This document shows positions 1-64,000 of a DNA stretch of 64,000 bases, piece after piece. A program made the translations under genes and the position numbers. A model generated the notes under the pieces. That model had not been told where the DNA came from. It did not search any database and was given only the letters and a program-made list of their open reading frames with translations. The stretch's first letter is position 1; each line of letters begins with the position of its first letter. This DNA comes from Ashinkailepas kermadecensis (taxonomy: Eukaryota; Arthropoda; Thecostraca; Neolepadidae), in the NCBI GenBank assembly GCA_034440615.1, contig JAOTOM010005128.1, forward strand, positions 637,001-701,000. The letters run 5' to 3'.

Positions 1-712
1 ACAGGACCGTCACACAGGGCAGGTACACAACACTGGACCGTCACTCATGGCCGGTACACAACACGGACAGTCACACGTGGCCGGTACACAACACAGAACC
101 GTAACACAGGGCCGGTACACAACACAGAACCGTCACACAGGGCCGGTACACAACACAGAACCGTCACACAGGGCCGGTACACAACACAGGACCGTCACAC
201 AGGGCCGGTACACAACACAGGACCGTCACACAGAACCGGTAGGCAGCACAGGACCGTCACACCGGGCCGGCACACAATATAACGCCGTCACACAGAGCCG
301 ATAAGCAGCACAGGACCGTCACACAGGGCCAGCACACAGCACAGGACCGTCACACAGGGCCGGTACACAACACAAGACCGTCACACAGGGCCGGTACACA
401 ACACAGGACCGTCACACAGGGCGGGTACACAACACTGGACCGTCACTCATGGCCGGTACACAACACAGGACCGTCACACAGGGCTGGTGCACAACACAGG
501 ACAGTCACACATGGCCGGTACACAACACAACCGTCACACAGGGCCGGTACACAACACAACCGTCACACAGGGCCGGTACACAACACAGAACAGTCACACA
601 GGGCCGGTACACAACACAGAACCGTCACACATGGCCGGTACACAACACAGAACAGTCACACAGGGCCGGTACACAACACAGAACCGTCACACAGGGCCGG
701 TGCACAGAACAA
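1..712. repeat. 31-bp minisatellite, about 23 copies
   Basis: Tandem units of 31 bp built on the core CCGTCACACAGGGCCGGTAC fill the left edge and continue beyond the window. Units differ by scattered substitutions and by short deletions (for example near 300 and 535). Open frames across it on either strand are by-products of the repeat. No exon could be linked to this array; it probably lies in an upstream TEX2 intron. Confidence 0.9.
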
Positions 713-719
713 GACTGTC

Positions 720-945
720 GTGCTGAGTCTCCACCGTCTGAGACCCCAAAGCCTCTGTCTCCACTGTCTGAGTCAAGTCTCGAGCCTCCACTTAGGTCTC
801 CACTGTCCGAGTCAAGTCTCGAGCCTCCACTTAAGTCTCCACTGTCTGAGTCAAGTCTCAAGCCTCCACTTAGGTCTCCACTGTCCGAGTCAAGTCTCAA
901 GCCTCCACTTAGGTCTCCACTGTCTGAGACCTGGGTTAGACTCCC
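720..945. repeat. 39-bp minisatellite, about 5 copies
   Basis: Units of about 39 bp carry the core GAGTCAAGTCTCGAGCCTCC and directly follow the 31-bp array, with an unrelated sequence. The last copy decays at about 930-945. No coding role is supported. Confidence 0.85.
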
Positions 946-1821
946 AAACCTCTTCTTGGCTGGGGTGTTGAGTTAAAAATTATTCCCGAAAAATAGTAGG
1001 GGTGGGAAAGCGGGCACTGCCGAAGGGGAATTACAAGTTGCCGAATGCAATGCTGTACCCATGTTTTCCGAATCTCTATTGTACAACAGTAGTGTAAACC
1101 TGTGCCCTGTCGGGCAGGGGTAGGTTATTCCACAAGTGTAACTCGCGAATTACTACACCGATTTGCAACGATTCGAACAGCAATTAATAGCACTGCATTA
1201 GCCGCCCCGAAACGTTTTCGCAACTTTGTTTATTCATTGGTGTATTTTCTGTTGGGTTTCTTTTCTGTTTTTACTCGTTGTATTACCCATATGTGGTGTT
1301 TGGTGGCTGATAAAGCGGGATATGTATTGAAAATAATACTCAGTTTGGTCTTATTTGCTATCCAAAAGGCAAGAAATTTGCATACTAACGTGGTTATAAA
1401 TAAATATCTTCATAATCAAAATTGTGTTGCATTTCGATCGGCGTTGGATTGAGACAACCGGGATTTACAGATTGAGACAACCGAGCTGCTTTGCTGTTAG
1501 GATGCATAATGTTCATAGGTGCCATGGTTTTTCTCATTAGAACGAAAATACATTTGCTTTGGGATGCTACACAGTAAAATATCACCCATACACGGCACGG
1601 CGCTAATGTTACCGCGATGTAGGTTCTGGCAGACGTCTGTCACCGACTCCTGCCAGTCGGCGTAGTTGTCAGGTGCTCGCTGAAACTTTTTGTCGATCTT
1701 ATATTCATATTTACCTGCGTTCTCGCGGCTGCCGCCTTGAAGCCAGCTGATCACTGAAAGATACATAAATGCAAAGCCTGGCCTGCATCAACGCCTTTGG
1801 CAGCCAGCAACTATTGACCAC
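946..1821. other. No recognisable gene
   Basis: Unique-looking AT-richer DNA. The open frame at 1102-1452 on the plus strand encodes a hydrophobic stretch but has no family resemblance I recognise, no clear splice context and no codon signature. I see no reliable feature here; it is probably TEX2 intron. Confidence 0.4.
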
Positions 1822-2819
1822 CAGTGGCGGGTCCAGGGAAGCCATGGCGGCATGCCCCCCCCCCGGGGCCCCGGGGTCCAAGGGGGTCATTGAACATGTT
1901 GTTTTAGCATAGGCCGTGACGAAGCACACAATATGTGTGTTGCTTCAGGGGGCATTCGGGTGACTGTAGAGGGCCCCAGTGCCGACGAATGAAGGTCCCC
2001 TGAGTCGACGTGAGGTGCCCCTGGGCCGACGATAGGGGCCCTGGGCTGATGGAGATAGTCCCGGGCCGATGAAGAGGATATCCGAGTCGACAGTGTTTCC
2101 ACGAACATACGACGTAAAGGACCCCTGGTAGACTGGCCCCCTTTGAGTAATATGACCCCCTTAACTAGTCGGGAGCCCTCACCGTTGGCTTCGGGACCTC
2201 TTTGCTTGCCGGGGCCCCCTCCGTCAGTCCAGGGCCTTTCATATCTGCATCACCCCTCTGACGGCTCAGGGGCCCTTCATAAAGGTTTGAACCCCTCAAA
2301 TGGCCCCGCATCCTCTCTGGTCGGCAGGTGCCATTTCCGTCGGTCCACGAGCCATCTTCGTTGACACAGGACTGGGGCCCTGTCTGTCGAATGAGGGCCT
2401 AAATATACCATGCTGCTCGTTACGCTCCAATATCCAAAATGACTTAGACTCGGACTCAGACCTCAGACCCGGTCCCTTCTCTCAGCGAGAGAAGGGGTAC
2501 TAAGGTCCAAAGGGCACCGAAACTTTGTGTTGGACCCTCGGCGAAGTCCTCGCTTCGCCACCGGTATCACGTTAACAAGGTTAATCCTCCGCAAGCGGTT
2601 TGGATTACAAAAAGAAAAATGCGCTGCAAACTCTCGACGCCACGAATCCCACGATGACGAACACGAGCTATGGTACGATGCTACCTGTAATACAGCCTAG
2701 ACATTTTCTGAGCACACCTTCCCCCCCCCCCGGTCAACAAACTTCATGGTAGGGGTACCAAAGTCCAGTGGGTACCACAATTTATGGATGCCCCTGGCCA
2801 AATCCTGGATCCGCCAGTG
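1822..2819. mobile_element. Possible hAT-like non-autonomous element
   Basis: The left end CAGTGGCGGGTCCAGG and the right end CTGGATCCGCCAGTGG are near inverted copies, and the interior is C-run rich with no transposase. Similar CAGNGGCG ends recur at 10063, 18729, 35372 and 39396. An 8-bp target duplication is not convincing here, so the boundaries are tentative. Confidence 0.4.
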
Positions 2820-4023
2820 GTGACGATGGTGGTAATGGTTACGAACGAGGGCGAAGAACAAGTCACTCTACTCGCGTGGATGTGATACAAATGCTTATCT
2901 CATCGGTCGGAACTTGCCAGACCCGAACGTCACGCTTTTGATGCCTTAGTACCGTCTTTCTTACAGCGTCTCGCGTTCTACTTTCTTATTGATGTGCTCT
3001 TTTAGCTTCAATTTTGACCAATGGGAACAATTTTCTTCATCATGCGCTCTTAGCCTTTGCTCAGTGAAAGAGGTTGGCGGTGGTATTTCCGCCCGCGGAC
3101 ACTTTAAGCGGTATTTTGCGGTATAGCACAACATTTCGAGTTCGTATGTTCTCATTCGGAGCCGGATCTGCTCTTCGGTTTCACATTTACCAAGTTTCAT
3201 CACAATATCTCTCCTGAAGTACTCTCAATCTTTGCTCAAAGGAAGAGGTTTGCGGTGACATTCCCAAGCGCAGGCAGCTTCCCATGCACCTCGTACTGCA
3301 GCCGACACTTGTCATTCGTCCCAGGTGACAATTGGGCAGTCTTGGTTCGTGACCCGACGAGGGAGGATGACGGTTTTTATTTCTTCTTCAGTAATGCGGT
3401 TGCGTGAGTGTATTGCATCCGACAATCACTTTGGCTCTGCATATTAGTACTAGTGGTTTATTGATGTAAGCCCATTCATTGAAATGCACACCACAAGGAC
3501 AAATATATATGACACATAAAGTAAGGATAACAAAAATCACAACCACGAGTTCATACCTAAGCTAGGTAGCGTGACGTGTTGTTTGCGTTGTAGTGCGCTC
3601 ACACTACAGCCCAGCAGGCACACACGCATACCACGAATGTTGGGACGCTTCCAGAGCATTACTGCAACAACTACAAAGGAGTCGCTAGTGTGTCGTGCAT
3701 CAAGCTGGCGACGTAAGAGAAGTTGAAGTCTGAATGTGTTCGCCGGATCCCATATAGGAAAGAGCAGCGGACAAAGATGTTCGTTTCAGTTTGTGTTTCC
3801 AGTTTACGTACATGCTTCAAGGACCGTGGCGATATAATCACTCGCGGTAATGCTCCTGTGACTGATGGACACGGATATTCGACTTCGCTGCGCTTTTGAC
3901 ACTTATCCCGCTCGTCCAGCGCCACCATAGGCGCTTTATGCTGGTGACGGTGGTATCGATACTGGAGGCGTTGATAGTGTTGGCGACGGACCTTGACTGT
4001 GTTCTAGCTGCGCCACCTACCAG
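2820..4023. other. Presumed TEX2 intron sequence
   Basis: No exon is recognised before the acceptor at 4021-4023. A minus-strand open frame at 2961-3203 is rich in charged residues and may be a decayed fragment of a foreign coding sequence, but I cannot assign it to a family. Nothing else is supported. Confidence 0.35.
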
Positions 4024-4109
4024 TTCGACCGTGACGACGAAGTGGCGAGTGTAGACTCGTCCAGCGACGAGGACGACCAGGACGGTCCACCGCCTGTCAA
4101 CTCCGACAG
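4024..4109 (+). CDS. TEX2-like protein, exon encoding acidic linker
   Basis: This 86-bp exon lies between an acceptor (CACCTACCAG ending 4023) and a donor (GTGAAT at 4110). It reads FDRDDEVASVDSSSDEDDQD and continues to NSD, ending in phase 2. TEX2 proteins carry an acidic serine-rich stretch just before the second half of their SMP lipid-transfer domain, so position and composition fit. The split codon (AG plus T) joins the next exon in frame. The evidence is compositional and positional, so this exon is less certain than those downstream. Earlier TEX2 exons were not found and should lie left of the window. Confidence 0.6.
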
Positions 4110-4256
4110 GTGAATACGCTGTCTACTGTCGCCGTCCTTCTGCCCACCTCTGCAGATCGCCTCGGCTGTTGCCTTGTCCTGGGACTGGGTGACACTGTGC
4201 GGTAAGGTTTTCTGTGCCATCTTCCCTGGCCGGCCCCTGTTGTGACAGTTTACTGC

Positions 4257-5938
4257 CACACTGTTCCCAGTGGAAGTGCGGCCCTGACTGCTTCCGCCGA
4301 CTCCCCTGACCGGTCTGTGTCGTGACAGTACACCGTCACTGTTAGAGTGGCAGTGTGGACTCCACAGACTATTCGGGATTCTCTCACAAATACGATTTGC
4401 TGTCATCTATCCAGGGAGGTAAAGACACTGCACTGGTTTGGGCATGGTGAATTCTCCCTACACTTGGAGGTACACCTGGCCGGAACCTGAAACCTAGGTA
4501 GAAAGGAACACTGTTATTGGCGCTATATGATCAATATGGTCGATGCGCCCTAAAGCCCAAATAACAAACTAACAGTGGAAGTATAGTCCCCACCGCCTTC
4601 CCTGACCAGTCTGTGTCGTGACAGTACACCGTCACTGTTACAGTGGCAGTGCGGCCCCCACCGCCTCCCCTGACCAGTCTGTGTCGTGACAGTACACCGT
4701 CACTGTTACAGTGGCAGTGCGGCCCCCACCGCCTCCCCTGACCAGTCTGTGTCGTGACAGTACACCGTCACTGTCACGGTGGAAGTGCAGTTCCCACCGC
4801 CTTCCCTGACCAGTCTGTGTCGTGACAGTACACCGTCACTGTTACAGTGGCAGTGCGGGCCCCATCGCCCCCTGACCAGTCTGTGTCGTGACAGTACACC
4901 GTCACTGTCACGGTGGAAGTGCAGCCCCCACCGCCTCCCCTGACCAGTCTGTGTCGTGACAGTACACCGTCACTGTTACAGTGGCAGTGCGGCCCCCATC
5001 GCCTCCCCTGACCAGTCTGTGTCGTGACAGTACACCGTCACTGTTACAGTGGCAGTGCGGCCCCCATCGCCTCCCCTGACCAGTCTGTGTCGTGACAGTA
5101 CACCGTCACTGTTACAGTGGCAGTGCGGCCCCCACCGCCTCCCCTGACCAGTCTGTGTCGTGACAGTACACCGTCACTGTTACAGTGGCAGTGCGGCCCC
5201 CACCGCCTCCCTGACCAGTCTGTGTCGTGACAGTACACCGTCACTGTTACAGTGGCAGTGCGGCCCCCATCGCCTCCCCTGACCAGTCTGTGTCGTGACA
5301 GTACACCGTCACTGTTACAGTGGCAGTGCAGCCCCCACCGCCTCCCCTGACCAGTCTGTGTCGTGACAGTACACCGTCACTGTCACGGTGGCAGTGCAGC
5401 CCCCACCGCCTCCCCTGACCAGTCTGTGTCGTGACAGTACACCGTCACTGTCACGGTGGCAGTGCAGCCCCCACCGCCTCCCCTGACCAGTCTGTGTCGT
5501 GACAGTACACCGTCACTGTTACAGTGGCAGTGCGGCCCCCATCGCCTCCCCTGACCAGTCTGTGTCGTGACAGTACACCGTCACTGTCACGGTGGCAGTG
5601 CAGCCCCCACCGCCTCCCCTGACCAGTCTGTGTCGTGACAGTACACCGTCACTGTCACGGTGGAAGTGCAGTTCCCACCGCCTTCCCTGACCAGTCTGTG
5701 TCGTGACAGTACACCGTCACTGTTACAGTGGCAGTGCGGCCCCCATCGCCTCCCCTGACCAGTCTGTGTCGTGACAGTACACCGTCACTGTTATAGTGGC
5801 AGTGTGGCCCCCATCGCCTCCCCTGACCAGTCTGTGTCGTGACAGTACACCGTCACTGTCACGGTGGAAGTGCAGTTCCCACCGCCTTCCCTGACCAGTC
5901 TGTGTCGTGACAGTACACCGTCACTGTTACAGTGGCAG
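4257..5938. repeat. 68-bp array anchored on the TEX2 acceptor
   Basis: About 20 units of 68 bp run from about 4580 to the exon at 5939. One diverged outlying unit at 4257-4355 is separated from them by inserted DNA. Each unit contains CACTGTTACAGTGGCAG, which is identical to the acceptor that ends at 5938. The array therefore carries about 20 copies of the acceptor, and only the last joins coding sequence. Variants ACGGTGGAAG and ACAGTGGCAG alternate between units. Confidence 0.9.
4519..4573 (+). mobile_element. Hairpin-tail mini-retroposon copy
   Basis: The copy starts GGCGCTATATGATC and has the closing arm GATGCGCCC followed by TAAAGCCCAAATAAC. It belongs to the same short family as the copies at 30637, 32411, 33524, 42151, 52650 and 55482. 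It sits in the gap that interrupts the 68-bp array; no clear target duplication is visible. Confidence 0.7.
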
Positions 5939-6047
5939 TACCACGTCCGCCACTCCAGGTGCCGCTGCTAGTCAACCCGGGCCCAGCGTGGGCAAGCGCT
6001 TCTTACAAGTGGTGGACAGGGTGACCACCTCACGCTATTTCCAGCAG
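5939..6047 (+). CDS. TEX2-like protein, SMP-proximal exon
   Basis: The acceptor is the last unit of the 68-bp array (GTGGCAG ending 5938) and the donor is GTATGC at 6048. The exon begins by completing AGT and reads through a Ser/Ala/Pro linker to VGKRFLQVVDRVTTSRYFQQ, leaving in phase 0. The VDR...SRYFQ motif is the conserved TEX2 segment that precedes the C-terminal part of the SMP domain. Length (109 bp) and phase agree with both neighbours. SMP proteins carry lipids between membranes at endoplasmic reticulum contact sites; that role is inferred from the family. Confidence 0.85.
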
Positions 6048-6638
6048 GTATGCGGCTCAGTCTTGGGCCACTTGGGCCGTTTTGTAGGTGTCATGTCAGT
6101 CAGTAGCTGGCGTCCACCTGTCGTAGGGAGAAACCAGTTTCGCTCAGGACTGGGAGCCTGTAACTACTCGAGCCCGTGTGGCCTGAGTCGTGTGACTAAA
6201 AGAGGGTTTGTCGCGTGACTAATGAGAATGGACTGCTTCACCTAGATTGATATAATCGACTGATACGTGCGATGGGATTAATGTACATTAAGCTTGCAAA
6301 TGGACGCAATAGGTGAAGAAGAGCACCCATAATTGTTTTTGTGTTTAAAATGCATTGTATGACGTGTATTATATCCTTACCGCCTATGCTGACGGGATTC
6401 TTACGACTTTCATACACGATATCTCCCTGCATAGATGCGGCTGATAGCTTCAGGTTGAAATTATATTTTTTAAAGCATCCTTTGTGTCACTGGGAAGTCA
6501 AAGAACACGTCCTCGGTGCCCATCGAAGCTGTGTTTAGTGCTGTCACCTGGGCTGATGCCATGGTGTTTGTACACCGATATAGTACTCGATGGTGTGCGT
6601 GCGGCGCCTCCAAATATATGGGTGTGATATGTTGGCAG

Positions 6639-6772
6639 GCGGCGCAGAACCGCTACGTGAAGCGCTACATTGAGGAGTTCTCCAACACGCCGCTGGAGCT
6701 GGCGGTAACGCTGAAGCACCTGCGGGCCGTGCTGACCGTCAACATCCCACGGCCTCCTACCGACCGGGTCTG
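6639..6772 (+). CDS. TEX2-like protein, SMP domain exon
   Basis: The acceptor TGTTGGCAG ends at 6638 and the donor GTGAGA starts at 6773. The exon reads AAQNRYVKRYIEEFSNTP and then a beta-strand-rich stretch ending VNIPRPPTDRVW. The NIPxPPTDRxW motif is diagnostic of TEX2 SMP domains. It enters in phase 0, leaves in phase 2, and the split Trp codon is completed by the next exon. An alternative acceptor nine bases downstream (GGCGCAG ending 6647) would drop only three residues. Confidence 0.92.
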
Positions 6773-7350
6773 GTGAGACTGAGAGCCACCGCTGGCACCA
6801 GCGATGGCTGTCTTTACGGCCGCTTTGCCAATGCAGATCAGGGGCGAGCTGTTGGGCTCCCGTCCCCGTGCTGCAGGAACAAGGTTGAGCACCATACCGT
6901 TATCGGTAGAACACTTGTGAATATACTGCAACTGCCCGAGTTTGGCAACCCGCGGATACATGACTGTTGAATTGCCGGGTGGGGCGACAGATTTGCCGGA
7001 GGGTGCGGAAAGTGGCATCGCGACATAGCCTTGTTCTTTGAGTAAAAAGTGCGGGCATTTCAGAGCAGATGTGGGTGCAAGTGGGCAAAAATATAAATTC
7101 ACAATTAAGTCCGGTTGTGAATGAATGTAACGGAGCTTGCAACCTCAGTACAGAAATGTAATTAAGGTTTAGAAAGGCGGCGATCGAGTTCTGTCGGATG
7201 GCAGTTGGTGTGAGTGTAGCTGGTGACGGTTCAGCTGGACCTGGTGATGGTGGAGCTGGACCTGGTGAGGGTTCGGCCACTGTACTGAAGTCAGTGGCAG
7301 TACTGCTAACTGACTGGGCAGTGTTGCTGAGCTGACCGTGGTCTCCACAG

Positions 7351-7471
7351 GTACGGCTTCCGTGGCCAGCCCGATCTTCTACTGTCGGCCCACCCGCGGC
7401 TTGGTACGCGTGACGTCACACTGACCCAGGTCACCGACTGGATCGAAAACAAGCTGGTGGAGGAGGTGAAC
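7351..7471 (+). CDS. TEX2-like protein, SMP domain exon
   Basis: The acceptor is GTCTCCACAG ending 7350 and the donor is GTAAGT at 7472. It completes the Trp codon and reads YGFRGQPDLLLSAHPRLG, then a segment with VTLTQVTDWIENKLVEEVN. The W-YGFR and VTxWIExKL motifs match the end of the TEX2 SMP domain, where they form part of the lipid-binding tubular fold. It leaves in phase 0. Confidence 0.93.
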
Positions 7472-7981
7472 GTAAGTGGTAGTTAGTCGTGGGAAGAAGC
7501 CGCCGAACACGCGATGGCTAGTTGGAAGCGGCTGGAGTCCGGGCGTGGCGTTAACTGGTTGTGGTACTTGGTTGTCTCCTGATCTTCAACTCTGTGGTGT
7601 ATGAAAAGTTCCGTATCGTCATATCGCATTAGTGTTGGCTGGACTTGTCAATTTTTGCTTTGTTTGCTCGTGTGGCTGAGGACGCCCGACTCTCCATTAT
7701 CTAATACTCAACATGAATCTCGGTTTTCTGATTCAAGGATTATCTCGGCTGAACCACAACTCTGGGCACCTTCGCTCATTTCAGACTTGTGTAGTGGCGA
7801 AATGGCGTTGATTCCTCCAAAGCTGGGAGCTAACTTCACCCGTGCCGCCAATGTGCGCGATTGTCAGGCGCTGGAGTAGGAAATTGTGCAGTCCGTCGGT
7901 CGACTGACTCGGCATTGGTGGCGACCGATTGTCAGCTTGTATGTATGCTTGCTTGACGGATGTAGAGTCAATCGTGCAAAT

Positions 7982-8030
7982 GGGCGCCATATAGCCGATG
8001 CAGTCTAAGCGTCCTTAAATCATAGAAGCC
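7982..8030 (+). mobile_element. Degenerate hairpin-tail copy
   Basis: The sequence GGGCGCCATATAGCC followed by GTCTAAGCGTCCTTAAA resembles the hairpin-tail family but has several mismatches and no visible target duplication. It lies in the last TEX2 intron. Confidence 0.4.
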
Positions 8031-8093
8031 AACCAAGGTTGCGTAAGCGCACGTCGTGCGGTGTATATGACAAGGTGACTTGTGCCATTGCAG

Positions 8094-8162
8094 AAAATGT
8101 TGGTGCTACCCAATATGGACGACGTCATCATACCGCTGCTGAACGAGGAGTTGTCCGACTGA
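8094..8162 (+). CDS. TEX2-like protein, terminal coding exon
   Basis: The acceptor is TGCCATTGCAG ending 8093. The exon reads KMLVLPNMDDVIIPLLNEEL, then Ser-Asp and the stop TGA (8160-8162). The conserved VLPNMDD motif closes the TEX2 SMP domain, and the protein stops 14 residues after it, a shorter tail than in vertebrate TEX2. No AATAAA signal is obvious in the following few hundred bases, so the transcript end is undetermined. With this exon the TEX2 gene ends; the next gene on this strand starts 17 kb away. Confidence 0.92.
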   Translation, partial: KMLVLPNMDDVIIPLLNEELSD

Positions 8163-11039
8163 GCAGGCAGGCCAACCGACGTGAAGCTGCCTTCGGGACC
8201 CTCCGCTGCTCTTTATGGGATGCACATTAGAGGACGTGCCTTCGCTTGGGTACGCACTGGTATCTGGTGATATATCTTGGCTTCTGTGGGGCTTCGGTGA
8301 TGTATGCTGATGTGTGTCGGTATCTGCATTTATCCTCGGTGTATTGGATGTTACCCGTATTACTGACGGTGTGCCGCGTCTCCCTCCGTTGCCGACGGGG
8401 TGTGCACATCTCCCTCTGGCCTACACCCATTCTTGTGCTGTGATGCTCGCCAGGTAGACGTGCTTCCCGTGCCGGTTGCCTGGATCCCGACCCCACTCAT
8501 CCCGACCCCCAATCATCCCTCACCGAAACACATGGGAACCGCCGCACGTTCAGGCAGCGATGAGTCACACCAAACCAAAGACTGGCGGGCCATTTAGCCT
8601 GCCTCTTTAGACATGGACCGGTGTAGTTAAGCAGCTGGACGGACGGAAGTCAAGTCGCGCTCAGGTTGGCTGTGGGTTGTACGACTCGACGTGGATGCAC
8701 AAGGTAGCTGTGATCAGCCAGTTTGTATTTTGTTCCATGTTGTGAATGCGTGACTTAGTGTACTACAAGCTGGCCTGCGTCGAACAGCAATTCGCCACCC
8801 CCGGGAAAACGTAGGCTCCCTCGAACTGCATGAGGCAGTGCTTCCGGCTATGTGGCTGGTCATTGTCGTGCCCTCTGCAGACTCAAAACCGGCATTTCCT
8901 GGGGAATCCGCCCGAATGAAGGGTTCCCGGTGACATGTTGCAACATCCTTGGGTGTCCCAGCGTGGCCTGACACTGACCTTACTCATCGACTAGTCGTAC
9001 TCCACCAGCATCGCAGGGCATTATCAGTCGGGTATGGGGCATGAGAGACAGTGTGTCGCGGTCTGGAGATCAATTCCACTGCCGGCTGTGGCGTTGCTTG
9101 ATGTGTTTATAAGCGTACTTGGGTTTGAATACTGCTATCTGAATCCCAAACAACCCATTGATGTTCGATTTGGTGCTTTGCTTGGTGTGTGTCCCCTGTT
9201 ATTAAAGTGCGTCGGACCAAACACTACCTGTATCATATTTTTAAGGCACTTGTATGTGATTGAATATATTTTTAATATCGCGCTCGTTCGTCTTGTGGTT
9301 AAGCCTAGTCTTGGTCGTGCGGACTCGTATACAGCATGTCCGGTTGTATACCCGGCGATCAGAGTAACACGGTAGCATGTGACAGGCTCTACATGGCTGC
9401 AGAGGCTGCACCCGGCTGGCGCGTCCACCAGGGTCGGTCCTCAACCGCCAACGATGAGGCACACGGCGGTTGAGTTGTCAAAAAGAAATCACGGAAATTT
9501 CGGTTTTACTATTTAAGGTCATCCTGCGGGAAATGGCGCTCCTTCGAAATCCAGTCGGTATTTAGTGATACCAATGGGACAAACTTATGAAGAGTATGGA
9601 GGAGGATCTAGCTGCCCTAACCTCAGTTCAGCCCATGTTTCAATGAGTACCTGGGTGGAACGTCTGAAACATAACAGTGGGGTTATAAGGCGCCAATCAG
9701 CTTCAGTCGTTCCATCTGTAAGATTGATCAGATGTTGCGTTCACCAGATGTTCAAAAGTAGTTTCCATTGTTTTTCCTTCGAGTCATCCTTGTTCGGAAC
9801 CGTGGGTGATGTAAATATTTCGAGACTCCTCAAGGTGCGGAAAAGACCTCAGGATCTGACAGATTACATTAGTGTGTTTCTAAGGCAACATTTTTCACAT
9901 GTGCTCATAGTTTTCGAGAAAACTTCTGTTCTGTGTGGATTTTTTTTGTAAAGGGGGTGAGGGGAAACTCACTTTCTTCACCCCTGCAAGTTTTGATTCG
10001 TTTGTCGAACACAAACCTGGTCATTTGGGAAAACTATGTACCTAGATACGCACAGGGGCGGGTCCAAAAATTGTCATGGGGCACATGTCCGGAGGGGCGC
10101 CTCTTCCTCATAGGGGTACGACGTCTCTGGCTGAACAACTTTAGAGGAGAAGGTGTACTCAAGCCTTCCCGGAGAGGTAACCTTTTCCTCTCAAAGGGTG
10201 CCTCTGGCTGAAAACAATTTGAGGGGGATTCACTCGAGCCTTCCCAGCGCCTATTTCCGGCCGTAGGGGCGCAACATTTCCATGGGGGTACGTTTACCCA
10301 GTGCCCAATTGTATCCGATGCTTGGTTCGCGACTGTGTGGACTGTGGTCGTGGAGTGTGGAAAGGGCTGGAGAGAGCGACTTGTCGCGGGAAAGCATCGT
10401 GACGTCATCTGAAACATCGGCTCACAAAAGTGACGGCGAATAATAAAACTGACTTCCCTGTTTTATTTGTCTGTTTTGTCTCATGTGCGTGAAGTCCGTC
10501 AAAATATATATTGAGAAGGGACAAGGCGGAAGGGAGGAATGGCAGGGGATATGCAGAGGTGGGTAGACGGCAGATTACGTGATCAAGAGAAAGAGTTCGG
10601 AATAAAAATGTATGTGTGCCTGTCCTATTACAGTGCCTTCATTCTCGGAGGCCTTGGGTTTTCACAGTTTTCTGCGTATTCATGTAATTGGTATTCATGA
10701 CCTTGGAACAGCTTGTCTTTTACCATTCTCCACATTTCATACGCATCTAAGCCCATCAATAACTCTTCCCAATGAATTTCATTCAGGCAATTCCTGAACT
10801 CATTGTAATCCCCTTTAGCAAAATTTAAAATAAATGTTTTATTGACAGCATATAATGTGATCCCTATTACCGAAGGTCTCTCCTATGCTAACATTCTGTA
10901 CAAAATTTGCTTTAAATCTTTTTATCATTTGTATACACCAGATCTAACATTTTATTTCCCCTTGTAGGTTCATGTGTCATTTGGTTGGTTATTGGTTTTA
11001 CGACACGTTGACAGTTGAGTCATGTATCGTCGCCAATCA
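8163..11039. other. Intergenic region without recognised genes
   Basis: Only short, unsupported open frames occur. At about 10063-10290 there is a stretch opening with CAGGGGCGGGTCCAAAAATT and holding two diverged copies of a GCCTCTGGCTGAA-centred motif; it looks like transposon debris. No promoter or RNA gene is recognised. Confidence 0.45.
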
Positions 11040-12700
11040 CAAGTTTAGTAGGTATTGTTACTGGTATTATTCCAGATCCAGGTAAAATGCGATTTTTTGG
11101 ATTTTGTTTTTTAATACAGGGTATTTTAATGTAAAATCATGATGAGACCACTCATTTTCTCCTCAAATCATTATTTTTAAGTTGGCAAACAAATACACTA
11201 CCATAATCTTCACTCTGCAAACATGGCACATCACATATAATTATCCGTACCTGGTGTCACAGACGTGATAAAGAAGACATTCAACACTTCATGCACTCTA
11301 TTTAATACTCTGACATCAAAAACCTTATGTTTCTGCCTTAATTCGACATTATCTCAGAGAATGAATACTCGGAACATGCCGCACCAGCAGCCGTCGATAG
11401 TGGCCAGAAATTCCTTGCGATGCTTTATTATTTTATTTTGAATATATTTGATGACATGGCGGAAAAATTTGTTTCGGACGATTCTGGTTTTCCGGTTAGG
11501 TTAGGTTAGATTATATTATATTATGATATAATATATTTTATATTGTGCTACGTGATCTTAGCCTAGGTTAGGTTAGGTTAGGTTTTTTGTCCCTGACTTA
11601 ATGCATATGACGTCATCAAATCATTATGACGTCATCAACCGTCGCTGACTTAAAAGTAATCATTTGTGGAGAAAATGAGTGGTTGCATAATTATTTTGGT
11701 AAATATCAAGATCAAGGTAAAATGTGTTTTTTTGATTTTTTTGTTTGTAATGGTATGCTTTCTGACCTGATGAAGATGATGCAGTCACTCATTTTCACAG
11801 CAAATGATTACTTTTAAGTCATATACCCTAGGGGTAAATATCAAGATCAAGGTAAAATGTGATTTTTTTGTTGTTGTAATGGTATGCTTTCTGACATGAT
11901 GAAGACGATGCAGTCACCCATTTTCAGCATAATATATAAAATGTATCATAGCATAATATAATCTAATCTAACCTAACCTAACCTAACCTAGCCTAACATA
12001 ACCTAACCTAGCCTAACACAACATAACATAACATGATATAACAAAACATAACCTAACCTAACCTAATCGGAAAACCAGTATACGCAATATGCTATATTTG
12101 TAGAGTGAAGATTTTGCTAGTGTATTTCTTTGCCAACTGAAAAGTAATCATTTGCAGAGAAAATGAGTAGTCGCATCATCATTTCCACATTCAAATACCC
12201 CATATGAAAATAAAATAATTCAAAAAGTCACATTTTACCTTGAACTTGATATAAACCATTATTTTTATGTTAAAATGCCCTGTATAAAAAAATCCAAAAA
12301 ATCACATTTTACCTGTTTCTGGATATTTACCTTGTTACCAAAGTTGCCCATACAATGTCGCAAACATTTGATGACGTCATGGCCAAAATACTTGCTTCGG
12401 AGTATTCTGGTTTTCCGGTTAGGTTAGGTTAGGTTAGATAATATTATGCTATATTACATTTTATATATTATGCTACATTATCTTAGTCTAGGTCATGTTA
12501 GGTTACTTGTGCCTATGATGTCATCAATTGTATTGACTGCCATTGACTTAAAAGTAATCATTTGCAGTGAAAATAAGTGATCGCATCGTCTTCATCACGT
12601 CAGAAAGCATACTATTACATACAAAAATTCCCCAAAATCATAATTTACCTTGATCTCCAAATTTACAGAAACTTAATCCTGACTTCCTTAAATATTGTGT
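11040..12700. repeat. AT-rich foldback cluster with TTAGG-type repeats
   Basis: Two direct copies of GGTTTTCCGGTTAGGTTAGG (about 11487 and 12411) flank an inverted copy (about 11925-12080) that ends in CCTAATCGGAAAACC. Each carries runs of AGGTT/AACCT plus an ATATTATA-rich segment. Flanking modules containing AGTAATCATTTGCAGAGAA also occur in both orientations. The arrangement is nested foldback elements, with TTAGG being the arthropod telomere motif in permuted form. Confidence 0.75.
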
Positions 12701-13140
12701 TTTGTCTCCCATCCCTGCTACTTTGAAGTCCCCTGACAATACAGTTCTCTCATGCACTCTCCTTACCTATCTCTTCCTGTATCAACCTGTCTGTTTTCAT
12801 TCTGGTTTGGTGCATACAGAATGCCCCAATCCTAAATCTTGTTCCATTCTTCAGAATGATACCTAACCACAAAGATTCGACTCCTTCACTATGTACACTA
12901 TCCTCTACAGAACGACATTTCATCACTTGCCTCACACACAAGAGTATCTCACCTCCTATCCTTGCCTTTGATGAGCATGTGTGCTGTAGCCAGTCAATTC
13001 AAATTCTTGCAAGTTATCTCCAAAAATGCTTTCATTAGCCCATTCCTCAGTTATGCATACCAAATCTAGCTTTTCAGACAACATATATGCATGCAGTTCT
13101 CCAATTTTGTTCCTAACACTTCTGGCATTGACATAAACAC
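12690..13140 (-). pseudogene. LINE endonuclease-domain fragment (CR1-like)
   Basis: The minus strand at 12750-12941 reads VEDSVHSEGVESLWL followed by NGTRFRIGAF. This matches the endonuclease/exonuclease/phosphatase domain of CR1-like LINE ORF2 proteins, in which SVHSEGVESLW and a GxxYRPP motif are typical. A second diverged copy lies at 15690-16190. Both are short and frameshifted, so neither is functional. Confidence 0.7.
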
Positions 13141-14079
13141 ATCATAAACTATTATTTTCCTTGCTTGCAATACTTTTTATCAGCTAGATTACCCAATGAC
13201 CTACCTGCCTAGTTTCCCTGTTTCCTACTCAGAACCTCCTCATAGCTATAGCTGAGCAATTCCATGCCTCTCTTCCATCTTCATGCCTGATTTTTTGTAT
13301 TAAAAAAGATGCTTTTTGATGTTATTAAGACGATGTGACCACTTATTTTATCCGCAAATGATCACTTAAGTCAACGGCGGTCGATACAATTGGTGATGTC
13401 ATAGGCACAGGTCTGCAGCTTATAGCCTCAATGCTTTGAGAAGGAACTTTTGAATCTTGTGGCAGTGGAATTAGGGCAACAACAGTTTGAGCAAATAACC
13501 CCACTGGGAACGGCGCTGTGTTTTCAGAAAAATTATGGACTTGCATATTTGTCCTCAAAAGAAGGCTTAATAATTGTCTGAGATATTGTGGTATAGGTGT
13601 AGGTATATTGTGGAATAGGTATTGGATTTCCTAAGCAAGCAATTCTTATCAGTCCTTACCAAAGAGCACTCTGATACATTTGAAACAACTGAAGGCTATG
13701 CCTAGCAGGTGATAGGTTGGAAGATCTTACAATAACTACAGAAGCTGTAGAAAAACTGTTGCAGAATACACAATTCAATACAGCTTCTGGCTGAAAGATA
13801 TATATGCTAGGATCTTTGTAGTGTGCTAAAGCTTTAGCAGTTCCCCTAGGCATTGTTTTCAGGTGGTCTATGCAGTATTATGAAGTACCTGAAGATTGGA
13901 GAAATGCAAATGCAGTGTCAATTTTCAAAAATGGACTTATGCAATGTCAGTGATTCAGCAAGCATGCCTGTCTTGTTCAGATGCAACCCATCTAATGCAA
14001 ACATTTCAGTCCTCCACCAAACATTCCCCACAGATCCAAGAACTTCACCCCAAGCTCCTCACAAATCTTAGCTGCCCTG
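13141..14079. other. Probable LINE-derived or neutral DNA
   Basis: It lies between minus-strand LINE ORF2 and ORF1 remnants. Another copy of the foldback module with ACTTATTTTATCCGCAAATG occurs near 13340-13375. No intact gene is seen. Confidence 0.4.
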
Positions 14080-15060
<981 letters not shown>

Positions 15061-15319
15061 TCGAATCCTGCACCTGGCTTGCTTGACTCTCCTTACAGAT
15101 GATGGGCCCTGTCACTAAACACCAAGGGTGCTCCACCTTCCTTGTTGTTAGAATATCTAACCTACTACTTAAGTCCCCAATGACCTACACTGATACTTTC
15201 CACAGTTACCTTCAATGGTTTTGTTTTGTTTTTATTTCAATTTGTGTTTTGTTTTTGCTTCTTTTTTTTTTGCTATTCTTATCAGTAACCAAGTGTCAAT
15301 TGTCCATGTTTGGCACTAA

Positions 15320-15670
15320 ACAACACAGTGAATGCCACAATTCCAAGGTTATCTAAAGTAAGCACCATACACCACAAGACTGAATAGACTATGATATAAA
15401 TAATTAGTATTCTCTATCTAATTGAGCTTATAATACCTACGTCCTACACACAGGAAAGAACACACAAGCTATCTACAAAATAAAAAAAATCAAAGACATC
15501 TTACCAACAAGACTACCCATGAATGTCACTATTTCAAGGTTATTTAATGTAAACAATATACACCACAAGACTAAATAAACTATAAGACAAAATACAATTC
15601 TCATACTCACTACACTACATAATACCTATGCACAGGAAAAAAGCAACAAGCTATCTACAAAATCAACACA
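15320..15670. repeat. Diverged direct repeat, about 190-bp spacing
   Basis: Two copies share CCAAGGTTATCTAAAGTAA versus TCAAGGTTATTTAATGTAA, the phrase ACACCACAAGACT and AAGCTATCTACAAAAT in the same order (about 15330-15480 and 15521-15665). They sit beside the second LINE fragment and may be part of it. Confidence 0.6.
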
Positions 15671-15689
15671 AAAACTTATCTCAATGATG

Positions 15690-16190
15690 AGTGGTCCAAT
15701 CTTCTTTTCCCCCCTTGATATCCTCAACCAGTCCTCCCCAGGCTTCATGTGAACAGGTCTGCCTGAAAAAAGAGCAGAACATTGAGCTATGTTGAAGTCC
15801 CTCAACAATGGAGTTATACCATGCACTCTCTTACTTGTCTCTTCCTGCATCAATCTGTCAGTGTTTTCATTCTGACATGGTGGCCTGTAGAATGCCCCAA
15901 TCCTTAACCTTGTTCCATTATTCAGGATGATGTCTAATTGTAGAGATTCTACCCCTTCACTATGAACACTATCCTCTATGGTATGACATTTCATTACTTT
16001 CCTCACATACAAGAATATCCTGCCTCCTATTTGTGACTCCCTTTCATAAGATTGCATGTTGTAGCCTGTCAATTCAAATTATTGCAAGTTATTTCCAAGA
16101 TTGTTTGCATTAGCCCATGCCTCAGTTATGCATACTAGATCTAACTTTTCAGACAACATATATACATGCAGTTCCCCAATTTAGCATAGG
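15690..16190 (-). pseudogene. Second LINE endonuclease fragment
   Basis: The minus strand reads TIEDSVHSEGVESLQLDI, then NGTRLRIGAFYRPPCQNENT and DRLMQEE. It is a diverged duplicate of 12690-13140 with the GAFYRPP motif better preserved. The downstream reverse transcriptase is absent. Confidence 0.75.
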
Positions 16191-18728
16191 AAGATCCATG
16201 TACCAAAGTGTCTAGGTAAAAACTTATGTTGATATTGGAAGCATTCCTGTACTTCTATATATGAAGCCATATAGGTTCCTTGGATGGTAAAGTGGATGCA
16301 AATTTGCTGTGGCACAGCAATCCACAGATGGAAAAAATGACTGTTTGCCCAGCCATGTTATTCACTTAGCTTGCACTGGTGTGACAGCTGATACTTCTGG
16401 GCATTGCATGTATTCTGCATTCACAACAATTGAGTTTCAGCACTTCTGGACTGGTGACTGAGAGGAAATCTGATAGCTCTTGGTAGTGAAAGGTACAGAC
16501 CTGACTTAGTCTCTTGCAATAGTCCTGAAATCAGCTTTGAATGTATGAAGTTTGGATGAGGGAGGTACAAGTTACAATAATCACCAGACAATGTGTGATG
16601 ATGTATATAATATTCAAGGAGCTTAGATGTGAGCCAGACACATGACAGAGACCTACGAACATGCTAGCTGGGGAGACCATGACCTCCCAGTCATGGTTGT
16701 GTCCCTACCTCAGCCAGGAATCAGCTTCGCAAAGAGAACTTTTCAGTGGTACTTGCACCCATGATAAAATGGGTAAATATCCTATCCTAGATAACCTAGG
16801 TCAGATTTGAGTGCTACTTGAGGTATACATTCCTTTGGAGGAGCTCCAATGCTATCTAGCCCATCCAACAATGACGGATTTGTCCATGCCCCCTGCAATA
16901 GGAAAACAAATTATATCTGTCCCTTCCCAATATTTTGAAGTAAGAGTATGTTTTATTTTATTTTAGGACTTCTCCTATTTGATCCCACAAGTGAAATGTG
17001 TGCCACCTACAGGTTGGTTTTTATCCTATTTCTTAAACAAGAACTTGTATGCCACATAATAGTGAGGTAATGGTAGGTTGTTAAAAGCACACCATCTTCT
17101 TTTGTCAGTGATCAATGTGCATAATTTCCGAGCTTCCATGCAGTGCGTTTTGCGATTTTGACTGCTGTTGGCATTCGTTCCGGTGGCAATGGGTCACCTG
17201 AGTGGTCTGTCCAAATACCTGCCATGTCAAAACTGAGTTGCTCTGGAGTTGGCTTCAGTCTGGCGATCTGCCTGTTCCATGAACATTTTTGAACTATCGG
17301 CACAGCAGAAACTGGCAGCTTTGATTAACCTGAGACATTTGATAGAAGAACCCACCTCGCACGAATTGCTGCTTGTGTTATTTGAATAGTTGACCGTGGT
17401 GAGTGTCATTGCTCTTTGCTGCCAGTGCCATTGCTGACATAGATTCTTCAGGTAATAGTTCCAGTGTGTAGTTTCATATGATGATTTGATATGAGATGAT
17501 AAGCTCATGCATGCACTTGCTGTGCATGCATGAGCTTTGCTATGGTGAGTAAATGATTGGATCTATCCCACCTCCGAAGGTGGGATAGATCCAATATCCC
17601 AGTTCACACATATGTTGTTATGTCTGCAGGAGTCATGTGGGACGAGAAGATATTAAACATCATGTTGAATATTGATTTTAAAATCATAACAGAAGTTTTC
17701 ACTATGTTCATACCAGCATAAGGTGCAGTTGGGGGCATCGGACGAACAAGGGTAAGAGGCGAGCTATACGGCTCGATTCAGTTCAATTCAGTGCATTATG
17801 GTTCAATCACTGAAAAGTCGAAGCTCATCCACTGAAAAGTTCAAGTTTTTCAGTCACCAAGCCAGCATGCATAAAACTAGGTATGGAAATAATCCACAAG
17901 CAGCGATTGAAGTACCGGGCCATTCTGGATGTGAACTCTGGATAAGACTAGTGTGGACATGAGCCCTTCTTGTACATGGTAGCGAGGTCGACTGAATTGA
18001 CTTGACCGGTGGTCGCACGGCTTCCAGGCCACGTTGGTTACCAGTATGGTCAGGTGGCAGCATGCAACAAGGGATTACCCTACCAACTGTGTTCTCCAGG
18101 AAGGGCATCTGGTAATGCCAAGTGTTTCCGACCCTGCCCAGCAGTCATTCAAGCACACACTGTGCTTTTGCTCAGATCTTCCTGGCAAGATTTTCGTGAG
18201 TTCAGCTTTGAACTGTGATATATGGTTGGTGGGCTCCATTGTCCACGGTACAGTTTGGCGGCAGCGTAGTTTAGCCTTCGTTTGTCAGCATTGATTCGCA
18301 TTTCTGACAATCGCGACTTCCCGGTTTGGCGCGAATCGTAGCTGCACTGAACACAATGATACACATCGCAACATCTGCCGCAGGCACAGGATCGGGCACG
18401 AAACCCCGAAAAAGCCTTGTGAACTGATGGCATTCTCACTCCCTTGATCGCCGATGAAAGCATGCACTGCATTGCATCAAATTCTTGCAGGTGTGTAGGA
18501 ATTTCAGGACTAAAGAGACCTATTTTAGCAGCCTAGCACAACACATTGAAGTTTGGAACCGTGTTCCATATCGGACATAGGAGCCCGGTTGCAGAAATAT
18601 GCTCACAATTTCTATATAAGTGCGTTAAAATCTAACTGGATTCAGCTAAAATTGGCTGCAGTTTTTCCTATATTGCACTAATTTGTTGAGTACGATGTAC
18701 ATGCAGGGACTGTTGAGTACATCTCAAG
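16191..18728. other. Intergenic, no recognised gene
   Basis: Mixed AT-rich sequence with only short open frames of no recognisable family. The only structures I see are the twin hairpins at 17499-17593. Nothing else is supported. Confidence 0.4.
17499..17593. repeat. Two adjacent perfect hairpins
   Basis: AAGCTCATGCATGCA pairs with TGCATGCATGAGCTT across a short loop (about 17499-17536). GGATCTATCCCACCT pairs with AGGTGGGATAGATCC across CCGA (17560-17593). The two stems are separated by about 24 bases. Confidence 0.85.
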
Positions 18729-19697
18729 CAGGGACGTAGCCAGGAATTGTTCATGAAGGTGGCGGACTACGAAGGGGATCCGGACTACCCCACGATTTTT
18801 AAGTCCCCGGATGTTGGCCTCTACTTCGAAAAGGGTCCGTTTTTGTGAGATAAATCAAGTTAATTTTTTGTTTCAATCCTCATTGGGGACTCCGGTCGTC
18901 GAATCCCCGCCCCCCCTTCCTCAAATTGTGAAGCAAACATGGCACTGTTGTAAACCAGGACGAAAATATTTTCCAAATAAGGGGGGAAAAACCCCCCTCT
19001 AAAAAAAAATAAACCCCTCCCAAAAAAAAAATTTGTGGGTGTTGTGGTCCCCCCTTCCCCCTTTTTTAAAAAATCTTTTTCCCCCCAAAAAACCCGTTTT
19101 ATTAAAACCCCAAAAAAAAAAAAAACGTGAGAAAGGTTAAAAATTATGCTCTTTTTTTTAGACCGCCTGGACAATGTTCAGGCGGTCAATGCAGTGAACA
19201 GTGAGCATGATCTAGATGCAGGATACCAAAACTTCATTGGAAAAGATGTCGATTCAGTACTCGGTGAAGGCCAAGTAAGCGCTTGTAAGGGCCCGTAGAC
19301 TATCGTACAGGCCCGCACGCATTCATAAGGGCCCGTACACGTTCGTAAGGGCCCGGAGACGTTCGTAGGTGCACGTACATGTTTGCAAGGGCCCGTAAGC
19401 ATTCGTAGAGACCCATAGGCGTCCGTAGGGCTCGGAGACGTTCGTAAGGGCGTATGTTTTCGTAGCTGCCCGTAGACAACATTCGCAAGGACCGGTAGGC
19501 GCTAGTAAGGGCCTGTAGAAGTTCAAAATGGTCCGTAAATATTCGTAAGGGCTCGTAGACGTTCTTTGGGGCCCGGCAACAACCATAAAATGTGTTGTTG
19601 TCCTTTATATTTCCGCCATGGCGATCCCGTAGAGGATAAGTGCGGGTTCAGGGAGGGCGCGACCGCCCCCGCCGCCCTCCCCTTGGCCACGTCCCTG
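18729..19697. mobile_element. hAT-like element with 8-bp target duplication
   Basis: The termini CAGGGACGTAGCCAGG and CTTGGCCACGTCCCTG are inverted copies. The flanks ATCTCAAG (18721-18728 and 19698-19705) are a perfect 8-bp duplication, the hallmark of hAT insertion. There is no transposase. The interior contains homopolymer-rich DNA (18960-19130) and a minisatellite. Confidence 0.85.
19265..19580. repeat. Degenerate ~21-bp minisatellite inside the hAT element
   Basis: Units of 20-24 bp follow the pattern AAGGGCCCGTAGACGTTCGT with many substitutions, about 14 copies. It lies wholly inside the hAT-like element and was presumably carried by it or expanded after insertion. Confidence 0.8.
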
Positions 19698-19705
19698 ATC
19701 TCAAG

Positions 19706-21842
19706 CTTAAGCGCATTCTGCTGAATTATCGAATTAGCGGAGGTGCCACGTTAGTGTATCCAAATTCAATTTAGCTTTCACATCAGATGTAAATAAATAC
19801 CTTCCAATTTTGCTTTAGAAGATGCAACTAAAAATGTCGAATGGTATATATCCGACTGGCATGCAACTTTATAGTACTGGGGTTCTGGGGCTGTGTTCTA
19901 CCTAGCACTACTGAAAAGAACTTGTAAATAGTATTTGAATGCCATTGATGCCAGGTGTGCTTTATCGTCATCTTCTTATCTCGGCAGTGTACTGATGCAG
20001 AGCGACCAGAAATGTCAATGATCGGATAAACATTGGACGTAATAAGTAAGTATTTTTCCTATTATGTGATGTTTATCACTAAATTGCCAACTGTAGACAC
20101 GCTGTCAGTCACGGCCTCTTTTGTCTCGCAGCATCCCTATCAGTCTATGCCGCATACAACCGTTGAGCTAGGCAGACAGCCGCGGTTTAACACTGGCCGC
20201 CAGGTTTTTGGTTCGCACGGCTTTTGGGTACGGTTCGCTGGTTGGTCCTCAGCCGGCGTCGTGTAGGCCTGCAGGCCTGATACTGCCATGGAATATTTTA
20301 TTTTAAGAAAGGCATGCATTGCAAATAAAATATGTGGAGAGCTGCACAATTTAATGTAAATATTTAAGAACAGTATGTTGCTCTGAATGGCGAAATTGAA
20401 GTGTAAAGCACTACAATTTTAGAGCCGAGACGGTCGGGCCGGGCCGCGATGGACCGCTGATGAGCTGAGTTAGTGTGTACACAGAGGTAGACACATTCAA
20501 GCTTCGCTCCCCATCGTAGTAAATTAGGGCATAGGATAACAGAGGCTGGCTGCCGATTATGCATGCTCTCCAAAAGTGCAACATCTCGAGGGATGCTTTT
20601 GAATGTTGGATTTTTAGAGGAAATAATTGGGGCATTCCGGCTCGGAGAGGATAATTTGTTCTGCGTTTCTGATATAAAAAGCTCACTTCTATACGCTCCA
20701 GTCGGTTTCGGACATGTTTATCAAACAGTGATGAGCTTCATGTCATTTCCAAACAACTCGGTTCATCTTCTGGCGAAAATGGAACGGATAATTTCCCGAA
20801 GAGGACGATATTCTGTATGAGAAAAAAATCCAGGATAAAGCGTATTTCCAACCCTGGAGTCTGCCTTAGAATGAAGGTGACGACACGTGTTGTCTCGAAG
20901 CATGCTCCTCTTAAAGAAAACAAAAAGTGCCAGCCATGGTTTGATGTCATTTTGCTGTGCTTTGACGCCACGGTGATTCATGTATCACTGCATTCCATTA
21001 CAAAGTCCATGAATCAACACAAGCATAAACAATGGCTCTTTACAAAGGTATTTCTGCATCTTGTTACGAAGCTAACATGTTAATTCCATAGCCAGGCATC
21101 ATTAATCCACTTTGTGGCACCATGCAGTGGTTGGATCTTCGACGAATGGTGGTGTATTCTGGATGACAGGAGCAGAACACCCACGATAGCAGCTTGAGGC
21201 ATATGGCAGGATGCAAGTGCGCCACTCTGAAACATGGTATATTATTATACAAGTGCCTTTGTGCCTCATTGAATCACAAGAATAAATGAGGGCATGTTTT
21301 CTGTGTCTGTTGATAGCACTTGTCGCGGTGGTGCCACTGTGCATGCTGCATGAAGGGAATTAGTCACAAGATGTCTAGGAAAATTGCTACCCATGCAATT
21401 ATAATTAGTGACTGATTTTCCACTGTTGATTCTTTTACTGAATCCTAAAACACATGCTTGGGGCTTGGCAAACAGGAATGTTTGAACTTTGAAGTGACAT
21501 CATTCTTGTACATGTAACGTGCGGTTGTACATCTGACACGTCACCGATACCGTGGCCAGTCATCTGCCACAATAGTGTAGGCATTGTGCTCGATCGACCG
21601 AACAGTGTAAATGTTCTTAGAAGCAGCCACGGATGTTACCGCAGCGACTTAACGTGGAACTCGTCGCCCAAAGCTTCTTGAAATTTAGCATTATGGCTAT
21701 GGCACTGCATGTATAAAATATACTTGACTCGTCGTTGCGATAAATATGTGGGGACGCCCAGGGAAAGAGCAGATTAAAAATGTACATGATTTACGAGAGA
21801 ATTTCCCTCTCCCGTCTAAATGCTTAAATATTATCTTGGATA
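19706..21842. other. Intergenic, no recognised gene
   Basis: AT-rich with no long open frame. The minus strand near 21064-21350 has a short frame without family resemblance. Nothing further is seen. Confidence 0.4.
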
Positions 21843-21846
21843 TTAA

Positions 21847-22767
21847 CACGCGCCCTGGAGGGCCTCTGAGAATTACGCGCACTGGAGGGGGGGCGGATTC
21901 CGCCCCCCCCTAAGATCTCGGCTCCTAGTAAAGCTGGAGGAACGAAATTCGCAGGGTGGATGGGCACGGTAGTGAACTCTATCCTGTGCAATTTTCGTGA
22001 CCTTAGGTCAATATCTTCAAGGTCAAATGAGGTCAGATTGACAAAATTTTCCGGTTTTGCGTGGCTTGGCTTGTCATCGTTATGGATCGCTGTGATTGTG
22101 TTTAAATGCTCAAAAATGGGCATCAATGATGTTTTGGACATTACTAATGATGCAATGCAGATGCTAGACCCAACATTTGACCTCAGGTCACCTATATAGC
22201 ACCACTTTATCAGGTCAGTTACCTGTTCCAGTTACCGGAACCGGCCGCCCGCCCGACTGCTCCGTCGGGCAGCTCGGAGCAATCGGCTTCGTGAAGAAGG
22301 GAGTGGAGTACATGAATAAAGTATGGAAAGGCAATGACAAACAGTACAAATGACAACCAGTAATGCATTTATGGCAACATTCCAGTTGATCAAGTTTGGT
22401 TCCATTAACCTGTCATGAACTTGACCTGACTTGACCTTGGTGACCTAACATGACCTTGAAACTATACAGCATATCAATATGCATCAAACAAGTCGCTTGT
22501 GTTGCCTAGAACACTTCCCTTTTGTCAGTATACTGGAAGCGTATCAGCGCCGATTTTTGTGGTCTGGCGCTATAACATTTTTTTATTTCAGCGGCCCCTA
22601 ACTTGAAAAATTTTCGGCCGATTTCCATTTTTCTTGCTTTAAACGACGCGCGTTCATTTCTAAGCAGGTACACCGAAAATCGCGTATATCGACCGGTAAA
22701 ATCTGCAGTTATTTGCGAAAAACCGGAGGGTTGGGCGGATTTCGCCCCCCCCCCTCCAGTGCGCGTG
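21847..22767. mobile_element. piggyBac-like non-autonomous element
   Basis: TTAA occurs immediately outside both ends (21843-21846 and 22768-22771). The termini CACGCGCCCTGGAGGG and, inverted, CACGCGCACTGGAGGG are matching inverted repeats; a second internal copy of the left terminus follows at about 21873. TTAA duplication is specific to piggyBac-type insertion. No transposase is encoded. The interior carries many AGGTCA/TGACCT hexamers. Confidence 0.8.
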
Positions 22768-22771
22768 TTAA

Positions 22772-25140
22772 TGCATCAGAATATTACCATCTCCGAATCC
22801 GGGGTATGATAGTCAAAGCCCAATTCTTCTTGCATGCTTGGAATATATTGCTGGGACATTGCATGCTGACGAGTTTTTTCTTCAAGACGAACAAGATGAG
22901 CCACATTTTGTAGTCTGTTGGTTAAGCACTCCAGTTTATCTGAGCTGATTAACCTCCATGAGATAAGTGCCAGCACGATACTTAATAACGATGTCTGGTG
23001 GTCATGGTAACCTGCCTGAAGGGAGCATCTACTTCCACCTCCAGTATGGGAGCCAAGTGCAGAAGAAATGTGTCTGTCGGAATGAAGCCGGACTTATCTG
23101 GCTGGATGGAAGCAAGTGTGTATGTCCACAGGTGCCTTTCTATCTTCCATTGCATGGGGCTGCAACACAATTTCAATTGCTCATAGCGCGCAGATGGCAG
23201 CAAGCATGGACTACAATATACAGAGGTGAACAGGGCAGCTTCTGCATGTGTTTCATACAGGTTGAAAGTGCCAACATTGCAATTAATTGATTGTTTGGTG
23301 CAATTATTACATTGATGTGCGTTTTTTGTGGATAACAACATCCAGCTTGAAAGAACGTTTTTTCCAGATCGTCATGTTAAGTTTAGAAGAAGTGTGCTAT
23401 GGAGATGCATATTGGGATTCAGGGTGAAGGAAAATCAGTGTATTGTGTTAATGTGTGTGCATCTAGCTTGAGCATTGTGTTTTACTACTGACCATTACCC
23501 TCCCGATTTAAACATATGCTGCATAGTTGTGTAGCTTGTAATCCCCAGTGCAAAGATGTATAAAGGACTTGTCTGTCATCATTGCTGTTTAAATGATATC
23601 TCCGAATGACACCAGTGCAATTATGATAACAGCCATTAGGTTAGTGAGGTGAATACAACCTCCACATATGCAAGGTAACAAGCTACAATAATTTACATTG
23701 CGCAAATTCGTCGTTTTTTCCCCTGCCATGTGCCATTTACTAAGGTAAAGGGGCTGCAAAGTTGATCCAGTTAAGCATAGGACTGAAAAATATGTATTGT
23801 TATAAAAATATGACAGACTTATATTTATGAACTTGAATAATGTTGAAATGGCCTATGTTACCATTTCAACCATTATTATTATTATTAATTCAACCATTAT
23901 TCAACCGTGGCAGCCCTAATGTTGGTGGACAGTTGGATTGTCTGTTACTGTGAAACTTAGGTTGAACTGGTTATGATGTTTTGCATGCAATTTTTAGTTT
24001 GTTGTTGGAGATAATTTTGCATAGCTGAAGGTTGTTTGAAAACTATTCAGCATTTTTAATATAACTGTCTGCTTCCATTTTAAGCCATTTTAGAATGCAT
24101 CATTTACATTGGAAGCAGTTGGGGATTGGCACTACAGACTTTGGATGTGTTATGGTACATATGAGGTTTTCACATTTGTTCAGTAGCTTACAACACGTCA
24201 CATTTATCCACAGTCATATTGGGGTAGCAACTCACTGCCAGTATGATTGTGAGGTTAGTGGTACTGCTAGAACACCAGAGTGTCGATATATCAACAATAC
24301 AAAACCATTTTTGAGGTATATATTAAATATTTTATAAGGATGATAAACGTTATCGGAGATAACACCCTTATAAACCCTTTAATATGTCTCAAAGATTGAA
24401 ATCGTGAGGCCCTATGGTAGGCGTATCTACTAACTACGAAACTGTTTAAAAGGGGAATGTCACTCTGTTGTAACCTTCCGAATTGTCTTCTCTTCGGATG
24501 ACGGAACCGCTACAAGCCTTGAAAGCTAATGGAAGTATTTTACCCCAGATAACTGTTATCACTACAAATGAAGCTAGACAGTTGACATGATGAGCCTATA
24601 TTGGTGCACCCAGAGCTTTTGATTTGGAGTCATCCTTTTTCTGTAGTGTTTACATGCCAAATATTTCTAGCTTCTACACCTGTTATTGAGACTGAACCAT
24701 TTGAGTTGCAAATTTCCCCTTCACTTGCCTTTAATACCAATGCTAACAAAAAGTCAGATTGAGCAGGCTTGCACATGTTTATGGCCATAACTGATTTTAG
24801 TAATGTAGAAGTGACGCAAACTGACGAAATATGCTCAGACCTAATGCAGATATTTGCAGAATTGACATGAAGAACTTCATTTTAGTCTTCTGTACATAAA
24901 TTGAGCATGGCTATTGTTTAAACATTGATGATGTCTATATTGCATTGATCATGTCGATATTCGATTTGACAGCTTTATTAAATTTGCCATTTTAGGGAGT
25001 AGGAAAAATAAGCAGCCTGCTTTTCCTCACAATGCTGAATTGTTTAATACCAATGCTTAATTATCATCCTCTAGTGTCGATGGCTCCAAGCTGCACTAAA
25101 ATAGATTTCGTGATGCAATATTGTATGCTTTTTCTTTCAG
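22772..25140. other. Region upstream of KCTD3 coding start
   Basis: No long coding frame. The end of this stretch (TGCTTTTTCTTTCAG at about 25126-25140) is a strong splice acceptor, so the first untranslated exon and promoter of the KCTD3-like gene should lie in or left of it. I could not place them. Confidence 0.5.
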
Positions 25141-25200
25141 TTATTTACCAGCAATGGCCAGCCTATCAGAAATAATCAACCTGAACGTTGGAGGGGTCAG
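25141..25200 (+). CDS. KCTD3/SHKBP1-like, first coding exon
   Basis: The exon follows the acceptor TTTTTCTTTCAG and has 13 bases of 5' UTR before ATG at 25154 in good context (AGCAATGG). It reads MASLSEIINLNVGGVR and ends in a donor GTGAGT at 25201, splitting the Arg codon after AG. INLNVGG is the start of the BTB/T1 tetramerisation domain of the KCTD family. Because the ATG is just inside an internal exon, the gene must have an upstream non-coding exon. KCTD3 and SHKBP1 pair an N-terminal BTB domain with WD-type repeats; the vertebrate proteins bind HCN3 channels and CIN85 respectively. Confidence 0.93.
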
Positions 25201-25903
25201 GTGAGTTGCTGCGGTTCAGTTCAATCAATGAAAACAAATGGCTGCAGGGAAAGCCAGTGAAGACCAGCATGTCCAATTTGCTCGATTTCGTGATGCGAAT
25301 GGAAGATATGAACCACTTTTTTCCGGTTTTCGCAACTACTGTACACAATCACCGAGTTCTTCAGTCAAAATCTGGTCTTTTAAGCACGCTTAAGTCTGGT
25401 TATTCTTGCCGATCCTTTTTCGCTGGTCGACATTCCCATTAGTAAATTTTAAGCGTTCTTCGTTTATTATGGTGCTAACTACGAGCCGCGGATAATAGGT
25501 ATCAGTATTAATTATCATCGCGCTGTTTGTTTGGCCCCTGGACGGATACTGTTCGTGACCTTCCTCTGTGAGAGTTTGTCAGAGACTACCCATTCATTCA
25601 ATCTCGGTTGTTTATTGAATCCCTCTGTAGACGTATCTTTGTCCTCATCTGGACAGAAAATGTCATTTACAGTCGGCGTGCCTTGACATTTTTATGCCAG
25701 AGGACTTTATATTATCTCCAGCAGGTAGCTGGCATCACACTGGAGTCGCCAGTGACGTACTGGCCATACCTATACCTACCTATGCCTGTTCAGATGACAT
25801 AGACCACGTCAGTTTTAGATGCAGCCAGTTTTCGGTATGCGCTCGGTACTGTTGTGATCGCTGGCTGTGGTATGGAGGATGTGACCTCTCCCGGGTCCGG
25901 CAG

Positions 25904-26077
25904 ATTCTCTACTTCACGACAGACACTCACCTGGATCCAAGACACGTTCTTCACGGCCCTCCTCAGCGGCCGCATCTCCAGCATGCGGGACGAGGCCGGT
26001 CACATCTTCATCGACCGTGACCCCAAGCTGTTCCGGGTCATACTCAACTACCTGCGAACCCGTGACATTGATCTGAG
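25904..26077 (+). CDS. KCTD3/SHKBP1-like, BTB domain exon
   Basis: The acceptor GGTCCGGCAG ends 25903 and the donor GTATGC starts at 26078. The A completes Arg, then [47 protein letters not shown] and DIDL follow. These are the conserved BTB/T1 motifs of the KCTD3/SHKBP1 subfamily. Length is 174 bp, entering and leaving in phase 2. The last bases of the exon with its donor are the founder of the array at 26062-26412. Confidence 0.96.
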
Positions 26078-26412
26078 GTATGCTGGTGACGATGACTAGT
26101 CAGTGAACATTGATGTGAGGTATGCTGGTGACGGTGAATAGTCCGTGACATTGATCTGAAGTATGCTGGTGACGGTGAATCGTCCGTGACATTGATCTGA
26201 GGTATGCTGGTGACCGCGAATCGTCCGTGACATTGATTTGAGGTATGCTGATGACGGTGACATTGATCTGAGGTATGCTGGTGATGGTGAATAATCCGTG
26301 ACATTGACTTGAGGTATACTGGTGATGACAAATAGTCAGTGACATTGATCTGAGGTATGCTGGTGATGGTGAATGGTTCGTTACATTGATCTGAGGTATG
26401 CTGGCGACGATG
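26062..26412 (+). repeat. 41-bp array of exon 2 donor copies
   Basis: Nine copies of the exon-2 end plus donor (GTGACATTGATCTGAG, then GTATGCTGGTGAC) lie at mostly 41-bp spacing. Donor GT positions are 26078, 26120, 26161, 26202, 26243, 26273, 26314, 26354 and 26395. All retain GTAT and eight retain GTATGC. Stop codons (TAG in GACTAGTC and GAATAGTC) follow the first two donors, so use of distal donors would truncate the protein. Confidence 0.95.
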
Positions 26413-26422
26413 AATTGTGAAC

Positions 26423-26635
26423 TGCGGGGTTGTGGCTGGGCGGTCGGCGAATGTCGCCTGGTGCCAGTTGGTGTCGTACTCCTACAGTCAGTGTAAACTA
26501 CGCCGGGCCACCGCCAATATGCCACAACTCGGGGTTGTGGCTGGGCGGTCGGCGAACGTCGCCTGGTGCCAGTTGGTGTCGTACTCCTACAGTCAGTGTA
26601 AACTACGCCGGGCCACCGCCAATATGTTCCCGACG
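26423..26635. repeat. Tandem duplication of about 105 bp
   Basis: Two near-identical copies share GGGGTTGTGGCTGGGCGGTC and the phrase CTACAGTCAGTGTAAACTAC. They directly follow the donor array in intron 2. Confidence 0.9.
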
Positions 26636-28480
26636 ACCCAAGGCCGATGTAGCTTCTGTCAAATTCGTGTCAATCGCTTTGGTAATGAGTACGATGTAAT
26701 GATGCCACGAATACTGCCGTCCAAAATCGAAGCCCATTACTCTGATGTTTTGGCCATTTTCGTGCTGCTTTCAACATAGCATTGTGACTGTCTTCTCAAG
26801 CTGCATGTGAAGCGAATTTTTTTTAGAAATGCAAAAATGCAACTTTTATCATGCAAATACCGATTTCAACATCATTATGCTGATGAAGAGCTGATCAACT
26901 ACGCAGTTAATAGGGGGCGGAGAGGATCACAGGAGTTGTTTACCAAAACGATTATGTCCGATGCCAAGTGGACCACCTACAACCTGATACCTTCGACGTG
27001 GGCGATCGACCAGCTTCCCTCACGTATGCCAGCTCGAAACCTCGATCAAGACCGGATTGACTAGATCTGTGCCAAATTGTTTCCGCGCCTGTACCAGCAC
27101 AGGCGCCCTTTTTGGTACAACCGGCGGTCGAAAAACAGCGAGCAGACTCCAAGAAAAAGAAAGAGACGGGACCCAGCGGGGAGATGAAGAAACGGCGCAT
27201 GCTGTAGTCGGGCGCGTGGCATGTATGTTTTTAAGTAGATACATATGTAATTCTTAAGTATTGTGTCGACCTAGTCATGTGGTGTATCCACAGTTCTGAA
27301 CGGCGTCTGTTCCTCATTATCCATTTGATTACACGCGATAAGTAAACTTAATTCACTAGATATTGATTAGGCCGGTATTAGTAGAAGTAATTAGGCCGGT
27401 ATTTATACCATGTGTAAGATCGAATTTGCAGGGATATGAAATCGGCCATAACTCGGCAAATACTAAACCCGAAAACATGCGCATGCAGTATCAGCTGGTA
27501 TTTGTGTAATGTTGATGGAAATTCGATATTGTTTATTTCTACCATGATTCAGTGATAATCGACATAGTGATAATATGTATGGTGAAGTTAGAAATAGTCT
27601 GCGCCAGCATATTTGTATATATATATATACGTTTCCTGTTCGCTTATAGCAAGTACAAGGACGATATGTTATTTTCCGTCAACCGTATCAAATCGCATTC
27701 TGACGAGGACTACGCTCCCTCCGAAACTGTATATAACCGTATGCGAGAGTGGAATCGCGCGATCTACTCGGAAGAGGGTGCAAATACTGAACACCTCAGC
27801 TAGCAAGGCTCGGAGTCGGCAAAAACAACAGCACCACACAACCAGCAACTACGAACCCGCCGAGGAAGGACAATCACTGTAAGATGTCACCCTCACAGAA
27901 CCCGAAACCAATATAGCACCTTTAGGAACAATTTTGATGCACCATTACTAATGAAAGGTGTTGAAAAACATTCCATAATAACTTATGTTGTTATGGAATC
28001 AAGATTTAACTTTGCAAAACGCATTGCATCCCAACCTAATGAGCTGACAAGGCCCACTAGTTCCGGATACAATGGCTACTACATATTTTCAACGTATTGC
28101 GTTTTGACAGCTATCAGAGAACATAGTTGGTTTTATCTTTGCATTGTGGTAAACAAAAATATTCTGAGACTGAAAGTCAAAATCTCTTTCAAAATAACTT
28201 AAAGTTTTGAGCTGCCAGGACTAAAAATGGATCGAAAACTCCTTGCATTGTTACGGTTACAATGCTGTATCATATTCACGTATTGATCGATACACTGTAA
28301 TGCATTTTTTTTTAAACGCTCTTCCGAGCATCCTTGATTTTTTTAACGCGACATGAAGTGTTTTGACTGGACTGCAAAACTGAAGTACCACGAACCAATA
28401 GTTTAGTCGTGTTCGAACCAATAGTTTAGTCATGTTCCAGCTTGTACTATGTGCACGGAACTGTCCGTGTTATCGATATC
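26636..28480. other. KCTD3 intron 2, no recognised gene
   Basis: The frame at 26807-27064 and its continuation in another frame to about 27200 (ending in a basic KRKRD-like tail) might be decayed coding DNA, but no family is recognisable. The rest is AT-rich with nothing to report. Confidence 0.35.
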
Positions 28481-28499
28481 TGACTATCCCCGGCTCCCT

Positions 28500-29592
28500 C
28501 AGTCCCCTGGATCTGACTGTATCCGGTCTCCATCAGCCTTCCGAATCTGACTATCCCCGTCCCCGTCAGCCCTGTGGATCTGACTGTCGCCGTCTCCGTC
28601 AGCCCTGTGGATCTGACTATCCCCGTCCCCGTCAGCCCTGTGGATCTGACTATCCCCGTCCCCGTCAGCCCTGTGGATCTGACTATCCCCGTCTCCGTCA
28701 GCCCTGTGGGTCTGACTGTCGCCGTCTCCGTCAGCCCTGTGGATCTGACTATCCCCGTCTCCGTCAGCCCTGTGGGTCTGACTATCCCCGTCTCCGTCAG
28801 CCCTGTGGATCTGACTATCCCCGTCTCCGTCAGCCCTGTGGGTCTGACTATCCCCGTCTCAGTCAGCCCTGTGGGTCTGACTATCCCCGTCCCCGTCAGC
28901 CCTGTGGGTCTGACTATCCCCGTCTTCGTCAGCCCTGTGGGTCTGACTATCCCCGTCTCCGTCAGCCCTGTGGATCTGACTGTCGCCGTCTCCGCTAGCC
29001 CTGTGGATCTGACTATCCCCGTCCCCGTCAGCCCTGTGGGTCTGACTATCCCCGTCCCCGTCAGCCCTGTGGGTCTGACTATCCCCGTCTCCGTCAGCCC
29101 TGTGGATCTGACTATCCCCGTCTCCGTCAGCCCTGTGGGTCTGACTATCCCCGTCTCCGTCAGCCCTGTGGATCTGAATGTCGCCGTCTCCATCAGCCCT
29201 GTGGATCTGACTATCCCCGTCTCCGTCAGCCCTGTGGATCTGACTGTCGCCGTCCCCGTCAGCCCTGTGGATCTGACTGTCGCCGTCTCCGTCAGCCCTG
29301 TGGATCTGATTGTCGCCGTCTCCGTCAGCCCTGTGGGTCTGACTATCCCCATCTCTGTCAGCCCTGTGGGTCTGACTATCCCCGTCTCCGTCAGCCATGT
29401 GGATCTGACTATCCCCGTCTCCGTCAGCCCTGTGGATCTGACTGTCGCCGTCTCCGTCAGCCCTGTGGATCTGACTGTCGCCGTCTCCGTCAGCCCTGTG
29501 GATCTGCATGTCGCTGTCTCCGTCAGCCTTGTGGATCTGATTGTCGCCGTTTCCGTCAGCCCTGTGGATCTGACTGTCGCCATGTCCGGCAG
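28500..29592 (+). repeat. 33-bp array of exon 3 acceptor copies
   Basis: About 31 units of 33 bp have the form CCGTCTCCGTCAG then CCCTGTGGATCTGAC. The exon 3 junction reads CCATGTCCGGCAG then CGGCCTGGATCTGGA, clearly the same sequence. Because 33 is a multiple of three, every CAG in the array enters exon 3 in the same phase, and the plus frame 28574-29592 has no stop. Each unit would encode 11 residues of the type [11 protein letters not shown]. Variants alternate between GACTATCCCC and GACTGTCGCC. Confidence 0.95.
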
Positions 29593-29732
29593 CGGCCTGG
29601 ATCTGGACGCGCTGCGGCACGAGGCCGAGTTTTACGGTCTTCAGCCGCTGGTGGGTCGGCTGGTGCTGTGCCAGGACCTGACGGCGCCCACGTGCGGCAG
29701 CGTGCTCTTCCACGGTCTCCTGCCGCCAGCAG
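29593..29732 (+). CDS. KCTD3/SHKBP1-like, exon 3
   Basis: The acceptor TGTCCGGCAG ends 29592; the donor is CAG then GTCGGT at 29733. The exon reads [20 protein letters not shown], then [31 protein letters not shown] and CGSVLFHG are subfamily hallmarks closing the BTB region. It enters in phase 2 and leaves in phase 1. A weaker donor four bases downstream (29737) would change the exit phase to 2 and would suit the alternative start of exon 4. Confidence 0.94.
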
Positions 29733-30636
29733 GTCGGTCGGCGTCAGCGATCGTCCTCAGCCGTTTGCTGCCCCCTCCTCCCTCCCCCTCACCAGCCCTG
29801 CACGTCTCACATTGTAATGGCCTGTGGCGGCCAGCTCTGAGAATCGCACAGCCAGACCATGTCGTCCGTCGGTTGTGTAATTACCGCACGGAGTGGGCTT
29901 GTTAGTCAACTGGGTAGTTTGTTTCTTCTTGTTCTCTTCGGACGTTGACTGTTGACGTTTCGACCGCTGCAGGCACCACGCCGAACCGGTGTCGCTCGTA
30001 TCCACATGTATTTATCAGTTCATATTTAACCCGGATATGGTTGTACGCGGATTCAGGTGGTCTTCTGTTTCTGCTGCGCTTTCACGCTGGGTGGATTATG
30101 TTGCTTTATTTCAGCTCATCTCCTCTTCTTCATTTAATTATCAGTCAGATGTATTCTCTTTTTGGTTGACGCAGGCGTCGACAGAATTATAACCTGTGGA
30201 GGCCTCTTCCACCCCTCCACGTATTTTCCGCATTGATCTCGATGTGATTATGCATATGAGATATGCCTGACATGAGGCGATACATGATCGACGGCAGGTG
30301 GTGTGCCCTGTGGCCCCAACAACAGCCAGTCGGCGTGCTACCAGGATTACTGTGCGCTGAGTGTGACCCCTGTCGGGCAGCGCCTCCGCCGCCACCGCAC
30401 CAGCAGGAGGTGCCCGAAGCTGCGGCACGGGCGGCCGAGGTACGGCCCGGCACAATCATGAGAGTTCCCGACACACCCCGAGGTCACTCCCGACAGTCTT
30501 CTGCCGACCTCAGGTCAGCCATCTGGCCACGTGGTCAGTGGTGCCAGATGTCGACCTCGGATCGGACTGTAGGTCACGGGGTCTGTGCCGGTCTTAGATC
30601 AGTGTATGGATCACGTGGTATGTATCGTTGAGATTT

Positions 30637-30697
30637 GGGCGCAAAATGACCTTTGCAGTCGACGCGCCCCTAAACACCAATTCATCATCATCATATG
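30637..30697 (+). mobile_element. 61-bp hairpin-tail mini-retroposon
   Basis: It opens GGGCGCAAAATGACC, closes the stem with GTCGACGCGCCC and ends in a CATCATCATCAT-type tail. A 10-bp duplication GTTGAGATTT flanks it (30627-30636 and 30698-30707). The whole insertion is only the hairpin plus tail. Confidence 0.88.
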
Positions 30698-30769
30698 GTT
30701 GAGATTTTCACTTCTGGTCAGGTGAGATCTGCCACAGTTGTCTCTGTCATCTCTCTCCCGTGTGCGGAC

Positions 30770-32033
30770 AGATGTTTGTTCGCGGCCGGTGTGTGACCGT
30801 CCCCTCTGTGGCAGGTGTGTAGCCGGTGTGTGACCGTCCCCTCTGCGGCAGATGTGTAGCCGGTGTGTGACCGTCCCCTCTGCGGCAGGTGTGTAGCCGG
30901 TGTGTGACCGTCCCCTCTGTGGCAGGTGTGTAGCCGGTGTGTGACCGTCCCCTCTGCGGCAGATGTGTGGTAGGTGTGTGACCGTCCCCTCTGTGGCAGG
31001 TGTGTAGCCGGTGTGTGACCGTCCCCTCTGTGGCAGGTGTGTAGCCGGTGTGTGACCGTCCCCTCTGTGGCAGGTGTGTAGCCGGTGTGTGACCGTCCCC
31101 TCTGCGGCAGATGTGTGGTAGGTGTGTGACCGTCCCCTCTGTGGCAGGTGTGTAGCCGGTGTGTGACCGTCCCCTCTGTGGCAGGTGTGTAGCCGGTGTG
31201 TGACCGTCCCCTCTGCGGCAGGTGTGTAGCCGGTGTGTGACCGTCCCCTCTGTGGCAGGTGTGTAGCCGGTGTGTGACCGTCCCCTCTGTGGCAGGTGTG
31301 TAGCCGGTGTGTGACCGTCCCCTCTGCGGCAGATGTGTGGTAGGTGTGTGACCGTCCCCTCTGTGGGAGGTGTGTAGCCGGTGTGTGACCGTCCCCTCTG
31401 CGGCAGGTGTGTAGCCGGTGTGACCGTCCCCTCTGCGGCAGATGTGTGGTAGGTGTGTGACCGTCCCCTCTGTGGCAGGTGTGTAGCCGGTGTGTGACCG
31501 TCCCCTCTGCGGCAGGTGTGTAGCCGGTGTGTGACCGTCCCCTCTGTGGCAGGTGTGTAGCCGGTGTGTGACCGTCCCCTCTGCGGCAGGTGTGTAGCCG
31601 GTGTGTGACCGTCCCCTCTGTGGCAGGTGTGTAGCCGGTGTGTGACCGTCCCCTCTGTGGCAGGTGTGTAGCCGGTGTGTGACCGTCCCCTCTGCGGCAG
31701 ATGTGTGGTAGGTGTGTGACCGTCCCCTCTGTGGGAGGTGTGTAGCCGGTGTGTGACCGTCCCCTCTGCGGCAGGTGTGTAGCCGGTGTGTGACCGTCCC
31801 CTCTGCGGCAGATGTGTGGTAGGTGTGTGACCGTCCCCTCTGTGGCAGGTGTGTAGCCGGTGTGTGACCGTCCCCTCTGCGGCAGGTGTGTAGCCGGTGT
31901 GTGACCGTCCCCTCTGTGGCAGATGTGTGGTAGGTGTGTGACCGTCCCCTCTGTGGCAGATGTGTGGTAGGTGTGTGACCGTCCCCTCTGTGGCAGGTGT
32001 GTAGCCGGTGTGTGACCGTCCCCTCTGCGGCAG
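30770..32033 (+). repeat. 37-bp array of exon 4 acceptor copies
   Basis: About 34 units of 37 bp read CCGTCCCCTCTGTGGCAG then GTGTGTAGCCGGTGTGTGACC. The end of the array reads CCGTCCCCTCTGCGGCAG then GTTTATGGCCGGTGTGGCGCC as it enters exon 4, so the array is built from this pyrimidine-rich acceptor and the first bases after it. Every unit keeps a CAG after a pyrimidine tract. Long minus-strand frames through it are not genes. Confidence 0.95.
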
Positions 32034-32068
32034 GTTTATGGCCGGTGTGGCGCCTCGGCCGACGGCAG

Positions 32069-32273
32069 CCCTGGCGCGGCCGGGACACTCGCGCGGCGGC
32101 TCGCTCGACCTGCGACACTCGCGCAGCTCGTCGGCTGACCTCAGTCGGCTGCTGCGCGGTGAGCTGGGGCCGCTGCTGGCGCCGCTGCTGGCGCCGCCTG
32201 CTGGCGTCCGACTCATCCGAGGGCACCACAACTGGCTGGTGGCCGCCTACGCCCACCACGTCTCCTGCTACAG
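32069..32273 (+). CDS. KCTD3/SHKBP1-like, exon 4
   Basis: The exon encodes a Ser/Arg-rich, Leu-rich linker, then VRLIRGHHNWLVAAYAHHVS-CYR, the conserved RxxxGHHNW...AYAHxxxCYR motif that opens the WD-like region. The donor is GTGTGT at 32274 and the exit phase is 2. The start is chosen at the AG ending 32068 because it matches the phase-1 exit of exon 3. The stronger pyrimidine-tract acceptor ending 32033 would add 35 bases (reading FMAGVAPRPTAA) but needs the weaker exon 3 donor at 29737. Both pairs keep the frame. Confidence 0.88.
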
Positions 32274-32410
32274 GTGTGTCACCACACCTGCTACAGTTGC
32301 CACTCCACGTTTGATACAGGTGCCCAATTCAACTGTTGAAGGAACCGCATAATGCTATTCATAAAAGCCTGGTTGCAAATAAGTCTGGAGCACATCGTGT
32401 TGGCAGCAAA

Positions 32411-32464
32411 TTGGGCGCCAAATGACCCTGTAGTCGGCGCGCCCTTAAACCCAAGTAATCAAAA
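32411..32464 (+). mobile_element. Hairpin-tail mini-retroposon
   Basis: Begins TTGGGCGCCAAATGACC, closes with GTCGGCGCGCCC and ends CCCAAGTAATCAAAA. The flanks TTGGCAGCAAA (32400-32410) and TTGGCAGCGAA (32465-32475) form an 11-bp duplication with one mismatch. Confidence 0.85.
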
Positions 32465-32849
32465 TTGGCAGCGAATGTATTGCTCTGCTTCCGTTGATGG
32501 CGATGCATTTAATTTCCAGGTGCTCTTGTCAGTCGTTACTTCATTGTTCATTCTGAGAGTTTGATTTGTTCGGCGGCAATCCTGGATGTCTGCTATCCTC
32601 TGCCTGGCATAGCTCCTTTTTCGCCGGGTCTACCAGTGCACTGTTCTACCTACCTCCTTGCTCATGGTTATTGCCACGGTGGAGAACCCGGGAACGCCCC
32701 CTCCTGCACTGTAAAATTGAGTATTGCGCATATGGCGTTGTATGAAGAAAAAAATCGACCCAAGCCCTCTCGTCCCTCCCCAGAAAAATATGTGATGACC
32801 CCCATGTCCTCATTGCTACCTTGTTCCCTATCTACCCCCCCCCATGGCA

Positions 32850-33420
32850 TTATGTGGCATGTGTGTTCTCTTTGTTCTTCCTCTCTTCTCTGACCTGTTT
32901 GCTCTCTGACCTGCTTCATCTGCTCCATCTGTGTTGCCTCTGTTCTGTCTGTCTCATATCTGTCCGTCCGTCTCCCCCTGTCCCATCTGTCTGTTTGTCT
33001 CATATATGTCCTGTCTGTCTTCCCTGTTCCATATGCCCCCTATGTGTTCCGCCCATCCTTTAATCCACACATGACCATCATCTGCCATCTGTGCTCTCTG
33101 AGTCTCATCTTTCTCGTTTATTTTCCATTTGTGTTCTTTGTGCCACCCGTTTTCTGCCTGTGCCACCTGCCCTATCTGTGTCCCATTTGTGTTCTGTCTG
33201 TCCCATTTATCTCCCTTGTCCCATATCTTCCTGCATTTTCCCCCTTCGTATCGTCGTCTCTGGATTCATGCATTACCTCGCCATTCCGTGTGTTTCCTCC
33301 ATTTTCCACCCATTTCATCTTTCCCATCCATCTCTTGTCTGTCCCATAGACCCCCTCCCGCCTCCTCCCACTATTCGTTCATCCCATCTGTCTCTGCTCC
33401 GTTTCACGTACCTGATTTGT
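32850..33420. repeat. Pyrimidine-rich degenerate CTGTCTGTCCCAT tract
   Basis: For over 500 bases the plus strand is strongly T/C biased, with loosely repeated motifs such as CTGTCTGTCCCATCT and TCTGCCTGTGCCACC. No period is fixed. It lies in intron 4, on the strand that would give a pyrimidine-rich transcript. Confidence 0.7.
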
Positions 33421-33523
33421 TATACTTATCACCTGACCATCTCGCGTTATGTCGCCTGTGTGGCTGTTATACCTAATACCCAAGATATACCCAAGATAAC
33501 TAGAAACAACTAGAGGTTTCACC

Positions 33524-33578
33524 ATGGGCGCAAAATGACCAATGCAGTCGACGCGTCCTAAAGCACAAATCCACCACC
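33524..33578 (+). mobile_element. 55-bp hairpin-tail mini-retroposon, perfect 15-bp TSD
   Basis: Begins ATGGGCGCAAAATGACC, closes with GTCGACGCGTCC and ends ACAAATCCACCACC. The flanks ACTAGAGGTTTCACC at 33509-33523 and 33579-33593 are identical over 15 bp, so this is a clean insertion with unambiguous borders. Confidence 0.93.
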
Positions 33579-33689
33579 ACTAGAGGTTTCACCTGTTCTG
33601 CTTATCCTCTCACGAATAAATCCTTACCCCGTGTCACTAAAACACTGCTGTCACCCCCTTCGCTTCAGGGAGGGTCTATAATGCCCACT

Positions 33690-34690
33690 TTTTACCAGAT
33701 GGACGATCTCAGTAATTAAGAAGTGGATGTCGATGAAAGGTGCAGTAATAGATGTATTTTAATTAATGTAGTGGTTTTGACCTACAACTGTCATGAATAT
33801 TTTCCTTCAAATGTCTTTAAATTGCCCCCAAATGGCGTTGAAACGCTGTAATCACAACAATAGAAAGTGCCCGATGGACGATCTCAGTAACTACTACACC
33901 GATTTTCATGAAAATGGCTCTAAAATAAACTTCGACATCGATTTTGTGACCATTTGAGTCATTTCCATCCGATATAAATATGTAGAAAGCCACGAAATGA
34001 GGGATTGAAATTCGTGATTTGCCCGATGGACGATCTACGAAAGTAATTTACAGAATTGCGCCAAACACACACTGATCAATGTCTTTTCACCGTATTAGAT
34101 CAGTTGAGGTAGTTAAGAGAAAAAAACATGAAATGTAGAAGTCCATCGCATCACAATTCAATTAGATATGGGTTACATCACAATTCAATTAGAGATGGGT
34201 GATATATTTGTAGGATGACTGAGTTTGTTTCACGGTTGTACTGACTTCCGTGTTAAGAGTCTATTTCATATTTCGTATGTTAATTATCCTCTTAACTGCC
34301 TCAACTGATCTAATACGGTGAAAAGACATTGATCACTGTGTGTTTGGCGCAATTCTGTAACTTACTTTCGTAGATCGTCCATCGGGAAAGTCTCGAATTT
34401 CAATCCTTCATTTCGTGGCTTTCTACCTATTTATATCTGATGGAAATGACTCAAACGGCCCAAAATCGATATCGAAGTATATTTTAGAGCCATTTTCATG
34501 AAAATCGGTGCAGTAGTTACTGAGATCGTCCATCAGGGGTTTCTATTGTTGTGATTACAGCGTTTCAACGCCACTTGGGGGAAATTTAAAGACATTTGAA
34601 AGAAAATATTAATGACGGATGTAGGTCAAAACCACTACATTAATTAAAATACATTTATTACTGCACTTTTCATCGACATCCACTTCGTAA
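33690..34690. mobile_element. Foldback element with ~430-bp arms
   Basis: The left arm (about 33695-34130) and right arm (about 34260-34690) are inverted copies. Examples are AATGGCGTTGAAACGCTGTAA against its complement near 34557-34578, and GATCAATGTCTTTTCACCGT against its complement near 34315. Arms are diverged by several percent and the ~130-bp centre holds a short direct duplication of CATCACAATTCAATTAGA. No protein is encoded. Confidence 0.88.
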
Positions 34691-35358
34691 TGGGAAACAT
34701 CGCGGAGTTTCTGCCACCAGATGGCAGTCCAGGCGAGTGTGACACGAAAGGCAACATATTGCGGCCCGCTAACGCTGGGAGAGTGTGTTGAAGGGTTGTT
34801 GATGCTGGTTTTTAATAGTTCGCGCTTAATATGTCAGAAACCATTTTATGGGATGGGTATTTGCTGCGTCCCTACATCCAGCGGAGCAGGTGGGGATGAG
34901 TTCCCGGTTATGGAATCCGAGAAAAGGCACGGATTATAAAAAAAAAATCAAAAGAAGTCTCCTTCAAACGGACTAAGCACTCCCGTGTAGGTATCCGTGT
35001 GCGGCACGTTTCGAAGAGTCTGATTGTATTGCTGAGATGTGGCGTGATGAGTATTTCTTAGACAAACATGAAATATGCTGATGTTTGCTTACCGATTGCC
35101 AACGATCTTCCTCATTTACTGTGTTTGAATGCCTTACGGTCGCAGCAGTGTCTGGGATGGCACTTGCTCCCCCTCCCCCGTGTTGGATGTGCCCTTCCAA
35201 TAATTTCAACTTCTAAAAGTGGACCTTAATGTAGTATGCATCCCCCCCACAGTCCATTTGGGCCTGGCCATTTCCTTCAAGTATTGTGTCCTAATATTTT
35301 TCAGAAACCTACACCTATGCTAGACAGCTACCAGGGGCATTGTTGTGCATGCCTTAAG
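34691..35358. other. Intron 4 sequence, no recognised feature
   Basis: Only short open frames, including one at 34721-34939 with no recognisable family. Nothing supported. Confidence 0.4.
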
Positions 35359-35750
35359 AGTGCATCTACCCCAGGGGCGGATATAGGAGAGTACTGGGGC
35401 ATGCCCCCAAAGAGTGCATCTACCCCAGGGGCGGATACAGGAGAGTACTGGGGCATGCCCCCATGGAAAGATGGCGTCCATCTGACCAGAATACCTGTCT
35501 GGGAAGGCTAGAGTGCAACGACCCCCTTGGTCAAATTTCAGCCGAAGACGCTCCTCTGAGAGGAAATGCGTCCTCTTGAGGGTAAACGGTGACATTTTCA
35601 GTACGGTCGAATGCATACATCCCTCCTCTCAACATACATTCAGGCAAGTGCGCACCTCCAGGGACTTTTGCAGCGGCGGCCCTCCGAGGAAATGTCCCCC
35701 CCCCCCGCCCAAGACGGGTGTCCCCATGGAAATTTCTGGGTCCGCCTCTG
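35359..35750. mobile_element. hAT-like fragment with a 59-bp internal duplication
   Basis: The left end CAGGGGCGGATATAGG and right end GGGTCCGCCTCTG are inverted copies of the CAGNGGCGGA terminus. The left 59 bases, including GAGTGCATCTACCCCAGG, are tandemly duplicated. No target duplication was found, so the limits are approximate. Confidence 0.5.
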
Positions 35751-36189
35751 ACCTGTCCGTGTGCGCAATGTTGAGCTCCCCAAGCCGAAACTAAGTCTGG
35801 AAAATTCCTACTACATGCACAGTGGTGGTAGCTTCAAATATAAAATTTGATAACTTGGTTGGGAAATTACACCCAGGCAGGAACAATTTTGTAAGTTGTT
35901 ATGCCTTGCTTCCGGACACCTAATATTCCTCTTCCACCTTTGCCCATGACAACAAAAAAGCAGATGGTAAGCCAAAAATATATGCTGCATACATGATGGA
36001 ATGGAATAAGAGATCAGCCAGTAAACGATATCATGCATAATGTACGAAACATCACACCAACCGCTGAGGACATCAGGTACACAATTCAGATCACATCACA
36101 CAATATACAGGTCTCATTTGCGGCGAATCTAAGAGGCAAGGGGCCACGCCCATCCATCATGCAAAGGGCGGTGGCATGACACATGGACA

Positions 36190-36770
36190 TTCCTTGACCT
36201 TTTGTGTCCCTAGCGTGATTTTCAGGGGTCCACCACATTACTTTTTTGGGGCCCCGCATGATTTTCAGTGGTCCCGGCGCGAACATTTAAGGCTCATATC
36301 ATGATTTTCAGGTGCCCCGGTGCGACTTTGTGGGGGCCAGCGTTATTTTTAGGGTCAATCGGCTCGACCTTTTGACCCCCCAGCGTAATTTCTGGGGGCC
36401 CGGCCAGTCTTTGGGTCCCTCAGCGTCATTCTCGATGACCACCGCACGACTTCGTGGCCCCCAGCGTGATTTTAATGGTGCCCGGCGCGTATTTTTGGGG
36501 CCCAATGGTATGGGCCCCGGTCCCACGTTTTGTCAACCCCATGGTCATTTTTGGGAGCCATGAAGCGATTTCTGGGTCCTCGTTGCAATTTTGGGGTCCC
36601 CAGTCATTTCCAGGGGTCCCTGCGCAACTTCATGGTCCCCAATGCGACTTTTGATTGGGTTCCGGTGCGATCCTTGGGGGCCCAGCGAGATTTTTAGGCG
36701 GTCCGACGCAATTTTTCCGAACCTCGGCGATATTCTTGGGGGCCCCAACAATTTCCCAGGATTGTGGGAC
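36190..36770. repeat. Degenerate ~30-bp GC/T-rich repeat
   Basis: Units with the loose pattern GGCCCNGCGNGATTTTNGGGG recur roughly every 28-32 bases with heavy divergence. Frames on both strands are by-products. Confidence 0.65.
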
Positions 36771-37167
36771 AAAGGAGCGCTGTCCCCTTCGTTCCTCCTT
36801 CGGTAGGCCACCGGCTCTACCCAGACACCGAAATTACTTCTATGCGAAACCAGGAACTCAGCTCCGAACCCATCAACACCAAGTAATTAGTCATAGAAAA
36901 CTTCTTCCACTCCAATCTCCCGCTCTGCACAAGCGAAAGGCATGGACGCGGCTGTTGCGGCGGGCAATGGACGTCCTATCCTATTTAGTATTAGTACCCA
37001 GGTCCTATCCGTACGTGTCGCCACTCTGGCGGCTGTGTCTGGAAGCTTTCGCGCGTTGTCTCCCATCACTGAGATCGTCCATGGGGAAAAAAGTGCACAT
37101 TGTAGACCCTGCCTTCGCTTCATACCAATACAGATTGCTTTAGCCTCTGACCGCCGTCGTCCCGCCG

Positions 37168-37239
37168 GCGACGGTGGTATAATGGTCAGCATAGCTGCCT
37201 TCCAAGCAGTTGATCCGGGTTCGATTCCCGGCCGTCGCA
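37168..37239 (+). tRNA. tRNA-Gly (anticodon TCC)
   Basis: The 72-base gene has a perfect 7-bp acceptor stem GCGACGG/CCGTCGC. It has an A box (TGGTATAATGGT), anticodon loop CTTCCAA and B box (GGGTTCGATTCCC). It matches the standard eukaryotic tRNA-Gly(TCC) almost throughout. A TTTT run ten bases downstream can terminate RNA polymerase III. It lies in the sense orientation inside intron 4 of the KCTD3-like gene and appears functional. Confidence 0.96.
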
Positions 37240-37567
37240 CGTCTTTTCGTTTCGTCTTTCGTCATTTCAACTTCCATTACTCACCGTGGTATGCAGTTAG
37301 TTGCCGGTGAAAATACACCAGTGTGACGAGTTCCATTTTTCGTTTGGCTGGCATGGTAAGACATAAAGAAGGAAAGAGGTGGAAGCGATTATTTCGGAAT
37401 TAGTTGCTCTTTCTAGCCAAGGTCTAGTGTACTTCTAAAATGGATGATGGCAACATAAATTATCAGGTGAAATATGTCGATACCTAGCGGCTATTCAGCT
37501 TCATGTCATTTAACCCTTTCAAAATAGACATACGCAGTCCTATGCAATGTTATGATAGAAACGGATA

Positions 37568-37625
37568 TGGGCACTAGATAACCACTAGGAGTTAATGCAC
37601 CCTTAAGCCCAAATTAATCAATACA
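37568..37625 (+). mobile_element. Degenerate hairpin-tail copy
   Basis: GGGCACTAGATAACC, then GTTAATGCACCCTTAAGCCC and AAATTAATCAATA match the hairpin-tail family with substitutions in both stem arms. No target duplication is visible. Confidence 0.5.
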
Positions 37626-37808
37626 TAGCAACAAAATTAGCAATACGCCATTAGTCGTGATAGTCTTGAATGGGTCCAGTTTGATCACTTTTTGAGTGGA
37701 CGAGCAAGACAAATGGGAGTACAAAATAATTGATGATATTGAGAGGTAGGAATGTGCAATTATTTCCTACTGGATGACTGGTCTCACCCGAATCTGGACA
37801 TTTGGGAC

Positions 37809-37851
37809 ATTGAGTAGTATCATTTCCGTCGCGGGAATGATACTACTCAAT
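37809..37851. repeat. Hairpin upstream of exon 5
   Basis: ATTGAGTAGTATCATT pairs with AATGATACTACTCAAT across a CCGTCGCGGG-type loop. It ends about 110 bases before the exon 5 acceptor. Confidence 0.85.
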
Positions 37852-37959
37852 ATTCCTTGACCTTGATGGAATATTCCTCTGGTGGGCGTTCCCTTTTCCA
37901 TTACATATGCCAGTGTGCCGTGCAGTGATGGTGAGTGCTGTTGTGCCGTTCGACAACAG

Positions 37960-38156
37960 GATGAAAGACTCGACCGGCTGGCACCTGTTCTACACGTCGC
38001 CGCACATCCCGGCCACCATAGACCGGGTGGCCATCAACGCCAAGGTGGGGCCGAGCGGCTCAGTGGCCGATGTCAGCACCAAGATGCTGGGCATCTCGTG
38101 CGGCGCCACCGTCCACCTGTGGGGAATCTCTGAGGACGGCAGCAAGTCGGATGTGG
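37960..38156 (+). CDS. KCTD3/SHKBP1-like, exon 5
   Basis: The acceptor CGACAACAG ends 37959; the donor is GTGAGT at 38157. The exon completes Arg and reads MKDSTGWHLFYTSPHIPATI, then DRVAINAKVG, a variable loop, and VHLWGISEDGSKSDVG. The pattern (C)YR-xKxSxGWxxxFxSP...I(E/D)RVAxNAKV followed by a strand ending in LW is the first WD-type blade of this subfamily. It enters in phase 2 and leaves in phase 1. It is one of the two exons with no tandem array at either junction. Confidence 0.94.
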
Positions 38157-38389
38157 GTGAGTTGCCTCTGAAGCGCACGCGGCGGACGGATATATCGAAC
38201 TATCAGCCACTACTAATTGATGTTCAGGTGGAGGTGTTCAATATGTTCGATTGCTCGACGTCACGTGGTGATCGTTATTGCGATAGCGTGGAACAGTGTT
38301 ATCTATTTAGCCACAGTAACTGATTCTCCAAGGCCACCCCCCCTCCAAAAAAACAAAGGAATGCTGCAACCCATTGCCGAAAGATGTCA

Positions 38390-38600
38390 AATCAACGTGA
38401 TGGTGTGTTACCGCGGTATGTCAGTCCAGTGGCATGGTATTACTGGGGTATGTCAGGCCAGTACGATATTGTTCCGCGGTATGTCACACCAGTGTGATGG
38501 TTTTATCGCTGTATGTCGGACTAGTGTGATATAGTTATTGTGGTATGTCTGACCAGTGTGATATGTTACCTCGGTATGTCAGACCAGTGTGATGGTGTTT
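38390..38600. repeat. Diverged ~31-bp repeats leading into the palindrome
   Basis: Units of the type GCGGTATGTCAGACCAGTGTGAT begin here with many mismatches and continue into the left arm of the palindrome. Confidence 0.8.
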
Positions 38601-40573
38601 TCATGGTATGTCAGACCAGTGTGATGGTGTTGCCATGGTATGCCAGACTAGTATGATGGTGTTACCACGGTGTGTCCGACTGGTGTAGTAGTGTTATCTC
38701 TGTGTGTCAGACCAGTGTGATAGTGTCATCGCGGTGTGCTAGACCAATGTGATGGTGTTACCGCGGTATGTCAGACCAGTGTAATGGGGTTACCGCGGTA
38801 TGTCAGACCAGTGTAATTGTGTTACCGCGGTATGTCAGACCAGTGTGATAGTGCTCCGTGGTGTCAGACCAGTGTGGGATTGCTACAACAGTATATCGGA
38901 CCAGTGTGGCGGTGTTGCTGTAATACGTATAGCGATGTATTTACGGGCGGGGGGGAGTCCACTCCCGTGCATATACGACAGAAGTTGCCAGAAGACAGTC
39001 CGAGCAACCCAGTTAACAGAAGAAGACAGGCCCAGCAACCCTACCCGTCCCGATCGTTTTGATGTTTTGAATGTTTTTTTTTGTGTTTGTGATGCGAAAT
39101 CCGTTGTTATGCACTGAAATAAATTATGTTATTGTGTATTTTACCAACGTTCATCTGAGTATTTCCTCCGACGAAGGTGCATGATCTGTTCAAAGAAAGG
39201 GTTGTGTGGCTGCTTTTCTCGTGCTGAGTCACTGTTGGTGATGATGCGCCTCGCCAGCCGTAGTGGCCACAGCCCAGGGCCTCCCCTAAGGAATTTTCAC
39301 TAGGTGGGATTTCTTGCACCTAATCAGTACAATATGGTGTCACGGGCGGTTCTAGCCAGCCGGTTGGGGAGGGGAGACAACTTTAGGCGCCCCCCCAGTG
39401 GCGTACCTAGGGTTTGCGTCATGGGGGGGCGCCTAAAGTTGTCTCCCTCCCCAACCGGCTGGCTAGAACCGCCCGTGACACCATATTGTACTGATTAGGT
39501 GCAAGAAATCCCACCTAGTGAAAATTCCTTAGGGGAGGCCCTGGGCTGTGGCCACTACGGCTGGCGAGGCGCATCATCACCAACAGTGACTCAGCACGAG
39601 AAAAGCAGCCACACAACCCTTTCTTTGAACAGATCATGCACCTTCGTCGGAGGAAATACTCAGATGAACGTTGGTAAAATACACAATAACATAATTTATT
39701 TCAGTGGATAACAACGGATTTCGCATCACAAACACAAAAAAACATTCAAAACATCAAAACGATCGGGACGGGTAGGGTTGCTGGGCCTGTCTTCTTCTGT
39801 TAACTGGGTTGCTCGGACTGTCTTCTGGCAACTTCTGTCGTATATGCACGGGAGTGGACTCCCCCTGGACTTCGCCCCGCCCGTAAATACATCGCTATAC
39901 GTATTACAGCAACACCGCCACACTGGTCCGATATACTGTTGTAGCAATCCCACACTGGTCTGACACCACGGAGCACTATCACACTGGTCTGACATACCGC
40001 GGTAACACAATTACACTGGTCTGACATACCGCGGTAACACAATTACACTGGTCTGACATACCGCGGTAACACAATTACACTGGTCTGATATACCGCGGTA
40101 ACACAATTACACTGGTCTGACATACCGCGGTAACACAATTACACTGGTCTGACATACCGCGGTAACACAATTACACTGGTCTGACATACCGCGGTAACAC
40201 AATTACACTGGTCTGACATACCGCGGTAACCCCATTACACTGGTCTGACATACCGCGGTAACACAATTACATTGGTCTGACATACCGCGGTAACACAATT
40301 ACACTGGTCTGACATACCGCGGTAACCCCATTACACTGGTCTGACATACCGCGGTAACACAATTACACTGGTCTGACATACCGCGGTAACCCCATTACAC
40401 TGGTCTGACATACCGCGGTAACACCATCACATTGGTCTAGCACACCGCGATGGCACTATCACACTGGTCTGACACAGATAACACTACTACACCAGTCGGA
40501 CACACCGTGGTAACACCATCATACTAGTCTGGCATACCATGGCAACACCATCACACTGGTCTGACATACCATG
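38601..40573. repeat. Large palindrome with near-identical arms
   Basis: The left arm (38601-39396) and right arm (39423-40573) are inverted copies around a 26-base centre. Outside the minisatellite they differ only by a few bases and a roughly 14-base insertion near 39870. The right arm is about 355 bp longer because its 32-bp repeat (GGTCTGACATACCGCGGTAA) has about 11 more copies. The centre contains AGTGGCGTACCTAGGG, resembling a hAT-like terminus. It lies in intron 5. Confidence 0.93.
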
Positions 40574-41209
40574 AATGATGTAACTTCAAGTGATACAAAT
40601 CACTTGAAGATGTAACTCCTAGCTAGCTAACCGAGCTTATCGGGCCAGTTGCCATCTGACCTTGTTACCATCTGACCCTGTGGATCTTCATCTGTCTCTT
40701 CATTTTAGCAACATCGAAGAAAAGACCGATAATGAATATCTAGCTCTCGTCACTCGTGTCATGCGGCCTGGCTCGCGTCGCCCCGCTCCTCTGTGTTGTG
40801 TGTAAATGTCTAGGTCATGCCTTTATGATACCACCATTAATGGACCCAATTCCTGGCTTTGTGGCATGAATTTTTAACCGACGCATTTTACGTTTCAGCC
40901 TTCCTCGTCGCTTTGTCCTCAGTATAAGTGTTGCCAACTTGCTACCTTTTTTTTTCTTCGTGATCAAAATGCACCGTTCCAAGGAAAGATCACTTCCGCT
41001 ACCGGAACTATACTAAGATTTGTTTTGGGTGGCTTTCTCCCTTCAAGCTCCCTTTGACTAGGTGGGATTTTTTTTATTTACTAGGTGGGATTTCACGGCA
41101 CTAGGTGGGAGGCATGCCACCTAATTAACATGCTAGAAGAGGCCCTGCCACAGCCGCCATCATCGTATGGTGCCCATCCGTCCGACTGCAGCACTGGGAC
41201 TCTGTAGAC

Positions 41210-41460
41210 TGCCTGCTGTCATCGCTCATGTCGCTGACGCCGCTGTCATCGCTGTAGTCTGCTGTCATCGGTCGTGTCGCTGTAGCCGCTGCCATCGCTG
41301 TAGCCTGCTGTCATCGGTCGTGTCGCTGTGGCCGCTGTCATCGCTGTAGCCTGCTGTCATCGGTCGTGTCGCTGCCATCGCTGTAGCCTGCTGTCATCGG
41401 TCGTGTCGCTGTGGCCGCTGCCATCGCTGTAGCCTGCTGTCATCGGTCGGTCGTGTCATC
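41210..41460. repeat. 46-bp minisatellite, about 5 copies
   Basis: Units carry CTGCTGTCATCGGTCGTGTC and GCTGCCATCGCTGTAGC, mostly at 46-bp spacing with one 37-bp unit. Confidence 0.9.
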
Positions 41461-41838
41461 GCTCGTGCTGGTATTTAATGGTGCTTGTGATTGGTTTTCA
41501 GAGGTACCCCACGAATGGTTTCGAAACGTGCGAAGTCTCGATATCCCGGAGGGGCGGGCGGGCCCGTAGGGCCCCATACGGGTCAAGTGGCCGGTCGCCT
41601 CGGGCCGGGACCTGGGATTGTTTCCAGTGTCTGCCGGCCCGGCCGGCTGGGGTCAAGGGGTGGGCGGTGCTGGATCCCGGTCGGGGTGGTGAGTCTCTCT
41701 CCCGTCCGGGCGAAGGCGCCGCCTGTCCCGTATAGCTCCTCGGGCGCCTGTCGTCCTCCCGTCCGCGGGACCCAGGCGTCCCCCCAGTAGGGCCCCTACG
41801 TGGTGGGGCGCCCGAGGAGTTGAAACCAATACACTTCC

Positions 41839-43719
41839 ATGGATTCTCCTGACACACAACTATACCCTCGCCCTAGTCTTGACTCGGACGATTCGTCGTT
41901 CCAGTCTTCCACATCCCAGTCCCGCGCCTCCGTGAGGCCAGTTTTAGACGCTGTCTCGGATTGCCCTTCTATGGATTATCGTCCCGTCGGGGCGACGCGA
42001 CCTGACAAGACACCTGAGCGTGAAACCGAAGTAGAGCCCGAGTTCGTCGACCCAACTGTCTTGATCCTGTCGAGTTCAGAGCTCAGACTGTCCGACCTCA
42101 GCCCTTTCCAACGGTGTGAGGGCACTGAGCGATTCGGTACGGTGGTACGGAATGGGCGCAAAATGACCACAGCAGTCGACGCGCCCTAAAGCCCAAATAA
42201 CTAACTAACGGTGGTACGGTGCGACAAATTGGTTGATGGTTGCATCGAAGTTGAATTTTCGGATCCGGAGGAAGCTAGGCGGGCGTTAAAAGCCACACTC
42301 TTTACGTTTACGTACACCATCGATGGTAGACGCGTACAAAGGACAGTGCCCCTAAATGTGAAAACTCACCACTCTAAAAACTGCTCCAGAGGTGTCATCA
42401 CTTGCCATGACCTACAAGGTGTGACAAGTGAAGAAATTGTGCGCGGTCTTGCGGCGTTCGGTGTCCTGGAAGCTAGAAGACTGAAAACGAAAAGGGACGG
42501 CATTTCACACGACACAGACAACATCGTACTTACTTTTAACTCCAAAACACAGCCTACCCATGTGAGAATCGGGCATGTTAGGGTCAGAGTCCGCGTTTAT
42601 CGACCAATCCCGATGAGATGCTTCGCATGTCACAGGTACGGACACACCAGCCGCCACTGTCGATCAAAGCCGAGGTGTCTGCGATGTGCCTCCTCGGATC
42701 ATTCTGTGGACGCTTGCACATCGGAAACCTTATGCTGTCCAAACTGCAAGGGCGATCATTCTGCTCGTGACCGAGTCTGCCCGGTTTTCAAACGGGAGCA
42801 GAGTATTATAAGATTGAAGTGTGACAGGGGCGTGTCATTCCGAGAAGCTCGGGAAATGACCAAGACGGCCACTACACCTCGCTCTTATGCGGCCGTGGTG
42901 GCCAGCTCCACCCATCCCCTTCAACCCGAGTCATCCCAGGAGCGAACAGACATGCCACCTACTTCACCTGCACCACGGAGCTGTGATCCTCCTGGACGCG
43001 ATGCTCTGGATAAGATGACAGCCCGCCAATTGATTGGCCTGCTAAAGGAATGTGGTCTGGCAATAATCCAGGTAAACTCAGAAGATGAAATCCCGGCGGC
43101 AGTAACTGGAGTTGCAGCCGACTACGTCTTACCGGCTTGCCCTGCTGTTGTGCAGACAGAAACTTCGTTCAGTTCCCCAAAACAACGTCGTCCTGAGCAG
43201 CGCACGATCGCCTGCCAAACTGACGCTACCGCAACTCCGGTGACTGAACCGATCATGGTGGCATCCACTCAAACAACTCCCGCAGAATTCCCTAATGTAC
43301 CACCCCCATCGACTCTCTTACCTCTCCGATCGACCAGCTCATTGCCGTCACTGAGAATTCCTGTGCGAAGTGGAGCTCCGGACCTGACAGCGCGAGGTAG
43401 AGCAGAACGGTCTACAAGTGTGGCATCAAACATCGGTGGGAAAGGCGCAGTGCGAAAATGTTCCATGGCTGTGAGGCTCGGCGTGCGAGAACGCTCACCA
43501 TCGGTACCGCGCGCATCACTTGGCCCCTCTGGAGAAATAATGGGGCCACCTTCAACTGCCCCATTCACAGGCCAGCCACTTACACCACCTACCAGCCGAA
43601 AGCGGATGCCTATTTCACCACCGACCGAAGCGAGTCCCAGGTCCCGTCCCCGCGCTGAGTCGCCCGTGATGAGGCACCCACCTGTAAGCCGAGACGTGTG
43701 GGGTAGACTACCGTCCTGA
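41839..43719 (+). pseudogene. LINE ORF1 gag-like protein, interrupted
   Basis: The frame encodes a Ser/Asp/Pro-rich N-terminus and an RNA-binding-like central part (FSDPEEARRAL, GVLEARRLKTKRDG, IVLTFNSK). Three CCHC knuckles follow, then a long Pro/Ser/Thr-rich tail. Such ORF1 proteins coat LINE RNA. A 58-bp insertion with an 11-bp duplication at 42140-42219 adds 69 bases: the frame is kept, but a TAA at 42187-42189 is introduced. The 502-codon frame starting at 42211 has no ATG there, so it is not an independent gene. Confidence 0.8.
42151..42208 (+). mobile_element. 58-bp hairpin-tail mini-retroposon inside LINE ORF1
   Basis: Begins AATGGGCGCAAAATGACC, closes with GTCGACGCGCCC and ends AAATAACTAACTAA. 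An 11-bp duplication CGGTGGTACGG flanks it (42140-42150 and 42209-42219). It is inserted in the same orientation as its presumed LINE relative. Confidence 0.92.
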
Positions 43720-44062
43720 CCGTAACACCTGTGAAGGCACCATACCATATCTCTAAACGGCTGACTGCGAAGAAGTGTTTTAACTGAGACAGTATGCGGG
43801 GAATTACACCTCAGCATGACACTGTTTTGTCACGATTTTACTTTTGATTTTATCAATAAACTTGTTATGGGCGCTATATGACCATTGCAGTCGATGCGCC
43901 CTTTAAACCCAAATAACAACAACAACAACGAGTTTTTGAAGAAGGTTGTTTTATGTGCTTATTTTCCGTGTGTGACTGACGCTTGTTTTCCCAGCGTATT
44001 TGCTCCTGTGACCGGCTCCGTCACTATCTGTCTTCAGACTGACGTGTCGGGCGACGTTCCAG

Positions 44063-44266
44063 GCCAGTTTAACCTGGGCGTGCCGGTGGAGCACCTGTTC
44101 TTCATCGGGCCGCAGCTGGTGGGCCTGTCGTCGGTGGGCAGGATTGGCGTGTGGCACGCCATGACGCACCACTGGCAGGCGCAGGAGGTCGGCCACATCT
44201 CCAGCTTCGACCGCGCCGGCAGCTTCCTGCTGCTGGGCGGCACCAATGGCTCCATCTACTATATCG
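44063..44266 (+). CDS. KCTD3/SHKBP1-like, exon 6
   Basis: The acceptor GACGTTCCAG ends 44062 and the donor GTCAGT starts at 44267. The exon reads GQFNLGVPVEHLFFIGPQLV, then SVGRIGVWHAMTHHWQAQEV, SFDRAGSFLLLGGTNGSIYYI. The strings LGVPVxxLFFIGxQLV and AGSFLLLGxxNGSIYYI are nearly invariant in KCTD3 and SHKBP1 and form WD-type blades. It enters and leaves in phase 1. No tandem array is attached. Confidence 0.96.
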
Positions 44267-44775
44267 GTCAGTGGCACCACGTGGCGCGCGCCAGCGAGAG
44301 AGACGTGGCAGCACCGTGCAGTCGCAGTGGCTGTGGCGTCGTCTGATCATCCCACCGACGGGCGTCGAGCGAGCCTTCAGAGTCACGCTTACGACTTGCC
44401 CCGGACCAGCCCTCGTCAGGCTGTGGGTGTGTTGCGGCTCCGCCTGCTCCACCAGTTTACGGCGGATCCGCCAGCACGAGTGTCTCCAACGTCGGGAATG
44501 GGTCCACGAAAGCTTGGAAAGTTTGACATCACGCTTATGGCGTAGCGTGGGAAGAGTCGACCTACAAACCCTTTCGTCGCCTCCTCCCACACAAAACCCT
44601 TGGCGACGCCAGTGCTTGTCAGCTGCCGGTGCTGTAGGTCGCTATTAACTCTGTCGTGTCGCATTGCACAGTGAGTGAACCCTTGGAATTAAACTACATT
44701 TGACAGTCTTAATGTGGTAATATGAATGTCCTGGAAGATCAGTGCAGCATGTGGTACTCAGCAATCTTGCCATGT

Positions 44776-45265
44776 CAATGTTAAAATAGTGTTTTTTTTT
44801 TGTTGGGTGTGAGATGTCGAAATATGTCATGAAAGCGATGTCTCTGAATACAACTTGTGTGTTTTTCAAACACAATTTTGATCCAACAAACGTACCTTAT
44901 TTACTATAATATGAATAAGGTACTCTTAAGCGTACCTTATTCGTTTCTTGTCAGGTACCTACTTTATAGATAACTATTTTACCGATAGCGGTACAAAATA
45001 CCTATGCTTACCAACTGATATTGTATAGCAGACTACATGATATGACGCAATCCTTTTACCTGGAATTGTAGTAAGAGATGTTCGTGTATCATGATCCTCA
45101 ACGGTGAGTGTAACCATGATACCTAACAACGAGATACTGCTAGAAATCCGATATGAAGCCACCATAAAGACTCATCAAGAAGCACGATGTCGATGCTTCT
45201 TTGGAAGGGATATTCGTTAAATGTTCTAGAAGTGGTATATTCCACCCTATTTCACAAAATCACTG
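44776..45265 (-). mobile_element. 480-bp repeat family, copy A
   Basis: This minus-strand copy belongs to a family with ends resembling CAGTGATMAATTATTCGTG and CAGTGTTAAAATA. Its own minus-strand frame starts ATG at 45165 and reads [20 protein letters not shown], ending at a donor-like CCAG-GTAAAA after 106 bases (45060). Copy A stops only 48 bases before exon 7 of the host gene. Confidence 0.75.
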
Positions 45266-45313
45266 TACCCAGCGCACTCGGAAAGGGACCGTGCTTTGTG
45301 CTGCTGTTGACAG

Positions 45314-45430
45314 ACATGCAGAAGTTTCCGCTGCGGATGAAGGACAACGACCTTCTGGTGACCGAGCTCTACCACGACGCCAGCGACGACCCCATCACCG
45401 CCATCAGTGTGTATTTAACTCCGAAAACAA
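45314..45430 (+). CDS. KCTD3/SHKBP1-like, exon 7
   Basis: The acceptor GCTGTTGACAG ends 45313; the donor is GTAAGT at 45431. It completes Asp and reads [20 protein letters not shown], then [16 protein letters not shown]. This is the most conserved stretch of the subfamily. It enters and leaves in phase 1. The donor is the first of five tandem donors. Confidence 0.97.
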
Positions 45431-45795
45431 GTAAGTCTCGCCGTTCGGTTGTCACCATTAGTACGTACCCCATGGGCACATAGTTGCCCGGGTGACCATC
45501 AGGGTGAGTCCCGCCGTTTCATTGTCACCATTAGTGCGTACCCCATGGGCACATAGTTGCCCAGGTGACCATCACGGTGAGTATCGCTGTTCCGTTGTCA
45601 CCATTAGTACGTACTCCATGGGCACATAATTACCCAGGTGACCATCACGGTGAGTCTCGCCGTTCCATTGTCACCATTAGTGCGTACCCCATGGGCACAT
45701 AATTACCCAGGTGACAATCACTGTGAGTCTCGCCGTTCCATTGTCACCATTAGTACGTACTCCATAGGTACATATTCACCCAGGTGATCATCACG
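45431..45795 (+). repeat. 73-bp array with five GTRAGT donors
   Basis: Five units of exactly 73 bp begin at 45431, 45504, 45577, 45650 and 45723. Each starts with a full donor: GTAAGTCTCGCC, GTGAGTCCCGCC, GTGAGTATCGCT, GTGAGTCTCGCC and GTGAGTCTCGCC. Units also share GTCACCATTAGTACGTAC and CCATGGGCACATA. The array starts at the exon/intron border itself. Confidence 0.95.
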
Positions 45796-46241
45796 GTCGC
45801 CACACAGGGGCCGATCCAAAAGCCAGGCCTGGGGCAAACGAGCAAATTATCCGATCTCGAAGAAAAGCCCATCGGATTTGAAGGGGTAACATTCGTCGGG
45901 TCTGTTGAAGAAAATATTTACGTCATCAAATGTTATTAGATTTCGAGGAAAAACCGCTTATGGGTGGGACGGCCTACCCCCCCCCCCCCACACACACACT
46001 CGGATTGGCCAGTTTTTTTTCTCACAAACCACTGCCACTAGTACCAGTGCATGTCTAACTATGCAAACAACTAAGTCCTATCTCGTGTTGAGTTTTGGAG
46101 CTCACCATGCCAGACAAGGAATTCCTAACCGACTCTTCGTCTTCGACTAGTAGGCCACGAGCGAACGCCAGTTTACTCCGGTCTTTTTACTAGCACCATA
46201 TCCTCCCTGATATATAGCTTCCAACCACTTGCAATGATATA

Positions 46242-46493
46242 CGTGGTGTGTTCAAAAAGTAATGATCATTTGTAAAGCACGTTCTTGCGGCAGTCCCATC
46301 GATATGATTTTTTTTGCATACCAGAATTGGGTATTATTTGTACACCCACGTGCAGAATTTCAGAACTGGTGCCAGTGTGTGGATGCGGGAGGAGAGTATT
46401 TTGAGTGCTGTTGAGTGTGCTTTACTGTGTCGTCTTAACAAAGTGTTCTTTCAGCATGTTCTCATTACCTCATTACTTTTTGAACACACCACG
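46242..46493. mobile_element. mariner-like MITE, 252 bp
   Basis: Perfect inverted ends CGTGGTGTGTTCAAAAAGTA(ATGA) at both sides are flanked by TA (46240-46241 and 46494-46495), the target duplication of Tc1/mariner elements. No transposase is encoded. Confidence 0.9.
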
Positions 46494-46495
46494 TA

Positions 46496-47585
46496 TACCC
46501 TTAAATAACCATTAGCTCATGATCATATGCCCAATGCAAAATTCTCACCTACAGGTTCACTTGCTTCTAAGGCGCAAATAATCAAAAATTGGTCGAAGCA
46601 TCCCAAAGCCCAAAAATAACTAGCTCACTAACTCGCCTGCTTCTACCCTCTTTTCTCATTTCTCATTTCTGTGTTGACGAAGTTTGGTTCTGCCATCGAC
46701 CTAAATTTGTATTCGCAATGTCGTCGTACTGCAGCTATTCTCGTCATGCTAGCTGATCATTGACAGGCAAGCACTTGGTCGGCATTTCAGTCGGTTAAAG
46801 CTACACTGCATTACTAGATTACCTATTCATAGAAGTAGCAAAGCATTGTATATACGACTGTGCGGGGCGCTCTGCCAACTTGCTTGTACCACGGATAATA
46901 GTAAACGGATAGGAAACTCCCCGGAATCGGCGACCAAGGACGGGCTATTGCCACCTAGCGGTTGGAGGCCGAAGCTAATCCTGGATAGGATATTGTTTGA
47001 TTACAGCAGCACATTCCCGCGTTGGAGAGTAAAGCGTAGTTTAGTTTCGGCCAATTTCCGCTTTTGGAGAGGCTAGGGAACCGTGATTCGGCTGCATGGA
47101 ACTCTGTGACGGTAAGGAATTAATTAAAAGCATATCTGCCTTCATTTCTTTGTTTCAGGGAACATTTAAACGCATGGCGTGGAGTACTACGTTTCTGGCG
47201 CGTTGTGTGTGTTTTTGGGAGCAACTTATGTGTTTTGGATCAAGTGAAGCATGCAATTCTCCATTGCGTTGCCCAGTTATTTACTCTGAATCACGAGAAA
47301 ATCTGAATCAGTGGTATTTAGTCTGTTTGAGCTTTTGCTTGGCTTGAAGCATTGGTCAAAGGGGGCGCCGTAAATGTACCAATTTTCACCTGCATATGCA
47401 GCTCTCGAACTAAGGGTTTTGGCTGGAGGATGTCCGATTTCAGGCTGAGGAGCAGTCCGAAGGAGGAATTGTCTGACGTAAAATTTTGCAATCTTTACCT
47501 AAGGTCCATGGCTGAATATTTTGAAAGGTTGTAAGTGAAAGGATCAGTGCATCACCAGGCCTGGTGCCAAGGTCAAAGACTTGGT
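46496..47585. other. Intron 7, no recognised gene
   Basis: A degenerate relative of the hairpin tail (AAGCCCAAAAATAACTAGC near 46612) is visible. No coding segment is supported. Confidence 0.4.
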
Positions 47586-47589
47586 GCCA

Positions 47590-47735
47590 GTGGTGACACA
47601 GGCCACCAGTGACCACCAGTATAGGGCAGTTGTAGTGCAGGTAGGAGTAAATAACATAGGTTCTGCTAGGAGTGAGGAGCTGCTGCAGGACTACAGGGCC
47701 CTTCTGGCCACCCTGAAGCATAGCAATTGTCTGAT
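47590..47735 (+). pseudogene. LINE ORF1 fragment (SGNH-like), plus strand
   Basis: Reads YRAVVVQVGVNNIGSARSEE, then LLQDYRALLATLKHSN. It matches the esterase-like core of CR1-type ORF1 also found on the minus strand at 14080, and lacks flanking ORF1 or ORF2 sequence. Confidence 0.65.
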
Positions 47736-47982
47736 TCGGTTCTCATCGGGTTGCCGTCGCTACATATTTCAGAAGAATAAAATATAGAACTTCTGAGTTT
47801 ATTTATGGAGATGGGTCAATAGCTTTTTTTTTTAATTTAAATCATTCCCAATAATATCGCATTATGGGTGCCCAAAATTGAACATTTGCAAACCAGTACT
47901 CGCATGGCGTCGTTATTCCGATGGGTCGCGGCACCTAATCTAGCTGCCTCACCCACTAGCAGCCCGCCGCCGACGACCATAA

Positions 47983-49353
47983 CCCTCGCACGGCCGATGC
48001 TCCGCGCAAACTTCGTCCGGCCGGGGAGGGGGAGGGGGTTGTTACCTACCCTCCGGCCGGGAAGGTGGGTAGGTTACCTACTCCTCCCCCATATACATAA
48101 CGGCATTAGATAGATTGGGTGATTCTAAGAAGGAATTGGTTCAGTCCTTTTTGATCCGAGGTCAACGTAGAGGTCATATCAGGTCAAACAAAAACAAATT
48201 AATAGCGCAGGCAGCACAAAGACTTCAAGAACTATAGTGCACAATTATTCTTGCACTGCACGGCCAAAACTGATTTGTAGATCAATTTAGTCCTTGACCT
48301 ATAATGACCTGAGGTGACAGTTCAAAATTGGATAAACCGGAGGCAAAGAAAGCCAATTTATCATATTATCATACATGTTATTGGCACTACATAGGTCACT
48401 GACCTAGGATGACCTGCACCTGCAGTGATAAATTATTCGTGAACTAGGGTGGAAAATACCACTTTCTGAACACTGAATCGACATCCTCCCAACGGATTAT
48501 CGACATCGTGCTTCGTGATGAGTCGTTATGAAGTCTTCATATTTAATTTCTAGCAGTCTCTTGTTGACAAATAGCATGCTGATACTCACCATTGCGTATT
48601 GTGATGCACGAGTATCTGTTAGCACAATTCCAGGTAAGATGATTATCTATGATTATCAGTTGATATGGATATATATATTTTATATCGTTGTCGCTAAAAT
48701 AGTTACCCCTAAATTAGGTATCTCAAAACAAAGGGAATAGTTGCGCGTAGGAGTACGCTGTTGGATCATAATTTTGTTTCAAGAACTTATAAGTTATGTT
48801 AAGTAGGATCGTTTCCGTGGTCAATTTCGACATCCTACTGTACTCGTTTCGACATCTCACACCTAACGAAAAACCATTATTTTAACACTGTGCACCTGAC
48901 ATTCGCCACACCAAATATGTATCCAACGCATGGTACTGACAATTTTATAGCTTTTGCGAGAAATTTGTCATGTGATTTCAAAGGTCAAAGTCAATTTCCA
49001 GGTCAAGTCGGTCGGAGACCTATGATAACCTTGCTAGAGTCATTATGGTCAGATATGCTTCAAACTGTGCAATGGTTATTGAAAACGATATGCAATCTGT
49101 TGATCGATCGTGTATCTATATTGTCATAATATGTGAGATTTTCCGCAGTTTGGTCCGACATGCCGCCACTAAAGGGGTTGTAGGTCATTGACCTGACATG
49201 GGCTTGACCTGATAATTTTGGAGGATGTGTCAAATTGATGTAGCTTAAGGTACTGTAAATTTTAGGGCTCTAGAGCAAACCATTTTTTGGGTATGGTACG
49301 AAACGTCATGGGGGGGTGGTAGGTATTTACCCACCCACCCGGGTGTGCGAGGG
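47983..49353. mobile_element. Second piggyBac-like element
   Basis: The ends CCCTCGCAC and GTGCGAGGG (49345-49353) are inverted. The right flank is TTAA (49354-49357) and the left is ATAA, consistent with a mutated TTAA duplication. GC-rich hairpins with GGTAGGTTACC lie at the left end. The interior contains repeated AGGTCA/TGACCT hexamers and the nested repeat copy B. Confidence 0.6.
48423..48890 (+). mobile_element. 480-bp repeat family, copy B with signal-peptide-like frame
   Basis: Ends CAGTGATAAATTATTCG and TTTTAACACTG define the unit. ATG at 48528 opens MKSSYLISSSLLLTNSMLIL followed by TIAYCDARVSVSTIP. This is a basic-hydrophobic-polar pattern typical of a secretion signal, ending 106 bases later at CCAG-GTAAGA (donor at 48634). 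It is the best-preserved frame of the four copies. Confidence 0.7.
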
Positions 49354-49357
49354 TTAA

Positions 49358-50518
49358 CATGGGAGACGTGGCAGCTGCAATGGGGTGATGCAGGGGGCCC
49401 CTGACAGTTCCTCTAGGCTCCAATGGCTGTTCCGGGGCCCTCGGCCCAATCAATGTTCATCATGTTCTCCTATGCCTGCTCAGGGTCCCCTCGTTTGTCA
49501 AAGAATATACCTCAGGGGGAAATGTGACTGCCAGGGCCAATCAGCCAATCGGTCTTTGGCCAATCAGCAGCCTTTTTTGTGGGTGGGGGGGCATCGGAAT
49601 GGAATTGGTCTGCCCCAGACGAGTCCCTGGCATATACGGTTGGAATGGGAGGGGGCAGGTGCTCTCCTGTTTTTTTGCCGGTTCTCATGACACTCCGCTT
49701 CCCTCAGTTAGTCGGCACAGGTTAGTTGGTCACGAGCTTCATGGTTCTATACGGCGGCCGAAGGGATGGCGGCCATTGGAGTAAGCGTCCCCGGCTTGCG
49801 CCGAAGGCGCAGTTTTGCAAACGACGCGTGGTAGAAGGCAGATTCAGCTATATTTCCCCATCCCGTCAAGCTTTTTCGATAGGGTGTCCTTCGCATCACC
49901 TTCCCAGGATTATTTCGCCGATCGTCCGATAGATGTCGCTAGTATCGGTCGGTGGTCGCAAACATCAAAGTGCCGCCCGAGAGTTTCCGATCCGTTTACT
50001 ATTATCCGTGCTTGTACTAAGGCAGGTTTTAAGCCGATCCAGTTTCATTAAGTAACTTTTGCAAACAGGCATGCTGACACCTTGTAGAATGCGCCTTGTG
50101 AGATGGCCTGCATGGTGATCTCATTTGCATACGGAATTAATTTGCTCCGAAGGTTATTGACATTCCCCATCGTTCCAGTATTTCTGTTCGCAGTTTCATA
50201 CCAACCTTCCTGTATACGCGATGCCCAGTAAAGACGTTAAGGAAAGCTGAAATTAAATGTATTGCCAAGATCCCAGAATCATACCATTAAATAGACTAGT
50301 CGCTTGCCGTCGACATTCATCCTAAATACGCACACACGCACTTGCGCACGACCGCGAGCGGACCACTGTGCGGGCTAAGGCATGCCTTGCGAACAGGTAC
50401 ATGACTCTGCAAACTGGCCGGTAGACTCGGGCTGGTAGATTTGATTGTGGGCTGGTAGATGGTAGGTGCCACCAACAGGCCACGCCACTGGTAGACGGGA
50501 TCACTGGTAGACGCGCCG
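49358..50518. other. Intron 7, no recognised gene
   Basis: Short open frames only. This is the 3' flank of the antisense cuticle gene; no clear AATAAA on the minus strand was found close to its stop codon. Confidence 0.4.
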
Positions 50519-51752
50519 TCATACGTAGATGGGCTCGTACCCTGCAGCGTGCACGTCCTCTGTGGCCCGCCCAGGAGCGGTGTACGCCGGCTGGACCTGG
50601 GCCCGCTCCTGCTCCTGCTCCTGCCGCCCCTGTGGGCTGGAGTAGCTGAGCTGGACGGTGCGCTGCTCGGCCGGCACCTCGGTGGAAGGCACCACCGGTG
50701 TCGGGTACTCGGTCGGCACGGGCGTCGGCAGCGAGTCGCCGTCGGCGCGGAACCCGAGTGCGTCAGCCACGTAGCGCACCGACACGGTGGAGCCGTCAGG
50801 TGCGACGTAGCTGTAGGAGCCGAACACGGCGCCGTCGGAGCGTTGCTCCTCCCGACTGATGCCGTCGTCGGATAGGAAGCGGAAGGCGTAGCCGCCCTGG
50901 TCGTCGGTCTCGCTACTCGACTCCAGAATGCGTGCGACGGGCGGTTGTTCGGCACGCTCGACGGGCGGTTGTTCGGCACGCTCGACGGGCGGTTGTTCGG
51001 CACGCTCGACGGGTGGTTGTTCGGCACGCTCGACGGGCGGCTGTATAGCGCGCGCGGCCGGTGCGGCGTACCCGGCACTGGCGCGGACTGGCAACTCGGC
51101 GCGCAGCTCCGGCGCGGCGTACCTGGCGTTGGAGCGGTCTGACGCCTGGGCGGAGACGGCGGCTACCAGCGCCATCAGAGTCAGCAACAACTGCAATAGA
51201 GGCGGTGGTTATGCATGAGGCAGATAGGCACTGTTTTCACCAGTGTTCGTAGATCAAGCAATGGCTTGAATGCAAGCGGTGGTTATATATCGGAAAAAGA
51301 TCGGCGTTATATCGACTAGATACGGATATAACTGGGGCTGTGGCGATCGGTCTGGGTCGGATAGCGATGCACACATTCGATGCTTTCCAGAGTATGCAAG
51401 GAACAGCTAGTAACTGCATGTGAAATGCTAGGTTCTTTTTTCTGATAAGTGAACCTACAGTGGCAGATCTAGATGGCTTTCAGGTCAGTCCGCGCCCGCC
51501 GTAGCCGATTGTTCAGTAAAACTTGCGTAAGGGCATTTCAGATAATTTTGGATATTGCATTGCATATTTCATTAAGAAATATTACTTTCATAGGAATATT
51601 ACGCCCATAACTAACTAAATCTGAGAATTGATTTGTTGTCCATAGTTCCCTCCCCCTACAAAAGGTTGAAAACGAGCTTCTGGATCCTTCAAAATAAACT
51701 TTGCACGTAAATATGCTGGCCAAAACCGCACTGGCAAGCCAGCTACCTTCAT
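50519..51752 (-). CDS. Cuticle protein with RR-1-type chitin-binding domain
   Basis: Two coding exons on the minus strand. Exon 1 is ATG AAG (51752-51747) followed by a donor GTAGCT. Exon 2 runs 51190-50519 after the acceptor CTATTGCAG. Joined, the start is MKLLLTLMALVAAVSAQA, a good signal peptide. Then follow an Ala/Arg-rich part, four tandem PPVERAEQ octapeptides plus a partial fifth, and the chitin-binding Rebers-Riddiford region: GGYAFRFLSDDG, SREEQRSDG, GSYSYVAPDGSTVSVRYVAD and LGFRADGDSLPTPVP. A Pro/Gln-rich tail ends in YEPIYV. A two-codon first exon splitting the signal peptide is common in arthropod cuticle genes. The protein should be secreted into the cuticle. It lies antisense in intron 7 of the KCTD3-like gene. 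Confidence 0.92.
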
Positions 51753-51804
51753 TTCGATGTGTGGGAGAAGCTGATGGTGGTTTATCGCCCGTTGGTACAG
51801 CTAA

Positions 51805-51842
51805 TGTGATGATCTTCCCCTTGCTGTTCGGTGTTATATAGT
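51805..51842 (-). promoter_or_regulatory. Core promoter of the cuticle gene
   Basis: On the minus strand TATATAA (51840-51834) lies about 30 bases before GATCATCACATTAG, an initiator-like site near 51810. That is about 57 bases before the ATG of the two-codon exon. The spacing is standard for a TATA promoter and supports the chosen start. Confidence 0.75.
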
Positions 51843-51849
51843 TCGGTGG

Positions 51850-53788
51850 GGCCGGCAGGCGACCCTGGTCAGGACCAGTTATGATGTCACCTCCGATCCT
51901 CGGAGGGGAGGAGTGGTACTGACCAGCGCCCGTGGCGACTGACGGCGATCCAGATGTGATGTGATGGCCGGGACGCGCGTCTTCAGGCGGAGCCTTGGCA
52001 CGCTATCGCATCAGCTGGCTGTCCTTTGCGTGGGAAATGACTGATCGAGGATCATATGTAGTCCGGTGTGGCGGGCCCGAGTCATTCAGGTGACATTGGA
52101 AGTTCACAATGAAACGAAGCATAGCCGTGTACAGATCCTCGGGCAACGTAGGGGAGGGTGCATCCTACTGAACATGGTGTATGTGGGCACATGTTGATTT
52201 TATACTCTAGCCAGCATGGCAGCTAAACAGCAGAGCTGTAGACGTCTCGTTACAAAGTGCAAAGCTGGGCCCGCAAAAACAGGAGGTTGGTGTCATAAAG
52301 CGACCTGGCCAATGCTAAGCTGAGGAAGACTGGTATTGCAGGTAAATTGCCTGCAATGCTGCATTCTCCACCCATGCTAGTTGAAAAAAGCGGTCGAAAC
52401 TAGTTACAGTCACATAATGTGCTGTAAGCTATCGAATTATGACCGTAGATTGTTCAACTCAGAGTTGCTCAGACGGATAATTTATGTTCGGAAAATATAC
52501 TCGAGATCTCAATAGGGAATGATGGTGCAACCAGATGAAAGTGAACCAAAGTGTAATCTGTGTGGTACTGAATGCCATACTTGGATTCGAATACCGGAAA
52601 AATTGGGGCAGAGTGCTATTTTTCAGAGCAGGGTTGATGACGAATCGATGGGCGCTACATAACCAGTAGCAGTCGATGCGCCCCTAAGCCCAAATAATCA
52701 ATCAATCAATCAATCAGATGACGAATCGATATGAGTAGAAGCTGGCTAGGATTTCGACTACAAAGAATTGCCGGTTACCGAGAGTATTTCTCAGCGTTCC
52801 CATTCAGAGAAGGGTTCACTCTCGCCCGTTCGCCCCAGAGGGCAATAATGGTGCCGACTAAAGAAAACGTGTTACTTACGGCGAAATGAATCCCAATCCG
52901 ATCCGATATCGACCCGATCCGACCCGACCGTCAATTTTTCGTTTGTTGAAACAATAGCAAGTGATTAGGTGGTTTCGAATACCAATTTATTCTCTCAGGA
53001 TTGGGCATGCTCCTTTGGTTTTTGTTTTTACCAACTGCATCCCAATATTTCCACTGAGTTATTCACAATCATTGTTTAAAGAACACGTTTCGTTGTTGCA
53101 CTTCACGTGCCAGCGGAGTTCGCCGTGTAGAGACAGCCGGCCGCTGGTCAAGTGGCACTGGCCACATAGTGCAGCGTGACCCGGAGCTGGGCGATGGCAC
53201 GTCTGAGTGGCAGCGTTTACATGATGCTGCGCTGTGTGTGGGCGTGTGGGTGTGGGTAGGTGTAGCCGGGTGTAGCCTAAGCCGAGCGGATATGCTGTGA
53301 GACAGCGGGACGGTGACAGTTGTTGCCGCCGCCGATACCTGTCGACATTTGGGCATCGTGTGTTGACGTGCGAGGCGTGCATGTCATTCGGCGGAGGAAC
53401 CCCGCTGGGCCAGGATTGCATCGAACTTCGGCTGAGGTTAATTGGTTTTAAGTTAATTATGCAGAAATCTGAGACACTTTCCCCAAATCAGTCTCATCCG
53501 TTGAATATGGTGCACATATCGGTAATTTGAATGCACAGTGTCGATTTGATAAAATCAGACGTACCTGTGTATTTCCGACATTAGTTTGCTATCTTTCGTT
53601 CTTATTTATTTCCTGACGAAGTTGAACACCATGCATTATGTCTTGATGGGCTGCCATGAGAGCATATTTGCGGTAGATTCCTTAGGTGTTCTGCTCGCTA
53701 TGGTCGCTGATTCTCTGTCTGTAGATCTGGAGCCTAAGTGACAGCATCTTCCTCTGGCTCGTCCGATCCCTCTAATGGCACCTGACAC
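51850..53788. other. Intron 7, no recognised gene
   Basis: Apart from the mini-retroposon at 52650 I see no gene. Short GC-rich frames at 53059-53421 have no family resemblance. It includes the distal upstream region of the cuticle gene. Confidence 0.4.
52650..52716 (+). mobile_element. 67-bp hairpin-tail mini-retroposon, perfect 14-bp TSD
   Basis: Begins GGGCGCTACATAACC, closes with GTCGATGCGCCCC and ends CCCAAATAA(TCAA)n. The flanks GATGACGAATCGAT at 52636-52649 and 52717-52730 are identical. Confidence 0.94.
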
Positions 53789-54272
53789 CAGTGATCAATT
53801 ATTCGTGAAAAATGGTGGAATATACTACTTACTGGACACTGAATCGACATCCTTCCCAAAGAAGTATCGACATCGTGCCTCTTGGAGCGTGTCTATGAGG
53901 TCTTCATGCCTCGTTTCTAACAGTATCCCGTGAATAAATATTAGCTTATGCTTACCATAACGGATCCGGGATCGTGATGACGAACATTCCGTAGTGCAAT
54001 TCCAGGTATAGTAATTACCTATGATATGTTATGTTATACAAGGCCAGTTTATAGCATAGATATTTGTATCGTTGTCGTTGATATCGGCATCCCCAAATTA
54101 GGTACCCCTCAAAACATACAAAACGTGTAGTTTTATGTACGTAATTGTCTCATAACTTGGATTTAAGGAAAAAAAAGTATTTTAAACAGCATTATATCCA
54201 TGGTGATTTCGACATCCTCCTGTACTCGTTTCAACATCTCACACCTAACGAGAAATCATTATTTTAACACTG
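53789..54272 (+). mobile_element. 480-bp repeat family, copy C
   Basis: Same ends as copy B (CAGTGATCAATTATTCGTG and ATTTTAACACTG). The frame starts ATGAGGTCTTCATGCCTC but is broken by a TGA eleven codons in; the donor-like CCAG-GTATAG is kept. It forms an inverted pair with copy D. Confidence 0.75.
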
Positions 54273-54589
54273 CCTGACTGGTAATTATACTTTATATTTT
54301 CGGTTTTTAATATGCAATCCCTTCATGTAAAATAGTCGTGTGCATCCAGTAGTCAACTTGGACAACTGCAGCAAATGTGCCTCCGGAATGTATGGCTGGA
54401 ACCGCCATTGATCACGAGATACAAATTATAAGTGAAATGCTATCTGTTATCTTTTGCATTATAATGCACCTTGAAATGTATGTATATGTTGATCCCCCCC
54501 CCCATTTTAATTCTGAATCCGCAATTGGTTTTCTGAAGCGTCATATAATCAAGCATAAGTTGTCTCAGATCGATAATAACAGCCATCTA

Positions 54590-55071
54590 CTGTGTTAAAA
54601 TAATGGTTTTTCATTAGGTGTGAGATGTCAAAACGAGTACGGTATGATGTCGAAATTTTCCATGGAAGCAATCTCATTTAACAGAAATCACCAGTTCTTC
54701 GAACACGATTCTGATCCAACAGCGTATTCATACATACACCTTTTTCTTTGTTTTGAGATACCTAATTTAGGGGTAACTATTTTAGCGCTAGTAATACGAA
54801 ATACCTATCATTATCAACTGATATTGTATAACAGACCACATCATAGGTAATCCTTGTATCTGCAATTGTGGTAAGAGATGTTTGTGCATCACAATCTGCA
54901 ATGCTCAGTATCAGCATGATGCTTATCAACAAGATACTGTTGGAAATTAGGTATGAACACTTCATAGCAACTCATCATGAAGCAGGATGTCAATACTCCG
55001 TTGGGAGGGATGTCGATTCAGTGTTCAGAAAGTGGTATATTCCACCCTGTTTGACGAATAATTTATAACTG
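54590..55071 (-). mobile_element. 480-bp repeat family, copy D
   Basis: This copy is inverted relative to copy C. The minus-strand frame from 54965 reads MKCSYLISNSILLISIMLIL then SIADCDAQTSLTTIA, again signal-like. Its donor has decayed to CAG-ATACAA. Copies C and D with the 317-base spacer form a 1.28-kb foldback. Confidence 0.75.
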
Positions 55072-55481
55072 GCCATCTATCATAGATCTTCTCGGAATTG
55101 TCGACATAATTGTGTCGGATATGACGACTCGGCTGGTGATCTGATAGACCCGCCACGTGACAGACTCAGAGGTGGCGGTAGATGGCGACCTCTTCACCAC
55201 CGGCGACGGCCAACCCTGACATTGGCGTCGCACGAGAACACTTGGTCGGCGTTGTCGGTTTGGTAGCGGAGCTAGGATTATCGTGAAGTTACAGACAATA
55301 AGGAAGGGAGGGAGTAAGAGGCATGTAGTGAATAATCAACATAGTCAGTGGAAACGGAAGTATTTGACATATAAATATGTGGAAATGTGCAGTATGCGGT
55401 CAAACAACCAGAATAGGATACATCTTATCCTGCGCGTGATTGACTCCTCTGCTCGTGGCCTGTCTATGCTGCTGGTGTGAA

Positions 55482-55535
55482 TGTGCGCCACATGACCCCG
55501 TAGTCGGCGCGCTCTTAAACCCAAGTAGTCAATCC
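55482..55535 (+). mobile_element. 54-bp hairpin-tail mini-retroposon
   Basis: Begins TGTGCGCCACATGACC, closes with GTCGGCGCGCTC and ends CCCAAGTAGTCAATCC. The flanks GCTGGTGTGAA at 55471-55481 and 55536-55546 are identical over 11 bp. Confidence 0.92.
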
Positions 55536-55989
55536 GCTGGTGTGAAGTGCGTGTATGCCGTGCTCGCGATGACACCGCTGCGCACGTCTCCAGCGGGTGA
55601 CGCGGCTGCCACGCGGACCTCGTGACGCGGCAGTGACGACACCGTCGCGCGGGGTAATGGGTCGCTGCGGTACCGTCATCGGCAGCGCGCGCGGCACGCC
55701 GGGCTCCGACACGTCCCGCCGCCATTTGGAGCGTGAAATGTGTTCGTCATGCGACGGTGGAGCGCGCCGGGGTTGGGCGCCGGCCGGCCGGCCGCTTCCG
55801 TCTGCGCTGTGACTTGCCAAGGCCCCGAGTGAATCCTCTGGATCGGGGCCGGAGAGAACGACCAGACACACCCTGTCGCCGGCGGCCCCGGCACGCGCTG
55901 GCATTGCGTCAGGTCGGCTGGCGGGTCTTGACCCGGCGAAAATGTCGACCGGTCATCCTCGACCCACCGTCTGCCGCTGTCGTGGGGCC

Positions 55990-56220
55990 ACCGTGATATG
56001 ATTGACAGCGGCATCTCTGGCGGCACCGGAGGTATCCAGTGGCCTTGTGACATGATTGACAGCGGCGTCTCTGGCGACACCGGAGGTCTCCGGTGGTCTT
56101 GTGACATGATTGACAGCGGCGTCTCTGGCGACACCGGAGGTCTCCGGTGGCCTTGTGACATGATTGACAGCGGCGTCTCTGGCGACACCGGAGGTCTCCG
56201 GTGGCCCTGTGACACCGATA
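55990..56220. repeat. 57-bp minisatellite, 4 copies
   Basis: Units carry GACATGATTGACAGCGGCGT and CTCTGGCGACACCGGAGGTC. It directly precedes a second array in intron 7. Confidence 0.92.
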
Positions 56221-56244
56221 GGTGGCGTGTCTTCGGTGTCGCCA

Positions 56245-56605
56245 ACTGATGCCGGTGACACAATTGATACCGGTGGCATGTAACCGATACCGGTGGCATG
56301 CAACCGATACCGGTGGTTTGTAGCCGATACTGGTGGTTTGTAACCGATACCGGTGGCATGTAACCGATACCGGTGGTTTGTAGCCGATACTGGTGGTTTG
56401 TAACCGATACCGGTGGCATGTAACCGATACCGGTGGTTTGTAGCCGATACTGGTGGTTTGTAACCGATACCGGTGGCATGTAACCGATACCGGTGGTTTG
56501 TAGCCGATACTGGTGGTTTGTAACCGATACCGGTGGCATGTAACCGATACTGGTGGTTTTTAGCCGATACTGGTGGCATGTAGCCGATGCCGGTGGTATG
56601 TAACC
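56245..56605. repeat. 20-bp repeat in 60-bp higher-order units
   Basis: The 20-base monomers vary around AACCGATACCGGTGGCATGT. They alternate as GGCATGTAACC, GGTTTGTAGCC and GGTTTGTAACC to give a 60-base higher-order period repeated about five times. Confidence 0.93.
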
Positions 56606-57440
56606 GATCACTAACCGTTTAACAACACCACTAACCGTTAATTATCACCACCCCAGGGGGTGGCTGCTACCACCAGGTCGTTTTCCCCGCACCCTGCGGA
56701 AATAGCTCGTGGCATCGCGGCGCCGTCTGGCATGATCGATGGACCAACTTGTGCGGACATTTTTGAAGGAAAAAAATGCTGAGGTCGTTTCAGGTCCCCC
56801 AGTTATGACCTCCTTTCTGTATGCATCCCTAGTGCATCGGGTTATTGGTTTTAGCTCTTTGGGGGAGGGAATATGGTTCGATCTTAGCTTCTGATGTTTT
56901 ATCAAAGTGATTTTGTTGCACCACGCCGCTCCATGGCTGATGCTCTGAAGGTCAAACGAATGCATTAAGCTTGGTTGACCTCACGCAACCTTTCTTTGCA
57001 TAACATGATCCATGGTCTATTGTATTCTCAGAGGCAGTCAATACACGGGCTCAGTCTGTTATGGTGGCCGATACCAGACATGTCGGTGATATCGATTGAT
57101 TTTAGCCTATCCTGGTGGGTTGACCAAAAGTGCGAAATTGAGTACCGTCGGATTCGTTTCAGGACATGCGACGCGCTAGGTTTTATGCCGTTGCTCCATT
57201 CAAATTAGATGTGAAATGGTGAGTGAATGTCCATCGCCTTCACCACCCCCACCCCCACACAAACACACACTCGGAGGGAAGGGCTGGCAAGCTCGGCAGC
57301 CGAGGTTAAATGATGATTCAACTCAATTCAACTCAATAATGATAACATAATTTACTTATGAAAGCTAACTTGCCATCGCATTATTTGGCATTGGTAAGTC
57401 GCGCGGCCAACGTGCACAATGTACATCGGTCGTCTGTCGA
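56606..57440. other. Intron 7, no recognised feature
   Basis: Unique-looking DNA with short unsupported frames only. Confidence 0.4.
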
Positions 57441-57449
57441 GGTAAGTGC

Positions 57450-58395
57450 TGCCCGCCGTTGCCGCGTCAGACTGTGGCACGGTACCGTTGCTGTGGCGGG
57501 CTGTGATACGGCACCGTTGCTGCGTCAGACTGCGGCACGGTACCGTTGCTGTGGCGGGCTGTGACACGGCACCGTTGCTGCGTCAGATTGCGGCACGGTA
57601 CCGTTGCTGCGTCAGACTGCGGCATGCTATGCGACCTATGCAATCGATGCACACCTAAACTAGAATCAGATTGTGGCACGGTAACGTTACTGCGTCAGAC
57701 TGCGGCACGGTACCGTTGCTGCGTCAGACTGCGGCATGCTATGCGACCTATGCAATCGATGCACACCTAAACTAGAATCAGATTGTGGCACGGTAACGTT
57801 ACTGCGTCAGACTGCGGCACGGTACCGTTGCTGCGTCAGACTGTGGCATGCTATGTGACCTATGCAATCGATGCACACCTAAACTAGAATCAGATTGTGG
57901 CACGGTAACGGTACTGCGTCAGACTGCGGCACGGCACCGTTGCTGCGTCAGACTGTGGCACGGCACCGTTGCTGCGTCAGACTGTTGCACGGTACAGTTG
58001 CCGCGTCAGACTGCGGCACGGTACCGTTGCTGCGTCAGACTGCGGCACGGTACCGTTGCTGTGGCGGGCTGTGACACGGTACCGTTGCTGTGGCGGGCTG
58101 TGACACGGTACCGTTGCTGTGGCGGGCTGTGACACGGTACCGTTGCTGTGGCGGGCTGTGACACGGTACCGTTGCTGTGGCGGGCTGTGACACGGTACCG
58201 TTGCTGTGGCGGGCTGTGACACGGTACCGTTGCTGTGGCGGGCTGCGGCACGGTACCGTTGCTGTGGCGGGCTGTGACACGGTACCGTTGCTGTGGCGGG
58301 CTGTGACACGGCACCGTTGCCTCGTCAGACTGCGGCACGGTACCGTTGCTGTGGCGGGCTGTGACACGGTACCGTTGCCGCGTGTTCGCGCCGGC
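57450..58395. repeat. 29-bp minisatellite with an embedded ~108-bp block
   Basis: The 29-base units alternate between TGCGTCAGACTGCGGCACGG and TGTGGCGGGCTGTGACACGG, each followed by TACCGTTGC. In the left half a block with ATGCTATGCGACCTATGCAA and TGCACACCTAAACTAGAATC is repeated three times among the units. Confidence 0.93.
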
Positions 58396-58511
58396 AGGTA
58401 GCGTTGACCCTTGTCGTCGATTGTATGGCGCCTATAGTGTTTGGCAAGGGTGAGACTGCTGCCGTGTTTTAATCAGAAGATGAAGGGATGGACTGTATTA
58501 ACAATGCATTT

Positions 58512-58540
58512 ACCACGGTTAAGGCAGTTAACCGTGGTAG
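58512..58540. repeat. 12-bp hairpin
   Basis: TACCACGGTTAA pairs with TTAACCGTGGTA around GGCAG, just after the 29-bp array. Confidence 0.85.
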
Positions 58541-59497
58541 ATGCCGGGTCTTTACAACCGTTTTTCACATCGCGTTGATAGACCAGTTGAGACGGGTGAA
58601 ATCATCCTGACTGACTTCCTAATAACAGCATAATTAGCATGGTCATCGATTGAGGCCTGTCTTCACACTTGGGGGGGGGGCAAGGTCCACAATGCGTTTT
58701 GAGTCCAGAATATCTAGTGTAGGCGTAATGTTAACTTCACTTCGGAAAGCAGGTCGGAGCCGCTGCTCCTACGGAGAGTAGCGGCTTTGCGGAGATGCCA
58801 CTATGGTCGATAGCGATGTCTGGGTGGTTATTCTGCCAGAGTGAATGACACCAGATGAATATGCCAAACTTGTGGAAGCGGCTGTGCGGCATTCAGCGAC
58901 GCGAAGTCGTGAATGCAATGACCAATTTTGACGAAAAAATCAGCAGTGATTCATTCCAAATTCTTGCGTGCTGGAAAGAAGCCGCTTTCAGAGTTCAAAG
59001 CAGGTTCCGAATGGTGCTGGCGCCCGCCGACATTTTGGAATTTTATAACACTAAAGGGGACTGCAAACACATTAGCATCTCAAGGGCCATCGCGAACCTG
59101 TGTGACTGATGCTGTTCGGTTAAGCGTTATACAGCGGTTGAGCCTGATGATCTTTGCTTTCTCAAGTATGTTCGAACATATGCAATTCCAGATCACTTGT
59201 CCCCGCGCTGCGCAGGGCTAGATACCCAGCATCAAAGGTTACTTCTTTATTTAGTAATGGCCTGCTCGTTAACCACTACTTAGTTTTTACAGAATTACAG
59301 ACTTCGGAATTATCTCGGAATTACATATTTGCCCATCCTGTATCGGCATGGTGTGCGCTCAGTGTGTCATTGCCATTGTCATTGTCAAATGTGCAACAAT
59401 GCCGACCCGTGGGTGGTAGCGTTACCGAGCCTTTCTCGGGACGTTCTCACTTTACTGTTCTCGCCCAACTGCCATTCTTATCGGGACTATTATTATC
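58541..59497. other. Intron 7, no recognised feature
   Basis: No coding or structural feature recognised; short unsupported open frames only. Confidence 0.4.
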
Positions 59498-59760
59498 ACC
59501 CGACTGACTTTCTCACCAGACTATTCTCACCCGACTGACGTTCTCACCAGACTATTATCACCCGACTGGCGCTCTCGCCAGACTATTCTCACCCGACTGA
59601 CGTTCTCACCAGACTATTATCACCCGACTGGCGATCTCGCCAGACTATTCTCACCCGACTGACGTTCTCACCAGACTATTATCACCCGACTGGCGATCAC
59701 GCCAGACTATTCTCACCCGATTGGCGCTCTCACCGGACTATTCTCACCCAACTGACATGT
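59498..59760 (+). repeat. 31-bp array preceding the exon 8 acceptor
   Basis: About eight units read TCTCACCCGACTGACGTTCT then CACCAGACTAT. The last unit, CTATTCTCACCCAACTGACATGTGCAG, shown here only by its ends CTATTCTCACCCAACTG and ATGTGCAG, is the polypyrimidine region and acceptor of exon 8. Each unit contains a CCAG that could act as a decoy acceptor. Confidence 0.88.
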
Positions 59761-59764
59761 GCAG

Positions 59765-59904
59765 GTCTGTGCGGCAACTGGATCGAGATAGCGTACGGCA
59801 CGAGTTCCGGCACAGTACGTGTGATCGTGCAGCACCCCGAGACGGTGGGCCACGGACCTCAGCTGTTCCAGACCTTCACCGTCCACCGCAGTCCCGTCAC
59901 TAAG
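59765..59904 (+). CDS. KCTD3/SHKBP1-like, exon 8
   Basis: The acceptor ATGTGCAG ends 59764; the donor is AAG then GTCGGT at 59905. The exon completes Ser and reads [40 protein letters not shown] and [19 protein letters not shown] and VQHPETVG...[14 protein letters not shown] are almost identical to vertebrate KCTD3/SHKBP1. It enters in phase 1 and leaves in phase 0. Arrays flank it on both sides. Intron retention would give an open frame through the downstream array to about 60837. Confidence 0.97.
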
Positions 59905-60838
59905 GTCGGTCATGCCCCCATGGCACCGTCACTAAGGTCGGTCACACGCACAGTTCCGGCACTTGGATCAGTCACCCCACAGTCTCCTCACTGGGGTCAT
60001 GGACGCCCCGCAGTCCCGTCACGAGTGTCTGTCACCCCGCAGTCACGTCACGAGTGTCGGTCACCCCGCAGTCCCGTCACGAATGTCGGTCACCCCGCAG
60101 TCACGTCACGAATGTCGGTCACCCCGCAGTCACGTCACGAATGTCGGTCACCCCGCAGTCACGTCACGAGTGTCGGTCACCCCGCAGTCACGTCACGAGT
60201 GTCGGTCACCCCGCAGTCACGTCACGAGTGTCGGTCACCCCGCAGTCACGTCACGAGTGTCGGTCACCCCGCAGTCACGTCACGAGTGTCGGTCGCCCCG
60301 CAGTCCCGTCACGAATGTCGGTCACCCCGCAGTCCCGTCACGAGTGTCGGTCACCCCGCAGTCCCGTCACGAGTGTCGGTCACCCCGCAGTCACGTCACG
60401 AGTGTCGGTCACCCCGCAGTCACGTCACGAGTGTCGGTCACCCCGCAGTCCCGTCACGAATGTCGGTCACCCCGCAGTCCCGTCACGAATGTCGGTCACC
60501 CCGCAGTCACGTCACGAGTGTCGGTCACCCCGCAGTCCCGTCACGAGTGTCGGTCACCCCGCAGTCCCGTCACGAGTGTCGGTCACCCCGCAGTCCCGTC
60601 ACGAATGTCGGTCACCCCGCAGTCCCGTCACGAATGTCGGTCACCTCACAATCTCGTCACGAATGTCGGCCACCCCGAAGCCTCGTCACGAATGTCGGTC
60701 ACCCCGCAGTCCCGTCACGAATGTCGGTCACCCCGCAGTCCCGTCACGAGTGTCCGTCACCCCGCAGTCCCGTCACGAATGTCGGTCACCCCGCAGTCTC
60801 GTCACGAATGTCAGTCACCCCGCAGTCCTGTCACTGAG
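59890..60838 (+). repeat. 29-bp array of exon 8 donor copies
   Basis: About 30 units read CGCAGTCCCGTCACGAATGT then CGGTCACCC. The exon 8 end reads CGCAGTCCCGTCACTAAG then GTCGGTCA, so each unit is a copy of the junction in which the base before GT is now T. Units therefore keep GTCGGT but have a weaker donor context than the first. Because 29 is not a multiple of three and no unit has a stop, all three plus frames are open. Confidence 0.95.
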
Positions 60839-61178
60839 GTCGTCCCCGTGACTAGTCAGGCTACGCAGGTGGTATGGTGCCACAGACGGCGGCGGTGAGT
60901 GCCACGCCTGGGTGTGGCGGCCGGCGACCTCTGCCGCTGAGTTAGACGACCGTCACTGTGTGAACTTCTGCTGAGCACTTACCCAGGCTGCTCTGATCAC
61001 TGTTGCCAGATCTGTGAGATTCGTGAGAATTTTAATTATCGTAAAACCTGAGTCATTGTGTTGCCTGCCTACGTTCCATGCTTGGGATTTTCCATCCACA
61101 GTTCGGACGTCATTGGCGGGGGTGTTATCCGCGAGCGCAATGGCGCGCTTCCTCGCCCGTTTGAAGTGTCTGCCAAGT

Positions 61179-61223
61179 GTTTCTCTGCCGGAGAAGTTGT
61201 TGACGTCGGCGCGTTGTCGCCAG
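61179..61223 (+). repeat. 45-bp duplication of the exon 9 start
   Basis: The 45 bases before exon 9 resemble its first 45 bases: [15 protein letters not shown] upstream against [15 protein letters not shown] in the exon, same frame and no stop. It is a one-step tandem duplication across the acceptor. Confidence 0.8.
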
Positions 61224-61410
61224 GTGTCACTGTCGGAGAAGTTCCTGATATCGGCGTGCTCCGAGTACCACCACGTGCGCACGTGGTCGGTGACGCGGTT
61301 CAGAGGCATGATCAGCACTCAGCCCGGCTCGCAGCCGCTGGCCAGCTTCAAGATCGTCAGTCTCGAGAGCGTGGAGCACCAGCCGACCCACGCTGTCGGG
61401 AACGACCCAG
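61224..61410 (+). CDS. KCTD3/SHKBP1-like, exon 9 (last in window)
   Basis: The acceptor GTTGTCGCCAG ends 61223; the donor is GTCGGT at 61411. The exon reads [40 protein letters not shown] and SFKIVSLE, ending in GNDP. LSEKxLxSxC...[20 protein letters not shown] is a hallmark WD-type segment. It enters in phase 0 and leaves in phase 1; vertebrate proteins continue with a G(P/x)xGERDDQQVF exon that I could not find before the window ends. Roughly the last third of the protein is therefore missing here. Confidence 0.96.
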
Positions 61411-61691
61411 GTCGGTGGTGGCAGAAGTCCGTGTCAGTAGCGGCAACGACCCGGACCGCTGGCGGGAGTGGCGGGGCCAGTGGCGGGGCATGGGTCGGGT
61501 CAGTGGCGGGAATGGCATACCAGATGGATCGTCTGTTAAAGGAACACTACTGCTCCAGCATGTTGCGTATGGGCTGCGTGTGTCACAAACCCTGCCCAGG
61601 AGAGCTTTGCTTCTCCAGTGACGGTGGCAATGCTTGAAGTCATTGTTGATCGTCTCTTGGGGCTGGTGCGACTTGTAGTGCCGTATTGAGC
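61411..61691. other. Start of intron 9
   Basis: Contains a second, imperfect copy of the exon 9 end region (GGCAACGACCCGG against GGGAACGACCCAG at the junction), followed by CAGTGGCGGGA-type short repeats. No exon is recognised. Confidence 0.5.
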
Positions 61692-61881
61692 TTGTGTATA
61701 AATAAAATATATATACGACCTTCAATATACCAGGAGGTGCTGAGTTGACATCAAAAGTAACGATAAGGGTTGTACTTTATTGCTTTGGAGCAATAAAGTA
61801 CAACCCTTATCGTTACTTTTGATGTCAACTCAGCACCTCCTGGTATATTGAAGGTCGCATGTATATTTTATTTATACACAA
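61692..61881. repeat. Near-perfect 92-bp inverted repeat
   Basis: Arms 61692-61783 and 61790-61881 pair with about two mismatches around a 6-base loop (TTTGGA). The arms contain TTCAATATACCAGGAGGTGC and AACGATAAGGGTTGTACTTT. Such a structure can extrude as a cruciform or be the core of a small foldback element. Confidence 0.93.
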
Positions 61882-63315
61882 TGTCTAAAACCCAGGAGCA
61901 TCTAAGAGCCATTCTTCGTCATATTAACCTTATTGAGCTGTCAAAATTTCCGAATCCAACCATCAATCTCATTATGGCTATGGCCCATGAAGAGAACCAC
62001 CTTAAACAACAGCTATTAACTGTTCTCACTTTATTTTCTGTATTAATTCCGCATTTGTATTTGGGCGTTCCAAGACTTACACTAATGCAGTAGCTCTTCT
62101 ACGCTGTCGTAGTGAAAAAGTACGTGGAGGTATGGTTGTTGTAATTTCAGTTTAGCTTCAACTGAGTCGTATTTGAACCCTATATGTCGTTGCGATGCTA
62201 CGTAATCTGTATATGCATTACCATAGCATTGGCTTGTGTATGTCATGCTCACTTTTGTGATTATGTTTTTGCAGGCTTTGGAGAACTTGCATTCTTCCTT
62301 AAGTGGGTGTCATGGGTGTCATTTTACGTATGCTTAGGGGACCGCTAACCCCTCAGTCATTTATTTCCCCCCTCCCCATCCACGAATCAGGTTGAAGCTT
62401 AAACATTGGGCATATGGGTATACACTGGATACACGTGGTTTCGGGGCAGCTTTTGCCATCAAAAACGTCATTGCCCCTCCCCCAATCAGTTCACAAAGTG
62501 ACACCCATGTTCGTCACTGCCAAATTGTCGCAATCACCTCATTACAGGAGGTTGTAGTGGGATGAGAATCAGTGACTCGTGTGATTTCACCCAGATGATC
62601 TACTTTTATGTGCTGATCCGACCTGACCTGACCAGTGCAGGCCAGTAAGACGGGCAGAATAATGAGTAGTAGAGTGTATCGTCAGAAAGGGTGCGTATCA
62701 TATCTTCCTATGTTCATAACTTCCAAATGGTAAGTTAACATCCAAAAAATTGGAAGGTATCATCCAAAAATTGGAATTCAACTTCCATAGCAACCTGGAT
62801 AGGTTGCATTCATCTTTTCCCAATTTCCTTTTTTTTCAAAGTTCATGACTTTCTAATTGGAAATTATCTTCCAAAGCAGCCTGGGTAGGAACCTAGCATA
62901 ACTTAACCTACCCTAACCATACTATAACCAAATCTAACCTGACGTTCACATTTTTCGAAGCTGACGCCCAATTTGAAAGTTATGAACTTTGGAATATATG
63001 AACTTCAGAAAATGTGAACGTGCCCCGTCAGAAAACGTTTTCTCGAAACTTAACAGGTACTAGCAATTTTCTGGTGTGAGATGCTGAGAAACCACCGAAA
63101 GCGCCGAAAAAAGAACTGATTTCAAAATCGAGCATACATTAGGTTCCGGACCATTTATTATTTGGTACGGGGCCAACGTGCTATCATCTAGCGAAGAAAG
63201 TGTCATTTCCGCTATCGCTTATTAGAAATATGCTGACCTGTATCGTTCCTGAATCGGCACGCTAAAATATACTGAATGGTGAAGGTCGTCATCGCCTTGC
63301 GGTAGCTAGAACGCA
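61882..63315. other. Intron 9 sequence, no exon found
   Basis: A short frame at 61848-62093 has no recognisable family. CCTAACC-type repeats appear near 62895-62940. The next KCTD3 exon was not detected. Confidence 0.45.
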
Positions 63316-63768
63316 TGTGATGAGCAAACGTAAACTCTTGAATATATGTACATTGCCTTTCGCTCATACCGCACCATCATTGGCAAATTCCGCACACCCA
63401 AATATCACACCACATTGAAGAATAGGCTGTGATGAGCAAACGTAAACTCTTGAATATATGTACATTGTCCGTTCGCTCCACCGCACCATCATTGGCCAAT
63501 TCCGCACACCCAAATATCACACCACATTGAAGAATAGGCTGTGATGAGCAAACGTAAACTCTTGAATATATGTACATTGTCCGTTCGCTCACACCGCACC
63601 ATCATTGGCCAATTCCGCACACACAAATATCACACCACATTGAAGAATAGGCTGTGATGAGCAAACGTAAACTCTTGAATATATGTACATTGCCGTTCGC
63701 TCACACCGCACCATCATTGGCCAATTCCGCACACCCAAATATCACACCACATTGAAGAATAGGCTTTT
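63316..63768. repeat. 112-bp tandem repeat, 4 copies
   Basis: Copies begin near 63318, 63430, 63542 and 63655, sharing TGATGAGCAAACGTAAACTC, CATCATTGGCCAATTCCGCA and CACACCACATTGAAGAATAG with few differences. Confidence 0.95.
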
Positions 63769-64000
63769 GCGAATACCCTGGCATCATACCCGCACGAAAA
63801 TACCAGACTTGTTAGTGTATGGGCAAAGCGAGTCCATAAAGAGAGTTTGCAGGAAATCGCGTTGAGTTGAAGAAGAATTGCGCCACTGCATTACGCTGAA
63901 CACATTGTGAGATGGTGCAGTGATTGCGTAAACATTTTGGTCGGCACGGGTGGGTGCTCGAGGATGTGCTGCGGTGTCAGTTGGGTTGTATTGTGTAGCT
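63769..64000. other. Right edge, nothing recognised
   Basis: No coding exon or repeat is recognised in the last 230 bases. Confidence 0.5.

Follow-up and report, generated by a model that had tools for sequence, protein, structure and literature searches.

Tandem arrays that use or abut splice junctions are widespread in this genome, with an array edge at about one sampled junction in eight. These arrays are probably mirages, that is, passenger minisatellites derived from duplicated exon–intron borders. Tandem duplication would have carried a short segment straddling the border into the intron, where its copies multiplied, presumably by slippage or unequal exchange. Copies would accumulate on the intron side, so that the copy next to the exon would retain the true splice site and keep the gene in frame, and the array would be tolerated as passenger DNA of the intron. 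The decoy sites are most likely near-neutral, with splicing taking place at the exon-proximal copy.

Arrays at individual junctions

The window (the whole 64,000-nucleotide stretch of Ashinkailepas kermadecensis DNA that was analysed; all features are on the + strand) contains the 3′ end of TEX2, with five exons of which the first is partial, and ten exons of KCTD3. Exon models were rebuilt using reading frame, phase and homologues, giving 28 junctions. The best match of KCTD3 is a barnacle protein; both barnacle KCTD3 models compared end at the exon 7 donor. Exon 3b (30381..30513), located by alignment with Pollicipes and Amphibalanus, had been overlooked in the original prediction and its closest array edge is at least 271 nt away. 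Arrays were called with TRF, and copies of exon edges were scored by local alignment against shuffles and against 200 random intron pieces.

Exon and intron sequence are clearly combined in the repeat unit at three junctions, all in KCTD3. The array of ~41 nt period (26060..26415) across the donor of exon 2 (25904..26077, inside the BTB domain) has a unit made of the exon tail (13–18 nt) and the intron head. It holds 8 junction-like copies, with GT in 8/8, and its exon-edge copy scores 46 against a shuffle maximum of 22. The donor of exon 8 (59765..59904) is crossed by a 29-nt array of 32.8 copies (59886..60842) that extends 19 nt into the exon; GT is found in 31 of its 32 junction-like copies and the exon-edge score is 38 (shuffle maximum 30). 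Exon 4 (32034..32273) has an array at each end. The one across its acceptor (30785..32049; 37 nt, 34.2 copies), confirmed by TRF and copy counts, has 16 exonic nt in its unit and carries AG in 33/33 junction-like copies; the exon-edge score of 27 exceeds those of all 200 random intron pieces and lies below the shuffle maximum of 29. The array across the donor (32264..32324; 23 nt, 2.7 copies), absent from the original prediction, takes in 10 nt of exon and is a weaker case, as its sole junction-like copy lacks GT and its score of 21 is above the 200 random pieces and below the shuffle maximum of 24. Similarly weak is the 33-nt array of 33.8 copies (28478..29593) that ends at the exon 3 acceptor, 29593, where a faint likeness to the exon side scores 19, again above the random pieces and below the shuffle maximum (23). 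No TRF array was found at the acceptor of exon 9 (61224..61410). Local alignment located a single diverged copy of the exon start in the intron just 5′ of this acceptor (61172..61211), scoring 34 against a maximum of 26 among 300 shuffles. Besides this copy, the only window cases to beat all shuffles in the exon-edge test are the arrays at the donors of exons 2 and 8.

At three further junctions the unit does not combine exon with intron. A 68-nt array of 19.9 copies (4588..5939) ends exactly at TEX2 acceptor 5938/5939, with one exonic base and AG in all 19 junction-like copies; the exon that follows (5939..6047) was placed by phase-consistent GT/AG and translation. The 73-nt array at the KCTD3 exon 7 donor, 45430, has five copies (45434..45797) and begins 3 nt into the intron, and the 31/62-nt array upstream of the exon 8 acceptor, 59765 (59491..59756), is intronic and stops 8 nt short. 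We also observed a 21-nt array of 1.9 copies, absent from the original prediction, that halts 14 nt before TEX2 acceptor 7351. The claim that at least seven junctions in the two genes bear arrays whose units match both sides of the border was therefore overstated: it stands clearly at three junctions, weakly at two and for one single copy, and falls at the remaining listed ones, where the array abuts the border or is one-sided.

Array edges and splice junctions

An array edge falls no more than 20 nt from nine of the 28 window junctions, TEX2 acceptor 7351 among them. Rotating the arrays 5000 times gave a mean of 1.23 such junctions and a maximum of 8, for a window that was chosen because arrays had already been noticed in it. 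The 40 nt centred on a junction are copied nearby (at least 26/40 within 1.5 kb) at 5 of the 26 junctions first scored, compared with 19.6% of sampled window positions. Repeat coverage of the window junctions is ordinary, not above that of positions at large; the excess concerns array edges, that is, where arrays were seeded.

Outside the window we sampled 184 junctions on 31 contigs in four conserved families (adaptin, chaperonin, myosin and kinesin), the genes not being picked for repeats. These junctions are heuristic calls from Pfam matches and GT/AG scoring. Low-scoring calls were removed (28 from the first set, 4 from its extension), as were two donor calls, L039 and L040, found wrong on inspection; some retained calls are doubtful (L074 A and L102 A, for example). 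Left out before counting were an intronless myosin match (C2400), an adaptin match with four stops (C4652:1178532) and loci L001–L008, and exons under an already covered locus were counted a single time. The sample is uneven: it draws on best matches, on regions dense in exons and on contig pairs, some of which are near-identical.

The original prediction had named the lack of a junction excess elsewhere in the genome as grounds for giving it up. In the part sampled the excess is present: 23/184 junctions (12.5%; donors 10/92, acceptors 13/92) have an exon-facing array edge no more than 20 nt away, and control positions displaced into the intron gave a mean of 1.96% and a maximum of 5.5% in 1000 draws. 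Bootstrapping over contigs placed this share at 7.4–18.5% (164 of the 184 junctions). With the range widened to −60..+20 the count is 31/184. Among the 164 junctions the rate in this range differs by family (adaptin 13/52, chaperonin 8/47, myosin 4/30 and kinesin 4/35), and at least one such edge occurs in 16 of 26 contig-family units. Arrays extend 5–60 nt into the exon at 21/184 junctions. Independently of TRF, a copy of the exon edge was found in the adjoining 400 nt of intron for 16/141 junctions and in the intron of another junction for 0/141.

Arrays differ between related sequences. On C3402 one array runs across the acceptor of an exon and another begins 12 nt inside its donor intron; the paralogue of this exon on C3549 has neither. 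Two kinesin paralogues (L092 and L094) have different units at the same donor. In two contigs whose flanks are 97.8–97.9% identical the array of the same intron measures 2222 and 297 bp; this array is intronic and does not cross a junction.

Origin of the arrays and the fate of the decoys

GT or AG is intact in 286 of 306 junction-like copies from 29 arrays, two of which, with 7 copies, were later found to be misplaced. In 20 arrays the copies are conserved to a similar degree on the exon side (0.853) and the intron side (0.879), which fits one duplicated segment. Homogenisation of copies templated by the exon was considered and dropped, the exon side being better kept in 10 arrays and the intron side in 10. 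We note that the side-conservation test still included the misplaced L039 and L040, as did the mean GC content, skew and period tests and the comparison with ordinary minisatellites below.

The rival that survives best, which we regard as a serious contender without favouring it, holds that duplication favours GC-rich, exon-like sequence anywhere. Exonic events would be purged, the exon border would be the sole harmless place, and the pile-up at junctions would be the shadow of the events lost. Junction arrays average 60% GC, and the density of array edges in introns rises with flank GC from ~0.5 per kb (20–50% GC) to 1.1 per kb (60–70% GC). Composition accounts for about half of the raw excess. 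Consistent with this rival, splice-site scores do not differ between junctions with and without an array (donors p = 0.75, acceptors p = 0.86), and one coding exon of the window contains an in-frame 24-nt array. Against it, a 3.4-fold excess is left after GC matching of the outside flank (21 observed, 6.2 expected), and edges cluster tightly, at 3.0–3.3 per kb within 20 nt of the junction compared with 0.6–0.9 per kb at 20–60 nt into the intron.

It is conceivable, though we hold it doubtful, that splice junctions in the barnacle germline are genuine hotspots of tandem duplication, that the distal breakpoint tends to fall ~21–23 nt into the intron, for donors as for acceptors, and that the process is tied to the junction as it is transcribed or spliced. 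Were this so, the intact decoy banks would be a lasting reservoir from which new splice sites and introns could arise genome-wide. The suggestion in the original prediction that arrays are born at splice sites is possible but unproved. Its more specific form, in which damage coupled to splicing or transcription (R-loops, stalled polymerase, breaks) seeds arrays at junctions, seems to us unlikely. The edge peak within 20 nt is present at both donors and acceptors, and in 8/27 arrays the first unit contains 21–23 nt of intron, a post hoc observation. Exon-side breakpoints, however, are scattered from 0 to 53 nt, and GC skew on the coding strand is inconsistent in sign (positive in 19 and negative in 21 of 40 arrays, mean 0.028), which speaks against seeding by R-loops as had been proposed. 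Nor is there any relation to splice-site strength; the idea that strong sites draw arrays was dropped for the same reason.

Arrays might instead be born within introns and consume the unique sequence flanking them until halted at the exon by selection. This would suit the arrays at the TEX2 acceptor, the KCTD3 exon 7 donor and the exon 8 acceptor, which abut or stop short of the border with no exon in the unit. We judge it improbable, since junction-like copies are nearly as many as units at three KCTD3 junctions (the donors of exons 2 and 8 and the acceptor of exon 4) and at four external loci (L016, L062 D, L071 and L094), and such arrays must have been seeded across the junction. The original view that the arrays arose by tandem duplication of the splice junction is supported for the clear ones. 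In addition, arrays that do not cross a junction are generally unrelated to their own exon edge (4/82 in the top 5%). The notion that interior arrays are displaced mirages was abandoned on this count, L022 being one good case. Edges of interior arrays have sense acceptor-like sites in 26% (14% at random) and donor-like sites in 15% (7.6% at random); we leave these uninterpreted because neighbouring exons were unmasked.

A functional bank of alternative splice sites maintained by selection is very unlikely. The intact GT/AG of most decoys would be expected of it, as would their slightly better conservation relative to the next six intronic positions (0.906 vs 0.875, p = 0.015 uncorrected, 25 arrays) and the array at KCTD3 exon 3, in which the gene frame is open from 28574 and has 2 stops in 1115 nt. 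Yet periods spread evenly enough modulo 3 (15/9/16) that multiples of three, 15/40, are not above chance, stops are as frequent in the gene frame as in the others (263/267/207; 37 arrays), and the genuine exon 8 donor of KCTD3 is stronger than its decoys. Lancelet mirages, too, reportedly leave normal splicing undisturbed (PMC3087553). The system of alternative sites envisaged at the outset is not supported. An assembly or annotation artefact is scarcely credible: some external calls are heuristic, two were wrong, and haplotig-like pairs were kept in the assembly, but the arrays consist of many diverged units beside conserved reading frames in independent contigs.

Relation to known systems

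Duplicated exon–intron borders carried as passengers remain our preferred reading. The junction arrays resemble ordinary intronic minisatellites (VNTRs) in copy number (median 3.6 vs 3.7; 36 junction and 104 ordinary arrays) and in match (91 vs 89%, p = 0.58), so that the idea of junction arrays being younger was rejected. They differ in having an edge at the exon border, in length (median 450 vs 240 nt) and in period (68 vs 50). The IFI6 minisatellite is likewise a splice donor tandemly copied at an exon end. It concerns one gene, in which two downstream repeat units are said to act as alternative donors; for the arrays here the indirect tests of frame and stop codons show no hint of such use. 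Somatic instability is reported for the lancelet mirage of Adh3.

Intron gain by tandem duplication has been proposed (PMC4974935, PMC3443670), and AG/GT proto-splice sites have been discussed in this context (PMC3087553). The shared element is a second splice site brought close to the first, and the difference is that existing introns are lengthened here. Our results are relevant to the proposed gain of introns from duplicated splice sites. With roughly one in eight sampled junctions having an array that adjoins its splice site or consists of copies of it, the genome also offers a natural experiment on the spliceosome's choice of a site from among many near-identical copies, and mirages may trap gene prediction.

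The barnacle and crustacean literature matches listed (open-licence items, by title and start of abstract) do not report such arrays, which is a weak test of absence. The kind itself is already known: mirages, minisatellites at exon–intron boundaries, were reported from scattered lancelet genes (PMC3087553, PMC3902484). The lancelet arrays and those described here share a junction-spanning unit (clear at three window junctions here), the involvement of donors and acceptors, and many copies with AG/GT, which are mostly kept here. The host here is a crustacean, several arrays are long, at about 14 to 41 copies, and 184 junctions were measured where single genes had been reported. Mirages look common in this genome, compared with the few lancelet genes known. 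What is added is their occurrence in a crustacean together with a measured excess, which makes their origin testable.

Exon map and other features of the window

The window (C4631:637001-701000 in an assembly of 907,663,968 bases and 4689 contigs) carries KCTD3 and, upstream of it, a partial gene which we take to be TEX2; the latter fragment gave no Pfam match. The KCTD3 product matched BTB_2 (E 6.6e-23) and no other Pfam domain above the cut-off. Its homologues were sought with hand-joined exons, a query without exon 3b and with errors at two joins. Among the 120 matches listed, barnacle proteins supply the best match as well as the two highest identities, which suggests a barnacle or near kin as the source; the Pollicipes pollicipes homologue shows 79% identity with 81% of the query covered, and that of Amphibalanus amphitrite shows 73% identity at rank 119. 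Exons were placed using frames, phases and alignment to four crustacean proteins, two of them the barnacle models. All KCTD3 exons lie on the + strand: exon 1 (25141-25200), 2 (25904-26077), 3 (29593-29732), 3b (30381-30513), 4 (32034-32273), 5 (37960-38156), 6 (44063-44266), 7 (45314-45430), 8 (59765-59904) and 9 (61224-61410), all supported by frame, phase and homologues. The exon 4 acceptor was set by phase and by Pollicipes sequence spanning the join. TEX2 junctions, also on the + strand, were assigned by frame and phase at 4109, 5939, 6047, 6639, 6772, 7351, 7471 and 8094, giving 28 junctions in the window for the two genes. The Pollicipes (437 aa) and Amphibalanus (448 aa) KCTD3 models both finish just past exon 7; other models among the matches listed are about 630-840 aa. 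The exon 7 donor (45430), where both finish, borders an array in the window. The short barnacle models are either truncated or represent a real short isoform.

Several further features were observed. An open frame of 443 codons at 28574-29905 (+), sharing the reading frame of exon 3, takes in the greater part of the exon 3 acceptor's 33-nt array; the acceptor copies, if used, would insert in-frame repeats of 11 residues. A tRNA-Gly (tcc) gene lies between exons 4 and 5 (37168-37240, +). Between exons 5 and 6, two 32-nt arrays (38405-38876 and 39952-40570) have reverse-complementary units, are about 1 kb apart and belong to a large inverted duplication. The open frame at 42211-43719 (+) has 502 codons with cysteine/histidine knuckle-like motifs and is presumably similar to ORF1 of non-LTR retrotransposons. 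Within the long intron past exon 7 sits a 225-codon open frame (50519-51196, −), which we assume to be cuticle-protein-like and which contains an in-frame 24-nt coding array (50935-51044). A long, near-perfect hairpin (61731-61842) lies a short way past exon 9 on its 3′ side. The motif GTCGA(C/T)GCGCCC is dispersed at 4539, 30658, 42175, 43890 and 52672, followed by similar short tails, and probably marks the terminus of an interspersed element. A TAACC array at 11959-12066 is, we assume, the arthropod telomere motif TTAGG on the opposite strand.

Array edges at splice junctions

Merging 52 TRF rows gave 35 window arrays of period at least 10. Of the 28 window junctions, 9 have an array edge no more than 20 nt away, a figure biased upward because the window was picked after the arrays had been noticed; random rotation of the arrays gave a mean of 1.23 such junctions and a maximum of 8 (5000 rotations). 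The original prediction held that array units match the true junction on both the exonic and intronic sides. This stands clearly for three window arrays and more weakly for two, and the start of exon 9 shows just one diverged copy. Judged by repeat coverage instead of edges, junctions are not enriched: 5 of 26 were covered, compared with 19.6% of positions in the window. The two results can be reconciled by counting seeds, since an array of N copies would derive from one unit; array bases would then overstate the frequency of ancestral duplication, the junction being a single ancestral point.

Junctions elsewhere in the genome were sampled from four Pfam families chosen because their genes are conserved and multi-exon, irrespective of repeat content: adaptins (PF01602, 39 matches in the assembly), chaperonins (PF00118, 52), myosin heads (PF00063, 78) and kinesins (PF00225, 125). 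Sequence was taken for the best 30 of the 39 adaptin and best 30 of the 52 chaperonin matches, four exon-dense regions (three myosin, one chaperonin), 20 kinesin regions picked as paired contigs (one pair is near-identical and thus not independent) and the first 12 of a longer list of further kinesin regions. Exon ends here are heuristic calls from GT/AG scores close to match ends, with match translations compared with human proteins. The first set of 102 exons yielded 166 junctions, 28 having been discarded on score. Two donor calls (L039 and L040) proved wrong when the sequence was read and were removed, leaving 164. An extension added 20 junctions, with 4 discarded, and the final 184 cover few families, unevenly, in one species.

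The predicted excess at junctions extends beyond the window. At 23 of the 184 junctions (10/92 donors, 13/92 acceptors) an exon-facing array edge lies no more than 20 nt away, against a mean of 1.96% at intron-displaced positions (maximum 5.5% in 1000 draws). Such an edge falls in −60..+20 at 31/184 junctions, and at 21/184 the array extends 5-60 nt into the exon. Resampling contigs for the 164 junctions gave 7.4-18.5% with an edge within 20 nt; on the same junctions 16 of 26 contig-family units had an edge in −60..+20, and the share of junctions with one there differed by family (25% for adaptins, 17% for chaperonins, 13% for myosins and 11% for kinesins). The 20 extension junctions contributed two cases at the 20-nt limit; these belong to a single exon, and one rests on a doubtful acceptor call. 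The density of exon-facing edges in the first set is 3.0-3.3 per kb where the distance to the junction is at most 20 nt. On the exon side it is 1.2-1.8 at 20-60 nt (L039 and L040, which fall there, still included); on the intron side it is 0.6-1.1 at 20-100 nt and 0.4-0.6 farther off. A TRF-free check agrees with this excess: at a local score of at least 30, a copy of the exon edge was found in the adjoining 400 nt of intron at 16/141 junctions, at 605-1005 nt off at 5/130, and in another junction's intron at 0/141.

Composition contributes to the signal. The more GC-rich the flank, the more frequent intronic edges become (about 0.5 rising to 1.1 per kb). With exon-side GC matched, 6.2 edges within 20 nt were expected and 21 observed (166 junctions), so composition accounts for about half of the raw excess; this control is conservative because other exons of the same genes were left unmasked in the flanks.

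Anatomy of the junction arrays

We counted splice-site copies (decoys) in 29 junction arrays, 7 from the window and 22 sampled, including L039 and L040 (7 copies). GT or AG is intact in 286 of the 306 junction-like copies, and 166 score at least as high as the true site. The exon 8 donor array of KCTD3 is the exception: GT is kept in 31/32 copies, yet their median score is −3.7 against 1.9 at the real site (AAG|GTCGGT), T preceding GT in most copies. Copies resemble the true junction to about the same degree on both sides (similarity 0.853 exonic, 0.879 intronic, 20 arrays; about 0.89 on each without L039 and L040). Homogeneity is alike in junction and interior arrays (91% versus 89% match, p = 0.58), but the junction arrays are longer (450 versus 240 nt, p = 9e-6), although interior arrays may be clipped by locus ends. 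In 27 arrays the first copy is spaced 23-95 nt away, with a single outlier at 292, and the exon part of the first unit is 0-53 nt. In 8 of the 27 (four donors, four acceptors) this unit carries 21-23 nt of intron, a cluster noticed post hoc and only a lead.

Kinesin paralogues on C3728 and C4571 have a common donor with a separate array at each, the first units being 63 nt (48 nt exon) in one and 41 nt (20 nt exon) in the other. An exon on C3402 has one array across its acceptor and a second beginning 12 nt into the donor intron; its counterpart on C3549 has neither. The same chaperonin region occurs on two haplotig-like contigs (C3901 and C4646) with flanks 97.8-97.9% identical. An intronic array there, not crossing a junction, measures 2222 bp in one and 297 bp in the other, and thus changes length fast.

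Origin of the arrays and relation to known systems

The most likely scheme for the junction arrays is duplication of the border. A short tandem duplication over the border would place a second exon tail and splice site in the intron. If the exon-adjoining copy still defines the exon, the change would be nearly neutral and the array free to grow, probably through slippage or unequal exchange. We infer that the exon-proximal copy is the one used in splicing. The junction may be a mutational hotspot or else a refuge for duplications. The suggestion that decoys are tolerated alternative sites fares less well. Their GT/AG is slightly better conserved than the six adjoining positions of the intron (0.906 versus 0.875, p = 0.015 uncorrected, 25 arrays), a weak sign of function. 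Array periods modulo 3 show none (15/9/16, 40 arrays), nor do stops (263 in the gene frame, 267 and 207 in the other two, 37 arrays), and junctions with an array are no different in splice-site strength from those without (donors p = 0.75, acceptors p = 0.86). Seeding by R-loops, also proposed originally, predicts a G-rich coding strand and is disfavoured, as coding-strand GC skew takes no consistent sign across 40 arrays (19 positive, 21 negative).

Mirages are lancelet-type minisatellites whose unit spans an exon-intron boundary. All their defining features that allow a clear test were found here, and we therefore class these arrays as mirages. Mirage-type cases are also reported for TnC and PGBD5 (PMC3902484), and a human case is provided by the IFI6 minisatellite, which has several donors (PMC4526556). 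Compared with known mirages, the barnacle arrays are new in their crustacean lineage and in a frequency high enough for measurement.
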